Of a stretch of DNA of 64,000 nucleotides, positions 1-64,000 are shown in pieces. Numbering within the stretch: the first letter of the stretch is position 1; the number at the start of each line of letters is the position of its first letter. Below the pieces are notes generated by a model that worked only from the letters and a program-made list of their open reading frames with translations, did not search any database and was not told where the DNA came from. A program made the translations under genes and the position numbers. Source of the stretch: a bacterium (lineage in GTDB: Bacteria; Bdellovibrionota_C; UBA2361; RFPC01); contig JAUIIO010000002.1 in assembly GCA_030431715.1 (NCBI GenBank), positions 1 through 64,000 of the forward strand, in the 5' to 3' direction.

Positions 1-2
1 CA

Positions 3-1289
3 GAACTCTCAAATGCTGAAGTAAAAGCACGACTCCTTAATAACGTGAGACCAATTGCGAGCCTGCAAGGATTGATGGTCGCACCAGGCATCTTAGATGT
101 AGCAGCTGCTATAGCTGACTCAAGTGAATACGAGGCGCCGACCCCTACGCCAACTCCTACTGCTACACCCACTGCTACTCCGACTCCGACACCAACACCA
201 ACTCCTACTCCAACGCCTACACCAGTACCAACAGCTACTCCTACCCCTGCTCCAACGGCTCCACCAGTACCTACGAGCACACCGACTCCGGCGCCAACAG
301 CAACACCAACACCTATCGAAACTCCGCTACCAGCTCCGACAGCTACTCCTGAGCCTGTAGAAACGCCCACACCAGCACCTACAGCGACTCCTCCCGGAAA
401 TGAACAGAACTCCTATCTCGATGATGATTTTGATGGCGATGGAATATCTGATGTTATCGTTACACGTCTAAGTGAGAATGGTGCGAAGTTCGTCACCGAA
501 GCCCTGCTCTCTTCTAATAATAGCGTGATGTTTCTCCATGAGGTGCCTGCAAACAGAGACACTGATATCTTTTACTCTGATTATCTGGGGGACGATACTC
601 CTGAACGCGTGACCATTGAGAATCGAAGAAACAATATCATATGGAATATTGAGTCGATTGGTGAGGGTGACAGGCTACGCTTTCGCTTCGGCAGGTCTAA
701 AGATAGCGTACTTAAACACTGTGACTTTGATGGCGATGGCTTGTCAGAACTTGCCATTTCTAGAAGGAAAAGAGTCTTATATGTCTCCTCTCAAAGTAAT
801 TTCCGACAAGTTTCAACCATCAGGCTTAAGGATATCATACCTTCAACTCTCACATGTGTTGACCTAGATAACGATGGTATTGATGAGCTGCTGGGGATTG
901 AGAAAATTAAGAATGGCAAACGACGAGGAAAACGCGGAAAGAGAAGAGCGAAAAAACGAACGACTTATAATTTCGTTCACTATAAGAAGAAACAACGTAT
1001 TCTTATATCTGAAGAGATAACCTCCCGCTATGCTTTTGTCCTCGCTGCCGATATCGACAACAATGGCAACAATGACCCTGGCGTGCTTTACCCCACTGAA
1101 ACATCCGGGGCTTTCATTGACTTCTTCCCGGCTCTCGCTGATAGCACTAGTGCGACAATGTCCCTTACAAAAGCACCTTCAAGCATCACAACTGGAACCT
1201 ATCTTAACAGTGAAGGAAGTGGCAGTTCAGGCATGATCCTAGAGTACGAAGATGGTTCGCTAAGAGAATTCGTATTCTCGGATATGTAG
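3..1289 (+). CDS. C-terminal part of a secreted subtilisin-like (S8) protease with T/P linker and Ca-binding repeats (5' truncated by window)
   Basis: The reading frame is open to the left edge, so only the end of the gene is visible. The first residues ([15 protein letters not shown], then SLQG, then GILDVAAAI) match the final helix region that closes subtilase S8 domains; the catalytic Asp/His/Ser lie outside the window. A Thr-Pro-rich linker of about 90 residues follows. After it come several D-x-D-G-D-G style loops (DFDGDG, DLDNDG, DIDNNG) like FG-GAP/VCBS or thrombospondin-3 Ca-binding repeats, probably a small beta-propeller-like domain. One loop is interrupted by a Lys/Arg block ([15 protein letters not shown]), the basic feature that recurs in secreted proteins of this window. 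The S8 assignment rests on a short stretch and is moderately sure; secretion is inferred from the architecture. Confidence 0.6.
140..395 (+). repeat. Low-complexity Thr-Pro linker-coding repeat
   Basis: Short degenerate repeats of ACN-CCN codons encode alternating Thr-Pro/Ala-Thr-Pro. Synonymous codons vary a lot, which suggests selection for the peptide rather than recent slippage. It joins the protease end to the Ca-binding repeats. Confidence 0.85.
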
Positions 1290-1474
1290 CTCCTTATTTT
1301 TGAAGATATCATAGAGGCACAGGGCTACTTTCAGGATAGAAATCGCTGCATTTGCCTGCCCGTAACGTTATTTCTTCATTCAAAGAAACTTTTTCTCAAC
1401 ATACTCGAATAAGACTTTGAAAGGTGATTAAATGGTATTTGTAGTACCGAACTATCTTCCTCGCTGGAGCTTTT

Positions 1475-2497
1475 ATGATTTATCCGGAAACATCAAAAAA
1501 AGGCCCTCTAACAATTGGAGTTACGGCCCCTTCCTCTGGTCTTGGCAGGCAAGACTTTAAAGATAAATTTAGGGCCGTGAAAGAGTTTCATGAATCTCAT
1601 GGCTGCTCAATCGATCTGGGAAACTGCCTTGAGGAAAATGAGCGTCACGTAAGCGCTAGTAGACAGGAGCGCGCAGAAGAGTTCATGGAGATGTGGGCTC
1701 GCTCAGATATCGATCTTATTCTTCCACCGTGGGGAGGAGAGTTTTTAATTGATACACTGGAATTACTCGATTTTGACAAGCTCAAAGAATCTCCAAGGTG
1801 GGTACAAGGATATTCCGACATATCGACTCTGCTCTTCGCGATTACTACTAGAACTGGAATTGCGACAGCTCACGGTGTGAACTTTATGGACTCAGCTTCC
1901 GCTGACGCATTAACCAAACATTCGTTTGACTACCTGCGTGCAAGTACAGAGGAAACCATTGTGCAGCACAGCAGCGAGATGTATCAACAGTCATTTCCTG
2001 ATGATGTCACAGACCTCAATTACAACTTGAAATGTCAGACAAAATGGAGCTTTCTTAAAGGTGAAGTACCCTCGCTGACTGGAAGGATGATCGGTGGCTG
2101 TATAGACGTTTTACAAAATCTTGTCGGTACCCCATTTGGAGATTTACCCGGCTATGTCGAGAGAGAAGCTCCTGAGGGCATACTTCTTTACTTAGAGAAC
2201 TGCGAGATGAAGCCTACCGATCTTTACCGAGCGCTTTATCAGATGAAGTACGCTGGCTGGTTTGAGCATGTAAACGGTTTTATCTTCGGGCGCAGTGGAT
2301 TTGAAGCGGCCGCAGGTGAGAGCTTTGAGGTTACAGAAAACGAGGTCATCCTTGATGTACTGGCCGATTTAGATATCCCGATCGTTATCGATGCCGATAT
2401 CGGACACAAACCGCCAAATATGCTTATTGTTAATGGCGCGTTTGGGGAGCTAACGAAAGAAAATGACAGCTTTGTGCTCAAGCAAACGCTAAGCTAG
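1475..2497 (+). CDS. S66 family peptidase (LD-carboxypeptidase / MccF-like)
   Basis: A 340-residue cytosolic-type protein with no signal peptide, close to the usual length of the S66 family. Family members cleave L,D-peptide bonds of murein tetrapeptides (LdcA) or hydrolyse peptidyl-nucleotide antibiotics (MccF). Seen here: the PPWGGE motif, the GYSDIS segment holding the nucleophile Ser, LENCEMKP with the catalytic Glu and DIGHKPPN with the catalytic His, in the correct order. The PPWGGE and TGIATAHG segments look more like the MccF branch than LdcA. The ATG is preceded by GGAG about 6 bases upstream. It stands alone between a protease end and a convergent secreted-protein gene, so context does not reveal its substrate. 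Confidence 0.85.
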   Translation: MIYPETSKKGPLTIGVTAPSSGLGRQDFKDKFRAVKEFHESHGCSIDLGNCLEENERHVSASRQERAEEFMEMWARSDIDLILPPWGGEFLIDTLELLDFDKLKESPRWVQGYSDISTLLFAITTRTGIATAHGVNFMDSASADALTKHSFDYLRASTEETIVQHSSEMYQQSFPDDVTDLNYNLKCQTKWSFLKGEVPSLTGRMIGGCIDVLQNLVGTPFGDLPGYVEREAPEGILLYLENCEMKPTDLYRALYQMKYAGWFEHVNGFIFGRSGFEAAAGESFEVTENEVILDVLADLDIPIVIDADIGHKPPNMLIVNGAFGELTKENDSFVLKQTLS

Positions 2498-2501
2498 ACC
2501 A

Positions 2502-3551
2502 CTACTCTACAACTATCTTATTCTCTATTAGAGCGAGTGATTTTAAAGCCAGTCGCTTTCTCTTCTTAAATGCTTTCTTCTTTTTACTGGCAAAGAGCTT
2601 AAGCTTACGAGAAGCTTTCTTTGAAGCTTTGGTCAGATTAAATTTGGCACTTGTTGTAGTAATATCTGCGCTGCTTTGTGAGATAAGGTCCAAAAGATAC
2701 TGAGCCAATTCGCGAAGACTAGCTCTCAGCGATAATTGCTCTTCCCTATTCTTTTTTTGAATTTTCTTCTTTACCTGAGAAATAAGTATCTTTGAATTGG
2801 CAATAGTGTCTAGAAGATCCTGAGAGGCACTGATTACGGTATCCGCTGGGGTCGGACTTGGATCTGGTTGAATCGGGCTCGCGGTCGGCATCGGTGTTGG
2901 AGTCGGTTCCTCCTCAACATCTGACTTAAGTATCACCACATGGTTATCATATGTAACACGGCCCTGCTGGATTACGGTCTCGCCTTTTGTAAATTTAAGA
3001 TTCCATGGCAGATCTACTCCAGTTGGTGCGCCAAAAAATATCTGGAAAATTTCCACAGGACCTAAGTTACCATTGCCATCTTCACGTTGAATTTCAGGAC
3101 CAATCTTAATACGAAATGTTCCAAGATGAGTTTCAGAACGTCCAGTAATACCGGAATTGTCAACCTCAGTCGGGACACCTCCAACGTTTCGCTCGTTATA
3201 GAGGGATTGCTCAGCTTGCATATCCAAGTTCCCGCCTAACTTATCAGGTGCTATGTAGATTCGAGAGTCATCATTGTCGTATTCCTCTCGAGGCGTAAAG
3301 GAGATGACCTCTGATGGTCCTGTCTTATAAATCGCATAGAAAGCATAAATTCGGCCGCCCTCCCAAAGACTTGGTTCATCAGCGTTTCTGTTTTCTACCA
3401 TGTAAAGTGGTATATCTAAGATCGCTCCCGGGGCTATCGACTTTGGGTCTACTTTGACATCAAAGTTATAGAGGGGTCTAGCATTTGCAGAGATGGCGAG
3501 AATGACAGAGCTCAGAAAGGTAAGTAGTGTAGACGCGAGCAATCTTTTCAT
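2502..3551 (-). CDS. Secreted protein with T/P linker and strongly basic C-terminal tail; function unknown
   Basis: It begins with a clear Sec signal peptide (MKRLLASTLLTFLSS to about residue 24, ANA-RP). Residues 25-210 are a beta-rich globular part, possibly cohesin/CBM-like (PLYNFDVKVDPKSIAPGA, ending VVILKSDVEEE). Then follow a T/P linker (PTPTPMPTASP) and a helical, very Lys-rich tail with the runs SKKASRKLKLFASKKKKAFK and KRKRLALKSL. The tail resembles the end of the ELWxxDGT protein at 13.8 kb. A GAGGT ribosome site lies 8 bases before the ATG. It converges tightly on the S66 peptidase gene (4 bp between stops). The cohesin-like reading is weak; the three-part architecture is what the sequence shows directly. 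Confidence 0.7.
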   Translation of the reverse strand: MKRLLASTLLTFLSSVILAISANARPLYNFDVKVDPKSIAPGAILDIPLYMVENRNADEPSLWEGGRIYAFYAIYKTGPSEVISFTPREEYDNDDSRIYIAPDKLGGNLDMQAEQSLYNERNVGGVPTEVDNSGITGRSETHLGTFRIKIGPEIQREDGNGNLGPVEIFQIFFGAPTGVDLPWNLKFTKGETVIQQGRVTYDNHVVILKSDVEEEPTPTPMPTASPIQPDPSPTPADTVISASQDLLDTIANSKILISQVKKKIQKKNREEQLSLRASLRELAQYLLDLISQSSADITTTSAKFNLTKASKKASRKLKLFASKKKKAFKKRKRLALKSLALIENKIVVE

Positions 3552-3623
3552 TTAGACGGACCTCATAGATATTTGCCGTTAACCATAGCATTATTATGCT
3601 AGTAATTGAACTGTTGTGACCTA

Positions 3624-4802
3624 TCAGTCGAGGATATTCTCTGTAAAGTCCTTAATAAACTGGAGATTTGAAGCCGAGGTCACGTTAGCCCAGCGTGAGA
3701 TGTCCTGTTTCTCATATCCGGACATGGCGCAGTTTGCAGCGTCGCCATTTGACACAACACCAGCAAGCACCCAGTATCCGTCTCGTTTCACAACGAGAGG
3801 TCCGCCCGAGTCCCCATAACACGTATTCCCTTCGTCCTCTAGCTCAGTGAGATATTCGATCTCTAGACTCTCTTCATCCACTGAACTAATGGTGTTACTG
3901 GTGGCTCTAAAGTGAGTAGTGTCATCTGATTCACTAACGCCATATCCAGCAAAGAGTACTTCTTCACCGACCTCAATATCGTTTTCGGTATATATTGGAA
4001 AAATTTCAGTCTCAATACTCTCTCCAAGATAGAGCAGAGCAATATCGTGTTTTTCACCACCGGTGTATTCAGGATGCACAACACACCCGAGTACGTCACG
4101 CCTCAGATCATCACCATTTCGTACAGATAACTGCTCACATGGAATACTATTTACGCAGTGCGCTGCTGTGAGTATCACCGTGTCCGCAATTACATTACCT
4201 GTACAGTATTGAGAGCCGCGGTAATCAACAGGTACAACAGGAGATTGGCTAAAGCTACAGGCAGAACCGTTTACGATCCGATTATGTGCTCTCTCCTTTG
4301 AGTGGTAATCATATATGATTATATTTTCTTCTTCAGGTTCATAGAGTGAGCTTCCAAAAGCTTCACAAGCTTCGCCAAAGTTATCATTACTGTAATAACT
4401 TGTATCGAGCTTACACCGATTCGCACGATATTGACGGCAGCTATAGAGCCCTCCCCTAACTTGCCTTAGTGTTCCGACATCTGCGATAGCACGAAGTACC
4501 GTCTTTCTATCGCCGCGTCGCTTGGCCCTCTTCCTTCTTGTCTTGGCTTTACGTATCAGACGTCGGACATTACTCTGTGCACGCCTAAATCTCGTCTCCC
4601 TTCCATCAGCGTCAAGCAGTGTCCCTCGACACTCAGAACGGGTCTGTTCCTGCTCACATGAATAGAGCAAACCGCGAGGCCCTAGTGGTATATATGGAAT
4701 TTCAGCATGAAGTGTGCTCGGGGCGGAGAGCGCACAAAAAAGGATAGTAACTACCCAGAATTTTTGAATTTGATTTAGGAAAGAGTTTCTCTGGTGTCTC
4801 AT
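3624..4802 (-). CDS. Secreted chymotrypsin-fold (S1) serine protease zymogen with Cys-flanked basic pro-domain
   Basis: A signal peptide covers residues 1 to about 33 (LHA-EIP). A pro-region follows, with YSC at 47-49, a Lys/Arg-rich helical block at about 70-105 (RRAQSNVRRLIRKAKTRRKR) and YSC again at 120-122. The activation site RIVNG is at 175-179, as in trypsin-like zymogens. The triad is His215 (TAAHC), Asp253 (HDIALL) and Ser332 (GDSGGP). The residue equivalent to chymotrypsin position 189 is Asn326 rather than Asp, so classical trypsin specificity should not be assumed. The basic pro-domain is shared with other, non-protease secreted proteins in this window. It likely acts in the periplasm or outside the cell; the substrate is unknown. 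Confidence 0.88.
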   Translation of the reverse strand: MRHQRNSFLNQIQKFWVVTILFCALSAPSTLHAEIPYIPLGPRGLLYSCEQEQTRSECRGTLLDADGRETRFRRAQSNVRRLIRKAKTRRKRAKRRGDRKTVLRAIADVGTLRQVRGGLYSCRQYRANRCKLDTSYYSNDNFGEACEAFGSSLYEPEEENIIIYDYHSKERAHNRIVNGSACSFSQSPVVPVDYRGSQYCTGNVIADTVILTAAHCVNSIPCEQLSVRNGDDLRRDVLGCVVHPEYTGGEKHDIALLYLGESIETEIFPIYTENDIEVGEEVLFAGYGVSESDDTTHFRATSNTISSVDEESLEIEYLTELEDEGNTCYGDSGGPLVVKRDGYWVLAGVVSNGDAANCAMSGYEKQDISRWANVTSASNLQFIKDFTENILD

Positions 4803-5255
4803 AATATGCTCTGCCTCTTATAAATAATGCGTAATAAGCAACATGCCTTTTAAAGTTAAATGCATTTTAGGCCAGAACCCTCGCCAGACTATGAGCCGTA
4901 TCATGAAAGATTGTTAACAGGGTGAGACGTCGAGCTAACTAGCTGAAAGAAAGCTCACTTAAGACTCATGAGTATGATCCAGCTTACATCTCTGTATGAA
5001 CTGTTCTAAGATGGAAAGGCTTCAATCATGACCTGAGGAAACTTTGACGTAACTAGACTCTCTCATTTGTCAGCGTATTAATCTGCATCTTGAGACAGTA
5101 GATAGGCTTTTTGGTCCAGCGTTTGATTTCAAAACGGCATTCTCTCCCATATCAGATTGTTACATCCTAAAGCCACAAACATTCATCATTATTAAGGCTG
5201 AAAATTACTCAGCTCCGGGTTTGTTACGTTAAAGCCACTATGTATAGGGGACACT
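4803..5255. other. Intergenic region with no gene recognised
   Basis: This 453-bp gap separates two divergent genes (protease on minus, lipoprotein on plus), so it should hold both promoters. I see no convincing ORF, RNA gene or strong palindrome in it. Confidence 0.5.
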
Positions 5256-7193
5256 ATGAATTACCCAAAATCAAAACCTTCTGTTCTACTCATCTGTGCA
5301 GCTCTTATCACCATACTAACGGGCTGTAACGGGAGCTCTTCAAGCAATACCGAATCATTGCGAGAGTACACAGAAAAAACCCAAAATCTTAAGATTACAT
5401 CAGTTGCGGCGAAAGAGAGCGGAGCGACACTCTATGTCGATCACACTTTCGACTTTATCGTTGGAATACACTCAGATGAGACGGCTAACGTTATTCCTGT
5501 AACATTCACTGCCACTCCAGCAGACGGAAGCGGAGAGGAAGAAGAGATCGCCTACGGTCATATCGATCAGATAAATCCCGGCGAGAACCTCTACGACGTA
5601 AGTGTCTACGTAGAAGACATCGTATTCACGGGTAGCACTGAGAATTACACTATCCATGCCCACATCGATAGAGATGAACAGATTGAAGAGGTAAACGAGG
5701 AGGATAACCACTCAGCTCTTTTAGATGCAGCGCCACTGGTACTGCCGGTCATGCGCGAAGCTCAGGACACACAACGCATCGCGCTTCATCACCTCTCTCT
5801 TGCAAGAGACGCCCTTATCGTCGGAGAAGATCATGAACAAGAGAGCCCCTCTGAAGTGCATGGATCAATTACTCTTGCGTCCTACGGAGAAGCCGGTTCG
5901 GGAATAACCCTATCATCATGCCTGCTAGTAGCAGCAGATGACTGTCGTGAGCTTGTTCTTTCTGCCGATGGCACAGCATATACCTCAACAATTGGGTTTC
6001 CCACGGTTCCAGAAGATGATCCAACAACGTACGAATTTGACATTGAAGTCCCTGAAGCACTTAATGCATATCTTACTTCGATACTGCCAGAAACTGGCGA
6101 GCAACTCCCAATACGATTTACTATATCTCACCAAAACGGAAGTATCTTTGACCAAACAATCACCGAAGAGTACCCAGTAGGAGTCATTGCCCGAACTCAT
6201 GGTGTTAACGTAGCTGAGCACGTGAGTACCTTTGAACTTGAACAAGTGCAGCAAGCTGTATTTAGAGACTTCTGCGAGGGGGCGGAATGTGAACAAGAAG
6301 TAAACACAAGAAGCTGGAGCGGGATTATCGCTGCGATACTAAACCAACCCAAAGATTCTGACGGCTATGTTCCTGCCGATACCGTAATACACGAAGGGGG
6401 AATTAGAAATTACCACTATTCCGTTCCTGAATTAAGTGTCTCTCCAAGTCTCGGCGGTTCGCTGGCCGTAGTTATGCCATCAGCGGGAACTCCAGAAGAC
6501 CTACGAGCTGAGGGAAGTTTTGGTCTCGATATACCAATTAAAATCTTCTCAAAGAATTTTGAAGTGCTCGATCTTGATGGAAATGTCGTTATGGCTCCAA
6601 ACTCAATTGATGCGAATGAAGCAAAGATCGAAATTAAAACTCTCGGACATACAATTGCTGAATATAGCGACAGCGCGAAGGAACAACTCTCTAAAAGTAT
6701 TAACTTCGCAATCATTCCTCTCTTCGGTGGTAGCGCTAGTAAAAGCATAGGTTGGTGGAAATTTCGTGTGAGCGTAAAAGCATCTGCTGGTGGCTTGCTC
6801 TTTATGCACGGCAAAGCCGGGATCGATGATTCAGGGCTTTACATCTCAGGTGGTCCTAAACTTTCCGTAGGAGCCTCGGCTTCTGGCGGTGTCAGCATAG
6901 GAGTTGGTTCTGCATCTGCAGGAGGAGACGTCGATCTCGTGTCAGACTCACTCAGTGTCTCACAAAAGCTATCCCCTACTCTTAACTTTTCTGAGAAAAA
7001 AGTAAGTGCCAAGATTGGCCAGAAGGTCACAAATAATATTAAGGGGCCAAACGGGAGGCTCTACATTAAAGGTAAAGTAGGCTATAGTATCTTTAGTGTC
7101 TCAAAGTCTTTTACTATCGCGTCATTTTCAACTTATAGCAGAAATGACACGCTTTACAGTACAAGCAAAACTATTGCTGACGTTGACTTCTAG
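5256..7193 (+). CDS. Large lipoprotein, CARDB-like N-terminal domain, function unknown
   Basis: The start MNYPKSKPSVLLICAALITI leads to a lipobox (ILTGC), so it is predicted to be a lipoprotein anchored at Cys24. Residues 45-155 look like a CARDB/Ig-type beta-sandwich (FIVGIHSDETANVIPVTFTA, then the typical EEVNEEDNHS turn). The C-terminal third is Gly/Ser-rich with alternating short strands (GGVSIGVGSASAGGDVDLVS), like a beta-barrel or beta-prism. No enzyme motif was found. Its 3' end overlaps the convergent HEAT-like gene by 23 bp. Lipidation is well supported; the domain calls are moderate and the role is unknown. Confidence 0.75.
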   Translation: MNYPKSKPSVLLICAALITILTGCNGSSSSNTESLREYTEKTQNLKITSVAAKESGATLYVDHTFDFIVGIHSDETANVIPVTFTATPADGSGEEEEIAYGHIDQINPGENLYDVSVYVEDIVFTGSTENYTIHAHIDRDEQIEEVNEEDNHSALLDAAPLVLPVMREAQDTQRIALHHLSLARDALIVGEDHEQESPSEVHGSITLASYGEAGSGITLSSCLLVAADDCRELVLSADGTAYTSTIGFPTVPEDDPTTYEFDIEVPEALNAYLTSILPETGEQLPIRFTISHQNGSIFDQTITEEYPVGVIARTHGVNVAEHVSTFELEQVQQAVFRDFCEGAECEQEVNTRSWSGIIAAILNQPKDSDGYVPADTVIHEGGIRNYHYSVPELSVSPSLGGSLAVVMPSAGTPEDLRAEGSFGLDIPIKIFSKNFEVLDLDGNVVMAPNSIDANEAKIEIKTLGHTIAEYSDSAKEQLSKSINFAIIPLFGGSASKSIGWWKFRVSVKASAGGLLFMHGKAGIDDSGLYISGGPKLSVGASASGGVSIGVGSASAGGDVDLVSDSLSVSQKLSPTLNFSEKKVSAKIGQKVTNNIKGPNGRLYIKGKVGYSIFSVSKSFTIASFSTYSRNDTLYSTSKTIADVDF

Positions 7194-8997
7194 TAGCTAA
7201 CTGCTGGCGTATCGTTTCCTTAACCTGCGGGTCTCGTTCACGTGGCAAGAGGGTCTTAAGAATCACCGCGTTTGAGGAATATGTACCTTTGTGCTTGCCG
7301 AGATGAACAACGAGCGCCTTTCGTATTGTTGGGTCTGGTTCTTCAAATAAGATCTCTTGAGAGATACGCATAGCCTGTTTGTCCTGACGCTCAATGAGTC
7401 CCTGTACCATTTTATATCTACTAGACGTATTCGTCTCATCACGAATGCTACTAGTAAGAAGCTCTAAAGATCCGCCATCATCAAGGCGCCCCAGAGCTTT
7501 TGCCGCCTGCCCTCGCACGGCTGGATCAGGATCGTCAAGATAAGGCTCTGCGACTTGCCCAAGGAGCGGATGTCGGGTATTCCCAAGTGCCAGCATACTG
7601 GTACGAAACTGATCTTTATCATTATTCTGATACGCTTCGTGAACCCGGTCTCCCAGACGCTGCACACGTTCTGTGGCTGAGAGCATATTTACACCGAGAT
7701 AGCTATCAAGAGCAGCACCATAATTAAGAAGGGCCACGCTAGCAAAATCTTTATCAGGAGAGACGCTATTATCCTCAAGCGACTGCAGGACCTCTTCAGT
7801 CGGATGTTCGAGCTGACCAGCTGTCATGAGTGCCGACTCGCGGTAATGCCTAGGGATCTGATCATTATTGATAAGATTAACAAGACTTATCTGCGCTTCA
7901 GGCGTATCTGTAGAATGAAGAGCGTGTAAAATCGCACCAATAGTATCAACATCATCACTACGAGTAGCTTCGATAAAGTGATTTTCCACCTCTGGCAACG
8001 CATCAGGGTTATCGCGGAGTGTCTTTGCCAGCTCTAAGCTCCACGTTACTTTAGCACCAGGCCGCTCAGGGACCTTCTTAACTAGGGCGTCAATATCAAC
8101 TCTCCCTCTGGCCTCTGAGGACAAGGCACTCTGTGCCACTTCAATTTGTGGCTGATACGAGAGATAGCGACTCCTGAAGTCATCGGCACTTAAGAGAGAC
8201 GCAATCTGAACATCAGGAACTCGCGTGCGTTTCTTCAGACTCATTGAAAAAGAATAATGTACTCTTATTTCTCCCGAGCTTACCTCCGCCTCTGTCGAAC
8301 TCCTAAGTGATTTTAACCAAGAAGCAGAGCGCGAAGGCACAGCATAGAGCGATGCAGCAAGAATTTTTCCCTTTGCGCTATCGCCACTATCAAACGTCCG
8401 TATTGAGTCATAAGCTGATAGCGTACGCTTAATCCCCTGCCCATCCGGCACTACCACATACTCTGCAACAACTGCACCGATTGGGTCTTTGTCTATAACA
8501 TTCCAGTCAGGAGCGCCGTCTTCATTAAACGTTACCTGCAACCCATAATAGAACGAGCGTAGCTCCTGTGCATTTTGTTCAGAGATACGATCTGTGAATG
8601 TAACTTTCTGGACCTCTCCTCTGCGACTAAAAGACAGGAGTACTGGTGTTTCGTAAAGCCGGGCTTGAGCTCTCGTTTCTTCACGATCCACAAATTGTCT
8701 GGCCTTGGTAAGCTGAGCTACGGCTTCAATCACGTCTGGCTCAGTAGCCAGAACCTTCATCACCAAAACTCCCTCAAGTTTAGTGTGAGACCTTTTGTTG
8801 TCGGAAATAAGAGGTGATTTCTGCAGGTATGTTTTGATATCGCTTTGATATGTATACGCTAGGAGATCTCCCTTCTCCCATTTTAGGCGAGGCCAACTGC
8901 TTCTATCTCCCTCTATAAAGGAGAGATAAGAGAAAAGGACAAGAAGGCTCAGACAAACGAGCCCAATTAAATGATATCTATACTTACTATTTCGCAT
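7171..8997 (-). CDS. Membrane-anchored or exported vitellogenin-N-like / HEAT-repeat protein
   Basis: An N-terminal hydrophobic segment (residues 8-27) serves as signal or anchor. Residues 35-290 are beta-rich with the pattern W-x-x-G-D-L-x-x-Y, LEGVLVMKVL and SFSRRGEVQKVTF. This resembles the bacterial family related to the N-terminal barrel of vitellogenin/large lipid-transfer proteins, from recall and not by a search. The C-terminal half (about 330-600) is an array of HEAT-like helical repeats (PEVENHFIEATRSDDVDTIG, PAVRGQAAKALGRLDD). The two-part barrel plus helical horseshoe parallels lipid-transfer proteins, so lipid handling in the periplasm is a possible role, but this is inference. 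The stop lies inside the 3' end of the convergent lipoprotein gene. Confidence 0.6.
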   Translation of the reverse strand: MRNSKYRYHLIGLVCLSLLVLFSYLSFIEGDRSSWPRLKWEKGDLLAYTYQSDIKTYLQKSPLISDNKRSHTKLEGVLVMKVLATEPDVIEAVAQLTKARQFVDREETRAQARLYETPVLLSFSRRGEVQKVTFTDRISEQNAQELRSFYYGLQVTFNEDGAPDWNVIDKDPIGAVVAEYVVVPDGQGIKRTLSAYDSIRTFDSGDSAKGKILAASLYAVPSRSASWLKSLRSSTEAEVSSGEIRVHYSFSMSLKKRTRVPDVQIASLLSADDFRSRYLSYQPQIEVAQSALSSEARGRVDIDALVKKVPERPGAKVTWSLELAKTLRDNPDALPEVENHFIEATRSDDVDTIGAILHALHSTDTPEAQISLVNLINNDQIPRHYRESALMTAGQLEHPTEEVLQSLEDNSVSPDKDFASVALLNYGAALDSYLGVNMLSATERVQRLGDRVHEAYQNNDKDQFRTSMLALGNTRHPLLGQVAEPYLDDPDPAVRGQAAKALGRLDDGGSLELLTSSIRDETNTSSRYKMVQGLIERQDKQAMRISQEILFEEPDPTIRKALVVHLGKHKGTYSSNAVILKTLLPRERDPQVKETIRQQLATRSQRQQ

Positions 8998-9102
8998 AGC
9001 GACTCAAGAAAAAACGCATGGGAAATAATATCGCGTTCTCTCAGGATGAGCCAGATACTGAATGAAGCAGGGGTAGCGTTCGGCTATTCGATTCCATGTA
9101 GC

Positions 9103-9942
9103 TTAACGTCGGCTACAGCGCCGAAATACCAGTGCACCAGTTTGGGAAGAATCCTCACTATCAGTGAAGCTTCCGGCAATTGATTTCTTACTGACCACTA
9201 AGGAAATGCTTCCACGGTCTCCAAACGTATTTGAAAAAGAGCCGACAAGGTTTTTATCTTTAAGAACGAGGATTAAGTTTGCAGAACCTCCGTCCATTTT
9301 GATCTTGATGTTCACACTAGAACCACTGTGAGTGATAATAGATGGTCCAAAGTTCGACCTACACTTAGCATTTAAGTTGATAGTCGTCGCAGTCTCCTCT
9401 TTCGCTTCAAGGACTGACACTTTCTGTTGAAGCTTGTTAACCGATTCTTGTAGTTTTGCAATTTGCTTGAGCATTTTTGCATTGGCTTCACCGTTATTCT
9501 TAGCAATACGCTTCTCAAGCTGCCGTGCCTTTCGCCTTTTTGCTTTTAGCTGTGCAGTTACTTTCGCCGCTTGCTTTTCGGCCAACCTTACTTCTTTTGT
9601 GAATGGACTCGTAGCCGCTTTTGCTATAATTCGTATAGCTGAGCTAGCGGTCTTAACGAGAGCATGGAGAACAGTGGCCATAACAACCACCTGAGCGATG
9701 ACAGAACGGTTGTGAATACTACGAGTCGTTTGGCTCGAAGTCGCACAGGAGAGTCTGGACCTCATTTCGTCACTGAGCCACTCCATGTACTCCTTATCCG
9801 GCGCAACACTTACCTCTTCCTGACGGTATGACTCTGCAAGGGCCACGAGCTCATCATAACAATCCTGATTCTCTGATTGTGACTGCGCGAAGCAATAACT
9901 AGGAATAAGAGTGAAAATGACGGTAAGAAGAAGGAGTCTCAT
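9103..9942 (-). CDS. Secreted coiled-coil protein, function unknown
   Basis: A Sec signal peptide ends at about residue 19 (CFA-QSQ). Two Cys (28 and about 66) bound a short acidic helix region. A long Lys/Arg/Ala-rich coiled coil follows, about residues 113-190 (EKQAAKVTAQLKAKRRKARQ, then KLQESVNKLQQKVSVLEAKE). The last 80 residues form a small beta-domain with repeated GSF turns (LVGSFSNTFG, IAGSFTDSED). The ATG is preceded by GAGG at 7 bases. No family recognised. The basic coiled coil is compositionally like the basic segments in neighbouring secreted proteins, although it has a normal heptad pattern. Confidence 0.65.
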   Translation of the reverse strand: MRLLLLTVIFTLIPSYCFAQSQSENQDCYDELVALAESYRQEEVSVAPDKEYMEWLSDEMRSRLSCATSSQTTRSIHNRSVIAQVVVMATVLHALVKTASSAIRIIAKAATSPFTKEVRLAEKQAAKVTAQLKAKRRKARQLEKRIAKNNGEANAKMLKQIAKLQESVNKLQQKVSVLEAKEETATTINLNAKCRSNFGPSIITHSGSSVNIKIKMDGGSANLILVLKDKNLVGSFSNTFGDRGSISLVVSKKSIAGSFTDSEDSSQTGALVFRRCSRR

Positions 9943-10246
9943 GAGTTATCCTCAATGGTATAAAAATCTATATCAATGTTAGTATAATCACACAGATAAA
10001 TCACTAATCAATCTCGGGCACTGTGGTTTTGCCCACCCTAGTATTATGGAGAGCTGACGCTAAACGTGAGGTATTTACGCTGTTAAGCAGTCTGTTATTC
10101 ACTCAGGCCAGTTCGTTTTGTATTGAGAAATTGCACTAATATCCACTACTTAATCTGAGAGTCGTGCGTGACACCTGTGTATGATTAACCGCTAGGCTGT
10201 GCTAGTATAACACTCTCATACAACCTGCCAATTAATGGAACATTCT

Positions 10247-11194
10247 ATGTGTAAGTATCGCCTCATAATTTTATCATTACTCATTGTATTTTCAGCAGTA
10301 CACCCCGCCTTTGGGCAAACCTACTCTAAGCTTAGCCCAAACAGTGACCTGTATTGTGTATACCTACCGAACGGGAAGACAAGGATTGCCGTTGGTAAGG
10401 GGGATACCTATAAGACCATGGGTTTTAAACGGGCGCAGAAGCGTACGGCTAAAAACAGTTCTCGGAACCGTGTCAAAGCCAGAAAGATTACTAGGCTCAT
10501 TAAGAAGCTTCAAAGACAACAAAACAGTGGAAGTCTTTCAATTAACCTTAATCCTAAAGACGTAAAAGCTGTGCAAAAGTTTTACCTGCAAGGCGATCTT
10601 GATATTGAAGTATCACCAAGCATCTCTGAGAACATTGCCAAGCTAGAAAGCATCCGCTCTACTTTCTACAACAACGTTGATTTTAATAGAGAGATTATCA
10701 AGCTTATTAAAAAGTGTAAGCGTCGAGAAGTACCTTCACCGGGAACACTCCCTACCATGTTTATTAATGTCATGACCTCAAAATGGAATGCAGAGCACGA
10801 TTCGTCTGGAAGTGGATATGTGATCGTAGCCGCTGTTGTACCAGCATATATTGCCCTTCAATATCCTTATCTCTGCTACGACCATCCTACCCAAAGCACA
10901 AGATACGACAAAGCAACCACCGATCCGTGCTACGCCGAAGGGATCAAGAACTTTCTGACTGAAGACTGCGCTAACATCGTGGATAGAGATTCTAAAGGAA
11001 GACCTGAATTCTACCTAGCGGCGCTAGACAAACGAAACTTCTATTTTAAAAACCGCCCTGGCGCTGCATCGTTTACTGAGGCTGCCGCCGCTGCTGAAGT
11101 AAAGCTTAGAACTGACGATATTTATGGATGGGGAGACTCTGTTCCATATGTAACCGTACCAAATATTGATGCTTGCAAGTCGAGCGCATTCTAG
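10247..11194 (+). CDS. Secreted protein with N-terminal Cys-flanked basic helical module; function unknown
   Basis: I prefer the ATG at 10247, with GGAA 6 bases upstream and the signal peptide MCKYRLIILSLLIVFSAVHP, over the ATG at 10235. The mature protein starts with YCVYLPNGKTRI, then a basic block KTMGFKRAQKRTAK and RKITRLIKKLQRQQ, and closes with LIKKCKRRE. This is the same order (aromatic-x-Cys-V, NG turn, AQ+R, basic helices, Cys) as in the genes at 12.8 kb, 20.8 kb and the protease at 3.6 kb. The remaining about 150 residues hold several Cys (LCYDHP, DPCYAEG, TEDCANIV) and match no family I know. It likely folds with disulphides in the periplasm or outside. Confidence 0.65.
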   Translation: MCKYRLIILSLLIVFSAVHPAFGQTYSKLSPNSDLYCVYLPNGKTRIAVGKGDTYKTMGFKRAQKRTAKNSSRNRVKARKITRLIKKLQRQQNSGSLSINLNPKDVKAVQKFYLQGDLDIEVSPSISENIAKLESIRSTFYNNVDFNREIIKLIKKCKRREVPSPGTLPTMFINVMTSKWNAEHDSSGSGYVIVAAVVPAYIALQYPYLCYDHPTQSTRYDKATTDPCYAEGIKNFLTEDCANIVDRDSKGRPEFYLAALDKRNFYFKNRPGAASFTEAAAAAEVKLRTDDIYGWGDSVPYVTVPNIDACKSSAF

Positions 11195-11201
11195 AGATTT
11201 C

Positions 11202-12617
11202 TCAGGAGTGCTTCCGAGGAGGAAATCTCCACTTAAAAAGAACAAGAGAAGCTGCAAAGAGTGGTACCCACGCTACTCGCAGCTGATATCTGCCGTCTAG
11301 TCCTGATAGGCCTCCACAAATGAGTGCATTGGCAAGGATTCCTACCAAGAGCATACATAAGAAAAACTGCTGCTCAGGTGAGGTACTGATACGGATTAAG
11401 AGAACGAGAAGTAACAATCCAATATAATACGCTGCGGTATATAGCACTGTAAGCTCCTTCATCGGAAATTTTTGCTGATATTGTTTAGAACTTTTAAATC
11501 GAGCGATGTCAGACTTACTAAACACAGCTTCTACTAGGTGATTGTGCATATGGAGCGGCTCTCTTCCGAATCCGAAAGCATCACTGAGCGAAATGCGCCA
11601 GAGCTGCTCCCAGCCTCCTTTTAGAAATGCATATGCAAATGCGCCCGGGGATCTTACGACCGCAGCCTCTAGAATGGGAGACACCTGCGTCCGCAAATCT
11701 CTCCAGCTAAGATACCTCTCATCAGAAGTTTCTCTAAAGGCAGCAAACGGGGAATCTCCGTGCCAGAGAAGAAGCTGAGCATCCCAATCTTCTGGTATTT
11801 TTGTGTGTGCATCGCAGAAGTAAGTTAGAGATGGAGCTACATCTTTTTGTGCGCACCCTTCTTGAATGTACTCCTTTACTGGCCCCAGCTCATAGAAGCG
11901 CGCAAAGGCAAAGAGCTTCCCTGCAGGCGCAGGCGAAGAGATCTTTAGATCCTGAACATTTCTCAGATTTATCGATAAAGTAATGCCAATGGCTAATACG
12001 GTCAGAACAATGACGGCTTCCCAGCTCTTTTCACAGACGCCTCTACTAAAGAGGATTGAGAACGAAGCCGCTATGAGTAGAAAAACTAACAAAGGGATAT
12101 TTGATATATGAAAGCTCAAGAAGAGAACTGTGAAAGAACACAAAAGAAACTTAATCTTAAATGTGGTATTTGACCAGAATGCCAAGGTTGCCGCTGCTGT
12201 TAGTAACATTAACCCACCTGAGAAATCAGGCATAAGGTATGAAGATTCAAAACCAAGAGGAGTAAAGAGTACAAATGCGCTAAGTATCAGTGCACGACGA
12301 ACAGCACCTTCGAAAAGCCTTGAGGGGATAAGACTCCAGACAAGGTGTAAGACAATAGCCTGAAAAAGGGACTGAAGAACAAGCCAGTAAAACGGACGAG
12401 GGCCGACAAGCCACTTAAAAACGTCCACGTAATAGGAAGGACGCACGTGGCTGACCATGCCATGTTTTAATGTATTGAAATACCCCATGGAATCGTCAAA
12501 GACGATCGGAGAGCCGTTATAGAAAGCAATTGTAACACCAGCCAAAGTTACAGAAAGCAGCGAAAGAGCGTATAATAATACGTTCAAAGTAAAATAAGAG
12601 TATTTGCTCGCTGCCAT
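11202..12617 (-). CDS. Polytopic membrane protein, GT-C (GT39-like) glycosyltransferase-type
   Basis: A 471-residue protein with roughly nine to ten hydrophobic segments, starting with residues 10-32. The first extracytoplasmic loop contains Asp residues (IVFDDSMGYFN) and an Arg/Tyr motif (VRPSYYVDVFKWLVGPRPF). That is the placement expected of the catalytic Asp in GT-C lipid-phosphosugar-dependent glycosyltransferases. A soluble segment at about 230-330 lies between TM blocks. It may transfer sugars to envelope glycans or secreted proteins; the donor and acceptor are unknown. The gene converges on the secreted-protein gene just before it with 7 bp between stops. GT-C is inferred from topology, not from a clear family signature. 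Confidence 0.5.
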   Translation of the reverse strand: MAASKYSYFTLNVLLYALSLLSVTLAGVTIAFYNGSPIVFDDSMGYFNTLKHGMVSHVRPSYYVDVFKWLVGPRPFYWLVLQSLFQAIVLHLVWSLIPSRLFEGAVRRALILSAFVLFTPLGFESSYLMPDFSGGLMLLTAAATLAFWSNTTFKIKFLLCSFTVLFLSFHISNIPLLVFLLIAASFSILFSRGVCEKSWEAVIVLTVLAIGITLSINLRNVQDLKISSPAPAGKLFAFARFYELGPVKEYIQEGCAQKDVAPSLTYFCDAHTKIPEDWDAQLLLWHGDSPFAAFRETSDERYLSWRDLRTQVSPILEAAVVRSPGAFAYAFLKGGWEQLWRISLSDAFGFGREPLHMHNHLVEAVFSKSDIARFKSSKQYQQKFPMKELTVLYTAAYYIGLLLLVLLIRISTSPEQQFFLCMLLVGILANALICGGLSGLDGRYQLRVAWVPLFAASLVLFKWRFPPRKHS

Positions 12618-12825
12618 AACAATAAATTACTACTTTGAATTCGTGTGATCATAGCAGCTGTGTGCACATCCAGATAGCCTCAGGATCACTTCTGAGTGCT
12701 AGATTGTCCGTTAATAGCTGTGTGCTTGGCAGTGCACGTTCCTGACTATAGCTAGAATAATGCGGCAAAGAGTGCTATCATCTGGCAGTGATATACAAAC
12801 TATGCGTAACCGGAGACTCCTCCCA

Positions 12826-13671
12826 ATGATACTATGTCGTAGGCTATTTACATTTTTGCTGCTCTCTTCTACTTTTTTGGCGATACAATCACTTCAGGCA
12901 CAGTTTTACGTACCTATAGCCGGAGAAGATGACACGCATTCACAGTACACTTGCGTCAGGATTCCAAATGGACCTTCTAGTGTTTTAGAAATCAAAAAAA
13001 ATGGATCCACAAAAACGATCTCAACGAAGGCGGCACAGCGCCGAATAGCGAGATCAGTACGACGTTCAGGAAGTAGAGTCCGATCGTTAAAACAGCTTAT
13101 TCGCCGAGCAAATAAGAAACAGAAGAAGAAACTCCGCAAAAAATTACGTGTAGCTCAAGCAAAATTAAGAAGCATACGGTATATTCAGGAACGTATGCGA
13201 GAGTGTGCCAAGGGTGAGCTTCTCATTGGAGCTGGGGGAAGTCCCGTCTTTCTTTCCACAACATTTGAGGATCCGAATGACTCATCAAAGAGACTTAGTG
13301 GCTTCAACTACGGATTCCTCTTTACGCCGCCAAAGCAATATAAAGGTGATGACTACTGCGTGATCATATCCGGCGCTGAGGAGACACTCACAGGAATCGG
13401 CGGAATATCATACAATACCGAGTTTGAGTCTTCTACATCGAGTGTTCCGCAATGCAGAAGCCGAAGTGGGATCTCATTCTGCGTAGAAGGGATGCAAAGC
13501 GATGAAGTTATGGTACTCATCACTGGCGGGATCATCACTGAAGATGCAGGCAACTGTTCACCCGAATATCGATGTTCAATAACCGAATTGGCCGGGGCAC
13601 TTTCAAACCACTATAGCAGCGCGATCTTAAATTCCATCAGGGCAAATCCCGGTGGCGGAGCGTGTAACTAG
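12826..13671 (+). CDS. Secreted protein with N-terminal Cys-flanked basic helical module; function unknown
   Basis: Start choice: the ATG at 12826 gives a compact signal peptide (MILCRRLFTFLLLSSTFLAI to LQA-QFY) with GGAG about 10 bases upstream; in-frame ATGs at 12760 and 12802 would only add a polar extension. The mature N-terminus reads YTCVRIPNG, then STKAAQRRIARSVRR, LKQLIRRANKKQKKKLRKKL and finally RMRECAKG. This is the best example of the shared basic hairpin. The rest (about 150 residues) has six or more Cys and a central YCVIISGAEE strand, possibly a small disulphide-rich beta domain. No catalytic motif seen. Confidence 0.7.
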   Translation: MILCRRLFTFLLLSSTFLAIQSLQAQFYVPIAGEDDTHSQYTCVRIPNGPSSVLEIKKNGSTKTISTKAAQRRIARSVRRSGSRVRSLKQLIRRANKKQKKKLRKKLRVAQAKLRSIRYIQERMRECAKGELLIGAGGSPVFLSTTFEDPNDSSKRLSGFNYGFLFTPPKQYKGDDYCVIISGAEETLTGIGGISYNTEFESSTSSVPQCRSRSGISFCVEGMQSDEVMVLITGGIITEDAGNCSPEYRCSITELAGALSNHYSSAILNSIRANPGGGACN

Positions 13672-13832
13672 AGTACCCTAACTTCATATTTATCCCAGCG
13701 TTTTGAACCTTATTGTCGTACGTCGCTTTGTATGATTATTTTTTGACTTTGATGTTCTAAATCCATACAATCCCCTGCTAACAGTTCAGGTTATTTCGTT
13801 TTTTTCAAAGCTTCATTTAAGGAACACCTCAC

Positions 13833-16800
13833 ATGCAAAGAATCATTTCTTTCTCACGCCAAGCGATCATAGCCCTAGTACTACTTTGCTGTCTGCATAA
13901 TACGCATGCTCTTGAGCCTGAACTTGTGTTAGATCTCAACACAATCCCCGGTAGTTCAACCGCCAGTAGCCTCTTCCCATTTAAGGATGGCTACCTCTTT
14001 ACTAACAATGTTGACGGTGAAGGAGTTGAGCTCTGGATCACTGATGGTACCGAAGCGGGCACACAACTTCTCAAAGATATTCGTCCCGGCAGCGGAGCTT
14101 CTTTCCCGAGTGGATTTGTTGCAGGAAGTATAGATGGTAGTGAGATCGTTTTTTTCTCAGCAACTACTGATGCTGAGGGACAAGAACTCTGGATTACCGA
14201 TGGAACAGAGGTCGGGACCAAACTCGTTAAAGACATCCAGCCCGGCAGTCTTGGTTTTATTTCTACGAGTGACGCCGTTTTTGATCCCGTACTGGAGGTG
14301 CTTCTCTTTAGAGCAAATGACGGTACTCACGGTACAGAATTATGGAAGTCTGATGGAACTGCCGAAGGCACTGTGCTTGTTGAAGATATCTACACCGGAT
14401 CTTCTTCGGCTAACCCGCGTAATATCGTCCTTACCTCTACAGGTATTGCTTTTTCAGCTTCAAAGTCTGGCGAAGGTGACGAATTAAGAAAATCTGATGC
14501 CCCTTACACCAGCGTAAGCTTGGTTAAAGATCTCCGTACTGGCGGCTCTAGTTCTGGACCAACATTCTTTGCATGGAACTCGAGTCTTAATTTACTTTTC
14601 TTTTCATGCAATCTCTTAAATGTTGGTAGAGAACTTTGCTCAAGCGATCTTACCGAAGGTGGAACAGGACTACACACTGATATTAATAGTGGTGGCTCAT
14701 GGTCTAACCCGCAGTTTCTTATCAGTGTTGGTAGTAAAGTATTTTTTCAGGCAGAAGACGGCAGTAGCGGGAAAGAGCTTTTCAGCGCAGATGACAATCC
14801 TGCTAATACCGCCCTGTTTGCCGACATAGAGAGCGGGAGTGGCGACTCAAACCCAACCCTCTTTGAACCATATGGCACTGACATAATCTTTCGCGCAACA
14901 ACTTCGGCTCACGGTAGTGAGCTCTGGAGAACAAGCGGGTCAGGTGTTTTACGCCTCTCTGATATAAATCCAGGTCCTGAGAATAGCTCCATACTTAATG
15001 TTACTGTAGCTGGCTCTCGAATCTTTTTTCGCTCAAGTGATTCTGGAACAGTAGGAGAAGAACTCTTTGTCTCAGATGGGACCCCGGGTGGTACCGGGCT
15101 CTTCTTTGATGGCTTTCCAGCCGATGGCGCTTCTTCACAACCAACGACTGTTGTGAACAATGGAAACGAAGTCGCCTTCATCACAAATCTGCCTTCAAAT
15201 ATTCTTTACACTATAGCAAACGGTGCAACAACTCCTACTGAAGTTTATGACTTTGCAATTCCTGGAACATCTGCTCCTTCTACCCCAAAAGTTCTCGCCA
15301 AAATAGGTGACAATCTCATCGTCGCAGCGAACGATGGTATCTCCGGTCAGGAGCTCTGGTCTCTATCACCAGCTGGTGAAGCTACACTCATCGTAGATAT
15401 CGCACCGGGAGCTCTCTCAGCGGGCTTAAGTAAAGAAAAATCTCTCTTCGCAAACGGTAAGTTATATTTTACTGCAGACGACTCTACAGCCGGCGATGAA
15501 CTCTGGGTAACAGACGGCACTGCAGCTGGTACAATGATGATTAAAGACATCAATCCCGGCTCCGACGGAAGCGACATACGGAACCTTACTTATGCAGGAG
15601 GAAATCTTATCTTCACAGCTGACACGCTCGCTGAACAAAGAGAGCTCTGGGTTTCAGACGGGACTACAACAGGTACAAAGCTTTTGTTTGATATAAACGG
15701 ACAGACCGGTGTTGGTTCAGAACCTGATGAGCTCACCGCATATAACGACATGGTCTATTTCACCGGCGAGGATAGCGGTGGTGATTCTGAGCTCTGGGTA
15801 ACTGATGGTACTACTGGTGGCACGATACGTTTACTGGACATCGAACCGATTTTCGGTTCGTACCCAGCAAACTTTACCCCAATGGGAGGGCTCCTTTACT
15901 TTACGGCTGAAACAAACCTTGAAGGTGAAGAGCTCTGGGTCACTGATGGTACCGTGGCTGGCACAATGATGGTGAAAGACATCAACCCCGGTGGTGGCGG
16001 TTCTCGTCCAAGAGATCTCGTGGCTGTTGGTGATATGCTCTTTTTCAGGGCCCGTGATGAGAACCTCGGAGAAGAGCTCTGGGTTTCAGACGGGACTGCT
16101 GCCGGCACAACGATGGTCAAAGACATTAACCCCGGTAACCCTTCATCAAACATTAATCATATCCTTGCCGGGTTTGACCGAGTCTATTTTGAAGCAAATG
16201 ATGAAACACACGGTGATGAGGCATGGGTAAGTGATGGAACTGAATCCGGCACAATCCTTTTAACTGATATCAAGCCCGGCTCAGACGGCTCTAATGTCGA
16301 GTTCTTTGTGACAACTGATAATAGAGCCTTTTTTAAAGGCCAATCTGAGGAAGAAGACGACGAGGTATGGGTGACAGACGGAACTCCGGATTCAACTCAA
16401 ATGCTCGGTCCAATTAGGCGCGGTGATTTTAGCGCCTTCCCGAATGACTTTAGCGTTTTCGATGGTATTGTCTACTTTAGGGCCGACAACGGACTCATCG
16501 GGAGCGAACTGTGGATGATAAACGCTGATGAGTGTCCAGAGGACACGGCCAAGCTTGAAGCAGGTATCTGTGGTTGTGGCCTCACTGAGGACGACAGTGA
16601 CAGCGATGGCACGCTTGATTGTAACGACGAGTGTTCATTTGACCCTGCCAAGGTAATCAGCGAGATATGCGGTTGCGGAGTTGCAGAAACTGATACTGAC
16701 GGTGACGGCACTCCGGACTGTATCGATGAATGTTCAGCTGATTCACTTAAAGCCACTGCTGGTTCGTGTGGTTGCGGTACACCTGACGAAGATCTTGATG

Positions 16801-17120
16801 CAAGTGGCGTTGCTGATTGCTTAATTACTGAGGAGATACAGGTGAGAAGTGATCTTCTTGCGAATCTCCTCAATGAATTTAAGCGAAAGCCAAAGAAAGG
16901 TCGTAAAGCAAGACTTAAAAGCATCTTTCTGGCGTACAAGGAGCTCAACCGTTACTCGCTTACGCAACTTGATGCATTCGTGCAAAGTACGACAAAAAAG
17001 ACGAAGAAACGTCTTAAGATCTTGCGTAGAAACGTAAAGAAATTTCGCAAAAAGGCAACGAATAAAAATAAACGCAAAAGTCTTAAGGCCCTTGCAAGAT
17101 TTCTCGCAATCGCGCCTTAA
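13833..17120 (+). CDS. Giant secreted ELWxxDGT-repeat protein with three Cys-rich TSP3-like repeats and basic tail
   Basis: A signal peptide (to about residue 26, THA-LEP) is followed by roughly 16 repeats of 45-55 residues with the hallmark ELWVTDGT...GT-x-x-hKDINPG, the known ELWxxDGT repeat. Several middle copies are degenerate (ELRKSDAP, ELFSADDN, ELWSLSPA). Repeats of this type are thought to form beta-propeller-like folds. Next come three Cys/Asp repeats (AGICGCG-x8-DSDGTLDC) of the type repeated 26 times in the protein at 43.6 kb. The last 95 residues are helical and extremely basic (FKRKPKKGRKARLK, KKTKKRLKILRRNVKKFRKK). An AAGGA site precedes the ATG. Likely a large surface or secreted protein; ligand unknown. 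Confidence 0.88.
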   Translation: MQRIISFSRQAIIALVLLCCLHNTHALEPELVLDLNTIPGSSTASSLFPFKDGYLFTNNVDGEGVELWITDGTEAGTQLLKDIRPGSGASFPSGFVAGSIDGSEIVFFSATTDAEGQELWITDGTEVGTKLVKDIQPGSLGFISTSDAVFDPVLEVLLFRANDGTHGTELWKSDGTAEGTVLVEDIYTGSSSANPRNIVLTSTGIAFSASKSGEGDELRKSDAPYTSVSLVKDLRTGGSSSGPTFFAWNSSLNLLFFSCNLLNVGRELCSSDLTEGGTGLHTDINSGGSWSNPQFLISVGSKVFFQAEDGSSGKELFSADDNPANTALFADIESGSGDSNPTLFEPYGTDIIFRATTSAHGSELWRTSGSGVLRLSDINPGPENSSILNVTVAGSRIFFRSSDSGTVGEELFVSDGTPGGTGLFFDGFPADGASSQPTTVVNNGNEVAFITNLPSNILYTIANGATTPTEVYDFAIPGTSAPSTPKVLAKIGDNLIVAANDGISGQELWSLSPAGEATLIVDIAPGALSAGLSKEKSLFANGKLYFTADDSTAGDELWVTDGTAAGTMMIKDINPGSDGSDIRNLTYAGGNLIFTADTLAEQRELWVSDGTTTGTKLLFDINGQTGVGSEPDELTAYNDMVYFTGEDSGGDSELWVTDGTTGGTIRLLDIEPIFGSYPANFTPMGGLLYFTAETNLEGEELWVTDGTVAGTMMVKDINPGGGGSRPRDLVAVGDMLFFRARDENLGEELWVSDGTAAGTTMVKDINPGNPSSNINHILAGFDRVYFEANDETHGDEAWVSDGTESGTILLTDIKPGSDGSNVEFFVTTDNRAFFKGQSEEEDDEVWVTDGTPDSTQMLGPIRRGDFSAFPNDFSVFDGIVYFRADNGLIGSELWMINADECPEDTAKLEAGICGCGLTEDDSDSDGTLDCNDECSFDPAKVISEICGCGVAETDTDGDGTPDCIDECSADSLKATAGSCGCGTPDEDLDASGVADCLITEEIQVRSDLLANLLNEFKRKPKKGRKARLKSIFLAYKELNRYSLTQLDAFVQSTTKKTKKRLKILRRNVKKFRKKATNKNKRKSLKALARFLAIAP

Positions 17121-17288
17121 AATAAGTAGATAACTCTCTTAGAGAAGAGAAACCTTGTGCCTTTCTAATAGCTTATCGCACCTTGGAACTGGCCTGCTAT
17201 AGGACCGGCGTTTAATCTACGTCCGCTCGAATTTCAAGAGGAGAGATCAAGCCTATAAGGCCAATTAGAATCATTGAATTAATGAGTC

Positions 17289-19547
17289 TTAAAAACTAAA
17301 GGTAACTCCCCCACCCCACTCATAGTCAGAGTGCCATTGTGCTTGGAGTGCTATATCCCTACTGAGCTGATACTGGCTTCCCCAGCGGAGTTCCCACTCT
17401 TCACGTGAATCGTATTCCGCCTCATAATAGACATGAAGACGTGGTGTAAGTTCAAATGACTTTCCAAGCGCGAGCTGATATCCGAGATCTGAATCTATCC
17501 AGTGTCTTGTTTCGATATTTAGGGGTAGTAAATAGCGAAAACCGGCAACGCCGTGTTCCCTTTCAAACTCCTCATCATCACCCTCGAGGTTTGCTCCAAC
17601 AAAAACGTTCCAGAAGCGATTAATATAGTATTCATAAAGCGGGGTTGCTTCCCATTCATAATCATCTACATGCGCCCAACCGATCTGCCATTCTGTAGAA
17701 AAAATATTCTTGGCATTTGCAAGAGCAAAATTTCCCTGCGCCATATTACTTAAGGCTGATACATTACCCATATAGTAAAAGTCATCGTGCATGATTTTGT
17801 TCTGATCGATATCATTCGGCGGGACAAAACTATTGTAGTGTACCATGCGAGCCATACCAGACATCATATGGTAAAGAAGATGGCAGTGAAAAAACCAGTC
17901 TCCATCCTCTACGGCATCAAACTCAATAACCGTGGTCGCCATAGGAGCAACCACTACCGTGTGCTTCAGTGGAGAGTACTCACCATGTTTATTTACGACG
18001 CGGAAAAAATGGCCATGAAGATGCATCGGATGATACATCATGGTTCTATTCACCATGACGAAACGCACGACCTCCCCATGTTCAATCTTTATGGTGCTCT
18101 CTTCAGACATGACTTTATTGTTGAGCATCCAAACGTAACGCTCCATATCACCATCTAAAGTAAGCTTTACCTCTCTTACTTTTTTATCAGAGTCAAAGGT
18201 GGTTTTGTGCAAAGATTTTAATTTTTCATATGGGGGATTTGGACGTCTTCCCTGTCCGTTCACAACGATATCACGGTGAATACTTACATCTTCTGAGAGC
18301 GCGCCCAAAAAGCTGTTCGGCTGATACGGCTTATCTTCGTCAGAAACGCCCTTCATCTGATGATTGTGGTGCGAATGCATACTGTGTTTCATATGCTTAT
18401 CGTGAGACATGCCGTGCATGGAATGAGACATCTCCTTATCATCAGACGAAGACATCCCCATGGCTCCCCAAGGAGTTATCGCCAAGACGCTCTCCATGCT
18501 CGGTCCGTGCATAGCCTTATAGAGATTTGGCCATGGAACAGTCGGTGCTTCTTCTCTCTCTCCATCTCCGATCCAGAGAGAAGCACGGCCAGAATTGTCA
18601 TGAGAAGTGGCTCGAAACTCCTGTGAAACATCGCCTTTGAGGTCAACAATTACATCATACGTCTCAGCTACCCCCAATAACAAACGCTTAATGTCGAAAG
18701 GTTCTACTGGCAATCCATCTGCTGTAACAACTCGCATCGGACCACCAGAGAATTCGGTGTAGAAGAATGAACTTGCCGAGCCGTTAATAATTCGAAGTCG
18801 CATCTTTTGACCTTGTAGATCATTAAGCTGCGAAGTGGATGCGCCATTAATAAGAAAGGCATCATATGCAACGTCCGAGAGATCCATCGGTGGCATCCGT
18901 CCCAGCTCACGGCTAAAGTAATCACCTAACATTCCAAGCTGTGCAGCCCCCAAGAGACTCTGTGCACTTTTCTTTCTGATTGAATACCATTCACTTCCTC
19001 GTTTTAGAGTGTGAAGTACTTCTGACGGATGCTCGTTCGTCCAATCCGAAAGAACCACGACATGATCTGGGATTTCATCAATTGAGGTCTTCTCTTTAGG
19101 TTCAATAATAAATGCTCCGTAAAGACCTCTTTGTTCTTGCAAACCACTATGGCTGTGGTACCAGTACGTGCCGGATTGCCGGAGAGTAAATTTGTAAGTA
19201 AATGTTTCTCCCGGCTTAATTGGCGGATAGGTCATGTTTGGAACTCCATCCATTCGATTTGGAAGTAGCAGTCCGTGCCAGTGGATTGAGCTATTTTCCT
19301 CTAACTCATTCGTAACGTGGATGATGACGGTGTCTCCCTCAGTAAATCTCAGGACCGGTGCAGGGATGCTGTCATTTACGGCCAGCGCTTGGACATCTTC
19401 TCCTCCAAGATTTACTGTCTTAGAAGAGATCGTAAGATGCCGCTCAACAGTTTCTGCTAGAGCTGGAGCAACACCGAGCACAACAGTAAAAGAGAGCGAT
19501 AAGAGGAAAAATCTGGAAAGTTGATTAAATTTCACTATTTGAAACAT
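17289..19547 (-). CDS. CopA-type multicopper oxidase fused to a CopB-type outer-membrane barrel domain
   Basis: The ATG at 19547 gives a normal Sec signal peptide (MFQIVKFNQLSRFFLLSLSF, cut after ALA, residue 31); upstream only a GTG without ribosome site extends the frame. The cupredoxin copper motifs are HWHG (89-92), YWYHSHSG (about 128-135), HPMHLHGHF and HCHLLYHMMSGM, i.e. the full type 1/2/3 ligand set of laccase-like oxidases. Between them lies a Met/His-rich stretch (MSHSMHGMSHDKHMKHSMHS) typical of copper-handling CopA/PcoA. From about residue 614 to 752 the sequence switches to CopB/PcoB: W(Q/A)-x-D-YEWEATPLYEYYINRF, GFRYLLPLNIETRHWIDSD and the C-terminal aromatic F. In characterised systems these are two proteins (periplasmic oxidase, outer-membrane barrel). 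Usual CopA is Tat-exported; here no twin Arg is seen. Confidence 0.88.
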   Translation of the reverse strand: MFQIVKFNQLSRFFLLSLSFTVVLGVAPALAETVERHLTISSKTVNLGGEDVQALAVNDSIPAPVLRFTEGDTVIIHVTNELEENSSIHWHGLLLPNRMDGVPNMTYPPIKPGETFTYKFTLRQSGTYWYHSHSGLQEQRGLYGAFIIEPKEKTSIDEIPDHVVVLSDWTNEHPSEVLHTLKRGSEWYSIRKKSAQSLLGAAQLGMLGDYFSRELGRMPPMDLSDVAYDAFLINGASTSQLNDLQGQKMRLRIINGSASSFFYTEFSGGPMRVVTADGLPVEPFDIKRLLLGVAETYDVIVDLKGDVSQEFRATSHDNSGRASLWIGDGEREEAPTVPWPNLYKAMHGPSMESVLAITPWGAMGMSSSDDKEMSHSMHGMSHDKHMKHSMHSHHNHQMKGVSDEDKPYQPNSFLGALSEDVSIHRDIVVNGQGRRPNPPYEKLKSLHKTTFDSDKKVREVKLTLDGDMERYVWMLNNKVMSEESTIKIEHGEVVRFVMVNRTMMYHPMHLHGHFFRVVNKHGEYSPLKHTVVVAPMATTVIEFDAVEDGDWFFHCHLLYHMMSGMARMVHYNSFVPPNDIDQNKIMHDDFYYMGNVSALSNMAQGNFALANAKNIFSTEWQIGWAHVDDYEWEATPLYEYYINRFWNVFVGANLEGDDEEFEREHGVAGFRYLLPLNIETRHWIDSDLGYQLALGKSFELTPRLHVYYEAEYDSREEWELRWGSQYQLSRDIALQAQWHSDYEWGGGVTFSF

Positions 19548-19615
19548 ACCAAATGGTAACACAACAAGCAGAGACAGACACAACACTCAAATCATACAAA
19601 TATCTGCCAATTGCC

Positions 19616-19639
19616 GGATAGGAACAGAATCGTCTATCC
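19616..19639. promoter_or_regulatory. Short inverted repeat between divergent copper-oxidase and DUF2950 genes
   Basis: GGATAG and CTATCC arms are separated by 12 bases in the 130-bp divergent intergenic region. It could be an operator for either gene; the arms are short and the evidence is weak. Confidence 0.25.
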
Positions 19640-19677
19640 TATTATTCGATATCCTTCATTCAAAGAGAGTTACGACT

Positions 19678-20709
19678 ATGAACATACTTCGCTCACTTCT
19701 CCTTTTCTCATCCCTGCTCGCTCTAGGCTGCGCCTCAATGGATGGTACAACGATGAATACTAAAAGAAATGTAACTTCTTTTGATACGGCCGATGAGGCA
19801 TTGGCGGAACTCAAATCAGCGCTGGCTTCAGAGGATCCCGAACGGCTTGTCGAGATCTTTGGAAAGCAATCACGACCCGTTTTTATTACCGGGGATCCAG
19901 TCGGCGATAAGGCGATGATGAGACGTTTTCATAAGAAATTTCAAGAACGAGCAGAGCTCGTAGATGTGATTAGCCCTGAATACATTAAAGAGCAGTGGCT
20001 TAAGGTCCGCTACGGTGCTGAAGGATGGGATATGTATATCCCGCTCGCTTATCGTCAGGGCAAGTGGGTGTATGCAACAGAGATTGCGCTTGAAGCTGCG
20101 AAACGCACACGCAGATCCATTAATGAGGTAGCTACTCTTGATACACTTTCAGCTCTTGTAGCCGCTCAGCATAAATATAAAGAAGAGGATTTGAATCAGA
20201 ATGGCGTCGCCGACTTCGCGCAAAAGATTATCAGCTCTCCCGGCAAACGAGACGGACTGTACTGGGACGCAGAGATGGAAGGCTCTTTTAGCCCTCTTGA
20301 GGGACTTGTAATGCAGGCACTTGCTGACGGATATACTCATGAAGAGGGACAGGCCCCGACATATGAAGGATATGTCTACCGCCAACTTAAAGCTCAGGGT
20401 CGAGGGGCTAAGGGAGGCGCTAAGCCATACATGAAAAACGGCCTGATGGTAAACGGCTTTGGCTATGTAGCGTATCCTGTGAAATGGGGAGCAAGTGGGA
20501 CAAATACTTATATCGTGAGTAACAGTGGCCGGATCTGGAAGAAAGACCTTGGGTTTCGCACAACTTCAATTGCCGAGGATATGAAGACCCTAAACAGAGA
20601 TTACACATGGGTACGAGTTGAGTACACTCATACCGGGGAAGACAAAACTCGCCGGAACCTTGCGCCTGTAACCTATTCTCCGTATTCATCAAGCTCTTCC
20701 CGCCATTGA
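19678..20709 (+). CDS. DUF2950 family lipoprotein
   Basis: The N-terminus MNILRSLLLFSSLLALGCAS carries a lipobox (LALGC), so lipid attachment at Cys18 is predicted. The body follows the DUF2950 pattern through its whole length: SFDTADEALAELKSALASED, ITGDPVGD, GKWVYATEIALEAAKRTRRS, a hydrophilic AAQHKYKEED, SSPGKRDGLYWD, SPLEG, YEGYVYRQLKAQGRGAKGGA, MVNGFGYVAYPVKWGASG and KDLGFRTTSIAEDM. The family is widespread in Gram-negative bacteria, often as exported proteins, and no reaction is known. It is divergent from the copper oxidase gene with 130 bp between, so co-regulation is possible but unproven. Confidence 0.85.
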   Translation: MNILRSLLLFSSLLALGCASMDGTTMNTKRNVTSFDTADEALAELKSALASEDPERLVEIFGKQSRPVFITGDPVGDKAMMRRFHKKFQERAELVDVISPEYIKEQWLKVRYGAEGWDMYIPLAYRQGKWVYATEIALEAAKRTRRSINEVATLDTLSALVAAQHKYKEEDLNQNGVADFAQKIISSPGKRDGLYWDAEMEGSFSPLEGLVMQALADGYTHEEGQAPTYEGYVYRQLKAQGRGAKGGAKPYMKNGLMVNGFGYVAYPVKWGASGTNTYIVSNSGRIWKKDLGFRTTSIAEDMKTLNRDYTWVRVEYTHTGEDKTRRNLAPVTYSPYSSSSSRH

Positions 20710-20803
20710 TCTGAGCCTGAAGGCGTTTCTTTAGGCAAGGATCCTTGCTATACTACTGTGCACTATCTTTTAACCAAGTAACGTTTGTATCTACGGAACT
20801 CTC

Positions 20804-21688
20804 ATGAAAAAATCCCTTATCTTCGTGATTTTACTTCTTGCCCTTCCCTTCTCTTCTGCATCATCTCAGCAGCGGCTTGTCGCGCAACTCGATACGGATT
20901 CTGATTGGGGATGTGTGTTAAGTGAAGATGGGAATACGCTTGAGCGCAAAGGAAAGCTTGGGGTCACATCGGAACTTGAACTCAAAAAAGGCCTTAGGAA
21001 AATAAATAGACGTCGCAGCAAGATTCTCAAGAAGGTTTCCACCCTTCAAGACTTCAGCTCTCTAACAAAAAAGCAGAAAAGTAAACTTAGGAAGTTTAGA
21101 AAAAATGCAAAAAAAGCCAATAAGCTAAGGAAAGCAATTCATAAGTGTAGAAACAGCACGATCGAAACACCTTCACCAGACCAAAGAACATTCGCCTTCA
21201 CATGCGAACACGCATTTAAATTTCCAGCATACGCTGACGGTGATAATAGTTGTGGGTTAAACTTGCTTCAGCTAAAGAAAAGCGGACGCTCATTTAGCAA
21301 AGTCTCTCTCGCTGCTGCCATCCGTATTATCGACAAATCACTCCTTGAAGAGTGTGAGAACGATGGTGGAACGTACTACAGACCAACCGATCTACGCCCT
21401 TTTCTTCCACTCTATCACGGTGTTTGCCATATGGGTGAGGAAGAGCTTACGAGCTCTAATCGACCATCCATTGATGTGTTTCGCGGAGAGCTAAATATGG
21501 AAACGGTGAACGAAGACTGTTTTGGTCCTGTTCCTGCTCCAGGCGTTGAAGATCCTTGCGACGGATATGATCCTGATGCTCCTCGCGGTGGAGGTGGAAC
21601 GACCACTGATGACGATAAGAAAGAGACTCCCGAGGAGGAAGAAGACTGCTTTATCCTCGCGATGGAAACAGTGAACGAAGACTGCTAG
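20804..21688 (+). CDS. Secreted protein with N-terminal Cys-flanked basic helical module; function unknown
   Basis: The signal peptide MKKSLIFVILLLALPFSSAS is cut near residue 21. The mature start WGCVLSEDGNTLERKGKLGV is followed by a dense basic region (KKGLRKINRRRSKILKKV, KKQKSKLRKFRKNAKKANKL) and closes with IHKCRNS. This is the same module as at 3.6, 10.2 and 12.8 kb. The rest (about 170 residues) is Cys-containing with no family match. The C-terminus is acidic (DDDKKETPEEEEDC) and contains two copies of METVNEDC, the second as the very last residues. The basic N-terminus and acidic tail could neutralise each other within or between molecules; that is speculation. Confidence 0.68.
   Translation: MKKSLIFVILLLALPFSSASSQQRLVAQLDTDSDWGCVLSEDGNTLERKGKLGVTSELELKKGLRKINRRRSKILKKVSTLQDFSSLTKKQKSKLRKFRKNAKKANKLRKAIHKCRNSTIETPSPDQRTFAFTCEHAFKFPAYADGDNSCGLNLLQLKKSGRSFSKVSLAAAIRIIDKSLLEECENDGGTYYRPTDLRPFLPLYHGVCHMGEEELTSSNRPSIDVFRGELNMETVNEDCFGPVPAPGVEDPCDGYDPDAPRGGGGTTTDDDKKETPEEEEDCFILAMETVNEDC
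21497..21688 (+). repeat. Direct repeat of a 24-nt coding unit (METVNEDC) bounding an acidic/Gly linker
   Basis: The 24-base unit at 21497-21520 recurs at 21662-21685, immediately before the stop codon, with two silent differences. The region between encodes Pro/Gly and an Asp/Glu run. Confidence 0.85.
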
Positions 21689-21764
21689 TTAACTCTAGGC
21701 CTAATGTTACTGTTTCGCGTGGACCGGCCATAACATGCCAGTACTAAGATATTTGTAATTACGT

Positions 21765-22541
21765 ATGGCGGACCAAACACTTCAATCATTTGTTATTGAC
21801 ACAATAGAGCTTGAGGCACATGAAATGCCTTCAGCTGTAGAAGCAATAGTCTCAGATCATGAAGGCTCGCACAGCACTTCTCAGGAAATAAGTAGCAAAC
21901 TGGAAGCTATCAATACCCTTCTAGGTGATAGATTTGATTCTCCGCAAGAGCTCCTCACCCATCTCTCAGAAGAGGTCTTTTTCCCATACCCGGTAGATGG
22001 TGAAATTATCCAAGCTGTTCATAGCGTACTTCAGGATGCAGGCAATCTTGCTCACTCTTTCTTCGAATTCTCTCTAACACGTTCAGCTGTTGTTCAAGGG
22101 GGTGACTTTTCTCCTATCGGACTTGCAGCTTTTAGAGAGAATTGCAAAGCACAGCTTTTAGTAACAGAGAAGCTCCTTGAACTGAAAGAGAAAGAAGAGT
22201 GGCATGAAAATATAACACTATCCAGCGGAAATAATTTTATCATCAAAGTCCCTCGCACGAGACTTACGGAACATCATTTCTTGGCTTACTTCCCGGGCTG
22301 TCAGGGGGAACCGACACGGAGTGAAAAACTTGAAATGACGGCGATAGTTTCAGAAAGAAATTGGGACTACGCTGAATCTCTTCTAGGCGATAGCGAAGCA
22401 TACACACTGCTCCACAATGGCCGAAAAACGGTTTCTTTTCCTGATACCCATTTTCATATTTTTATCATGCCAGACGGCGCTGAAAAAACTGAAGTGTATC
22501 GAAAGCTTTACGAGAAAAACTCTGGCTCTAAAGCCAAATAA
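21765..22541 (+). CDS. Cytoplasmic hypothetical protein
   Basis: A 258-residue acidic protein without signal peptide or membrane segment. Helices dominate the first 155 residues (SSKLEAINTLLGDRFDS, KLLELKEKEEWHE). A mixed region then includes HHFLAYFPGC and a His-rich strand FPDTHFHIFIMPDGAEK near the C-terminus. No domain recognised. A coiled-coil protein gene follows in the same direction 68 bp later, so the two may form an operon. No good ribosome site is visible before the ATG. Confidence 0.6.
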   Translation: MADQTLQSFVIDTIELEAHEMPSAVEAIVSDHEGSHSTSQEISSKLEAINTLLGDRFDSPQELLTHLSEEVFFPYPVDGEIIQAVHSVLQDAGNLAHSFFEFSLTRSAVVQGGDFSPIGLAAFRENCKAQLLVTEKLLELKEKEEWHENITLSSGNNFIIKVPRTRLTEHHFLAYFPGCQGEPTRSEKLEMTAIVSERNWDYAESLLGDSEAYTLLHNGRKTVSFPDTHFHIFIMPDGAEKTEVYRKLYEKNSGSKAK

Positions 22542-22609
22542 GATGGAGCAAGTTGCTTAAAATCTCCAATTTCTTAAAATAATGCTTTGATTGTAGTTTA
22601 ATCCAACTC

Positions 22610-23941
22610 ATGCACGAACCAGACCCCTCCTATAGCCAACGCTCGTGGCGCAGTCTTCTTAATGAACCACTCAAGGTTCCTTCAGCTGACGCGAAAGTAG
22701 TCAGCTTTGCCGGCGCCTATGAGATTAATGCTATCGCTGTCGTTAACAGGCACGTGGCTGAAGAATCAGCCAAACTGATCAAAATGAAACAAAAAGAGTA
22801 TTTCGACAACGAAGAGAGGCTCAATAATTACATTCTTTCCTTTGAAGAATACTGTAATGAATATCAGAAATCAGCAGTCATTGTGCGTCGTCCTGTGCAG
22901 TTCACACCTGATCCCTCAGAGCTCACTCAAGATCCTGAGCTAAAAGATGTTCCCGATCAGGCACTTCTCACCTACGTAGAGAAAAGAAATGCCCTTTTCT
23001 CAAAGTTAGTGGAAGAAATTGATGGAATTATCGTTCAAGTACTCAGGGAGACAAAGACAATTAAGACATTCAAGGACGCTCTAGAGACAACAAAGAAAGA
23101 CATCCTTCAGGCAGAAACAGCGGTTAGAGACCAGCAAAATAGAATTCAGGCCAGCGACGAGAAGCTTCATGGTCAGACGGAACCTGATGAGAAAATCCTA
23201 TCTGAGATTGCACATAATAAGGATGTGCTTGCACGAAAAGAAAAAAAGGTTACTGGTCTTAATAATCTCCTTAATGAACTTCAAGATCAGCTCAAGGAAC
23301 AACAAGAAGCTCTCTCTCTTCTTCTTGGGCGTCTCTTACCGCAGATTGAGACTCACATAGCCTCTTATGAACGCGAAGCGAAACCTACTCCCCTTACCCA
23401 AGCACAGGTCACAGAAAGCGTTAACCGTCAGTGTCGAATACCAGCGCTAGATTTTCGTACAGAAGCACAACAACGAACGATTGAAAGTATTTGCGAGCAG
23501 GCTCTTTCAAAATCTATTCGAGAGGCTGATTCTATGCTTGAGAATTTACCGTTTGCTCATAGTAGCTGCGCTCAGCTTAGAACAGCGCTGGATGTAGTCA
23601 TTACTCTGGATAATATTTCCCCAGACTTTAAGCAGGCCCTTGAGGATCTTACTCAAACACACCGTCAGGAACTTGGTGGACTTATCCGAATACGTGCACG
23701 CGGCAGTGATCCTCACTTAAGGGTTAAAGCTCTTAAGGAAGCAGCAGCAGATTATGCACTCTCAAGTAAACGTTTAGATGATGCCTCTCGCGAACCGTCC
23801 TTTAACAACAATCAGAAAAAGGTCTTACTTATTCAGGCTATGCAGTTCCAGTTTCTCTCTCATTGCTGCTCTAATGATGCAGCCATACATAAGAAAGATC
23901 AGAAACAAGGGAGAACCCAGCGCAAGAAAAAAAGGTTTTGA
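22610..23941 (+). CDS. Cytoplasmic coiled-coil protein
   Basis: This 443-residue protein has no export signal. The middle third (about 150-245) is a clear coiled coil (KDALETTKKDILQAETAVRD, KEKKVTGLNNLLNELQDQ). Flanking parts are helical. The last residues are very basic (KKDQKQGRTQRKKKRF), but unlike the secreted proteins this tail is short. It follows the hypothetical gene at 21.8 kb with the same orientation. No family recognised. A weak AT-rich hairpin with T tract overlaps its stop codon. Confidence 0.6.
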   Translation: MHEPDPSYSQRSWRSLLNEPLKVPSADAKVVSFAGAYEINAIAVVNRHVAEESAKLIKMKQKEYFDNEERLNNYILSFEEYCNEYQKSAVIVRRPVQFTPDPSELTQDPELKDVPDQALLTYVEKRNALFSKLVEEIDGIIVQVLRETKTIKTFKDALETTKKDILQAETAVRDQQNRIQASDEKLHGQTEPDEKILSEIAHNKDVLARKEKKVTGLNNLLNELQDQLKEQQEALSLLLGRLLPQIETHIASYEREAKPTPLTQAQVTESVNRQCRIPALDFRTEAQQRTIESICEQALSKSIREADSMLENLPFAHSSCAQLRTALDVVITLDNISPDFKQALEDLTQTHRQELGGLIRIRARGSDPHLRVKALKEAAADYALSSKRLDDASREPSFNNNQKKVLLIQAMQFQFLSHCCSNDAAIHKKDQKQGRTQRKKKRF

Positions 23942-23950
23942 GCCTTTTTT
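23928..23950. terminator. Weak AT-rich terminator overlapping the coiled-coil gene stop
   Basis: AAAAAAGG and CCTTTTTT arms flank a 7-base loop, and the 3' arm itself is a T tract. It could end transcription on the plus strand; the symmetric A tract would serve the convergent MOSC gene. Only two G-C pairs, so it is weak. Confidence 0.4.
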
Positions 23951-23972
23951 ACAAAAATAATGCCTAGAGCTA

Positions 23973-24866
23973 CTAATGTGCTTCTGGAAGTGGAGGCAGG
24001 CCGGCTGATATCGCGGTAATTTCAAGAGTATCTCCGATACTTAGAGACTGTCCTGCTGTGCCAGTTCCTATTGCCTGAACACCAAACATTGCTCTTTTCT
24101 TTCCGTCATTGTTTGCGAACCTACGGTGTTTTCCAAGTAAAGAGAGGTTACTTGATTTGGGATCTTCACGTAATGCTGTTTCTTGGTCAACATTTGTGAT
24201 GGGACACCTACTACAGCTCCTTACGAGATCAAACTGAGCGTCTTTACCGGGAAGGGATAAAGCCTGTATTGTATGCTCTGCAAATGCACCCGCACCAGAG
24301 ATAACAATATTAGGACGAAATCGATTCATACGAGATGGAGCAAGTCCATCTTGACGTCTAAATTCATTTAAAGCTTCTAGCGATTCAGTGGCTGTAATCA
24401 GATAAGGTAACATGTCGGCAAAGCCAGTATGAGCTCCACTTTTTCCTGCATAGTCAGAATCAACCGCTCGAAAATGTCCGGGATCAAAACGTACAAGCCT
24501 TACCTCTTTTTGAAGGACTGAAGAAAGCCACGCTGCGGCATCTTTGCCTTCGTCCAGCGCCATACATTTGTGTCCCCAAATATCAACATGAATCGCATCA
24601 GCAGGCTCTCTTTCAAGGCTAATAGAGAGTGGTGACTGTTGTTCACCGTGCTGAAGGATAAGATGCTCATCAGTAAGCTCTGTATGTATGAGAGCCATTT
24701 CAGGTATCTCGCGCTGAGTAAGCTTGGTACCATCAGGCTCTACGATCATCCAATTCCTATCATAAGCAAACCCGCGGTCTTCCATCTGAGCCGTGGTCAG
24801 ATCAATACCTCCACAGGATTTTATAGGATAAACATGAATGCTCTGAACTTCGATATTCTGTGACAT
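23973..24866 (-). CDS. MOSC-domain molybdenum-cofactor protein (YcbX/mARC type)
   Basis: The N-terminal barrel opens with the family hallmark VQSIHVYPIKSCGGIDL and DRGFAYDRNWMIVEPDG (residues 6-50). The MOSC domain has the conserved RFRPNIVISG at about 200 and the cofactor-ligating Cys in CSRCPITNVDQ. YcbX and mARC proteins carry the molybdenum cofactor and reduce N-hydroxylated compounds, receiving electrons from partner flavin/ferredoxin domains. YcbX has a C-terminal 2Fe-2S domain; this protein stops at 297 residues, so a separate electron donor would be needed. It faces the coiled-coil gene (31 bp gap) and is divergent from the carbonic anhydrase gene. The substrate is unknown. Confidence 0.88.
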   Translation of the reverse strand: MSQNIEVQSIHVYPIKSCGGIDLTTAQMEDRGFAYDRNWMIVEPDGTKLTQREIPEMALIHTELTDEHLILQHGEQQSPLSISLEREPADAIHVDIWGHKCMALDEGKDAAAWLSSVLQKEVRLVRFDPGHFRAVDSDYAGKSGAHTGFADMLPYLITATESLEALNEFRRQDGLAPSRMNRFRPNIVISGAGAFAEHTIQALSLPGKDAQFDLVRSCSRCPITNVDQETALREDPKSSNLSLLGKHRRFANNDGKKRAMFGVQAIGTGTAGQSLSIGDTLEITAISAGLPPLPEAH

Positions 24867-24997
24867 ATTCTCTTACTCTCTAAGGGGGGATGTATGGCTA
24901 TGAAAGAGTATATTGCGGCAGGATGATTTCTTAGTCAATTAGGCCCCGACTCTACCTAATACAAGATTCAGCTTGTGCTCAGCGCCGTAAGGTTTTA

Positions 24998-25032
24998 CTA
25001 ATAAATATTAGCCCATAGGGTTCAAACCCTAT
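24998..25032. promoter_or_regulatory. Two palindromes in the carbonic anhydrase leader
   Basis: An ATAGGGTT/AACCCTAT palindrome (25015-25032) ends 17 bases before the carbonic anhydrase ATG and abuts its AGGA ribosome site; a CTAATA/TATTAG palindrome lies at 24998-25011. They may be operator sites or an RNA hairpin controlling translation. Confidence 0.4.
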
Positions 25033-25049
25033 TTATAGGATACAGTGAG

Positions 25050-25688
25050 ATGAAAGCACATACCCAAGAAACGCAATCTACGATGACTCCGCAAAAGGCC
25101 TTGCAATTTCTTAAAGAAGGCAATGTGCGTTTTGTAAATAATCTCAGACTTAATCGAAATCTCTTACAACAAGTCAATGAAACACGTGATGGACAGTGGC
25201 CTTTTGCTACTATTTTGAGCTGCATCGATAGCCGTATAAGCGCCGAGCTCGTTTTTGACCAAGGGCTTGGTGATATATTTAGTATTAGAATTGCAGGAAA
25301 TGTTATCAACGACGATATCCTCGGCAGTCTCGAATTCGCCTGCCAGATTGCAAATTCCAAGCTTATTGCCGTAGTTGGACATACCAAGTGTGGCGCCATT
25401 ACTGGGGCTTGTAAGGGGGTTGAACTCGACCACCTTACATCTCTTCTTGGAAAAGTGGATCCGGCCATTAAGGAGGTTAAGGAGCAGATGCCCGACCTCG
25501 ATCAAACTGGAACAGACTTTATAGAAGCTGTTGCTCAAGCGAATATCCACAATAGCATTCGTGAGATTCGAGAGAAAAGTAGCGTACTAAACACCTTGCT
25601 TGAGCAAGGGAAGATAGGAATCGCCGGGGGCGTCTACAGTGTTGATAGCGGTGTGGTTGATTTTTTCGAGGAGATTTTCAACTCTTAA
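25050..25688 (+). CDS. Beta-class carbonic anhydrase
   Basis: It catalyses reversible CO2 hydration in the cytoplasm. The zinc-site signature is complete: Cys58 and Asp60 with Arg62 (CIDSR), then His111 and Cys114 (GHTKCG). RIAGNVINDDILGSLEFA is the conserved helix/turn of the family. At 212 residues it has the normal length of a bacterial beta-CA and no signal peptide. AGGA about 9 bases upstream and the palindromic leader suggest translational or operator control. It is a single gene, divergent from the MOSC gene. Confidence 0.93.
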   Translation: MKAHTQETQSTMTPQKALQFLKEGNVRFVNNLRLNRNLLQQVNETRDGQWPFATILSCIDSRISAELVFDQGLGDIFSIRIAGNVINDDILGSLEFACQIANSKLIAVVGHTKCGAITGACKGVELDHLTSLLGKVDPAIKEVKEQMPDLDQTGTDFIEAVAQANIHNSIREIREKSSVLNTLLEQGKIGIAGGVYSVDSGVVDFFEEIFNS

Positions 25689-25810
25689 TACGTTCACAAA
25701 GTGACTCTAGCCATAAATATCTATCTTTTTAGCGCCTCAATGCTGCAGGCCGGCCGATAGTACCCATAAGAGTAGAGTGCTAAGTTTTCACCTTACATTC
25801 TATCAATCGT

Positions 25811-26545
25811 ATGAGCTCATTTGAACATAAAATAAGGAGAGATCACTCTCCTGAAGGGCAAGATATTTTTCAACCTCGTAGTATTGAGGCTTCCTTTGAG
25901 ATGCTTGCAACCGAATACGTATTGACGTTATACCAGCAAATAGTTCGCCTGAGTCTTAGCCAAAACGAAGAATTTAATAACGAGGATATCGACGACGCCC
26001 TTGAAGAGTGGAACTACATGACTTTATGTCTGGAGAGTCTTCCTGTGCCAGAAGATAATCTTGTACATGCAAAGGTCCTAAGTGATATGAGAGCAGGCTA
26101 TATCATTAAACATAAGCTCCCAGAAGATGCTCCATGGGGTGAGATTATAGCCAGTGAAATTTCAAAATTCGATCAACCAATTCAGATAGGATTAGAGAAC
26201 AATTGGCCATGGGAAAAGGTTCAACAGCTTTACGCTGATAACGAACATATTGAATCATGTTTAAAGCACGGGGCGGATCCTTCAATGAGCATCGGAGCGC
26301 TTACAGATCTCATCAAAGAAGCCGGATGGGAGGCAGAAATGACTTCGAAATGGGAAGAGGCTCGAGCCTCTGAGGGGGCAAAATTTATGTCTAAGCTCTT
26401 AGGCCTTCCTGAAGACAGCTCAATGACTGAAGTAGTGAGAATACTGACGCTTCGAGTCAAGGTACATCTCGCAAAAGTCTGGAACAGACCTCCTGACGAT
26501 ATTACGGACGAGGAGGTTGAAAACTTCCTTGATAATCCATTTTAA
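25811..26545 (+). CDS. Hypothetical cytoplasmic protein
   Basis: A 244-residue, acidic, mostly helical protein with no signal peptide or membrane segment. It is rich in Trp/Glu motifs (ALEEWNYMTLCLESL, ENNWPWEKVQQLYADN, EAGWEAEMTSKWEEA) and ends DDITDEEVENFLDNPF. I recognise no family and no catalytic motif. It is isolated on the plus strand between the carbonic anhydrase gene and a convergent regulator gene. Coding is supported by length and clean composition only. Confidence 0.55.
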   Translation: MSSFEHKIRRDHSPEGQDIFQPRSIEASFEMLATEYVLTLYQQIVRLSLSQNEEFNNEDIDDALEEWNYMTLCLESLPVPEDNLVHAKVLSDMRAGYIIKHKLPEDAPWGEIIASEISKFDQPIQIGLENNWPWEKVQQLYADNEHIESCLKHGADPSMSIGALTDLIKEAGWEAEMTSKWEEARASEGAKFMSKLLGLPEDSSMTEVVRILTLRVKVHLAKVWNRPPDDITDEEVENFLDNPF

Positions 26546-26548
26546 ACC

Positions 26549-26585
26549 CAACTTTAAGAATACAATACAGCTACTGCCTAAAGTT
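26549..26585. terminator. Possible bidirectional stem between convergent genes
   Basis: CAACTTTA and TAAAGTTG arms with a loop of about 20 bases lie in the 65-bp gap between convergent genes. No T tract follows directly, so terminator function is only suggested. Confidence 0.25.
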
Positions 26586-26610
26586 GACCGAAGATAGGGA
26601 AAAAGCTTTG

Positions 26611-27750
26611 CTATGTAAATTCTATTTTTCTCTGCTTCACAATCTCAGCTCGGAGCTGCTCTACTATTTTCTCCACCCATTCACGACTCTCATTTCTGTC
26701 ATATCCCATAGTCTTTTCGATCTGAACATACGAGAGCCCTCCTAAACGTAGGCGTAAGGCAAAAAGCGAGGCCTGTTCAAACATTTTCTTGCGTCTCACT
26801 TCCTCAAGAGCTTGTGTGACTTCACGAACGTTCTTTTTATATCCGTGGTTCATAAGATCAGTGCCAATGATTTTCCTCAGGTAGATTCGATGAATGACTG
26901 CCTTTGACTCCGTACGACGCACCTGCTGAAAGAGATGTTTCTTACGAACATAGTTCTTACTTAAGCCGAGCTGCCTAGCGCATCCTGATACAATGTCACG
27001 TAAAGTTGAGCGAGGCAGCGAGTGGTCTTTATTTCGCCTAAAATCTTTAAAGGTCCACCCTTGCATATAACGCTGAAAGATCTCCCGATGCTTGCGATTG
27101 CTGATCTGCATCCAATCAAGTGGTTTGAGGCGTGTAATTGGGGAAGTAAATGAGGAAGCATCTTCAACGAGTTCCTTTACTCGTCTCTTGCCTCTCTCAA
27201 AAAGCTTTGGAGGATCTGAGCGGTGAAGCTTTAATGTCCGCCCTATCTGCCCTTGAGAGACATTTTGTAAATAGAGATTAAGAACATCTTTTTCCCGCTT
27301 AGGTAACAAAGCGACAATGCTTCGCAAATGCTCTGCTAGCTTCTCCCCATCTAGCTCACATATTTCTTCTAAGGAATCTGTCGTATCTTCAAAAACGAGA
27401 GCGGCAATTCTGGCAATGTAGATGGCCGGAGAATCAAGGCTCCGCTCCTGAATAGTGGCTTTGAGATCCTTATACTCAGAAAGAGAGAGCTCTAGCTTCT
27501 TGCGTGCAACTGAGATCGCATTTGAGACCGTATCAGTCGTTACATCCATGGACTTCGCTATATACTTCCTAGGAAGCCCCTTGAGATCGAGCTCTAGGTA
27601 GTCTCCCTCTCTCTCCGTGAGAGTATAAGCATACATCAGCTTGTCTTTAGGCAAGAGACTATAGAGTGGAGCCTGAGCAACGCTTAACTCCTCCCATCCA
27701 CGGTCTGAGTCACTTTCTGGAGCATGAGTAAGACTATTACTTTGAGACAT
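26611..27750 (-). CDS. Putative regulator made of four sigma-region-4/LuxR-like HTH units
   Basis: This 379-residue protein is built almost entirely of helices with four helix-turn-helix units spaced along it. HTH1 is at about 45-88 (LTEREGDYLELDLKGL, YIAKSMDVTTDTVSNAI). HTH2 is at 149-195 (LPKREKDVLNLYLQNVSQGQ, IGRTLKLHRSD). HTH3 is at 217-262 (NRKHREIFQRYMQGWTFKDF). HTH4 is at 326-370 (LRLRLGGLSYVQIEKTMGYD). The first two clearly follow the 'L-x-x-R-E-x-x-V-L-x-L' start of sigma-70 region 4. There is no sigma region 2 and no receiver or ligand domain, so it is neither a normal sigma factor nor a typical response regulator. It may be a transcription factor or chromatin-like DNA binder. Confidence 0.65.
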   Translation of the reverse strand: MSQSNSLTHAPESDSDRGWEELSVAQAPLYSLLPKDKLMYAYTLTEREGDYLELDLKGLPRKYIAKSMDVTTDTVSNAISVARKKLELSLSEYKDLKATIQERSLDSPAIYIARIAALVFEDTTDSLEEICELDGEKLAEHLRSIVALLPKREKDVLNLYLQNVSQGQIGRTLKLHRSDPPKLFERGKRRVKELVEDASSFTSPITRLKPLDWMQISNRKHREIFQRYMQGWTFKDFRRNKDHSLPRSTLRDIVSGCARQLGLSKNYVRKKHLFQQVRRTESKAVIHRIYLRKIIGTDLMNHGYKKNVREVTQALEEVRRKKMFEQASLFALRLRLGGLSYVQIEKTMGYDRNESREWVEKIVEQLRAEIVKQRKIEFT

Positions 27751-28204
27751 AGATACTACTATTGCAATTCTACTCAGCTATTATGCTGGAACTGTTCTGT
27801 GGCGTGCCATAAGACCATCGAGACGTGGTATCTTAAAATCCATAGTTATGACCTCAATGGAGCTCACTTAAAATACTGCTACCGCTATTAGACCATCACA
27901 TGTAACTCAAAGTCAGTTCGTACAGTTGCTACGCATAAAGATAGGATGAGGAATCTCCATGAGCAAACAGCTTGTCATAGAATGCACGCCGTCTTTAAAA
28001 ATGCCCATCTCAGGGTAGTGAGATAGGTTTTGGTACTGAGAAACTATAAATATGAACATTCATAGGCTGTTTCAATGAAAACTGCTGACAACAGCTCCGC
28101 TCAAACGTGGTTCTATGAGGGTGTGTGTTCACAAAATTTACTGTCAATAATGCCATTTGGTATTACAATGCCGAAGCCTAGCTCATTTAAACGACAGGAC
28201 AATT
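27751..28204. other. Intergenic region upstream of the porin gene; no gene recognised
   Basis: A 454-bp divergent gap. A start-codon-rich stretch at 28075-28200 has no convincing independent coding. No strong palindrome or RNA gene was seen; promoters for both flanking genes must lie here. Confidence 0.45.
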
Positions 28205-29512
28205 ATGACCACTCGCACCAAGTCTCAATTCATTGTACTTCTCTCTATCCTTTTCATCACCATTATAAACGTTCAAGCACAGGGAATACTTCCCGATGTG
28301 GATTACAGCGGTTCCCTTGCTGAGCGAAGTACACTTACTGGAGACTGGAATGGACACCGGAATGAATGGTCTAAAGACGGTATACAACTCGACAACTCGC
28401 TTACTCACGTTGCCGGATTTGTCTTAGATGGCGGAACAAAAGGCCCCCTCGTATCAAGGTTCTTTGACGGTGGCGACGAAGAAACACATGCTACTTGGGA
28501 CAATGTGCTTATGCTTGACACCGAAAAGCTTGGTCTTTGGTCTGGCGGTTTGTTGAAGATTCGTGGCGAAGGAAGAGTTGGTGAGGGAGTGAACCACGCA
28601 GCGGGAGCTATATCTCCGGTTGATGTTGATATGCTCTTTCCACTTGAAGGTTACGGGGATGCCATCTACGACCTTACAGAAGCAACGTATATGCACTCTT
28701 TCACAAGTAAGTTCGCGCTTGTCGGTGGGATCCTCAATACTTTAGACGGCGATGCTCTTTCTCTTTCCGGCTCTACTCGTGGAACAGGGCAATTTTTTAA
28801 TCAGGTCTTTGTGTTTAACCCGGTACAGGCTAAAACGGTTCCTTATAAGACACTTGGCGCTGGCGCTGTTTTTACCCCAACAGGTAATCCGACGGATCTC
28901 ATCATAGCCACTAATGTGATGAATACCGAAGATTCCTCGGGATATAATCCATTTAGTCGTGATGAAGGGACAACTGGCGTAGTTGAAGTGAATGCCGGCT
29001 CTCGCTTCTTTGATATGCCGGGAAAACATATTTTTGGTTATTCGTACGGTGATGCCACATACAACAATTTTGATGACCCGAGAATTATCCTACCCGGCCC
29101 AGGGGGAACTAGTAAAAACCGCAGCTATGCAGCATGGTATTCATTTGAACAATATTTCCACGTTGAAAGTGAAGAAAACGGGAAGACAACCGGAATCGGA
29201 CTTTTTGGACGCTTCGGTTTTTCAGATGGAAACCCCAATCCTATAGAGAAGAGCTACAGTATTGGAATTGGCGGAAACGCTCCGTGGCGAGCACGAGATA
29301 CCTTTGGAGTTGGGCTCTATTATCTTGATATGTCAGACGCCATGGTCGTAAACACCCTCGGAGTTGAAGATGAAAAAGGGTTAGAGCTCTTTTATAATGC
29401 CGAGATAACGCCTTGGTTACACTTCACACCCGACTTTCAAATCATAAATCAAGGACTGCCGGGAACAGATACAGCCTATGTGCTGGGCATGAGAACCCAC
29501 GTCATTTTTTAG
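28205..29512 (+). CDS. OprB-type carbohydrate-selective outer-membrane porin
   Basis: The ATG at 28205 is chosen because AGGA lies 5 bases upstream and a signal peptide follows directly (MTTRTKSQFIVLLSILFI to VQA-QGI). The mature protein begins with the OprB hallmark LTGDWNGHRNEWSKDGIQLD. It continues as amphipathic strands (KLGLWSGGLLKIRGEGRVGE, GTTGVVEVNAGSRFFDMPGK) and ends with a beta-strand finishing in Phe (AYVLGMRTHVIF), as outer-membrane barrels do. At 435 residues it is of typical length. It would allow sugar diffusion across the outer membrane. No sugar-catabolic genes lie beside it; DAHP synthase follows in the same direction 114 bp later. Confidence 0.88.
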   Translation: MTTRTKSQFIVLLSILFITIINVQAQGILPDVDYSGSLAERSTLTGDWNGHRNEWSKDGIQLDNSLTHVAGFVLDGGTKGPLVSRFFDGGDEETHATWDNVLMLDTEKLGLWSGGLLKIRGEGRVGEGVNHAAGAISPVDVDMLFPLEGYGDAIYDLTEATYMHSFTSKFALVGGILNTLDGDALSLSGSTRGTGQFFNQVFVFNPVQAKTVPYKTLGAGAVFTPTGNPTDLIIATNVMNTEDSSGYNPFSRDEGTTGVVEVNAGSRFFDMPGKHIFGYSYGDATYNNFDDPRIILPGPGGTSKNRSYAAWYSFEQYFHVESEENGKTTGIGLFGRFGFSDGNPNPIEKSYSIGIGGNAPWRARDTFGVGLYYLDMSDAMVVNTLGVEDEKGLELFYNAEITPWLHFTPDFQIINQGLPGTDTAYVLGMRTHVIF

Positions 29513-29626
29513 TCTCACATATTGAGAATGTCGAAATAAACGAGGTTGATACTCGCTGGAGACTTTAATCAGGACAGTAGAAATGCTACCTTAGCGCTCT
29601 TATTCCCTAAATCATGGAGGTAGAGA

Positions 29627-30715
29627 ATGGGACGTGATGAAAAGTCCGCAGGAAACGCTTCTGCTGTCCTTCGAAATACAAACATCAGGGCGAAACTCGA
29701 GTTGCCCACCCCTGAAGACATAAAAGCGAAGCTGCAACTGACCAGTGATATAAAAGAGCTAGTATTAGATACCAGAAAAACGGTAAGTGACATCATCCAC
29801 GGAGTAGACTCACGTTATCTTGTAGTAGTTGGCCCTTGCTCGATCCATGATCCAGATGCAGCGCTCGACTACGCAGAGAGACTCAAAAAAGTAATCGAGC
29901 AAACATCTGAAACCCTCTGTATTGTTATGAGAGCATATTTTGAAAAGCCTCGGACATCAGTTGGTTGGAAAGGCTTTATTAATGACCCCCATCTTGATGA
30001 CTCCTTTGAGATTGCGGAGGGGTTATACCGCGCTAGAAAACTTTTACTCGAGATTAATGAGCTGGGAGTCCCTGTTGGCACAGAAGCGCTTGATCCGATC
30101 ACCCCTCAGTACCTTGATGACCTCATCTCTTGGTACGCCATCGGTGCCAGAACAGTCGAATCTCAAACTCACCGTGAAATGGCCAGTGGACTCTCTGCTC
30201 CTGTTGGTATTAAGAATGGAACAGATGGAAATCTTGAGGTCATGAAAAATGCCCTCTTAGCAGTATCAAACCCCCATCACTTTCTTGGCATCTCTGAAAA
30301 TGGTCGGTGTACGGTGTATGAAACACGTGGCAACAGTGCTGCTCATGGAATACTACGTGGGGGAAAAACTCCAAACTTTGATCCAGAAAGCATGCTTGAA
30401 GCTGAGCAGTGTCTTTCTCAGGTTGATGTGAGCTCTCGGCTCCTAGTTGACTGCAGTCACGGAAACTCCAATAAGCAGCCCGAAAAACAACCTGAAGTGA
30501 TTCAAAGTCTTCTTGATCAAATAGAGAACGGGGACAAAAATATCGCGGGCTTTATGATTGAAAGTAATATTTATGGCGGCAATCAGCCACTTCCAGAAGA
30601 CCTCTCAACACTAAAGTACGGAGTTTCAATAACGGATGGTTGCCTTGGCTGGGAAGAAAGTGAACAGCTGCTCTACAATATCCAAGAATGCCTGAGGGGC
30701 ACTACTCAAAAGTAG
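29627..30715 (+). CDS. 3-deoxy-7-phosphoheptulonate (DAHP) synthase, class I
   Basis: It condenses phosphoenolpyruvate with erythrose 4-phosphate, the first step of aromatic amino-acid synthesis, in the cytoplasm. The protein shows the AroF/AroG/AroH pattern: VVGPCSIHDPDAALDYA, MRAYFEKPRTSVGWKGFIND, GTEALDPITPQYLDDLISW, GARTVESQTHREMASGLS, KNGTDGN, LVDCSHGNSNK and GFMIESNIYGGNQ. Metal-binding Cys (in GPCSIHD), His (CSHGN), Glu (MIES) and an Asp are present. The 362-residue length is normal. It has the best ribosome site in the window (GGAGGT, 6 bases before ATG). Feedback class cannot be assigned by eye. Confidence 0.94.
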   Translation: MGRDEKSAGNASAVLRNTNIRAKLELPTPEDIKAKLQLTSDIKELVLDTRKTVSDIIHGVDSRYLVVVGPCSIHDPDAALDYAERLKKVIEQTSETLCIVMRAYFEKPRTSVGWKGFINDPHLDDSFEIAEGLYRARKLLLEINELGVPVGTEALDPITPQYLDDLISWYAIGARTVESQTHREMASGLSAPVGIKNGTDGNLEVMKNALLAVSNPHHFLGISENGRCTVYETRGNSAAHGILRGGKTPNFDPESMLEAEQCLSQVDVSSRLLVDCSHGNSNKQPEKQPEVIQSLLDQIENGDKNIAGFMIESNIYGGNQPLPEDLSTLKYGVSITDGCLGWEESEQLLYNIQECLRGTTQK

Positions 30716-30745
30716 CACCCCATTTCATTTTAGGCACGGTTGCTC

Positions 30746-33112
<2,367 letters not shown>

Positions 33113-33155
33113 CTATTGGTCAGCACGAGACAATGTATCAGGTTTAAACACCGGT

Positions 33156-33175
33156 CTATTTACCGCGGTAAAGAG
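33156..33175. promoter_or_regulatory. Palindromic operator candidate between katG and glycosyltransferase genes
   Basis: A perfect 14-bp palindrome TTTACCGCGGTAAA (33159-33172), extendable to 20 bp with one mismatch each side. It lies in the 304-bp divergent intergenic region, about 155 bp from katG and 135 bp from the glycosyltransferase start. I saw nothing else of note in this gap. It does not match the OxyR, Fur/PerR or LexA consensus that I know. Confidence 0.45.
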
Positions 33176-33308
33176 ATGATGAAATTGAGTGCGATAAAAA
33201 GATTCATTAGTAGAGAGTTCAACATTAAAATGCCCTGCAAGTCATATTTGATATTGATGATAGAAGGAGTTGATAATACGTTCTCAAATAGAGTTATACA
33301 GGGCAAAT

Positions 33309-34562
33309 ATGACAAAACGCAAAAGAATGCTCGCTTGGTCAGATTCCGGCACTATCTTTACCGGGTTTGGAAAGATTACGAACTATGTGCTTCAAGCACT
33401 CATAAAAGAGCTGGATTTCGAAGTAGATCAGGTCGGAGTGAGCTACTTTGGGGAATTCTATGACCCTGAGGAGTATCCGTGGAGAATTTCAAGTGCGAAC
33501 TCTCGGGATCCTCGCGATCCAAGCGGGAAAGGCCTTTTTCTTCATTCATTAAAAACGGGCAACTACGATTATGTCTGGATTCAGATGGATATCCAACATG
33601 TCGTTACAATTGAGAAGCGTCTCCTAGAAATAAAAGAAGAGCTCATTAAGAACGGAAAAACATTTCCAGTAATACTCTATTACGTTCCGATTGATTTCGA
33701 ACCGCTTGAAGATGTCGCAGAGAAATTTAAGTTCTGCGACCACATCATTCCCTACACTCAGTATGCTAAAGAAAAGATTCTTGAGAGCTGCCCCGATCTT
33801 TCCGCTCGAATTCATGTAATAGAATGCGGATATGATTCTAAAAGTGTTTTACGCTTAAGTCCTGAGTCGCGAAAAATCTACCGCAAGAGCCATTTTGGAA
33901 TTCAAGATGACAGCACGTTCTTAGTATTAAATGTGAATAGGAATTCGACTCGAAAGATGCTTCCCCATGTGCTTAGAGTCTACCAAGAATTCAGAGAGAA
34001 AGCTCCCAACTCAAAACTTTATTTACATACCGACCCTCAGGACAAAGCTACTGACATTGATCTCCTGACGGCTTCAAAAGCGTTGAATCTGAAAGTGGGG
34101 ACTGATGTTCTTTTCCCTGAGAACTTCGCAGTTGGAAAACCAAAGTCACAGGCTACGCTCACAGCTATCTACAATGCGTCAGACTGTTTTTTTACAACTG
34201 CTTTCGGTGAAGGATGGGGGCTTACTCACACAGATGCAATGGCTACTCAAGTTCCCGTCATTGCCCCGAATAATACCGTATTTCCTGAGCATTTGGGGGA
34301 CGGAAAGCGCGGCTATCTCTATCCATGCAAGGAGAGTCTGTGGTTTCCCGGCATCGGCTACCGTCCGGTCCCCAGAATTGAAGACTGCTTGAGCGCACTT
34401 CTGGAAGCATACGCTGACTTTGAACAGATGCACACGAAAGGAACATGCCAGAATCTGGAAGATAAAATCAGATTCGCCAAGGAGTGGATAGAAGAGCGGA
34501 GTATCCAGAATATCACTCAGCAGTGGGTGCAGTACTTCCATGAGCGAGTCTTCAACTCGTAG
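33309..34562 (+). CDS. GT-B glycosyltransferase, family 4-like
   Basis: The ATG at 33309 has AGGG about 7 bases upstream and starts the typical first strand MLAWSDSGTIFTGFG; an earlier in-frame ATG at 33270 would add 13 polar residues. The C-terminal Rossmann domain shows LVLNVNRNSTRKMLPHVLRV, KLYLHTDP, DVLFPEN and the donor-binding EGWGLTHTDAMATQVPVIAP, which corresponds to the E-x7-E-type motif of GT4 although the second Glu is replaced by Asp/Ala positions. There is no membrane segment, so it acts in the cytoplasm, probably transferring a sugar nucleotide to an envelope glycan. It has no clustered polysaccharide genes, so the acceptor is unknown. Confidence 0.8.
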   Translation: MTKRKRMLAWSDSGTIFTGFGKITNYVLQALIKELDFEVDQVGVSYFGEFYDPEEYPWRISSANSRDPRDPSGKGLFLHSLKTGNYDYVWIQMDIQHVVTIEKRLLEIKEELIKNGKTFPVILYYVPIDFEPLEDVAEKFKFCDHIIPYTQYAKEKILESCPDLSARIHVIECGYDSKSVLRLSPESRKIYRKSHFGIQDDSTFLVLNVNRNSTRKMLPHVLRVYQEFREKAPNSKLYLHTDPQDKATDIDLLTASKALNLKVGTDVLFPENFAVGKPKSQATLTAIYNASDCFFTTAFGEGWGLTHTDAMATQVPVIAPNNTVFPEHLGDGKRGYLYPCKESLWFPGIGYRPVPRIEDCLSALLEAYADFEQMHTKGTCQNLEDKIRFAKEWIEERSIQNITQQWVQYFHERVFNS

Positions 34563-34639
34563 CCCCAAGCACTTTAGCGCATATCACAGCCCCTGAACGG
34601 CGTATTGGATAACCCCTGAAAGTATGGTAAACTAGAAAA

Positions 34640-34673
34640 AAGCGATTTGATGATAATACTGAGACTATCGCTT
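34640..34673. promoter_or_regulatory. Stem in the DEAD-box helicase upstream region
   Basis: AAGCGAT/ATCGCTT arms with a 20-base loop lie in the 297-bp gap before the helicase gene. They could be an mRNA structure of a long cold-responsive leader. No other notable feature apart from a TATAAT directly upstream of the ATG (34850-34855). Confidence 0.25.
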
Positions 34674-34859
34674 AGGAAACGTGTAGATTTGCCCTGAAAC
34701 TCTCCTTAAAAGAGGCAAAGGTTCGAAGCGAGTTACTCAAAAACCCCCTTCTGCATTGACACACATTATTAATTGATTTTGCTAAGAATGACTGTGTCGG
34801 GATGCTTGAACACTCCCACAGCTCTTATACGTGAGCATCTTCCATAAGGTATAATATAT

Positions 34860-36125
34860 ATGACTACTCAATCATTTGAGGACCTAGCCCTCGACAAACG
34901 AATACTTTCTGCACTTGATGAAGCCGGATACCAAGAACCTACAGAGATTCAATCACGTGCCATCCCTGAGGTCCTTAATGGACACGATCTCATGGCCACT
35001 GCCAGAACTGGAACTGGAAAAACGGCAGCCTTCACCCTCCCCCTCCTTCAGCTTATGATTGCGAAAACAGGGATCGACAAAAAACAAGCTGCCGAAGAGC
35101 AAACCGAAAGTGACCAAGATAGTAATGGCCGCAAGCCAGGGAGAAGAATAAAGCTGCTAACGCTTATACTCAGCCCAACGAGAGAGCTCGCGCAGCAGAT
35201 TGAGTCAAACCTTGAAGCGTACGCAGCAAATCTTCCCTTTAAAACAATGTCAGTAGTTGGTGGTCTCCCCATCGGTAAGCAGATTCGCAAATTACAGAAG
35301 GGGGTAGATATCCTTGTGGCCACACCGGGAAGATTGCTCGATCTGATGCAACGTCGAGCTGTACGACTTCGGGATGTGAGTTTTTTCGTTCTTGATGAAG
35401 CCGACCGTATGCTTGATATGGGCTTTATTCATGACGTACAGGATATTGCTCGTGAGCTGCGAAAAGAGCGCCAAACACTCCTCTTTTCAGCCACGGCCTC
35501 TCCTGAGATTCAACAGCTTTCTCGCACCCTCTTAAAAGATCCCAAGCATCTCTCCGTGAGCCCGCCACAATCAGTTGCTGAAAATATCACGCAAAAACTC
35601 ATGTTTGTTGAGCTAAAAAACAAGAGAGCTTTAATGCTAGAGCTTCTTTCAGATCCGGATATTAAAAGCGCTCTGGTCTTTACCGAAACAAAATCAAACG
35701 CGAACGTGCTTGCATCCATGCTCTCTCAGGCGGGGATTGATGCTGATGCAATCCATTCAGATAAAAATCAACGAGTAAGACAACAGGTCCTCTCTGATTT
35801 TGAAGATGGAAAAATTAAAGTTCTTGTTGCAACCGATGTTATGGCCCGAGGAATAGATGTAGACGGCATCACACATGTTTTTAATTATGAGCTTCCTGGC
35901 GATCCTGAAAATTTTGTACACCGAATTGGGCGCACAGCCCGTGCAGGTGCTAGCGGGGTTGCCATATCACTTTGCGACCTCTCTGAAGTGAGCAATCTCA
36001 AATCGATCGAAAGTTTCTCTAAGATCGAACTCCCGGTAGATAGAGAGCATAAATACCACTCTCCATTTGTTGAAACGATGAAGAATCAGAAGGAATCGCC
36101 TTTTGCGAAACGTGGTCGGCGCTAG
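34860..36125 (+). CDS. DEAD-box RNA helicase, RhlE-like
   Basis: An ATP-dependent RNA helicase used in ribosome assembly and RNA decay. The Q motif region is FEDLALDKRILSALDEAGYQ, with motif I ARTGTGKT, Ia SPTRELAQQ, GG and TPGR, motif II VLDEADRMLDMGF, motif III SAT, and motifs IV-VI (LVFTETKSNA, LVATDVMARGIDVDG, HRIGRTARAG). The C-terminal extension is short and basic (AKRGRR). A hydrophilic insert of about 25 residues (TGIDKKQAAEEQTESDQDSN) lies between motifs I and Ia. TATAAT sits 4 bases before the ATG with no clear ribosome site, which would fit a leaderless transcript if that -10 is used. Confidence 0.92.
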   Translation: MTTQSFEDLALDKRILSALDEAGYQEPTEIQSRAIPEVLNGHDLMATARTGTGKTAAFTLPLLQLMIAKTGIDKKQAAEEQTESDQDSNGRKPGRRIKLLTLILSPTRELAQQIESNLEAYAANLPFKTMSVVGGLPIGKQIRKLQKGVDILVATPGRLLDLMQRRAVRLRDVSFFVLDEADRMLDMGFIHDVQDIARELRKERQTLLFSATASPEIQQLSRTLLKDPKHLSVSPPQSVAENITQKLMFVELKNKRALMLELLSDPDIKSALVFTETKSNANVLASMLSQAGIDADAIHSDKNQRVRQQVLSDFEDGKIKVLVATDVMARGIDVDGITHVFNYELPGDPENFVHRIGRTARAGASGVAISLCDLSEVSNLKSIESFSKIELPVDREHKYHSPFVETMKNQKESPFAKRGRR

Positions 36126-36311
36126 CGCCAACTGAAGCGGAGGCCAATAACTTCTTAGCCCCCTCTAGGTGTTAAGAGCGAACCCACTAATAGAAGCAAA
36201 ATGATTGGCATACGTCCAAACAAAGTCAGAACAAGACTTCCATGAGAGCGAATTCAGAAATAAATAAGTCGGGGTCGAGAATGTGAGAGAAGATTACAAA
36301 ACCTCTAGGAG

Positions 36312-36527
36312 CTACGCCCCCGGTTTCTTTTCACCCAATCCTTTCATGCGCTCTTCTACAAGTAACTGTAGCCCTTCCATCGCATCTGAAATGGCATCTT
36401 CTCGAGAATCACAGATATCAGAGATCTTTATAGTACCAGTTGCACGGTGAAGAGCACGGACCTGATAGGTTCCATCACTTCGGTGGTCAACTGCAAGCTC
36501 TACCTGATCTTCGTCCATATCATTCAT
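36312..36527 (-). CDS. Small hypothetical protein
   Basis: A 71-residue, acidic-then-mixed protein (DQVELAVDHRSDGTYQVRAL, then a helix SREDAISDAMEGLQLLVEER). It looks like a beta-hairpin followed by a long helix. There is no signal peptide or Cys. ATGs at 36527 and 36518 are both possible; the latter has GGGA at better spacing. It is placed between the helicase and the DUF502 gene on the opposite strand. Coding is plausible from composition but not proven. Confidence 0.45.
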   Translation of the reverse strand: MNDMDEDQVELAVDHRSDGTYQVRALHRATGTIKISDICDSREDAISDAMEGLQLLVEERMKGLGEKKPGA

Positions 36528-36656
36528 CCCGCTTATAATACGAGATTTTAACGATCATGAACAGGGGCGCCTTCACAGCAAACTCGAATAAATATTTATT
36601 CTGAATAGAAATCAGGCTAGGATGACCACACATATATTTTGTGGTGAATCGAACCG

Positions 36657-37244
36657 ATGAAAAAGATACATTTCCTACGAACTACTCTCTTTGGCGGACT
36701 TGTCTTTCTCGTACCCTTCATCGTACTCGTTGTGATTCTCTCAAAAGCAGTACGGTTAATGCATGCTATTGCCAAACCTATTGGAAAATTTGTCCCCCTT
36801 GAAACATTCGGGGGTATTGCCATCGTTGATATCATAGCTCTTCTTGTCATTATTTTGCTCTGTTTTGTCGCCGGCCTCCTTGCCCGAAGCTATCCCGGAA
36901 AAGCTGTATTTCGAGTAGCTGATAATACCCTGATGGCGCTTATGCCGGGGTATGCGCTCATGAAAGAGCGGGTCATGATTCATATCGCTGATTCTTCCGA
37001 GATCAATATGCTAAAACCGGTGCTGGTAACTTTTGATGACCATCGACTGATTGCATTTGAGGTGGAGCGTGATGCGAGCCAGCACGCGGTGGTATTTCTC
37101 CCCGGGGCTCCTGATCCGTGGAGCGGCTCAACGGTTATTGTCGAGCAGTCGAGAGTTGAGCCCTTAGATGCAAATAATAACAAGTCTATCGTGGAATCTC
37201 TTAAGAAAATGGGTATAGGAACGCTTTCTCTTGCAAGCTCCTGA
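36657..37244 (+). CDS. DUF502 family integral membrane protein
   Basis: It has two transmembrane segments, about residues 9-31 (LFGGLVFLVPFIVLVVILSK) and 54-77 (IVDIIALLVIILLCFVAGLL), followed by a soluble domain of about 115 residues (MPGYALMKERV, PVLVTFDDHRLIAFEVERD, VVFLPGAPDPWSGSTVIVEQ). This matches DUF502, a widespread inner-membrane family of unknown role. The usual family signature around the second half (FLPTTPNPTSG) is recognisable as FLPGAPDPWSG. It stands alone; no functional hint comes from neighbours. Confidence 0.8.
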   Translation: MKKIHFLRTTLFGGLVFLVPFIVLVVILSKAVRLMHAIAKPIGKFVPLETFGGIAIVDIIALLVIILLCFVAGLLARSYPGKAVFRVADNTLMALMPGYALMKERVMIHIADSSEINMLKPVLVTFDDHRLIAFEVERDASQHAVVFLPGAPDPWSGSTVIVEQSRVEPLDANNNKSIVESLKKMGIGTLSLASS

Positions 37245-37284
37245 TCTCTATAATCCCCCTATCCTTCCATCTTTATAGAGGATT

Positions 37285-37313
37285 TTGAGTAAAATCATCG
37301 AATCTTGTATAAT
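37285..37313 (+). promoter_or_regulatory. Sigma-70-type promoter upstream of the Enzyme I-like gene
   Basis: TTGAGT and TATAAT are separated by exactly 17 bases. Start of transcription would be near 37320, leaving a short leader of about 28 bases before the ATG at 37348. Confidence 0.6.
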
Positions 37314-37347
37314 TATCGCCGTAGTATTTGATCAAAAGTTGTAACCC

Positions 37348-39183
37348 ATGCCCCACTCCGATCCCCACCACCAGCACCTTCTAAATCTCAACGATGCCCC
37401 CTCGCTTCCCGCACACACTGGACCACTCGAGGTACGCGTAGAAGGTAAGACAGTAGCTGATGGTACAGCTATGGCAAAGGCTCTGCTTATTCACGACATG
37501 GGATCAGATCTACAGGTCGATCGTAGCACTATTACGAGTGAGCAGGTTCAGCCAGAGCTTGAATTATTCGAAAAGACCCTTCAGGAGGCACTTAACAATA
37601 TCGAAAACGACCCCTGCTTTTGTGACCCTGAAAAGGCTGCAGAAAGGGATGGTCACAAACGCATGAAAAAAACCATGATAATGGCGGCCAGAAGGAATGA
37701 AAAAATTAAGGAACTTATCCGCTCTCACCACAATATTTGTGACGCAATTGACACCGTGTATTCCGACACGATTGCACTCGCAAAGGATGAAAATCCTACT
37801 TTCGTAACAGATCTTCAGCAAGTCCGTAATGAGCTTATCCTTGCACTTCAAGGAACAAAGTGTCAGGTCTTACAGCTTCTTGAACGAACCCAAGAAAAAT
37901 ATATCCTCTGTGCTCAGCGGCTCTCTTCTGAATCGGTTTATGCTGGCTTACGTGGTGGCGGTCTCTGCGGCATAGTTACTGGTGACTATACTCCAGGAGC
38001 CCATGCTCCGATTGTCGCTGGGGCACATAGCATACCTGTCCTCGCTCTGGACAAAAGCGATATACGACAGATTATCACTGAAGGTGATAGTCTTATACTC
38101 GATGGTCATACAGGCACACTCTACGTTAACCCTGATAATAACACTGCAGATCGATTTGGGCACGGGATTGTAAACCTTACTCAACCCGAGAAAGTCTCCA
38201 TCACTTCTCCCATACTCACACCTGACGGGATTCAACTGCACATATATTCAAGCATAAGTAGCTTTGAAGACGAGGCGGCAGAGTCGGTTGAATACGGATC
38301 AGGAGGACTCGGGCTTATTCGTTCTGAGATCGCTTACTTCCACTCCTTTTCCTGCTCAGCGAAAGAGTGTGAAGCAGAACTGACTGAGGCATACCGCAAT
38401 CTCTTTGCAACCTATCAGGGGCTACCAGCTCAAATACGCACCTTTGATTTCGCAGCTGATAAATCCCGTTCCATCGTAAGAGAAATACTTCAAAAAGAAC
38501 TGCCACCTGCGACCCTTGGAAAATTCAGCACTAGTGAGCTTATCCGAGATTATTTCATAGCTCCTCAGATCCGCGCCATCCTACGTGCTTCTGTAGCGCA
38601 CCACAATCCTCGTATCTATTTCGCAAATATTGGAACAAGTGAACGTTTTCGAAAATACTCTGGATTTATTGAACATCAGAAAGGAATCTTACAAGGCCTT
38701 GGACACAACTTTAGTGATCGGCTAGAAGTGGGAGCCATGATTGAGAGCGTAGATGGCATAAGAAATGTCGATAGGATCGCAAAAGCTGGCGCCAAGTTTA
38801 TCTGTATCGGCAGTAATGATCTCTTAAGCAGCGTTACAGGCGCTGACAGACAGAGTGACACTATGATGCCGTGTAATCCCACGGTCCTTGAACAACTCAA
38901 AGATCTTAAACTCGAAGATCTCAAAAGGCGCCACAACATCGATGTTCACGTTTGTGGGAATCTGGCGAAACCTGCCTATGTTCCCCTTCTCCTTGCCTTA
39001 GGATTCGATAGGCTAGCCGCCCTAACAAAAGAATTTGGCATGATGCAGGAAGTGGCCTCATCAATTCCTGCAGAAGATCGAGAATCGCTCTTACGTGATG
39101 TCCTCAACGAAGAGTCTGGAGATGTTGTCCGTAATATACTGGTTGACTTTTATCAGAAGAGAAACATTGACATAAGCTGGTAA
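37348..39183 (+). CDS. Divergent PTS Enzyme I-like phosphoenolpyruvate phosphotransferase
   Basis: Enzyme I takes phosphate from PEP onto a His and passes it to HPr. Seen here: an N-terminal helical region (about 60-190), a phosphohistidine domain with candidate His219 in a changed context (YTPGAHAPIVAGAHSIPVLA where classical EI has GGRTSH), and the PEP-binding TIM barrel (GGLGLIRSEIAY, RTFDFAADKS, GAMIESVDGIRNVDRI, CIGSNDLLS). The catalytic Cys536 lies in VCGNLAKP. At 611 residues it is slightly longer than E. coli EI (575). The extreme N-terminus is His-rich (MPHSDPHHQH). No HPr or EII gene is near, so it may feed a regulatory relay rather than sugar uptake. Orthology to ptsI itself is not certain. 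Confidence 0.75.
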   Translation: MPHSDPHHQHLLNLNDAPSLPAHTGPLEVRVEGKTVADGTAMAKALLIHDMGSDLQVDRSTITSEQVQPELELFEKTLQEALNNIENDPCFCDPEKAAERDGHKRMKKTMIMAARRNEKIKELIRSHHNICDAIDTVYSDTIALAKDENPTFVTDLQQVRNELILALQGTKCQVLQLLERTQEKYILCAQRLSSESVYAGLRGGGLCGIVTGDYTPGAHAPIVAGAHSIPVLALDKSDIRQIITEGDSLILDGHTGTLYVNPDNNTADRFGHGIVNLTQPEKVSITSPILTPDGIQLHIYSSISSFEDEAAESVEYGSGGLGLIRSEIAYFHSFSCSAKECEAELTEAYRNLFATYQGLPAQIRTFDFAADKSRSIVREILQKELPPATLGKFSTSELIRDYFIAPQIRAILRASVAHHNPRIYFANIGTSERFRKYSGFIEHQKGILQGLGHNFSDRLEVGAMIESVDGIRNVDRIAKAGAKFICIGSNDLLSSVTGADRQSDTMMPCNPTVLEQLKDLKLEDLKRRHNIDVHVCGNLAKPAYVPLLLALGFDRLAALTKEFGMMQEVASSIPAEDRESLLRDVLNEESGDVVRNILVDFYQKRNIDISW

Positions 39184-39210
39184 AGTCATGCTTTTGCATC
39201 TCTTCCCTTA

Positions 39211-39780
39211 TCAAATATAAGGACGACAAATCGTCTTTTCTTTAGACTGCACTGGAGCTTTCTTTTGATCAATGAGCTTTTGCAGCTCAGGGTCTTCTGG
39301 AGCAAACGATTTCGTATTGGGATGATGTAGAGATTCTAAAAGAAAGAGATTGGCCTCGGCTGTTAGCGAAAAATGTGTATAGCCTCTCGTGATTGCGATT
39401 GACTCAACAGGATACGTAGCCCCTCTATCTCTTAGTGAGTAAAGATATTGGCCACTGGTATTGTAAAGATGGCTGAAGGTCGACGACGGAAGATTAAGAA
39501 ATTTCTGATACAGGATGAAGCCCTTCTCATGAGGCTGACAAGATGCTAGGAATGCACCTATCTTTTCATTGCCCGCACAGTGATACACAGCTTCGCTGCT
39601 CGCACACCTCTTTAGGCACTCCCCACTATCATTTTTACTGAGCTGCAAGACTCTAATTCCAGCACCAGAAGCTGCGCCCACGAAAAGACTCAGCGCTCCA
39701 ACTGAGAGCTGGGACAGCATCCTTCTCCGGCTCTCTACAAATGACTCTGAATCAGTCCCCGGGGAGGAGGGGAAAGCCAT
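39211..39780 (-). CDS. Putative Tat-exported protein, unknown function
   Basis: From the ATG at 39780 the N-terminus reads MAFPSSPGTDSESFVESRRR, then MLSQLSVGALSLFVGAASGA. This looks like a twin-arginine signal (SRRRML plus a mildly hydrophobic stretch). Longer frames starting at 39843 or 39924 are possible, but the latter runs into the structured repeat A, so I choose the shorter start. The mature part has four to five Cys (GECLKRCASSEAVYHCAGN, ASCQPHEKG) and ends in a basic/Pro segment (KAPVQSKEKTICRPYI). No family recognised. Confidence 0.42.
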   Translation of the reverse strand: MAFPSSPGTDSESFVESRRRMLSQLSVGALSLFVGAASGAGIRVLQLSKNDSGECLKRCASSEAVYHCAGNEKIGAFLASCQPHEKGFILYQKFLNLPSSTFSHLYNTSGQYLYSLRDRGATYPVESIAITRGYTHFSLTAEANLFLLESLHHPNTKSFAPEDPELQKLIDQKKAPVQSKEKTICRPYI

Positions 39781-39849
39781 ACTGGCAAAGGCCTCATCCC
39801 GAGCAACGAGTGGCTCTGTCTGGCGTGAAACGGCACTACACATAGCAAG

Positions 39850-40023
39850 TATACTGCCCGCCAATGAAAATGCCCGGTTTAAATGCTGGCGTAGCTTGCT
39901 GGAAATCAACCGATTCAGAACCACTTCTCCCGGAAAAAGCTGGTCGCTTTTGCAGTTTTTCTGCGGGCAGTATTTGTTGTCCCTCCGGGGGACTTACGGA
40001 CATTTTCAATGTCCTCCAGTATA
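39850..40023 (+). repeat. Structured repeat family A, copy 1
   Basis: This 174-bp element is bounded by TATACTG and CAGTATA. The internal stem ATACTGCCCG (39851-39860) / CGGGCAGTAT (39964-39973) is perfect. An AAAAGC/GCTTTT hairpin lies inside it; GTCCC/GGGAC (39979-39993) and GGACATT/AATGTCC (39998-40014) hairpins follow. The copy at 61.7 kb is nearly identical over the last 50 bases and keeps all four helices. No coding potential is evident. It lies upstream of both the Tat protein gene (minus) and the RRM gene (plus). It could be a noncoding RNA, a mobile repeat or both. The rest of this gap (to 40268) shows nothing else. Confidence 0.75.
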
Positions 40024-40268
40024 GTATATTGGGTCGTCTGAGCTATGCAATCCTACTCATTTTGAGCCCTCTCCTGCCCCGGAAACCACCCGAGACTTGC
40101 TAAATGGACAGGAGTTTCATATCCTTCAAGCTCATATTTAGCCCACCATGCTTTTGCTACCCTTCAGCTCTGTTTAGTTTGCGATGCGTAGCCTTTGATG
40201 GCGAGCGTATTTATGACAATTCAGCACCTGCAAATTGGTGCGCTTGTTGACTGGAGAACTATTAAAAA

Positions 40269-40715
40269 ATGAACATTTATGTTGGAAACATTGCTCATGC
40301 AATGAAAGAAGAAGACGTTCGTGAAGTATTTGAAGAATTTCGTGAAGTTACTTCTGCTAGAATAATCACTGACAAATTTTCTGGAAGATCTCGTGGCTTC
40401 GGTTTTGTTGAGATGGCAGACCAAGCTGATGGAGAGAAAGCGATAGCTGAACTGAATGGAGCAGAAGTTCAAGGACGCCCGCTAACCGTAAACGAAGCAA
40501 GACCTAAGACTGAAGGCGGTGGCGGCGGCGGAAACCGTGGCCGTGGCGGCTATGGTGGCGGTGGTCGCGGTGGATACGGCGGAGGCGGCGGTGGTCGCGG
40601 ACGCGGTGGTAACGACCGTGGTGGTAACGACCGTGGTGGTAACGACCGTGGCGGAAATGACCGTGGGCCAAGAGGTGGTGGCGGTGGATACGGCGGAGAT
40701 CGTAAGAAGTACTAG
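40269..40715 (+). CDS. RRM RNA-binding protein with Gly/Arg/Asn-rich tail
   Basis: A small RNA-binding protein of the cold-inducible type. One RRM (residues 1-80) shows RNP2 (IYVGNI) and RNP1 (SRGFGFVEM). The tail (about 85-148) is almost only Gly, Arg, Asn, Asp and Tyr, with RGG/GYGG motifs and four GGNDR units. It resembles cyanobacterial and eukaryotic glycine-rich RNA-binding proteins; such tails promote RNA annealing or phase separation. GGAG about 12 bases upstream precedes the ATG. Its 344-bp upstream region carries structured repeat A. The stop is 1 bp from the convergent ArsC-like gene end. Confidence 0.92.
   Translation: MNIYVGNIAHAMKEEDVREVFEEFREVTSARIITDKFSGRSRGFGFVEMADQADGEKAIAELNGAEVQGRPLTVNEARPKTEGGGGGGNRGRGGYGGGGRGGYGGGGGGRGRGGNDRGGNDRGGNDRGGNDRGPRGGGGGYGGDRKKY
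40605..40664 (+). repeat. Four tandem 15-bp units encoding GGNDR
   Basis: Units 1 to 3 are identical; unit 4 has silent changes only. This points to recent expansion in the tail of the RNA-binding protein. Confidence 0.9.
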
Positions 40716-40716
40716 G

Positions 40717-41064
40717 TTAGAGCTTCTTCCATTCCTCTTCCTTAAAACCAACCCGACCGTCCTTATCTGTTAAGAGAAAAGGACGCTTCACTAACATTCC
40801 GTTAGATGCCAATAATTTCAAAGCTTCCCCGGTAGTCATATCGGGGAGCTTTTTGGAAATACCAAGCTCCCTGTAGAGCTTTCCTGATGTATTAAAAAGC
40901 TTTTTTAATTGACCATCATAAATGGCGAGCATTTTCTTTAACTCGGCTTGCGATGGCGCCTTCTCGCTTATATCAATAGCTTTGTAGGTAGCTTTCTTTT
41001 TCTCCAGAAAAGCTAGCGCTTTCTTACACGAATTACACGCCGGATAGTGATACAGCTTCATCAT
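40717..41064 (-). CDS. ArsC/Spx-family thioredoxin-fold protein (YffB/YusI-like)
   Basis: A 115-residue cytosolic protein of the ArsC/Spx superfamily. The N-terminal strand-loop has C10-x-x-C13 (CNSCKKALAF), followed by KKATYKAIDI. The family motif FNTSGKLYRELG and the C-terminal SNGMLVKRPFLLTDKDGRVG match the subgroup with names such as YffB/YusI rather than true arsenate reductases, whose active site is usually HNPRCSKSR. It may be a glutathione- or thiol-dependent reductase or regulator. It is convergent with the RRM gene (1 bp gap); no arsenic genes are near. Confidence 0.85.
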   Translation of the reverse strand: MMKLYHYPACNSCKKALAFLEKKKATYKAIDISEKAPSQAELKKMLAIYDGQLKKLFNTSGKLYRELGISKKLPDMTTGEALKLLASNGMLVKRPFLLTDKDGRVGFKEEEWKKL

Positions 41065-41143
41065 CTCTAAATCTCCAGAAATTCATTTCCAAAAGGTTTA
41101 TATACCCGTCGACTCACAAGAACAAGGATGAGAAAAAGAGCGG

Positions 41144-42745
41144 TTAGAAAAACTCTTCATCAGAATAGCAGACATTGTAATACTTCATTTCCGCCTCACG
41201 AAGCTGCTCATTCTCAAAACAGAAATCCATATTTCTGAGTGTATTGGCCTCACACGAAGCGATGATTCCCTGCATATCAGGGTGACTAAAATCAATTGTT
41301 AGGACAATATCTGCCTCAGTCGTACAATCAAACTGTTCATCATCAAAAGTACCAGTATCCGGGGTGTAAAAGGCATCTGTCTGCAGATTTACCTCTTCCA
41401 GAAGCTCCACGAACTCTCCCTCCGGAGCTGAAAGATATCGGTCCTCCCGAAATTCCACACCAACAGTATAATCATCGAATTCAGAATCGTCTGAGGTTTC
41501 TTTATATGCCCCCTGCCGAAACGCCATATCTCCAGCACCTGTCCCACTAAACTCAAGCACTGAATAGGTGCTTCGCCTTGTAAGTTGCTGATCAAACAGA
41601 TCCGTCAGGTAGATCTTACTTCGGATAATATTATTCTTGCCGATCAAAAGATGAGCCTTCTCACTAAAGGTGTCATTTAGCATCCGAAAACTTATTCTCG
41701 CCTCACGTGGTAAATTTGTATTATAGAGAATCGAGTTTGTTCCGTCCTCATTCTTCATGAGATAGCCGGTAACATCCGTGTTGTAGACCTCATCTTCACC
41801 ACTGCCACTGCTCTCTATGCGAATTTTGCCTTCTCTACCGATAGTTCCAACCTCAACCCCTTCCAGTCCCCTATCTGCATTGCAGAAAAAGAGGTCATAC
41901 CCATACTGGCCGCGATCTCCCTGTTTTTTTATCTTTTTCCTGTTATGTGGACGTACATAGATATATTGTTCAATCTCATCTGAGTTGAGCGCTTCTTGTT
42001 CAGGAATCTCGTCAGGAAACCCTTTGACCTGCATCACCACGGTTCGTCGTTCATCGGCCTGAGGAGCACTAAAGATCTTTGAAAACTTTCCTTTTGGCAG
42101 GAGCCCTTCCCCTTTATCTATGGTTACTGCTCGCCCAATGGTCAGAGTGGGAATACTACGCAGGTAGCAAACGCTTATTGCTGAGCTAAGAAGAGACTCA
42201 ATGGCTCGCCCTGACTCTTGAGCCAAGTAGCAACCAGCAAAACCTGAAGAGCCACCATCGATCTCACTCTGATAGAACTCTTCGCAATCTTCCTCTGTTG
42301 CGGTTTCGTTAATGATTCTCTCGATAACCCCTTCTCTCCAGAAAAGATTTTCGATGCTACTTTCCTGAATCTCTATCAGGGTTGGTGGAGTTCCACTTGC
42401 GTCACGTCCGAAAAAAGAAGGGCGTGACTTAAGGAAGGTATAGAGTGGTGGAATTTTATTAAGCTCGTTGACCGTACCGGGAGGAACAAGTGTTTTACAC
42501 GTCTGATTAGCCTTTTTAGAAAAACTCGTGGTGCTTACTCGTCGGTTTGCATCCTCTCGCTTTTTTCGCCTTCCGGCACGCTGCCAGCTCTTCTTGTCCT
42601 TGTTGTATTCACACTTTGCTGAGCGCTTACTCGTGATAGGCACTCTTGTTTTCGGGCCTGCATCAGCAATGTTGGGGAGACAGGTAGCGAGTAACATAAG
42701 TGCGGCACTTATCTTACCAATGAATGAAAGGGGGTATCTGCTCAT
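41144..42745 (-). CDS. Large secreted protein with short Cys-flanked basic segment; CotH-like possibility
   Basis: The signal peptide (MSRYPLSFIGKISAALMLLA to about residue 29, ADA) is followed by a compact basic segment between two Cys (KCEYNKDKKSWQRAGRRKKR to QTCKTL). It is a shorter relative of the modules in the 10-21 kb genes. The remaining 440 residues hold strands and several Cys. Segments such as ERRTVVMQVKGFPDEIP, DGTNSILYNTNLPREARIS and RSKIYLTDLFDQQL do not match a family I can name with confidence. Acidic C-terminus (CYSDEEFF). It lies in a run of minus-strand genes with the 26-repeat protein upstream, but gaps are too large to assume an operon. Confidence 0.6.
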   Translation of the reverse strand: MSRYPLSFIGKISAALMLLATCLPNIADAGPKTRVPITSKRSAKCEYNKDKKSWQRAGRRKKREDANRRVSTTSFSKKANQTCKTLVPPGTVNELNKIPPLYTFLKSRPSFFGRDASGTPPTLIEIQESSIENLFWREGVIERIINETATEEDCEEFYQSEIDGGSSGFAGCYLAQESGRAIESLLSSAISVCYLRSIPTLTIGRAVTIDKGEGLLPKGKFSKIFSAPQADERRTVVMQVKGFPDEIPEQEALNSDEIEQYIYVRPHNRKKIKKQGDRGQYGYDLFFCNADRGLEGVEVGTIGREGKIRIESSGSGEDEVYNTDVTGYLMKNEDGTNSILYNTNLPREARISFRMLNDTFSEKAHLLIGKNNIIRSKIYLTDLFDQQLTRRSTYSVLEFSGTGAGDMAFRQGAYKETSDDSEFDDYTVGVEFREDRYLSAPEGEFVELLEEVNLQTDAFYTPDTGTFDDEQFDCTTEADIVLTIDFSHPDMQGIIASCEANTLRNMDFCFENEQLREAEMKYYNVCYSDEEFF

Positions 42746-42865
42746 ACTACTCTATCGGCACCTACGGCTCTGTACCAAAGAAACTCCTACACTTAGAGGC
42801 TACTCCCCTATTTAGAGTGTGTTTTCAGTACGTTACTTGCGCCAGCTTGGGTGTATTGTAGGCGT

Positions 42866-43543
42866 TCAGAGTTTGTTCGGTGTCGAGGAAGGAGACGCTT
42901 TAGCGATAAAACGCTTTAAGTGGCCGGATAAATTTGATGAAGATGGGATATATTTGAGGAGGATCTCTTCACGCTCAGAAAATGATAAACGTTCTGATTC
43001 TTCCCAGAGATCTTCAAAGATTAACTTTGAAGCACCAACCATAAGTGACGGAAAACCTCCCTCATCAGCCTCACCACACCCCACGATAAGGAGTTTTGAC
43101 CAGAGCTCACGGAGCGCTTTCTGGAAACGTGACTCAAAGAATTTTCCAGTGAGACCGGTGACGTCTCTTAATGCTTTCGTTGCAAGTGGAGAATCGTCTT
43201 CAAGCGCAGAAAGCACTTCTTTAGAAGCTTCGTGTAGAGATAAACTTGGTTGTTGTGACACATACGAAACAAGAGCCGTAAATAGATCTCTAGAGAGAAA
43301 TGTTGCACGACCAGATATCCACTTTGTGTAGACGACCTCTTGGCTGAGCGCAATATCAGTCCTGAGGTGCCAGAGATAAGCTACCTTATCACTTCCTTCT
43401 GCAGACCAGTCCCAGATCATCTCTGTTCTTGGATAGAAGCACTTCCACAAAGAAGGGAGATTCGGCCGATTCTTAATTGGATAGACCAGCAATGCCCCAT
43501 GCTCGTTAATGTGCTCTATGGCTGCAGAAAGTGTTACTTGCAT
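42866..43543 (-). CDS. AlkZ-related winged-helix protein
   Basis: A 225-residue cytosolic protein matching the AlkZ-related group by eye: HINEHGALLVYPIKNRPNLP with SLWKCF near the start, a VYTKWISGRATFLS segment, and a winged-helix region ALRDVTGLTGKFFESRFQKA with LRELWSKLLIVG. AlkZ (YcaQ) itself is a DNA glycosylase that unhooks interstrand crosslinks, with a QxQ catalytic motif; no such motif is visible here, so only the fold relation is claimed. The role may be DNA binding or repair. It lies 40 bp downstream of the stop of the giant repeat gene on the same strand. Confidence 0.6.
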   Translation of the reverse strand: MQVTLSAAIEHINEHGALLVYPIKNRPNLPSLWKCFYPRTEMIWDWSAEGSDKVAYLWHLRTDIALSQEVVYTKWISGRATFLSRDLFTALVSYVSQQPSLSLHEASKEVLSALEDDSPLATKALRDVTGLTGKFFESRFQKALRELWSKLLIVGCGEADEGGFPSLMVGASKLIFEDLWEESERLSFSEREEILLKYIPSSSNLSGHLKRFIAKASPSSTPNKL

Positions 43544-43583
43544 ACCAAAGAGTATATCACGATGGCTCGCAAGAGGAGAATCC

Positions 43584-46500
43584 TTATTGCTCGCAGTTTG
43601 ATATTCTGTCAGGTAGCTTAGAAATCGCTAGAAGAAGATCATCACGATAATCTTCCGTCACTGGCCTTGTATCATTCGGATCAGGCTTATGCTCAATATT
43701 ACACTCTTTAATTGCACTAAGCTTCGCATCTTTTGCATGACGATAGAGCTTACGTGTCATTCTTCGAAGTCTTCGGCGAACGGTTACCGTTGTGCGCTGT
43801 ATACATGTACCGTCAGGACAGATCATAATACGTTCTTGGATATTAAACCGTAGTACTCTTTTTGCACGTTTCATCAGGAGGTGTGATTCCCTTACCATTT
43901 CAGGGTGCACCTTTCCTGTACAATCCTTGGCCACATCAGTAAATCGGTCAACACGCTCAACAAGTGCCAATGCTGCCTTCTTCACACGACGCGTTTTGCG
44001 GCTTGTCGTCCGCACCTCACACTTACAGCTCGAACCATCACCGTTACATACCCCGCAGGCATCTACGATAGCTTCACCACCTGCAATTCCCTGACAATCA
44101 AGACAATCAGTTTCCGAAACGCCGCATCCACAAATTCCAGAAACGATCTTTAGGGGATCCAGTGCACATTCATCCTTGCAGTCCGGTGTTCCATCTCCAT
44201 CAGTATCTACATCACTCGTTCCACAGCCACATGCACCACTTTCAATCTTTGCACTATCTGTCGGGCAGCTATCATCACAATCGAGCACGCTATCACCATC
44301 AGCATCTCTGTCTGGCGTACCACACCCACAGATACCAGCCACAAGCTTATCCGGATCCTCTGGACAGCTGTCATTACAATTCGGAGTACCATCACCATCA
44401 GAGTCCGTATCTGCGACTCCACAGCCACAGATCCCTGGTGCGCTCTTTTCAGCATCATCAGGACAGGCATCGTTACAGTCTGCAGAACCATCTCCATCCA
44501 TATCCTGATCCGTTACACCACAACCACATATACCGGGAACTGTTTTAAGTGGATCAGATGGGCACTGCTCATTACAGTCCAGCGTTCCATCGTTATCACT
44601 GTCAACATCGGCAACACCGCAACCGCATACCCCCGGAACCAGCTTGTTCGCATCAGATGGACAACTATCATTGCAATCAGCAGTCCCATCACCATCGGTA
44701 TCAGTGTCAGCTACTGCGCAGCCACACTGTCCGGGAGTACTTTTGTTCGGATTATCCTTACAGAGCTCCTTACAATCTAGCTCACCATCACCGTCGCTGT
44801 CTGTATCGGCTACGCCGCAGCCGCACTGCCCCTGTATCGTTTTATTCGGATCTGCAGGACAAAGATCTTGACAGTCAGCAGTCCCATCACCGTCACTATC
44901 AGTATCAGGACTTCCACAACCACATGTGCCAGCACTCAATTTGTTTGGATCATCAGGGCAACCATCATTACAATCTGCTGTCCCGTCGCTATCTCTGTCA
45001 CCATCACTCACTCCGCAGCCACAGATACCACTCTGTACCTTTTGAGGATCATTTACACACACATCATTACAGTCAAGTGTACCATCACCGTCTGAGTCTG
45101 CATCTGTCACGTCACAGCCACATATACCCGGTGTTGTTTTTTGAGCATCTGTTGGACAACCATCATTACAATCCGCCGTGCCATCTCCATCACTATCGGT
45201 ATCAGGATATCCACAACCACAGGCACCCGGTGTTGACTTTGTTACATCATTTGGACACCCATCGTTACAGTCAGCCGTTCCATCCCCATCACTATCAGTG
45301 TCAGGGATTCCACAACCACAGATTCCAGGCGCGTTCTTTTCTGGATCATTTGCGCAGAGGTCGTTACAGTCCGCGCTACCGTCACCATCATTATCAAGAT
45401 CTGGAATACCGCAACCACAAACACCCGGGGTCAACTTGTCAGGATCTGCCGGACATTGCTCCTGACAATCTGGTGTACCGTCACCATCACTATCTGCATC
45501 TGAAACGCCACAGCCACATATACCAAGCTCAGTCTTTAACGGATCGTTATCACAACTCTCTTGGCAGTCTACCGTCCCATCCCCATCACTATCTCTATCG
45601 GAAACCCCACAGCCACATAAACCTGGTACTGTTTTTTCAGGGTCATTCATACACTGATCGTTGCAGTCTGCTATGCCATCTCCATCACTATCTGCATCAG
45701 ACATGCCACAGCCGCACATTCCAGGTCCCGTTTTTTGTGGATCTTGAGGACACTGGTCATTACAATCCGGTACTCCATCTCCATCGGTATCAGAATCTAC
45801 CACTCCACATCCGCAAACGCCCTGTTTTGTCTTTGTCCCATCTGACGGACATTCATCTCGACAATCTACGCTCCCATCACCATCAGAGTCAGCATCAGCA
45901 ACACCGCAGCCACATATACCTGCTGTAGTCTTATTGCTATCAGCAGGACAGCTATCCTGACAATCTACTGTGCCATCACCATCACTGTCCTGATCGTTTA
46001 CCCCACATCCACAGATCCCAGGTTCAGTCTTTTGACCATCGGTTGGACAATTATCCTGACAATCTACTGTGCCGTCTCCGTCTCCATCCGAGTCAGAGAC
46101 GCCACAACCACATACGCCTCCCTCAGTTTTTAAACCATCCGCAGGACAAGCGTCATTACAATCAGGCGTCCCATCGCTATCTGTATCAGTATCAGCGACA
46201 CCACATCCGCAGATAAGCGGCGCTACTTTTTGAGAATCATCTTTACAGAGGTCAGTACAGTCAGGAGTGCCATCACCATCACTGTCTGTCTCAGGAGTTC
46301 CACAACCACATTCACCTGTCTCAGTCTTTGTGGGATCTGATGGGCAGCTATCCTGACAATCTGCGGTACCGTCTCCATCGCTGTCAGTCTCAGGATTCCC
46401 ACAGCCACATACACCCGGAGAATTCTTGTTGCCGTCAGCTGGGCAAAGATCCTGACAATCCGGTGTGCCGTCAGTATCTGAATCATCATCTGCTATCCCA

Positions 46501-47369
46501 CAACCACATAGTCCGGGATCAATCTTTTGAGAATCATCCTTACACTTATCTTCGCAATCTTTTGTTCCATCTCCATCACTATCAAGCTCAGATCTTCCAC
46601 AACCACAGACTCCTGGCTCAGATTTCTCTGGGTCTCCTGGACATTCCTCATCACAATCTGGATGACCATCTCCGTCAGTATCAGCTCCATCCGGGCAAAG
46701 TGCTAGAAAACGCATAGTGAGGTCTATAGCGTAGTGCGGGCCTCCATCAATCTCTAGTATGATAGCCCCGATGTTCGATATATCTGCAGTTCCCGCACTC
46801 CCTGCTGGTAAGAAACTCGTATAAAGCACATCAACCGCCTCTCTGTAATAAACGCGGTTGAGCACTATTTGTGATCGCGAAGCTTTCGTTGCAGACTCAT
46901 AGAGGATAATTTTAAGGGTAACAGATTTATTAAATGGATAATCATAAGAATCAATATAGAGTCTGAATGCGTTTGCCCCACCCGCGGTGAGATCAATTCC
47001 ACCGAGGCCACTATAGTTAATATTGTCCGGATCGCTATCCCCATCCCAGATGACACGGCTCTTACCTGCACTTAAGGGAAATGCCTGATGAGCAAAAAGT
47101 CCATTCGTAGTAAATGCACCAACGGTAATTCCATCGGTTACCGTCGCAACGATATCACGAGTTCCTCCAATTGAATTTGGGTTAGCTACTGATTGACTAC
47201 TCACATTTCCAGCACCAGTAGCAGTGACGATCTGCTCTGTTTCAAAATCGTCAATCGGTGCAGCAATAAGTTCCCGTGCAAATACAACAGCCACCAGAAA
47301 GACTAATGTGAGGAATATTGGAGCAAGAAAACGATGACACGTGGGAAGCTTTTGAGTGTTAAATATCAT
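43584..47369 (-). CDS. Giant secreted protein with 26 tandem 33-residue Cys/Asp (TSP3-like) repeats and basic tail
   Basis: A signal peptide spans residues 1 to about 37 (AA-PIDDFE). Residues 38-228 form a beta-rich, carbohydrate-binding-like domain (DDFETEQIVTATGAGNVSS, GGIDLTAGGANAFRLYIDSY). Residues 229-1086 are 26 consecutive repeats of exactly 33 residues with the consensus TDSDGDGTPDCND-x-CPxD and KTxPGICGCGVAD. Each has four Cys and Asp/Gly/Asn loops that fit Ca binding as in thrombospondin type 3 repeats. Residues 1087-1115 are a Cys-rich cap (DACGVCNGDGSSCKC). Residues 1116-1261 form a basic helical tail (RRVKKAALALVERV, VRRRLRRMTRKLYRHAK). With more than 100 Cys it needs an oxidising compartment. 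Probably a long, rigid, Ca-stabilised fibre or stalk on the cell surface. Confidence 0.9.
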   Translation of the reverse strand: MIFNTQKLPTCHRFLAPIFLTLVFLVAVVFARELIAAPIDDFETEQIVTATGAGNVSSQSVANPNSIGGTRDIVATVTDGITVGAFTTNGLFAHQAFPLSAGKSRVIWDGDSDPDNINYSGLGGIDLTAGGANAFRLYIDSYDYPFNKSVTLKIILYESATKASRSQIVLNRVYYREAVDVLYTSFLPAGSAGTADISNIGAIILEIDGGPHYAIDLTMRFLALCPDGADTDGDGHPDCDEECPGDPEKSEPGVCGCGRSELDSDGDGTKDCEDKCKDDSQKIDPGLCGCGIADDDSDTDGTPDCQDLCPADGNKNSPGVCGCGNPETDSDGDGTADCQDSCPSDPTKTETGECGCGTPETDSDGDGTPDCTDLCKDDSQKVAPLICGCGVADTDTDSDGTPDCNDACPADGLKTEGGVCGCGVSDSDGDGDGTVDCQDNCPTDGQKTEPGICGCGVNDQDSDGDGTVDCQDSCPADSNKTTAGICGCGVADADSDGDGSVDCRDECPSDGTKTKQGVCGCGVVDSDTDGDGVPDCNDQCPQDPQKTGPGMCGCGMSDADSDGDGIADCNDQCMNDPEKTVPGLCGCGVSDRDSDGDGTVDCQESCDNDPLKTELGICGCGVSDADSDGDGTPDCQEQCPADPDKLTPGVCGCGIPDLDNDGDGSADCNDLCANDPEKNAPGICGCGIPDTDSDGDGTADCNDGCPNDVTKSTPGACGCGYPDTDSDGDGTADCNDGCPTDAQKTTPGICGCDVTDADSDGDGTLDCNDVCVNDPQKVQSGICGCGVSDGDRDSDGTADCNDGCPDDPNKLSAGTCGCGSPDTDSDGDGTADCQDLCPADPNKTIQGQCGCGVADTDSDGDGELDCKELCKDNPNKSTPGQCGCAVADTDTDGDGTADCNDSCPSDANKLVPGVCGCGVADVDSDNDGTLDCNEQCPSDPLKTVPGICGCGVTDQDMDGDGSADCNDACPDDAEKSAPGICGCGVADTDSDGDGTPNCNDSCPEDPDKLVAGICGCGTPDRDADGDSVLDCDDSCPTDSAKIESGACGCGTSDVDTDGDGTPDCKDECALDPLKIVSGICGCGVSETDCLDCQGIAGGEAIVDACGVCNGDGSSCKCEVRTTSRKTRRVKKAALALVERVDRFTDVAKDCTGKVHPEMVRESHLLMKRAKRVLRFNIQERIMICPDGTCIQRTTVTVRRRLRRMTRKLYRHAKDAKLSAIKECNIEHKPDPNDTRPVTEDYRDDLLLAISKLPDRISNCEQ
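44112..46685 (-). repeat. 26 tandem 99-bp coding repeats
   Basis: Twenty-six in-frame units of 99 bp each with no length variation; units differ at many synonymous and some coding positions. They encode the Cys/Asp repeats of the giant secreted protein. Three related units occur in the ELWxxDGT gene at about 16527-16820. Confidence 0.95.
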
Positions 47370-47576
47370 TTAAGGGTCTCTGCGAATAATTATAAGAGAT
47401 ACTCGTAGAAAATATCGGCGGACCGCCGGATAGAGTGAAGAGATTTCTCGCTCACACATATCACTGTAATTACAGCACTTTATCCTCTAATCCTCTCATT
47501 TTCATCCAATCCTTAGAAGCAACAGTGGCGTAATGAAGGATACAGAAAGAGAGCATGTACATTAAGGAGATCTAAA

Positions 47577-47912
47577 ATGATCAAAAGTTTTAAAACACTC
47601 ATTCTTGCCGGAGCACTACTATTTATAGCTCATAGCCCTGACAGTGCGGCTGCTGCCACCACGACTTCTCAGCCAACTCTCAGTGAACAACTGCAAATGC
47701 TTGTGATAGATGTTCAAAATATCGCTCTTAATGATTTTCTGAAGAATGTCAAAGCAGATAAAAACACATTAAGCGCTCTTGAAGACCGAACATACACGTT
47801 AATAGAAGTTCTTAAAGAAGATACTACTGAGCTCACGGAAGAAGAAAAGCAAATATCCGCCGACAAAGTAGCTCAATGTCTTCAAGTACTAAAGATGTAC
47901 GAAGAAAAGTAG
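47577..47912 (+). CDS. Small secreted helical protein
   Basis: A 111-residue protein with a Sec signal peptide (MIKSFKTLILAGALLFIAHS, cut near ASA/AAA at about 25-27). The mature part is a short T/S-rich start and two or three helices (LSEQLQMLVIDVQNIALNDF, TEEEKQISADKVAQCLQVLK) with one Cys. It has a strong ribosome site (AAGGAG, 6 bases). It is divergent from the giant repeat gene, with 207 bp between the starts, so the two could share regulation. No family recognised. Confidence 0.7.
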   Translation: MIKSFKTLILAGALLFIAHSPDSAAAATTTSQPTLSEQLQMLVIDVQNIALNDFLKNVKADKNTLSALEDRTYTLIEVLKEDTTELTEEEKQISADKVAQCLQVLKMYEEK

Positions 47913-47929
47913 TAGTTAGAAAAGCTTTT

Positions 47930-49876
47930 TCAACACGAAAACTTTAAAATAGTTTCATAGAGAGAATCTCTATCGACTGGCTTGCAAAGAAACCCATTCA
48001 TCCCAGCCTCAATACATCGTTCTCGATCAGAGGCTCCCGTATCTCCAGTAAGCGCGATAATTGGCAAAAAGCGTCCTGACTGTTTTTCGAACTCTCGAAT
48101 TACCCGAGTTGCTTCGATTCCGCCCATTTCTGGCATCTGGCAGTCCATGAGCACAATGTCAATCTCTGGATCAGATGAATCACTACATAAAACATCACAG
48201 GCAAGCTTACCGTTTTCAACAACTTGGACGGTACATCCAAAGTTCTCAAGGAGACTTTTCATAAGCTTCTGATTAATAACATTGTCCTCTGCTAGGAGTA
48301 CCCTTGACTCACAAACTTTCTGACGAGGAATTTTCGTTTGAATCTCTTGATCTTGTGCAGCATGTGCTTCAATTGCAACTTGTCCATACGGCAACTCAAA
48401 AGTAAAGGTTGTTCCCTTTCCTTCTACACTCTGCAATGAGATCTTACCTTCCATAAGCTCTACAAGTTTTTTGACTATAGAGAGCCCCAGCCCAAAGCCA
48501 CCATACTGTCTTGTAATGCTTGTATCTGCTTGTGAAAAAGAATTAAAAATCTCGTCCTGTTTCGCAACCGGAATACCAATGCCAGTATCTACAACTGTTC
48601 CGAGTAAAATATCAGCATCAGGCTTTTTATCTATACTTACAGAGACACGGCTTTTTTCTTCAGAAAACTTTATAGCGTTGTTAATGAGATTAATTAATAT
48701 CTGACCTACGCGAACCTCATCAAGCATAAGCACTTCTGGTAGGTCCTCACTAAGACTCATCTGAATCTTGACTGCTTTCTCCGCTGCCTTAGATTTGGTA
48801 AGAGTCAGAACACGCTCAAGCAGGGCAGAAAGAGATATCATACTTGGGTCAATCTTAAACGTACCGACTTCGATCTTAGAGAAATTGATAATATCATCAA
48901 GCAGGGTCATTAAATCCCCGGCGCACTTCATAGAGTCATTGAGATACCCGCGCTGATCTTCACTAAGTTCAGTATCAAGGGTCAGTTGCGTTAATCCCAA
49001 CACCGCATTTAGTGGTGTACGTATCTCATGGCAGACATTCGCCATGAGCTGACTCTTCATCTGATTTAACGTATCAGCTTCCATACGAGCATGCTCTAAT
49101 TCCTTCTCTCTTTCGTAAGCTTCTGTAATGTCTTGAAACGTACCATAAACCCTAACGACCTCTCCGTCTTTCTCTTCTGCTTGTCCTTGGGAACGGACCC
49201 ACTTCTCATTACCGAGAGCTGTAATGAGAGGAGCGCGAAATGAAAACGCTTCCTTTTTCTTGATTGCGTTTTCAACATTCTCTTGCACCAGCGCATCGTA
49301 CGGCTCAGGATAGAAAGCGATAGCACGCTCTAAGCTCACTTCTTCATTCGGTGAGAGTTCATGAATACGATAGACTTCCTCTGTCCAGCTCAAAGTCGTT
49401 GTCTGAATGTTAAATTCCCAGCCACCTACACTGGCTAGTCGACCTGTCTTCTGTAAAAGATCCTCACTTCTTCGTAGGTCATCTTCCACGTGCTTCATAG
49501 CTGTAATATCTTCGGCAAAGATGACTATACCTCCAATCCCACCATTTTTGTGATGCCAAGGCCTCACCTCCCATTTCAACCACATTGGAGAGGAAGAGTC
49601 TCTGTCGTAATAGTCCTCAACACTTTGAAGGGTTTCACCAGAGAGCGCACGCTCATGCACGTTCTTCCAACGCTCTGGAAGATCCGGGTGAACTTCATAG
49701 TGGTTTTTTCCAATCACATCAGATAACTGGAAGTCCTCAAGCCACCGCTTTGAGGCCATAATATAATTCATATTCCGATCAAAGAATGCGAGCGCCGCAG
49801 GAGCCGAGCTTAAGAAGATCTCAAGAAATTCTGTCTCTGAAATATCAGGGATATTTTTGTAGAATGTATGATCCAT
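47930..49876 (-). CDS. Hybrid sensor histidine kinase (PAS-PAS-HisKA-HATPase-REC)
   Basis: A soluble sensor kinase with no transmembrane segment. PAS1 is at about 15-125 (FLSSAPAALAFFDRNMNYIM) and PAS2 at 140-252 (SVGGWEFNIQTTTLSWTEEV). HisKA has the phospho-acceptor His283 (VCHEIRTPLN). The ATPase domain has the N box (NLINNAIKFSEE), G1 (VVDTGIGIP) and G2 (GGFGLGLSIVKKL). The C-terminal receiver has Asp578 (VLMDCQMPEMGG), Asp530/531 (LAEDN) and a Lys (LCKP). It ends without an Hpt or DNA-binding domain, so phosphate must pass to a separate Hpt/regulator. There are no linked regulator genes. The PAS ligand is unknown. Confidence 0.93.
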   Translation of the reverse strand: MDHTFYKNIPDISETEFLEIFLSSAPAALAFFDRNMNYIMASKRWLEDFQLSDVIGKNHYEVHPDLPERWKNVHERALSGETLQSVEDYYDRDSSSPMWLKWEVRPWHHKNGGIGGIVIFAEDITAMKHVEDDLRRSEDLLQKTGRLASVGGWEFNIQTTTLSWTEEVYRIHELSPNEEVSLERAIAFYPEPYDALVQENVENAIKKKEAFSFRAPLITALGNEKWVRSQGQAEEKDGEVVRVYGTFQDITEAYEREKELEHARMEADTLNQMKSQLMANVCHEIRTPLNAVLGLTQLTLDTELSEDQRGYLNDSMKCAGDLMTLLDDIINFSKIEVGTFKIDPSMISLSALLERVLTLTKSKAAEKAVKIQMSLSEDLPEVLMLDEVRVGQILINLINNAIKFSEEKSRVSVSIDKKPDADILLGTVVDTGIGIPVAKQDEIFNSFSQADTSITRQYGGFGLGLSIVKKLVELMEGKISLQSVEGKGTTFTFELPYGQVAIEAHAAQDQEIQTKIPRQKVCESRVLLAEDNVINQKLMKSLLENFGCTVQVVENGKLACDVLCSDSSDPEIDIVLMDCQMPEMGGIEATRVIREFEKQSGRFLPIIALTGDTGASDRERCIEAGMNGFLCKPVDRDSLYETILKFSC

Positions 49877-50021
49877 TGTTATGATCGTCCGATCCGTCGA
49901 TTTATCGTATTTTTCGACATGAAGTGGAAAACTATTGAACTTTATTATTATGTATTTGTAGTGTGTCTATAACAATAAGAAATGCTGTTTTACCCAGCCG
50001 CCTGTTATGCCAAGAGGACAG

Positions 50022-50702
50022 TTATCCTCGTACTTTAACACTGCACTCAAGATTGCCAAGAGTAAGTACGGTATCTGCCAATACTTGAACGATATCCAGA
50101 CGATGAGTTGAGATAAGCAAGCCTGTCTCATCTGCATGAGCATACATCTGCTCTATCAACTTTTCAGACTGGCAAGCATCCAGTCCATCAAATGGCTCAT
50201 CAAGGAGAAACAATTTTGGCTGAATAATAAATCCTAGGGCAGCTTGAAGCCTACGACGTTGCCCCTTAGAAAGCTCTCTTCCCTTTTTCTGCAGTAGTGT
50301 ACTGAGGTCAAAGTCCTCCAGATATATTATTCCTTCTTCCCTGTAGTAGTAAGGATTAGAAAGTTTTAGTCGACACCACAGCTGGAGATAGTCCTCTACG
50401 GTGATGTCCGAGAATATTGCATTTTCTTCCGGGGAATAGGCAACATCGCGCTCTGGAATGAGGAGCTTCTGCGCACTAAGCTCATCTCTAAGGTACCACG
50501 CACGCAGTTCTCCTCGTTGAGGGATGAGAAGGTTGAGTAGCGTTTTCATAAATGTTGATTTACCAGAGCCGTTTGGCCCTACTAAAGCAATGATATTCCC
50601 CTCACACTGTAAGCTTTTAATATTTAGAGCAACCTTACTATCATACCCGACGAGGAGATCCCGGGCCAATAATTTAATTTTCTTATGCTCAGACAAAATC
50701 AT
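50022..50702 (-). CDS. ABC transporter ATP-binding protein
   Basis: A 226-residue ATPase subunit with Walker A (GPNGSGKST), Q-loop (AYSPEENAIF, where Q is replaced by the SPEEN segment), signature LSKGQRRRLQAAL, Walker B LFLLDEPFDGLD and H-loop STHR. Its start codon overlaps the stop of the preceding permease gene (TAATG), so the two are translationally coupled and form one transporter. The EPFDGLD and SPEEN features resemble ABC-2/gliding or bacteriocin-type exporters. The substrate is unknown. Confidence 0.92.
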   Translation of the reverse strand: MILSEHKKIKLLARDLLVGYDSKVALNIKSLQCEGNIIALVGPNGSGKSTFMKTLLNLLIPQRGELRAWYLRDELSAQKLLIPERDVAYSPEENAIFSDITVEDYLQLWCRLKLSNPYYYREEGIIYLEDFDLSTLLQKKGRELSKGQRRRLQAALGFIIQPKLFLLDEPFDGLDACQSEKLIEQMYAHADETGLLISTHRLDIVQVLADTVLTLGNLECSVKVRG

Positions 50703-51964
50703 TAAAACTCTCCTAAATGTGCTGAAAACCAGTCTGTGTTCTTTTTAAATAGAATCAAGATGCAAACGAGGCAGAGCGATGCATGAATTACTAGAAAGAT
50801 TGGATTCATCTTTACAAGCGGATAAAGAATAATCGGGCTAACACCTGCAATCGGTAAAGAAATGATTACGTGTTGAAGTATGACACTTATCGTACCTGTT
50901 ATAAAAAGCGTTCCTAACCAGAGCAATGTTCCAAAGAAAGCAAAAGACAAAGGTAAGAATGTATATAAAAAACTAAACGCACTATGTCTTACCTTTAGTT
51001 CCATAAGCGATCCTATAAGAGCGGCAAGAGTGATAGTGGCTAAAAGAGCTATTACCCAAAGCACAAAACACAACGGCTCTTCAACGATATCGACAAGATA
51101 AATCTCTCTCGTTCCAAATAAGATAAAGGCCAGAGAAGCCGGCACTGATGCGAGTAAAAAGCAAAGAACACGAAAAAATGTTAAGTACCAAAGTGCCCGG
51201 TAGAATGCTTGTTTGCCACACGCTGCCACAAGTGGCAAGAGTGCACCATTGGCTGAGAAGTAATGTAGAATCTTTTTATGTGCTTTAAGTGTCAGCCAAA
51301 TAGTAATGAGCATGATGAGAGCAATATTCATTACAAAGACAAACGTTTTTTCAGAGTCTGTTATCTTAATAGGTCGGTATGAGTTGCGAGGAAATAAGAA
51401 GATATCTCCCACGAGCTCTTCTGACGCCTCTATCTCTTGGCGGGCAGAGTACTCATGCCTTTTGACCTCTTTTTGTTTTTTCGCTTGTGCGAGATGGTAA
51501 ATACCGAGAGCGCTGAGTGTTGATACATGAGAGATCGCCTCTTTCTCATCATGCACTTCTACGCAAAGGTCTGTCTTACAGGTATGCCCAACGTGGATTG
51601 TATTAACGAGCGAAGAGAAAAAGCTGCTATATTTCTCAATATCCAGATTTGCACTTTCTGTAACGCTCAATGAAAGATCTAGTGGATTTACAGCACATGT
51701 ATCCTGCTCCGTACATATACGGGGACTATCCGTATTGATGGTACTCCCCAATAAGATTGAGCGTAAGACCTGGTCCTCTTTGTTGTCTTTTGTTGCACGC
51801 TCCATATACTCATCCGCGGTCTCTTCAAGAGCAGAGAGAAACATTACTGAGACTGATATCTGAAAGAAGGCTATTCCAAGTCCTATAAGGAGCGGCCAGA
51901 GAAATAGTGATGCAAACAACTTGCGAACCCGCAGGAAGGCAAGCGCAATAGACAGCGAACTCAT
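50702..51964 (-). CDS. ABC transporter membrane subunit partner
   Basis: A hydrophobic protein with a TM segment at the N-terminus (LFASLFLWPLLIGLGIAFFQ), a large extracytoplasmic domain of about 180 residues containing Cys pairs (ICTEQDTCAV, HTCKTDLCVE), and about five to six further TMs. This topology (TM, large loop, TM bundle) is that of ABC-2 type permeases. I use the ATG at 51964; a GTG at 51985 is also possible, and neither has a clear ribosome site. The operon is permease-ATPase, 4 bp or less apart. A perfect 23-bp palindrome lies just upstream. Confidence 0.75.
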   Translation of the reverse strand: MSSLSIALAFLRVRKLFASLFLWPLLIGLGIAFFQISVSVMFLSALEETADEYMERATKDNKEDQVLRSILLGSTINTDSPRICTEQDTCAVNPLDLSLSVTESANLDIEKYSSFFSSLVNTIHVGHTCKTDLCVEVHDEKEAISHVSTLSALGIYHLAQAKKQKEVKRHEYSARQEIEASEELVGDIFLFPRNSYRPIKITDSEKTFVFVMNIALIMLITIWLTLKAHKKILHYFSANGALLPLVAACGKQAFYRALWYLTFFRVLCFLLASVPASLAFILFGTREIYLVDIVEEPLCFVLWVIALLATITLAALIGSLMELKVRHSAFSFLYTFLPLSFAFFGTLLWLGTLFITGTISVILQHVIISLPIAGVSPIILYPLVKMNPIFLVIHASLCLVCILILFKKNTDWFSAHLGEF

Positions 51965-52014
51965 ATAGTGGTTATGTAGTCGCACCTCACAAGTGCTCTA
52001 TAGCATTAAATTAT

Positions 52015-52037
52015 TTTCTAAGAAAATTTCTTAGAAA
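52015..52037. promoter_or_regulatory. Perfect 23-bp palindrome upstream of the ABC operon
   Basis: Arms TTTCTAAGAAA and TTTCTTAGAAA surround one central base. It is about 50 bp upstream of the permease ATG, an ideal place for an operator of a dimeric regulator. Confidence 0.6.
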
Positions 52038-52088
52038 TAGAGAACACTCTGCCCCCCTCGCCTCATAAGGCTTTTGAACATGGGACAG

Positions 52089-52266
52089 GAATGGTTCTTC
52101 GGAACATTCTCTGTCGTAAAAGAACTACGTCTCTTTCCAGCAGTGGTTTCAAAAGTGATTCCATCGCGGGAGGATAAATATACATTTTGCATAAACGAAG
52201 GAGAAAAATCTGACATTTCTATATATGCCCTTTTGAGAGCGTGGATCGTTATTGAAACCACTGCTG
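52089..52266 (+). promoter_or_regulatory. Structured leader before the VirB2-like gene
   Basis: A GTTC-TTCG-GAAC hairpin (52089-52109) is followed by a 129-base region bounded by perfect 15-base inverted arms CAGCAGTGGTTTCAA (52138-52152) and TTGAAACCACTGCTG (52252-52266), with further imperfect pairing inside. It ends 29 bases before the VirB2-like ATG. It may be a leader RNA structure or a small mobile repeat. The rest of this 330-bp gap holds the 23-bp palindrome. Confidence 0.5.
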
Positions 52267-52294
52267 CGGATAGGATTATACATAAGGAAATGTC

Positions 52295-52636
52295 ATGAAC
52301 CATAAAGTAAGGAAACTTTATACATACAAACATACGCTCCTGCTCATAGGGATAGGAACGCTGCTTATTCTGGATACAAATGTGCTATATGCTCAGAATC
52401 TTCCAGGTGCATCAACTCCCACCTATGATCCCGACAGACTGATACTCGCTGTCCATACGGTACTTGCTTATCTTGAAGGGCCCCTTGGGGCGCTGATCAT
52501 GGTTGCAGCTGGTCTCGGAGCAATTGCGAGTGCAGCTTTTGGTCAGTACAGCGCTGCCATAAGTCTGTTTGTCGTAGGAGTAGGATCCTTTGTATTGCGA
52601 AATTTTGTTGAACTTTTCTTCAACATCGAAAGGTAA
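52295..52636 (+). CDS. TrbC/VirB2-like small membrane protein (orphan)
   Basis: A 113-residue protein with a hydrophobic N-terminal leader (residues 16-34, VLYA-QN) and two membrane helices with small residues, about 58-80 (GPLGALIMVAAGLGAIASAA) and 85-107 (AAISLFVVGVGSFVLRNFVE). This is the layout of VirB2/TrbC pilins of type IV secretion/conjugation. No other conjugation gene is in the window, so it is an orphan here or a different small membrane protein of similar shape. A strong terminator follows its stop. Confidence 0.6.
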   Translation: MNHKVRKLYTYKHTLLLIGIGTLLILDTNVLYAQNLPGASTPTYDPDRLILAVHTVLAYLEGPLGALIMVAAGLGAIASAAFGQYSAAISLFVVGVGSFVLRNFVELFFNIER

Positions 52637-52660
52637 CACCTACCGCGATTCACTCTTAGC

Positions 52661-52692
52661 GGGAGGAGCTCAGGACGGGCTCCTCCCCTTTT
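52661..52692 (+). terminator. Rho-independent terminator after the VirB2-like gene
   Basis: A perfect 9-bp GC-rich stem GGGAGGAGC/GCTCCTCCC with a 9-base loop, followed by CTTTT, 25 bases after the stop codon. Confidence 0.85.
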
Positions 52693-52721
52693 CCTGTAAG
52701 TGTATTCTTCATTACCTTCCC

Positions 52722-52826
52722 CTCTGTGCTCTCTGTGAGCTCTGTGTTTTATTTGATCGTGGCGCTGATGCTAACTGTATTGATTGCCGGTGCATTATTG
52801 AGAAATGAAACACAGAGAGCACAGAG
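52722..52826. repeat. Inverted repeat with CTCTGTG-type arms (family C)
   Basis: CTCTGTGCTCTCTGTG (52722-52737) and its exact reverse complement (52811-52826), with an extra AGCTCTGTG unit in the first arm. A diverged single arm (CCGTGTGCTCCTGTGTTTTT) lies at 61667-61686 beside repeat A copy 2. Such CTCTGTG-type sequences recur in many environmental bacterial genomes as small repeats. Confidence 0.7.
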
Positions 52827-52846
52827 CCTCCTCACTCCACAGAGCA

Positions 52847-53221
52847 CTAGCTACTGATTCCTGGAGTGCCTACGATATCATCCACATGCAGATTCATGCT
52901 GTCGATAATTGAGGTGGTATCTGCTTCACTCAGATGAAACTCCTTGAGCGAATCAAATAGGTGCTCGACATACTTCTGAAAATGCTTCCGTTGTATTCCA
53001 CGAGTAGAGTGTGCATGGCTAAGCTCAGGACCGGTGTACTTTGCGTCTCCCCCCAGCGCGACACTAAAAAATTCATACTGCATGGCTTTTAGAGTCTCAA
53101 GAGAGGTGTTTGAGAAAAAAGGGCTAAGCTCTTCATCACGCATTATTCTTTCATAGAGATCATCAACGAGATTCTCTACTGCCTTACGACCTCCAATCTT
53201 ATCATACAAAGATTCTGACAT
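52847..53221 (-). CDS. Truncated (2/2) haemoglobin, group I-like
   Basis: A 124-residue haem protein of the truncated globin family. The pattern SLYDKIGGRKAVENLVDDLY begins helix A/B with Tyr23 at B10, then FF at 35-36. The proximal His71 lies in SHAHSTRGI, and RKHFQKYVEHL is helix G. Group I/N truncated globins bind O2 and NO and can detoxify NO. It is divergent from nrdD, in a neighbourhood of oxygen-sensitive enzymes, which makes NO or O2 scavenging plausible. No Gly-Gly motif is clear in the E-F loop beyond LGGDAKYTG. Confidence 0.88.
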   Translation of the reverse strand: MSESLYDKIGGRKAVENLVDDLYERIMRDEELSPFFSNTSLETLKAMQYEFFSVALGGDAKYTGPELSHAHSTRGIQRKHFQKYVEHLFDSLKEFHLSEADTTSIIDSMNLHVDDIVGTPGISS

Positions 53222-53533
53222 AACTCTTACACCCTATGACGTTTTAAGTATTCAATACGCATCATAGTCTCCGATTCTTGCTCTCATTGCAAAGGACACA
53301 AGAGCTCTCTCTCTTCAGAAACTGAACACCTGAGCATGAAACCAGAAGATAGTTTTTCGAATATGACAAGGGATTACTCCCTTAAACATTTCACATAAAA
53401 TACTAAATATAGTGTTGCATCTCTGCCCTAGGCACAATATATTGCTATCGATCGACTTTCCCAGTCCAGCATACGAAAGCCAGTTCATCATCAATATTTT
53501 AACTCGCTTACCTTCTCTCAGGAGACTTTCGCT
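53222..53533. other. Intergenic region with nrdD control region
   Basis: A 312-bp divergent gap containing the NrdR box pair (annotated separately) and an AGGAG ribosome site for nrdD. No further gene was seen. Confidence 0.5.
53400..53447. promoter_or_regulatory. Pair of NrdR boxes upstream of nrdD
   Basis: Box 1 ATACTAAATATAGTGT (53400-53415) and box 2 GCACAATATATTGCTA (53432-53447) both fit the NrdR consensus, a 16-bp AT-rich palindrome near aCACaATATaTtGTgT. Their starts are exactly 32 bp apart, three helical turns, as in known NrdR-regulated operons. Confidence 0.8.
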
Positions 53534-55663
53534 ATGCAGAACGCTCTACCCGCTATTCACCCTATTCCAGAATTTGTACTCAAAAGAAATGGAAAACTTG
53601 AGCCCTTTACTCAAGATAAGATTACACGTGCTATCTTCAAAGCGGCCAAAGCCGTCGGTGGAAAGAATCAGGAGCTCGCTGAAAGCCTGTCTCGGCAGGT
53701 CATTGAGGAACTCTCCCTCGTGACGGGAGCGAATCCACCTGAGGTTGAGCAGATTCAAGACTGTGTTGAACGAGTGCTGATTAAGGCCGGGCACTCTCGA
53801 ACAGCTCGAACCTATATTCTCTACCGCGAAAAACGTTCTCAAGCACGTAACTATAACGCTTTGGCAGGTGCAATCGTTGAGCTTTTTTCTTCTTATCTTT
53901 CTGATACAGACTGGCGGATAAATGAGAATGCAAATGTCCAAAGAAGTATTAATGGTCTAAACAACTATGTTCGTGAGATCTTTACCAAGCACTTTTGGCT
54001 TGAAAGTATCTATCCTCAGGATATTCGAGATGCTCACGAGAAAGGAGAGATTCACATACACGATCTTGGCTTTTTAGGGCCATACTGTAGCGGCTGGGAT
54101 CTCGAGCAGATTTTAAGAGAGGGGTTCGGTGGGATTCCTGGAAAAGTTGCCAGTCGACCCGCGAAACATCTACGAAGTTTTCTTGGTCAGGTAGCAAATG
54201 CCACGTTTACAGCTCAAGGCGAGTGTGCAGGAGCGCAAGCTTGGAGTAGTTTTGACACGTATTGCGCCCCATTTATTCGAAAAGATAACCTCACGTATGA
54301 ACAAGTAAAGCAAGCACTACAAGAATTTATCTTTAATCTCAATGTTCCCACTCGTGTTGGGTTTCAGTGTCCTTTTTCAAATCTCACCTTCGATCTACGT
54401 CCACCAGCAACGCTTGCCGGGAGAGCTGTTATAATTGGAGGGGAACAACAGGAGAGCTGTTACGGTGAGTATGCTCCCGAAATGGAGATGTTTAACAGTG
54501 CATTTTGTGAAGTAATGTTAGAAGGCGATGCGGATGGGCGAGTTTTTACCTTCCCAATTCCAACACTCAATGTCACTAGTGATTTCCCATGGGAATCGGC
54601 AGCAGTTCAAGCATTTCTTCAGATCACCTGTAAATACGGCATCCCGTACTTTGCAAATTATGTAAATAGCGATCTCTCTCCTGAGGATGCTGTTTCGATG
54701 TGTTGTCGCCTCCGACTTGATACCAGCGAACTCAGGAAACGTGGTGGTGGGCTCTTTGGAAGCAATCCAATGACTGGCTCTCTTGGTGTAGTAACTCTTA
54801 ATCTTGCTCGAATCGGCTATCTCGCCACAGATAAAAATGATTTCTTTGTAAGACTTGGAAGAATGGCAGACATTGCGAGGAATTCTCTCGAAATAAAGCG
54901 AAAAGAAGTCGAGCGCCTTACAGAATCAGGACTCTATCCTTATGCAAAGCATCTCTTAAGGAACGTATTTGCTCGCTCAGGTGAATATTGGAAAAACCAC
55001 TTCTCAACAATAGGCATCATTGGAATGCATGAAGCACTCTTAAATTACAATGGAAGTGCTATTTACAGTCAAAGTGGCCAAGAATTCGCACAAGACGTGC
55101 TTCTCTTCTTACGTGAAAAACTTAAGACCTATCAAACTGAGACCGGAAATGTCTACAACCTCGAAGCAACACCTGCAGAAGGGACCAGTTACCGACTCGC
55201 AGAACGCGATAAGTCGAGATACCCTGATATCGTAACATCAGGAGAGAAGACTCCTTACTATACCAACTCCACACAGCTCCCGGCTTCATTTACTGACGAT
55301 CTCTTTGAAGCCGTAGAGTTGCAGTCGGATCTTCAATCTCTCTATACCGGGGGAACAGTTTTTCATGCGTATCTTGGTGAGCAGATCGAGGATACAGCTC
55401 TGTGTGCCGAAGTCATACAATGCGTATTTCAAAAAACAAAGCTTCCGTATCTCTCTATTACTCCAACATTTAGTATCTGTAAGAATCATGGATATTTAAA
55501 AGGCAAGAGGCCTGTTTGTCCTGAATGTCAGGAGGAAACTGAGGTCTACTCAAGGGTGGTTGGTTATCTTCGGCCAATGAAGCATTACAATTGCGGGAAA
55601 AAGGAAGAGTTTGGTGAGAGGATTATGTTTGAGACTCCTCAAGAATATTCTGATAGGAGATAG
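53534..55663 (+). CDS. nrdD: Anaerobic (class III) ribonucleoside-triphosphate reductase
   Basis: It reduces NTPs to dNTPs by a glycyl radical, so it works only without oxygen. The N-terminal ATP cone (about 12-100: VLKRNGKLEPFTQDKITRAI) senses dATP. The central barrel and the C-terminal part show the zinc site Cys649-x-x-His652 plus Cys662-x-x-Cys665 (CKNHG, CPEC) and the glycyl radical Gly677 in RVVGYLRPM. The CxxH variant is found in several non-enteric NrdD. Full length at 709 residues. AGGAG precedes the ATG. nrdG follows after 2 bp, forming an operon controlled by the NrdR boxes. Confidence 0.95.
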   Translation: MQNALPAIHPIPEFVLKRNGKLEPFTQDKITRAIFKAAKAVGGKNQELAESLSRQVIEELSLVTGANPPEVEQIQDCVERVLIKAGHSRTARTYILYREKRSQARNYNALAGAIVELFSSYLSDTDWRINENANVQRSINGLNNYVREIFTKHFWLESIYPQDIRDAHEKGEIHIHDLGFLGPYCSGWDLEQILREGFGGIPGKVASRPAKHLRSFLGQVANATFTAQGECAGAQAWSSFDTYCAPFIRKDNLTYEQVKQALQEFIFNLNVPTRVGFQCPFSNLTFDLRPPATLAGRAVIIGGEQQESCYGEYAPEMEMFNSAFCEVMLEGDADGRVFTFPIPTLNVTSDFPWESAAVQAFLQITCKYGIPYFANYVNSDLSPEDAVSMCCRLRLDTSELRKRGGGLFGSNPMTGSLGVVTLNLARIGYLATDKNDFFVRLGRMADIARNSLEIKRKEVERLTESGLYPYAKHLLRNVFARSGEYWKNHFSTIGIIGMHEALLNYNGSAIYSQSGQEFAQDVLLFLREKLKTYQTETGNVYNLEATPAEGTSYRLAERDKSRYPDIVTSGEKTPYYTNSTQLPASFTDDLFEAVELQSDLQSLYTGGTVFHAYLGEQIEDTALCAEVIQCVFQKTKLPYLSITPTFSICKNHGYLKGKRPVCPECQEETEVYSRVVGYLRPMKHYNCGKKEEFGERIMFETPQEYSDRR

Positions 55664-55665
55664 TT

Positions 55666-56370
55666 ATGTTTTTTTCTGGAATCGAACTGACCTCTTCCAT
55701 CGATTTTCCGGGGCATCTTGCTACAGTGCTTTTTGCCTCGGGATGTAATTACAGGTGTGAGTACTGCTATAACCTTGACAAGATTGATACCAAAGCTTTC
55801 TCGGGTGAAGAGATCCTCCCTCGACTGCTGAAACGGAAAAAATACATTACCTCTGTCGTCATAAGTGGAGGGGAACCAACGATTCAACCAGATCTTCCTC
55901 TGTGGCTTGAGACATTGAGAGAACACGAGTTTGAGATAAAGCTTGATACCAATGGAAGCAATCCCCAAATGATCAAGGAACTCCTAAAGCGTAAACTGCT
56001 CACTTACATCGCTATGGATCTCAAATCCCCGGTACAATACTACAGAAGCGTAACGTGTTGTAGCTCTAACCAAAAAGCGCTTCTACAAAGCATTCGTCTT
56101 ATAAAAGAAAGCGAGATCTCTCATGAATTTCGAACAACAGTGCTTCCTGGATTTTCAGCACAGACTCTTCTAAAGACTGCATGGCCTGCATATGGAGCAG
56201 CACGATATGCCCTTCAACCATTTTATCCATTTAAAAAGAAGTACACTCATCCTTCACTGAAAGGACCTGCTACGGTTGCAAACGTAATCAATTCTACAGT
56301 ACCAGAACTCAAAGAGCATTTTGGCGAAGTCCTCATTCGTGGACAAGAGGCTCTCACCGCCCACGCTTAG
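55666..56370 (+). CDS. nrdG: Radical SAM activase of anaerobic ribonucleotide reductase
   Basis: It installs the glycyl radical on NrdD using S-adenosylmethionine and a 4Fe-4S cluster. Motif Cys27-x3-Cys31-x2-Cys34 (CNYRCEYC), the GGE motif (SGGEPTIQPDLP) and TNGS are present. The opening GIELTSSIDFPGHLATVLFA is typical of activases of the NrdG type found outside enteric bacteria; it is longer (234 residues) than E. coli NrdG (154). It is coupled to nrdD (AGGAGA, 5 bases before ATG). It ends with a 3-bp overlap with the convergent radical SAM gene. Confidence 0.92.
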   Translation: MFFSGIELTSSIDFPGHLATVLFASGCNYRCEYCYNLDKIDTKAFSGEEILPRLLKRKKYITSVVISGGEPTIQPDLPLWLETLREHEFEIKLDTNGSNPQMIKELLKRKLLTYIAMDLKSPVQYYRSVTCCSSNQKALLQSIRLIKESEISHEFRTTVLPGFSAQTLLKTAWPAYGAARYALQPFYPFKKKYTHPSLKGPATVANVINSTVPELKEHFGEVLIRGQEALTAHA

Positions 56371-58535
56371 GAGAGCAAATTCCCCTTTAGGAAATTTGCG
56401 AACTGAAAACTGGCGTGAACCTCCGCTGCGATGTGTTCAAACATCCGTAGCGGAGAACGTAAGGTATGCCACGTTTTTCTTGTTACTCTAATCTGATTTG
56501 TTTGTGATTCGAATCTCAAGGCACTCACATGAGACAATCGCCACGTACGATAACGTTTCAAAATCTGCAGACGATCCAGATATCTTGAAAAAAGAAACGT
56601 GTTGGCTGCTCCACGTGTGGATGTCTTTAACCATTCCTGCAGAGCATCATTTGTACTCCCCGAGCGCTTTCTTAGGCTTCGCATAGTAACTTGGACCCCC
56701 TTCCATAGAGAGAAGAACTGCTGCGCTTCGTGCGGCGAGCGTATGACAGATTGCGTCTTCTCGTAAAATGTCTGAAACATCTTTCTTGTCTGTTCAGGGA
56801 GATCTTCACGAACACGGAGGTAGCCTCGCTGCCACTCTTCGATACGTAGCTTATTCCAGAGTGATGACTGTAGAGCCTGAAGACTTGAGAGATAGCGCAG
56901 TTCCTTCTGACGAGGTCGCCTTGAACGGACCCAGACATCCTTCATCTCCATAAAGAGTTTTCCCCATGAATAAAGTGTCCTTATCAGCTCAGCACTCCGT
57001 TTTACGCGGTGAGTTAGGATTCCATCGACACGGTACCCTGGCCTACGGCTCTTTCTATCCTTAAGGCGGAAAAAACCTCCTATCATAGGATGTTCACCCT
57101 CAATCTCTACGGAATTCTTATACCAGAAATAGATCGAGAGGAGTCCCCAATAGGTCTTCGGATCGCAGTTCCATCTACGCAGGTTGCGAATCATATTTTC
57201 TCGCTCATAGAAGGTTTTCCATGCATGCTTATAACTTGTAACCCACTGCTCTGAGCTCATATGTGGGTGATCTATAGTGGGGTGAAATGAATCACGTTTA
57301 TTGAGATCGGGATCAATGTACTTCCCCTCCCTTTTCATTTCGAGATGATCCATCGAACCAGGTAAAGGAGTAAGCATAAAAAAGGAAGCTTGATCTGGAG
57401 AGACTTCATCTCGCAGATATGCAATATCTTTCTTTACTTGCTCTTCAGTATCAAAGGGAAATCCAATTATATATGCTGCATGTACAGCGATCCCTGCGCT
57501 GCGCCAGCGCCTAATAATCTCAGCATACTCATTTGTATCATTCTGTTTTTTCCCTTCTGCATTTAAGTTATCTGGATTCACACTTTCCATTCCCAAAAAC
57601 ACCTGAGTACAACCTGCTCGCGAAGCCAGCTCAACAAACTCGGCTGGTTTTCTGGCAAGATCTACCTGCATCATAAAAGTAATGGGAATATCCTCCACTT
57701 CCCGAAGAGCAATAATTGCCTCAAAAGTCTCTTTCCAAAAGCGCTTACGAGAGAAATTATCGTCAGTGAAGAAATAGAAATCTACTCTATTCTTTAAGTA
57801 GTTCTCTCTGAGGAAAACCTTTACCTTTTCTGGATCTCGTTCTCTCAGTTTTCTTCCTTGCACATTAATTACGGTGCAAAAGCTACAGCCAAACGGGCAC
57901 CCTCTTGAGGTATCAAGAGTACCAAAGGAAGAATAGGCAAATTTACGCATATATCCCTCAGGAACGACAGGCATAGGCGCGCACGAAAGCGCAGGAAGGT
58001 TCTTTAGATCAGAGCCTGCTCTATATACCGGTTTTAACGATCCAGCGAGCACATCCTTAAGTACATCAACCCAACGCTCTTCAGCTTCACCTATAAAGTA
58101 AGAGATGCCTGCGTCACGCAGAGCTTGAATCTCCGGTTCTTCCTCACCGAGCACATTCACACTGCCACTTACATGAAAGCCACCGATAATGACCTCAACC
58201 TCTTCTTTTCTAAAGGACCGGGCCAAATCAAAGGCTCTAGGAAACTGGTTGGTTTGCACACCGACTAGGCAAACTAAAACCTGAACATCCTTCTGTCTGC
58301 TCCATCGTACAATCTTACCGACAGGGATCTTATCCACCATCTCGTCAAAAGCTACATACTCAATTTGAGCATCAGGGACGACACGGTTCTCTATTAATGC
58401 CTGAGTAAGGCCACAAAGAACTGAGAGTGTATTGTTCGGCAATACTCCTTTCCAATATCGAATAACATAACCATCATCGTCATATTTAGATGGTTTAACG
58501 AATACAAGTTTTAGTCTTCTTCGTGTTGAAGTCAT
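56367..58535 (-). CDS. B12-binding-type radical SAM protein
   Basis: A 722-residue enzyme. Residues 10-165 form a cobalamin-binding Rossmann-like domain (IIGGFHVSGSVNVLGEEEPE) but without the classical DxHxxG His, so cobalamin would bind base-off without a protein ligand, as in many relatives. The radical SAM core has Cys213-x3-Cys217-x2-Cys220 (CPFGCSFC), FTDDNF and EEQVKKDIAYL. The last 280 residues are helical and Lys/Arg/Trp-rich, with no family match. Family relatives act in lipid (hopanoid), bacteriochlorophyll or natural-product chemistry. A GAGGG site precedes the ATG. The substrate is unknown. Confidence 0.85.
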   Translation of the reverse strand: MTSTRRRLKLVFVKPSKYDDDGYVIRYWKGVLPNNTLSVLCGLTQALIENRVVPDAQIEYVAFDEMVDKIPVGKIVRWSRQKDVQVLVCLVGVQTNQFPRAFDLARSFRKEEVEVIIGGFHVSGSVNVLGEEEPEIQALRDAGISYFIGEAEERWVDVLKDVLAGSLKPVYRAGSDLKNLPALSCAPMPVVPEGYMRKFAYSSFGTLDTSRGCPFGCSFCTVINVQGRKLRERDPEKVKVFLRENYLKNRVDFYFFTDDNFSRKRFWKETFEAIIALREVEDIPITFMMQVDLARKPAEFVELASRAGCTQVFLGMESVNPDNLNAEGKKQNDTNEYAEIIRRWRSAGIAVHAAYIIGFPFDTEEQVKKDIAYLRDEVSPDQASFFMLTPLPGSMDHLEMKREGKYIDPDLNKRDSFHPTIDHPHMSSEQWVTSYKHAWKTFYERENMIRNLRRWNCDPKTYWGLLSIYFWYKNSVEIEGEHPMIGGFFRLKDRKSRRPGYRVDGILTHRVKRSAELIRTLYSWGKLFMEMKDVWVRSRRPRQKELRYLSSLQALQSSLWNKLRIEEWQRGYLRVREDLPEQTRKMFQTFYEKTQSVIRSPHEAQQFFSLWKGVQVTMRSLRKRSGSTNDALQEWLKTSTRGAANTFLFSRYLDRLQILKRYRTWRLSHVSALRFESQTNQIRVTRKTWHTLRSPLRMFEHIAAEVHASFQFANFLKGNLLS

Positions 58536-58644
58536 ACAAGCCCTCTATACAGGAATGAAACATGAACATTGATCCCTCACGGCGAAACAGTGACGGTCCT
58601 TAAGTTAATCACATCTGCGCAGAGAGAGAAACGTGTAACCGACT

Positions 58645-58673
58645 GAATAGTTTAGTGTTTTGTTAAACTATTC
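58645..58673. terminator. Hairpin overlapping a stop codon
   Basis: Perfect 10-bp arms GAATAGTTTA/TAAACTATTC with a 9-base loop. The stop codon of the downstream-ending SPASM radical SAM gene (58668-58670) is inside one arm. There is no T tract, so it may stabilise the mRNA end or stop transcription weakly. Confidence 0.45.
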
Positions 58674-59864
58674 GCAATTCATCTCGACAAATTCAGAGAG
58701 TGGAAAGCTATGAGGCTGGTAATTACAATATGGCTCTTCGGCGTAAAGATCTGACGTGATTGCATAGGCTCGAGATCGTGACCCAGAACAAACGCTTAAA
58801 TACTCACACTCCCTACAACGTCCCTTTAGCATACTCTTATCTCTTAGTGAGGTGAACAGTGGCGACTTTTGGTACACATCAACCAGAGACTCCTTTCGAA
58901 CACTGCCAGCATTCACCGGTAGAAATCCACTTGGATAGACCTCTCCTGTATGCGAGACAAAAACAAAGCCCTCTGCAGCATTAATATGCATTGGGGTTCT
59001 TTTCATTTTTGGTGCCGGTGACATCTCTCTCATATTTACAATTGCTCGTAACTCCGCAAGAAGATCAAAATAAAGTGGATGTAGGTCAAAGACATCAGAA
59101 AGAGCAACTCCAGCTCTCTCAACAGCCTGTCTCTGAAGAACGATACGCTTAAAATGATGTCCCTCTGTTGTTTTAACTGATACATACTTTGAGCAATCAT
59201 AGAGAAAATGCATTACGGCTTCGTACTCTTCAGGAGAGATCTCCTCCTCCTCCACACCACGCCCTATAGGAACCAGAAAGAAGATGCTCCAATTAAGAAC
59301 GCCACGTTCTGCTACAAGCTCGAAGATACCAGGAAGTTCATAGAGGGTTCGTCTCGTAACTGTGGTGTTAAGCTGAACTTTAAGGCCCAACTCGCGCGCC
59401 GATCTCCACCCATCACAGGTAAGCTTAAAAGAACCCGGCACACGTCGGAAAGAATCGTGAGTAGAGGCACTGGCACCATCAAGACTAAGAGAGATCACTC
59501 GAATTCCTGCTTGTTTTACCCGCTCAAGGTTTTCCTTATTGAGTGAGGGAGTGCCAGAAGGAGAGAGCGCCATCATGAGCGAAGATCGATGGCCGTAATC
59601 AATAAGCTCCTGCAAATCCTCACGCTTGAAAGGATCTCCCCCCGTAAAAATCAGAAGTGGTGACGGTCGACCAAAGGCAGCAATATCATCCAGAAGTTTC
59701 TTACCTTCTTGCAGATTGAGCATCTGTGGATGATGCTCTGGCATTGCGCTGGCGCGGCAATGGCGACAATTCAGATCGCACGCTTGCGTAACCTCCCATA
59801 TTATCATGAAAGGGCGCTTTTGTAGATCATATCCAGGATTACGTATACTCTTGCTCTTTTTCAT
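58668..59864 (-). CDS. Radical SAM/SPASM protein, haem-biosynthesis-associated type
   Basis: The ATG at 59864 is chosen because GAGGGG lies 6 bases upstream. The radical SAM cluster is Cys29-x3-Cys33-x2-Cys36 (CDLNCRHC), followed by TGGDPFKREDL. The C-terminal SPASM-type cysteines are in CRECEYLSVCSGSRSRAYA and CNYQPH. SGSRSRAYAI with EEPYCNYQP and the layout match the TIGR04053-like family related to AhbD/haem d1 enzymes. It is divergent from the protoporphyrinogen oxidase gene, with repeat B in the shared upstream region. It may decarboxylate or modify a tetrapyrrole; the exact reaction is inferred from context. Confidence 0.78.
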   Translation of the reverse strand: MKKSKSIRNPGYDLQKRPFMIIWEVTQACDLNCRHCRASAMPEHHPQMLNLQEGKKLLDDIAAFGRPSPLLIFTGGDPFKREDLQELIDYGHRSSLMMALSPSGTPSLNKENLERVKQAGIRVISLSLDGASASTHDSFRRVPGSFKLTCDGWRSARELGLKVQLNTTVTRRTLYELPGIFELVAERGVLNWSIFFLVPIGRGVEEEEISPEEYEAVMHFLYDCSKYVSVKTTEGHHFKRIVLQRQAVERAGVALSDVFDLHPLYFDLLAELRAIVNMREMSPAPKMKRTPMHINAAEGFVFVSHTGEVYPSGFLPVNAGSVRKESLVDVYQKSPLFTSLRDKSMLKGRCRECEYLSVCSGSRSRAYAITSDLYAEEPYCNYQPHSFPLSEFVEMNCE

Positions 59865-59921
59865 GATCATCCCCTCGCAAAAAAGAACCATCTATACTAT
59901 ATAGCACCAGTAGCATAACTA

Positions 59922-60106
59922 CTAGTGCTCTGAGCATTAAGTTTTTTCATCAGGGGCGCTCAGATTTGGTTCAGATTGATTGACCTCGGACTGAGCGAAA
60001 CCGCAGGAATACTGTAGTATTTTGAGGATTTCGTGAAGGAGAAGGCAATCAAGATGAGCCGAAGATGAGTGAACAGGGTGAAAAAACTTAATGGTCAGAG
60101 CACTAG
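59922..60106 (+). repeat. Structured repeat family B, copy 1 (upstream of hemY)
   Basis: A 185-bp element enclosed by 28-bp inverted arms with one mismatch (59922-59949 and 60079-60106). Inside, CAGATTTGGTTCAGATTG pairs with CAAGATGAGCCGAAGATG through two tandem GA/AG positions and G.U-type pairs. Then ATTG/CAAT, CGAAA/TTTCG and AATAC/GTATT stems lead to the tip. It lies between divergent haem genes. Its 3' arm also takes part in a terminator-like hairpin. It is related to the copy at 61.9 kb. Confidence 0.8.
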
Positions 60107-60134
60107 CGTTCACCATCATTAGCGCTCTTTTTTT
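60097..60134 (+). terminator. Terminator-like hairpin overlapping repeat B arm, before hemY
   Basis: AGAGCACTA (60097-60105) pairs with TAGCGCTCT (60120-60128) with one A.C mismatch, directly followed by seven T. The first strand is also part of the repeat B outer stem, so the two structures exclude each other. It ends 23 bases before the hemY ATG. Confidence 0.5.
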
Positions 60135-60157
60135 AAAGTTGATAAAGTTATTCAACT

Positions 60158-61639
60158 ATGTGTTCGAAAGATAAAATACAAATCGTTGTAGCCGGAGGTG
60201 GAATTAGTGGGCTTGTCTATTGCTGGAAACTTGAGCAGCAGTTATCAAAACACGGCATCTCCTTCGAAATCACCCTTCTTGAGAAAAACGCTCGATTGGG
60301 AGGAAAAATTGAAACGGAGCGCTATAAAGGAATAGCGGTAGAGAGAGGCCCTGACGCGCTGCACATGAAGGGACCAGAATTTATTTCACTTCTTGATGAG
60401 CTTGAACTTAAAGAGGAGATGATACGTCCTTCAGCTGGAGGGTTTTTCATCTACCAAAACGGCGAGTTCCAAAAAGTTCACGAGGGACTCCTTAGACCTT
60501 TTCCTCATAATCTAAGAGCTATTTTCTTAAATAAAGACTTTAGTCTCTTTCAAAAGATACGTGCACTTGTTGGTGGCTGCCTCCCCTTTCCTTCGCTTCA
60601 AAAAGATGCCCCACTTTCTCGTTTTTTGCGATATCGATTCGGCAAAAGACTTTCACAATCTCTTTTTGAACCGCTTGTTGGTGGTATCTATGGTGCATCT
60701 CCGGATAAGCTTAGCACTGCTTATTTTTATTCAGATCTCTGGAAACACCGCTTCGCTCTCCCATTGCTCGTCTTACGTATCTGGCTGCGCAGCCTTTTCG
60801 GCAAGAGAAAAGGGCGCCCAAACTTTATAGGTATGGCTACTCTAAGAGATGGGCTTGCATCCATTACCTCTCAAATTGAGCAGAAGCTTACACAAACAAA
60901 AATTTGCACAGAGAGTAAAATCGATAGTGTTGTTTATCACGATTCAAAATACTTCTTGAAGCTCAGTGACAAGAGTACTCTCGTAGCAGACATCCTTTGC
61001 CTTGCTCTCCCCGCCAGAGAAAGCTTCCAATTTGTATCGCAACTGGCCCCAGAACTTCGTTCCAATCTTACTGACATTCCCTATACCTCTTCTGCCGTCT
61101 GTACCATTACGCTTCGAGATGCCAACTTCACAAAAGATTTTCTTGGCACCGGGTTTATCATTCCAGAAGAAGAATGTAGTGCCGTCGCTGCCTGCACATT
61201 CACATCAAAAAAGTGGCCCGGACGAGAAATCGAAAATGAAGATATTCTCAGAGTTTTTCTCAAAGAGCGGGGAGACTTTCGACTGACTGGAACTCCTGAT
61301 GAGACAATTGGGCATATTGCCCTTTCAACACTTGAAAAACTCTTTAAGGAGAAATTGAATTGTACTTCTATTCATATTAAACGCTGGGAGAAAACCCAAC
61401 CACTCTACTTCCCAGGCTATCCAGATCTCGTTTCTCAAGTTACGAACACATGTCAATTGCAATTTGGTGATTCACTCATTCTACTAGGAGAGATCCAATC
61501 TTCAGGGATACCAGCCAATGCCCTTACCGCCAGCAAGTCAGCAACTCTCACTGCAAACTCAATAATCAAAAGAAACATTTTGTCTCACTCTCTTCCCTCA
61601 ACTCCGGAAGATATAGAGAAAAAAGCCGTTGGTGCCTGA
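60158..61639 (+). CDS. hemY: Protoporphyrinogen oxidase (FAD, HemY/PPOX type)
   Basis: It oxidises protoporphyrinogen IX (or coproporphyrinogen III in the Gram-positive-type pathway) in haem synthesis, with FAD and oxygen. The FAD motif VAGGGISGLVYCWKLEQQ, then EKNARLGGKIET and ERGPDALH, match the family. RFGKRLSQSLFEPLVGGIYG, with YASPDKLS-like SPDKLSTA, is the characteristic central segment. The C-terminal FAD segment is QSSGIPANALTASKSA. Length is normal (493). No good ribosome site; an AGTTGA/TCAACT inverted pair touches the ATG. It lies next to the haem-type radical SAM gene. Whether it is a PPOX or CPOX is not decided here. Confidence 0.88.
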   Translation: MCSKDKIQIVVAGGGISGLVYCWKLEQQLSKHGISFEITLLEKNARLGGKIETERYKGIAVERGPDALHMKGPEFISLLDELELKEEMIRPSAGGFFIYQNGEFQKVHEGLLRPFPHNLRAIFLNKDFSLFQKIRALVGGCLPFPSLQKDAPLSRFLRYRFGKRLSQSLFEPLVGGIYGASPDKLSTAYFYSDLWKHRFALPLLVLRIWLRSLFGKRKGRPNFIGMATLRDGLASITSQIEQKLTQTKICTESKIDSVVYHDSKYFLKLSDKSTLVADILCLALPARESFQFVSQLAPELRSNLTDIPYTSSAVCTITLRDANFTKDFLGTGFIIPEEECSAVAACTFTSKKWPGREIENEDILRVFLKERGDFRLTGTPDETIGHIALSTLEKLFKEKLNCTSIHIKRWEKTQPLYFPGYPDLVSQVTNTCQLQFGDSLILLGEIQSSGIPANALTASKSATLTANSIIKRNILSHSLPSTPEDIEKKAVGA

Positions 61640-62123
61640 GGAGAGCAGACATTCCTCCTCCGCGTTCTCCGTGTGCTCCTGTGTTTTTATACTGCCCGTC
61701 ATTCAAGATGCCCGGTTCAGATGCTGACGAAGAGTTATGGCAATCAACCAGGTCTTCGCCACTTCCTCCGGTAAAAGCTGACCGCTTTTGCAGTTTCCTA
61801 CGGGCAGTATTTATTGTCCCTCCGGGGGACTTACGGACATTTTCAATGTCCTCCAGTATAACTCATACCTTACGAAGGAGATCGGGTGGGCAAACAAAAA
61901 GAGAGCCAAGATTTGCTAAAATGAAATGTGTAGAGTGCGAAGCTAGTGTCTCATCAAGTTAATTTTTCCCGGTAGGGCGAGCAGATTTGGTTCAGATTGC
62001 TCGTCCCCGGACTGAGCGAAACCGCAGGAATACTCAAGTATTTTGAGGATTTCGGGAGGGAGGAGACGAACAAGATGGGCCAAAGATGTTTGACAAAACG
62101 GTAAAAATTAACTTGATGAGACA
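61640..62123. other. Repeat-rich intergenic region
   Basis: This 484-bp stretch between convergent genes holds, in order, a diverged family C arm, repeat A copy 2 and repeat B copy 2, packed almost back to back. No gene was recognised. Confidence 0.7.
61688..61860 (+). repeat. Structured repeat family A, copy 2
   Basis: A 173-bp copy with the same ends (TATACTG, CAGTATA) and the same stems: ATACTGCCCG (61689-61698) / CGGGCAGTAT (61801-61810), AAAAGC/GCTTTT, GTCCC/GGGAC and GGACATT/AATGTCC (61835-61851). Between the first two stems it differs from copy 1 at many positions. Confidence 0.75.
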
Positions 62124-62126
62124 CTA
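61944..62126 (+). repeat. Structured repeat family B, copy 2
   Basis: A 183-bp element with 28-bp inverted arms, 27 of 28 positions paired (61944-61971 and 62099-62126). The arm sequence differs from copy 1, yet both copies are self-complementary. The inner stem reads TCGTC/GACGA where copy 1 has ATTG/CAAT. Its 3' end coincides with the stop codon (TAG) of the TIR-like gene. Confidence 0.8.
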
Positions 62127-62558
62127 ACTCACAGACATACCAGTCTCTGTACTGGGTTCGTATCTGATTAAAGCATCCTGTAGCGAAATGATACGGCTAT
62201 TTTGAGCAACCATTACATCTGGAACTATATGCATCATCTCAGGATGAAGAACTACTCCCAGAACTCTTTTTTTCATGGCATAGGCAACAGTGAGCTGCCA
62301 AAGGACGGCATTATCGATAAAGGTTGACTCTCCGATAAGACACATTACCATTGCTGACTGACGAATTCTGTCTTTTACCCTCAGAAACCACGTTGACGTA
62401 AAGGGCTCATCACTAACAGATCGCAGAAATGAAAAGCTTTCAACCTGACGAGTTAGAGTTTCTTCTAAAGTATCCCTGTAGTAACCGTGGCGCATATTGT
62501 GAGCACAATATATCTTCTGGCTCATCATCATCGGTGTCTTACTTGTCTCATGTGTCAT
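62124..62558 (-). CDS. TIR-like (ThsB/DUF1863-type) domain protein, orphan
   Basis: The ATG at 62558 is chosen for its AAGGAG site 5 bases upstream. The 144-residue protein follows the TIR-like pattern: IYCAHN (strand A), SFSFLRSVSDEPF, then STWFLRVKDRIRQSAMVMCL with LIGESTFIDNAVLWQL and AYAMKKRVLGVVLH. The 'cannot-resist LIG-x-x-T...W' region is typical of DUF1863/Thoeris ThsB. The position usually holding the catalytic Glu in TIR NADases seems to be Gln88 (LWQL), so enzyme activity is doubtful. No ThsA or other defence gene lies next to it. Repeats A and B lie directly downstream, hinting at an acquired locus. Confidence 0.6.
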   Translation of the reverse strand: MTHETSKTPMMMSQKIYCAHNMRHGYYRDTLEETLTRQVESFSFLRSVSDEPFTSTWFLRVKDRIRQSAMVMCLIGESTFIDNAVLWQLTVAYAMKKRVLGVVLHPEMMHIVPDVMVAQNSRIISLQDALIRYEPSTETGMSVS

Positions 62559-62774
62559 ATCTGCTCCTTGTGGCAACTTACCCTAAATGTCATCCTCTCC
62601 TACCCATATCCGCAATCAGGCCCGCAATGCTCCACCTGCCCCATAAGCGCTGTATATTCAAGTACTTAGCCGAACGCCCTGCCACCAATTGAAACTCTTA
62701 AAATCAATACCTTGCAAGTTTCTAAAGTCACGGCAAAATAGCTAGGGCAATACTAAAGAAGTTAAGATTTTAAT

Positions 62775-63260
62775 ATGAAAGCAGAGCTCATCACACCATT
62801 TGTAGACGCGACTTTGAACGTAATTCAGACTATGGCTCAAATACGTGCTGAGCCTGGTAAGCCATCACAGAAAAAAGATGACAAAACGCGAGGTGAGGTT
62901 ACTGGGCTGATTGGTATGGGCGGAGATGAGTTGAGCGGAAATATGATACTCAGCTTTGAAAAGGCAGCTATCTTACCAATTGTTTCGGCTATGCTCATGG
63001 AAGAATTTACTGAAATCAACCAAGATGTGATTGACGCCGTTGGTGAGCTTACAAATATGATCACAGGTGGTGCTAAGAAACTCCTTGCGGAAAAAGGATA
63101 CACCTTTGCAATGGCAACTCCGGTCATGCTTTCAGGGAGTGAGGTCGTCTTAACACAGTTAAGCCCTGCCCCCATCGTCTCTATTCCGTTTACTACTCCC
63201 TCAGGAACCTTTTGGATTGAAGCGAACCTTGCACCAGTTACAAATAGTTCGCCATCGTAA
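62775..63260 (+). CDS. CheX-like chemotaxis phosphatase domain protein
   Basis: A 161-residue cytosolic protein of the CheC/CheX/FliY fold. The active-site motif E-x-x-N lies in DAVGELTNMITGGAKKLLAE, about residues 95-114. The N-terminal helix TPFVDATLNVIQTMAQ is typical of CheX. Family members dephosphorylate CheY-P or other receivers. The neighbour is a STAS-like gene; CheA/CheY are not in the window. This suggests tuning of a response regulator, perhaps of a non-flagellar system. No clear ribosome site. Confidence 0.85.
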   Translation: MKAELITPFVDATLNVIQTMAQIRAEPGKPSQKKDDKTRGEVTGLIGMGGDELSGNMILSFEKAAILPIVSAMLMEEFTEINQDVIDAVGELTNMITGGAKKLLAEKGYTFAMATPVMLSGSEVVLTQLSPAPIVSIPFTTPSGTFWIEANLAPVTNSSPS

Positions 63261-63335
63261 TAAAAATACGCTACTTTAAGGTATCGTACTGTTCCTCTGC
63301 TGAGGATATTTGATTTCTAATTTCGCAGGATACGT

Positions 63336-63800
63336 GTGGCTGACTCGTCGAAAAACCCCATACACAGGGCAACTATACGAATTGAATCACCCATTGATAC
63401 CGATCAAGAGTTGTCTGCTCCCATTGCTGAAACGGAGATAGAGCCCAGTGCTTTAGGTGAACAGCCACAGCGCCCCACTCAAGAAGCACTCGTTATATCT
63501 GAGAAAGATGACACTTACGAATTCACTTTCCCAGACTGCTCAACTCGAACCGCACTTGATGAAGTCCTGATAGGACTTGATGATTTTTTTAGTAATACAA
63601 CGGTTAGGCAACCATGCTTGTTGTCCTTTGCCTTGGTTTCAAAAATCAGTGTGAGTGTCATAGGAGCGCTTCACGAGCATACCAAAGATATCAGACAAAA
63701 CGGAATAGATATTATCTTTGAGATCCCAATTGAAATACTGGAGAAACAGAAAGGGCTGGAAGCACTTCTCTTAAAACACTTTCAAGTGAAAAAAATCTGA
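63336..63800 (+). CDS. STAS-like protein
   Basis: It starts with GTG preceded by AGGA. The first 65 residues are disordered/acidic (Pro, Glu, Ser). The C-terminal part (about 70-154) looks like a STAS (anti-sigma antagonist) fold: LDEVLIGLDDFFSNTTVRQP, LLSFALVSKISVSVIGALHE, DIIFEIPIEILEK. The conserved phosphorylated Ser/Thr of SpoIIAA could be the Ser in KISVSVIG. It lies 75 bp after CheX in the same direction. Such pairs often act in signalling or in chemotaxis scaffolds. Moderate certainty. Confidence 0.5.
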   Translation: MADSSKNPIHRATIRIESPIDTDQELSAPIAETEIEPSALGEQPQRPTQEALVISEKDDTYEFTFPDCSTRTALDEVLIGLDDFFSNTTVRQPCLLSFALVSKISVSVIGALHEHTKDIRQNGIDIIFEIPIEILEKQKGLEALLLKHFQVKKI

Positions 63801-63803
63801 GCA

Positions 63804-64000
63804 TTAGGGCAGCTCTATTTTACAGTCATAGATACTCACACACATCTTCTGTCCACCACTATTCTTATAAAATCGGCGACAGACAAGAGCTCCTTCCTGC
63901 ACACCACTATGGGTACCTACTTGGTGAATAGTTTTGGGAGGGCTGAGAATCTGCGAATCTTCACTCAAAGACTTAATGTTGCCGCCTATCATGTTTGCCA
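63804..64000 (-). CDS. C-terminal part of a protein running off the window
   Basis: The frame on the minus strand is open to the right edge and ends at 63804 with KMCVSIYDCKIELP. The visible 65 residues contain four Cys-free turns and a final pair of Cys (ALVCRRFY, KMCVSIYDC), suggesting a secreted or disulphide-containing domain. Its start lies outside. It converges on the STAS-like gene with a 3-bp gap between stops. Confidence 0.35.
   Translation of the reverse strand, partial: ANMIGGNIKSLSEDSQILSPPKTIHQVGTHSGVQEGALVCRRFYKNSGGQKMCVSIYDCKIELP

Follow-up and report, generated by a model that had tools for sequence, protein, structure and literature searches.

GW modules and the LPS-binding segments of S-layers are non-catalytic, mobile domains, often cationic, that occur on varied secreted proteins. 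Lipoprotein anchors consist of a lipid-modified Cys at the mature N-terminus. In chymotrypsin, the N-terminal peptide of the zymogen stays attached after activation, held by a disulphide (C1–C122). Here we compare with these systems a module carried by exported proteins of an uncultured bacterial lineage. The module is an undescribed, recombining accessory domain with a strongly cationic exterior, in which a conserved Cys pair encloses a predicted β-hairpin and antiparallel coiled-coil hairpin. Naming this unannotated domain would offer a starting point for dozens of uncharacterised secreted proteins.

The module resembles GW modules and LPS-binding S-layer segments in its mobility, its varied secreted hosts and its cationic charge, but unlike known domains that bind cell walls, LPS or teichoic acids, it matches no Pfam or NCBIfam family, is a helical hairpin with flanking Cys and occurs in one order only. 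Lipoprotein (SPII, lipobox) anchors of S1 proteases in the same order take the same N-terminal place in homologous enzymes, and both kinds of N-terminus are followed by a linker Cys that co-occurs with a Cys after the activation site; the module, as opposed to the lipidated Cys, is a folded cationic unit behind an SPI signal. As in chymotrypsin, a Cys pair would hold the N-terminal part to the cleaved enzyme, but here the second Cys of the pair closely follows the activation motif, and what it would hold is a folded domain that also occurs on non-proteases. Prefoldin-like coiled-coil hairpins are not secreted and have no flanking Cys, and the match of the module to coiled-coil hairpins in the PDB (E = 0.17) is not significant.

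Four exported proteins with a common N-terminal module

The window, the whole stretch of 64,000 nucleotides that was analysed, encodes four proteins of common layout, one on the minus strand (3624–4802) and three on the plus strand (10235–11194, 12760–13671 and 20804–21688). Each has a signal-peptide-like N-terminus and then, in order, an aromatic-(x)-Cys motif (YSC, LYC, YTC and WGC), a turn with DG or NG and a stretch rich in Lys and Arg that a further Cys closes. The layout and the basic motifs, which the initial annotation had described for at least four secreted proteins, are present in all four. Two of its open reading frame starts move, from 10247 to 10235 and from 12826 to 12760, and the other two coordinates stand; its figure of at least four carriers is true but too low, since we count 12 in this genome.

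The minus-strand protein is a Peptidase S1/Trypsin (PF00089, E = 8e-24) with the motifs AAHC, GDSGGP and RIVNG and the conserved Asp, and its PDB fold matches in Foldseek are trypsin-like proteases. The catalytic domain runs from RIVNG (residue 175) to the end of the protein (3627–4280, minus strand). The module (4413–4667, minus strand), a four-Cys subtype with C49, C58, C122 and C130, lies in the pro-region ahead of RIVNG, in agreement with the earlier reading. In the other three proteins, the module occupies 10346–10717, with a long and divergent helical part, 12940–13221 and 20900–21163 (all plus strand), the latter two being of a two-Cys subtype. The downstream parts differ, as had been noted: the trypsin domain is the only Pfam match above cut-off in the four proteins, the bodies of 10235–11194 and 20804–21688 lack a Pfam family, and that of 12760–13671 has none above cut-off. 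The 20804–21688 protein has a putative orthologue (L052) in genome G001, and both contain the octapeptide METVNEDC twice, in the C-terminal third, with the second copy at the extreme C-terminus. A plasmid search with this protein gave no matches.

A domain family restricted to one order

A profile built from 18 module copies, all from other genomes, was searched against six-frame open reading frames from 0.86 Mb of the window’s genome. It recovered three of the four window proteins, those at 20804 (E = 1.2e-7), 12760 (1.8e-6) and 3624 (1.7e-3), in addition to L002 (1.9e-5) and L005 (2.2e-3), and in each protein the match runs along essentially the whole module. The same reading frames reversed gave nothing at E ≤ 1 over the 0.86 Mb. 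Across 28 genomes of the order, a reversed profile reached E = 0.0025 at best, in partial matches of which none was end-to-end, as opposed to best values of 1e-19 to 1e-20 for the true profile. These two controls contradict the case in which the initial annotation would have failed, that of low-complexity matches only. Beyond the invariant positions the copies are loosely conserved (28% mean column identity), and it is the alignment, not the protease alone, that retrieves close relatives as a query; the protease by itself found no related loci. The 10235–11194 protein was missed by the outside-genome profile in these reading frames, and a profile built without it matches at E = 0.03 over profile positions 3–63, the first half of the module. 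We regard it as the most divergent member in the window, assigned partly on its layout.

Counted across searches, the module occurs in approximately 45 carriers from 12 genomes, all of one order, which bears out the proposal that a mobile domain is shared by secreted proteins of a single clade whose downstream parts are unrelated. Its hosts include S1 proteases, right-handed β-helices (L066, L170 and L175), dockerin-like proteins (L053 and L181), a CxxCH protein (L073), a YncE-like propeller that bears a haem-binding motif (L180) and several bodies that match no family; outside the proteases, no Pfam match to a body reaches the curated cut-off. The module is N-terminal in nearly all carriers, and C-terminal, after ten glycines, in one protein of genome G008 (L163). 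Of eight trypsin-like paralogues in the window’s genome, seven carry it before the activation motif and one (L008) does not.

The module is present in all six sampled genomes of the window’s family. It also occurs in no fewer than four further families of this order (f2, f10, f12 and f13), and f3 and f4 give weak matches. A profile search of 17 genomes from other orders of the class, which could miss divergent copies, found none; the phylum-level and class-level searches covered the same 46 genomes. Trypsin matches led to 50 further genomes, of which 49, mostly Myxococcota and other former Deltaproteobacteria, are unrelated and gave no match to the module; the one positive genome, that of L154, has its match at the same contig position as G008 and is evidently the same genome. 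The named relatives are metagenome-assembled genomes (6_bin.32 and Bdellovibrionales bacterium HKST-UBA20 and HKST-UBA25).

The layout corresponds to no described family in the Pfam, NCBIfam or PDB libraries, in line with the earlier claim. Searched against Pfam-A and NCBIfam, 23 module members gave no family matched by more than one member (best E = 8e-4). A profile search of the PDB gave a best E of 0.17, which is not significant, with coiled-coil hairpins among the best matches. The Foldseek list, for which the module was searched together with the protease body, contains trypsin-like folds only, and a literature search returned nothing relevant to the module.

Predicted fold and charge of the module

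The module is approximately 75–95 residues long, and 130 in one copy. In the AlphaFold model of the protease, made from a 25-sequence alignment, two strands (residues 47–53 and 58–64) precede two helices (72–96 and 99–127), with block mean pLDDT values of 92–95 for residues 61–100 and 81–85 for residues 101–120. The anticipated helical hairpin is thus predicted confidently over most of its length in the protease, with a β-hairpin before it. A single-sequence model of the 20804–21688 protein, low in confidence (pLDDT 38), shows these elements in the same order. The first Cys sits in the β-hairpin and the second ends the Lys/Arg-rich helical hairpin, and these two are the sole invariant positions across 23 copies. 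The predicted topology brings C122 alongside the first turns of helix 1 and close to the hairpin that contains C49, an arrangement compatible with a putative disulphide clasp between these two Cys and their equivalents in the other copies. A four-Cys subtype, with an extra Cys in the second strand and another after helix 2, is found only in one protease subgroup (L001–L003, L019–L021, L023 and L024).

With the closing Cys of the 23 copies as the reference point, hydrophobic residues of helix 2 fall at −3 (22 of 23 copies), −10, −13, −17 and −20. The intervening positions are mostly Lys or Arg, and acidic residues are near-absent until close to the Cys. Judged by this pattern, helix 2 is a coiled coil with a 3–4 hydrophobic spacing and a cationic exterior. 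Of 33 module copies, 32 carry a net charge between +9 and +26, and the median is approximately +17; the remaining copy, L320 in G008, is of doubtful membership.

Exchange of lipobox and module in S1 proteases

We classified 70 S1 homologues in the order by their N-termini: 19 have the module, 46 a lipobox (15 of them assigned by eye where a strict automatic rule had missed them), 5 neither and none both. A lipobox was defined as [LVI]-x-[GAS]-C at the signal cleavage site; in this group, which includes L008 of the window’s own genome, it is followed by Gly/Ser. On inspection, the module-bearing proteases contain no credible lipobox, and the one automatic match (GMTC in L006) lacks G, A or S at −1. 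The exclusion of lipobox and module gives a Fisher p of 7e-13, or 2e-5 with the strict lipobox rule alone, which is not independent evidence because the exchange of lipobox for module is a single event on the protease tree. In this tree of catalytic domains, the module proteases cluster together (SH-aLRT 82), with lipobox enzymes of genome G016 as their sister group. A search for a second, independent exchange among the β-helix bodies found one homologue only, in G008, without a lipobox. This homologue, the β-helix protein L320:874-3018, shares 46% identity in its body with the module-bearing L170; its N-terminal segment is short, bracketed by Cys and not basic, and may be an ancestral or degenerate form of the module.

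A second feature unites the two kinds of anchor. In the window protease, a linker Cys146 and Cys182 flank the activation site R/IVNG (4257–4367, minus strand). Scoring of the linker Cys required a basic residue before the activation motif where possible and excluded the lipobox Cys, which left two of the 70 proteases unscorable. Of the remaining 68, which are related homologues and so do not count as independent cases, 61 have both the linker Cys and the Cys that closely follows the activation site, 7 have neither, and none has one without the other. The pair occurs in 19 of 19 module proteases, in 42 of 44 scorable lipobox proteases and in none of the five with neither anchor. This perfect co-occurrence suggests that a disulphide across the cleavage site probably keeps the N-terminal anchor, whether lipid or module, attached to the active protease. 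The initial annotation had proposed that activation would release the module, and the same counts indicate that it probably does not. Such a disulphide would argue that the active enzyme needs to keep its module, just as it would the lipid.

Proposed retention at the cell surface and its alternatives

We propose that the module is a lipid-independent, electrostatic retention device for the envelope or extracellular matrix, and put the probability of this reading at roughly 0.5. Carriers would be exported via Sec and then kept on the envelope or in the extracellular matrix, the cationic hairpin binding a polyanion, which may be the LPS core, an acidic exopolysaccharide or extracellular DNA. In the proteases, the module would take over from the lipobox anchor of related trypsins and would remain on the active enzyme through the disulphide spanning the activation site. 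Its presence on unrelated bodies, and its one C-terminal position after poly-Gly, are as expected for a tethered binding module and not for a leader. Together, the charge, the mobility, the indifference to N- or C-terminal position, the replacement of a lipid anchor and the probable retention after activation fit a polyanion-binding retention module. Polyanion binding itself is suggested by the net charge and the cationic exterior; basic, disulphide-clasped helices could equally serve protein–protein contacts or membrane activity. The earlier interpretation, of a mobile domain that could bind a polyanion or keep partners together, is therefore partly supported. Retention makes a testable claim, namely that a dedicated cationic hairpin can hold non-lipidated exported proteins at a Gram-negative-type surface.

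Substrate or prey targeting and assembly or sorting are the main rivals to retention. If the module served targeting, its polyanion binding would direct the attached hydrolases and binding proteins to extracellular DNA, sulphated glycans or foreign LPS. The same charge and fold data would suit this role, and several bodies look hydrolytic or carbohydrate-related (trypsin-like, β-helix and dockerin-like), but the unclassified bodies and the protein with the haem motif are hard to join by one substrate, and in the proteases the module occupies the place of the homologues’ anchor; we consider targeting possible but doubtful. We think it unlikely that the Cys-clasped hairpin instead oligomerises or is read by a partner dedicated to secretion or surface assembly. 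In favour of this role, the module is clade-restricted and recombining, nearly always adjoins the signal peptide and conserves a heptad-like spacing, and its logic resembles that of the C-terminal sorting domains of other systems. The sequence beyond the Cys, the spacing and the charge is however as loose as the low column identity indicates, unlike a recognition signal, and the C-terminal copy in L163 also speaks against this role.

The remaining explanations account for less of the evidence. Given its place between signal peptide and RIVNG in the proteases, the module could be a propeptide, an intramolecular chaperone or inhibitor freed on activation, a side idea of the initial annotation. 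We consider this highly improbable, as the module also occurs on many non-proteases and once at a C-terminus, most homologous trypsins of the order lack it, and a Cys pair lies across the activation site. We give equally little credence to a released antimicrobial or membrane-active peptide: the helices are cationic with hydrophobic spacing, but they belong to a coiled-coil hairpin with flanking Cys that has no evident cleavage site in the non-proteases and would be tethered by a disulphide in the proteases. A Lys/Arg compositional bias with chance Cys and no common domain, to which the low column identity and a secretome enriched in several kinds of basic stretch might point, is scarcely credible, because the outside-genome profile recovers full-length modules where the reversed controls do not, and the copies share invariant Cys, a common topology and a confident fold.

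Basic segments elsewhere in the secretome

Retention by charge may extend beyond the module. In the 0.86 Mb sample of the window’s genome, with proteins sorted by a home-made signal-peptide rule, 21 of 107 predicted non-lipidated exported proteins contain a strongly basic stretch of 40 residues, of whatever kind, against 0 of 22 predicted lipoproteins and 6 of 347 others. With this rule the contrast between SPI and SPII proteins is modest (p = 0.02). The corresponding fractions of non-lipidated exported proteins elsewhere are 5 of 56 in G001, where the sample includes only 6 lipoproteins, 2 of 28 in G007 and 0 of 24 in family f11. With approximately one-fifth of the sampled non-lipidated exported proteins bearing a strongly basic segment, the question concerns the surface organisation of the lineage and not one gene. 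We tentatively suggest that one order may have evolved a general, lipid-independent electrostatic anchoring, in which a transposable Cys-clasped cationic hairpin, along with several unrelated basic segments at N- or C-termini, replaced the lipoprotein anchor on a large part of the exported proteins; in the proteases, a disulphide would keep the anchor in place after zymogen activation.

One such segment lies in the window itself. The ELWVTDGT-repeat protein 13833–17120 ends in a Cys-free, strongly basic segment of 81 residues (16875–17117, plus strand; net +19 in 40 residues). The segment is not matched by the module profiles and has two paralogues in the genome (C44:56868-57110 and C44:86576-86818) at 67–68% identity; it is possibly a device analogous to the module. 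The exported proteins 2502–3551 and 43584–47369 have Lys/Arg-rich helical C-terminal parts, which in one of the two follow an extended series of thrombospondin type 3-like repeats. Another basic N-terminal region, with a different Cys spacing, is common to L259:17629-19944 and L261:1459-3864, a pair of large exported paralogues.
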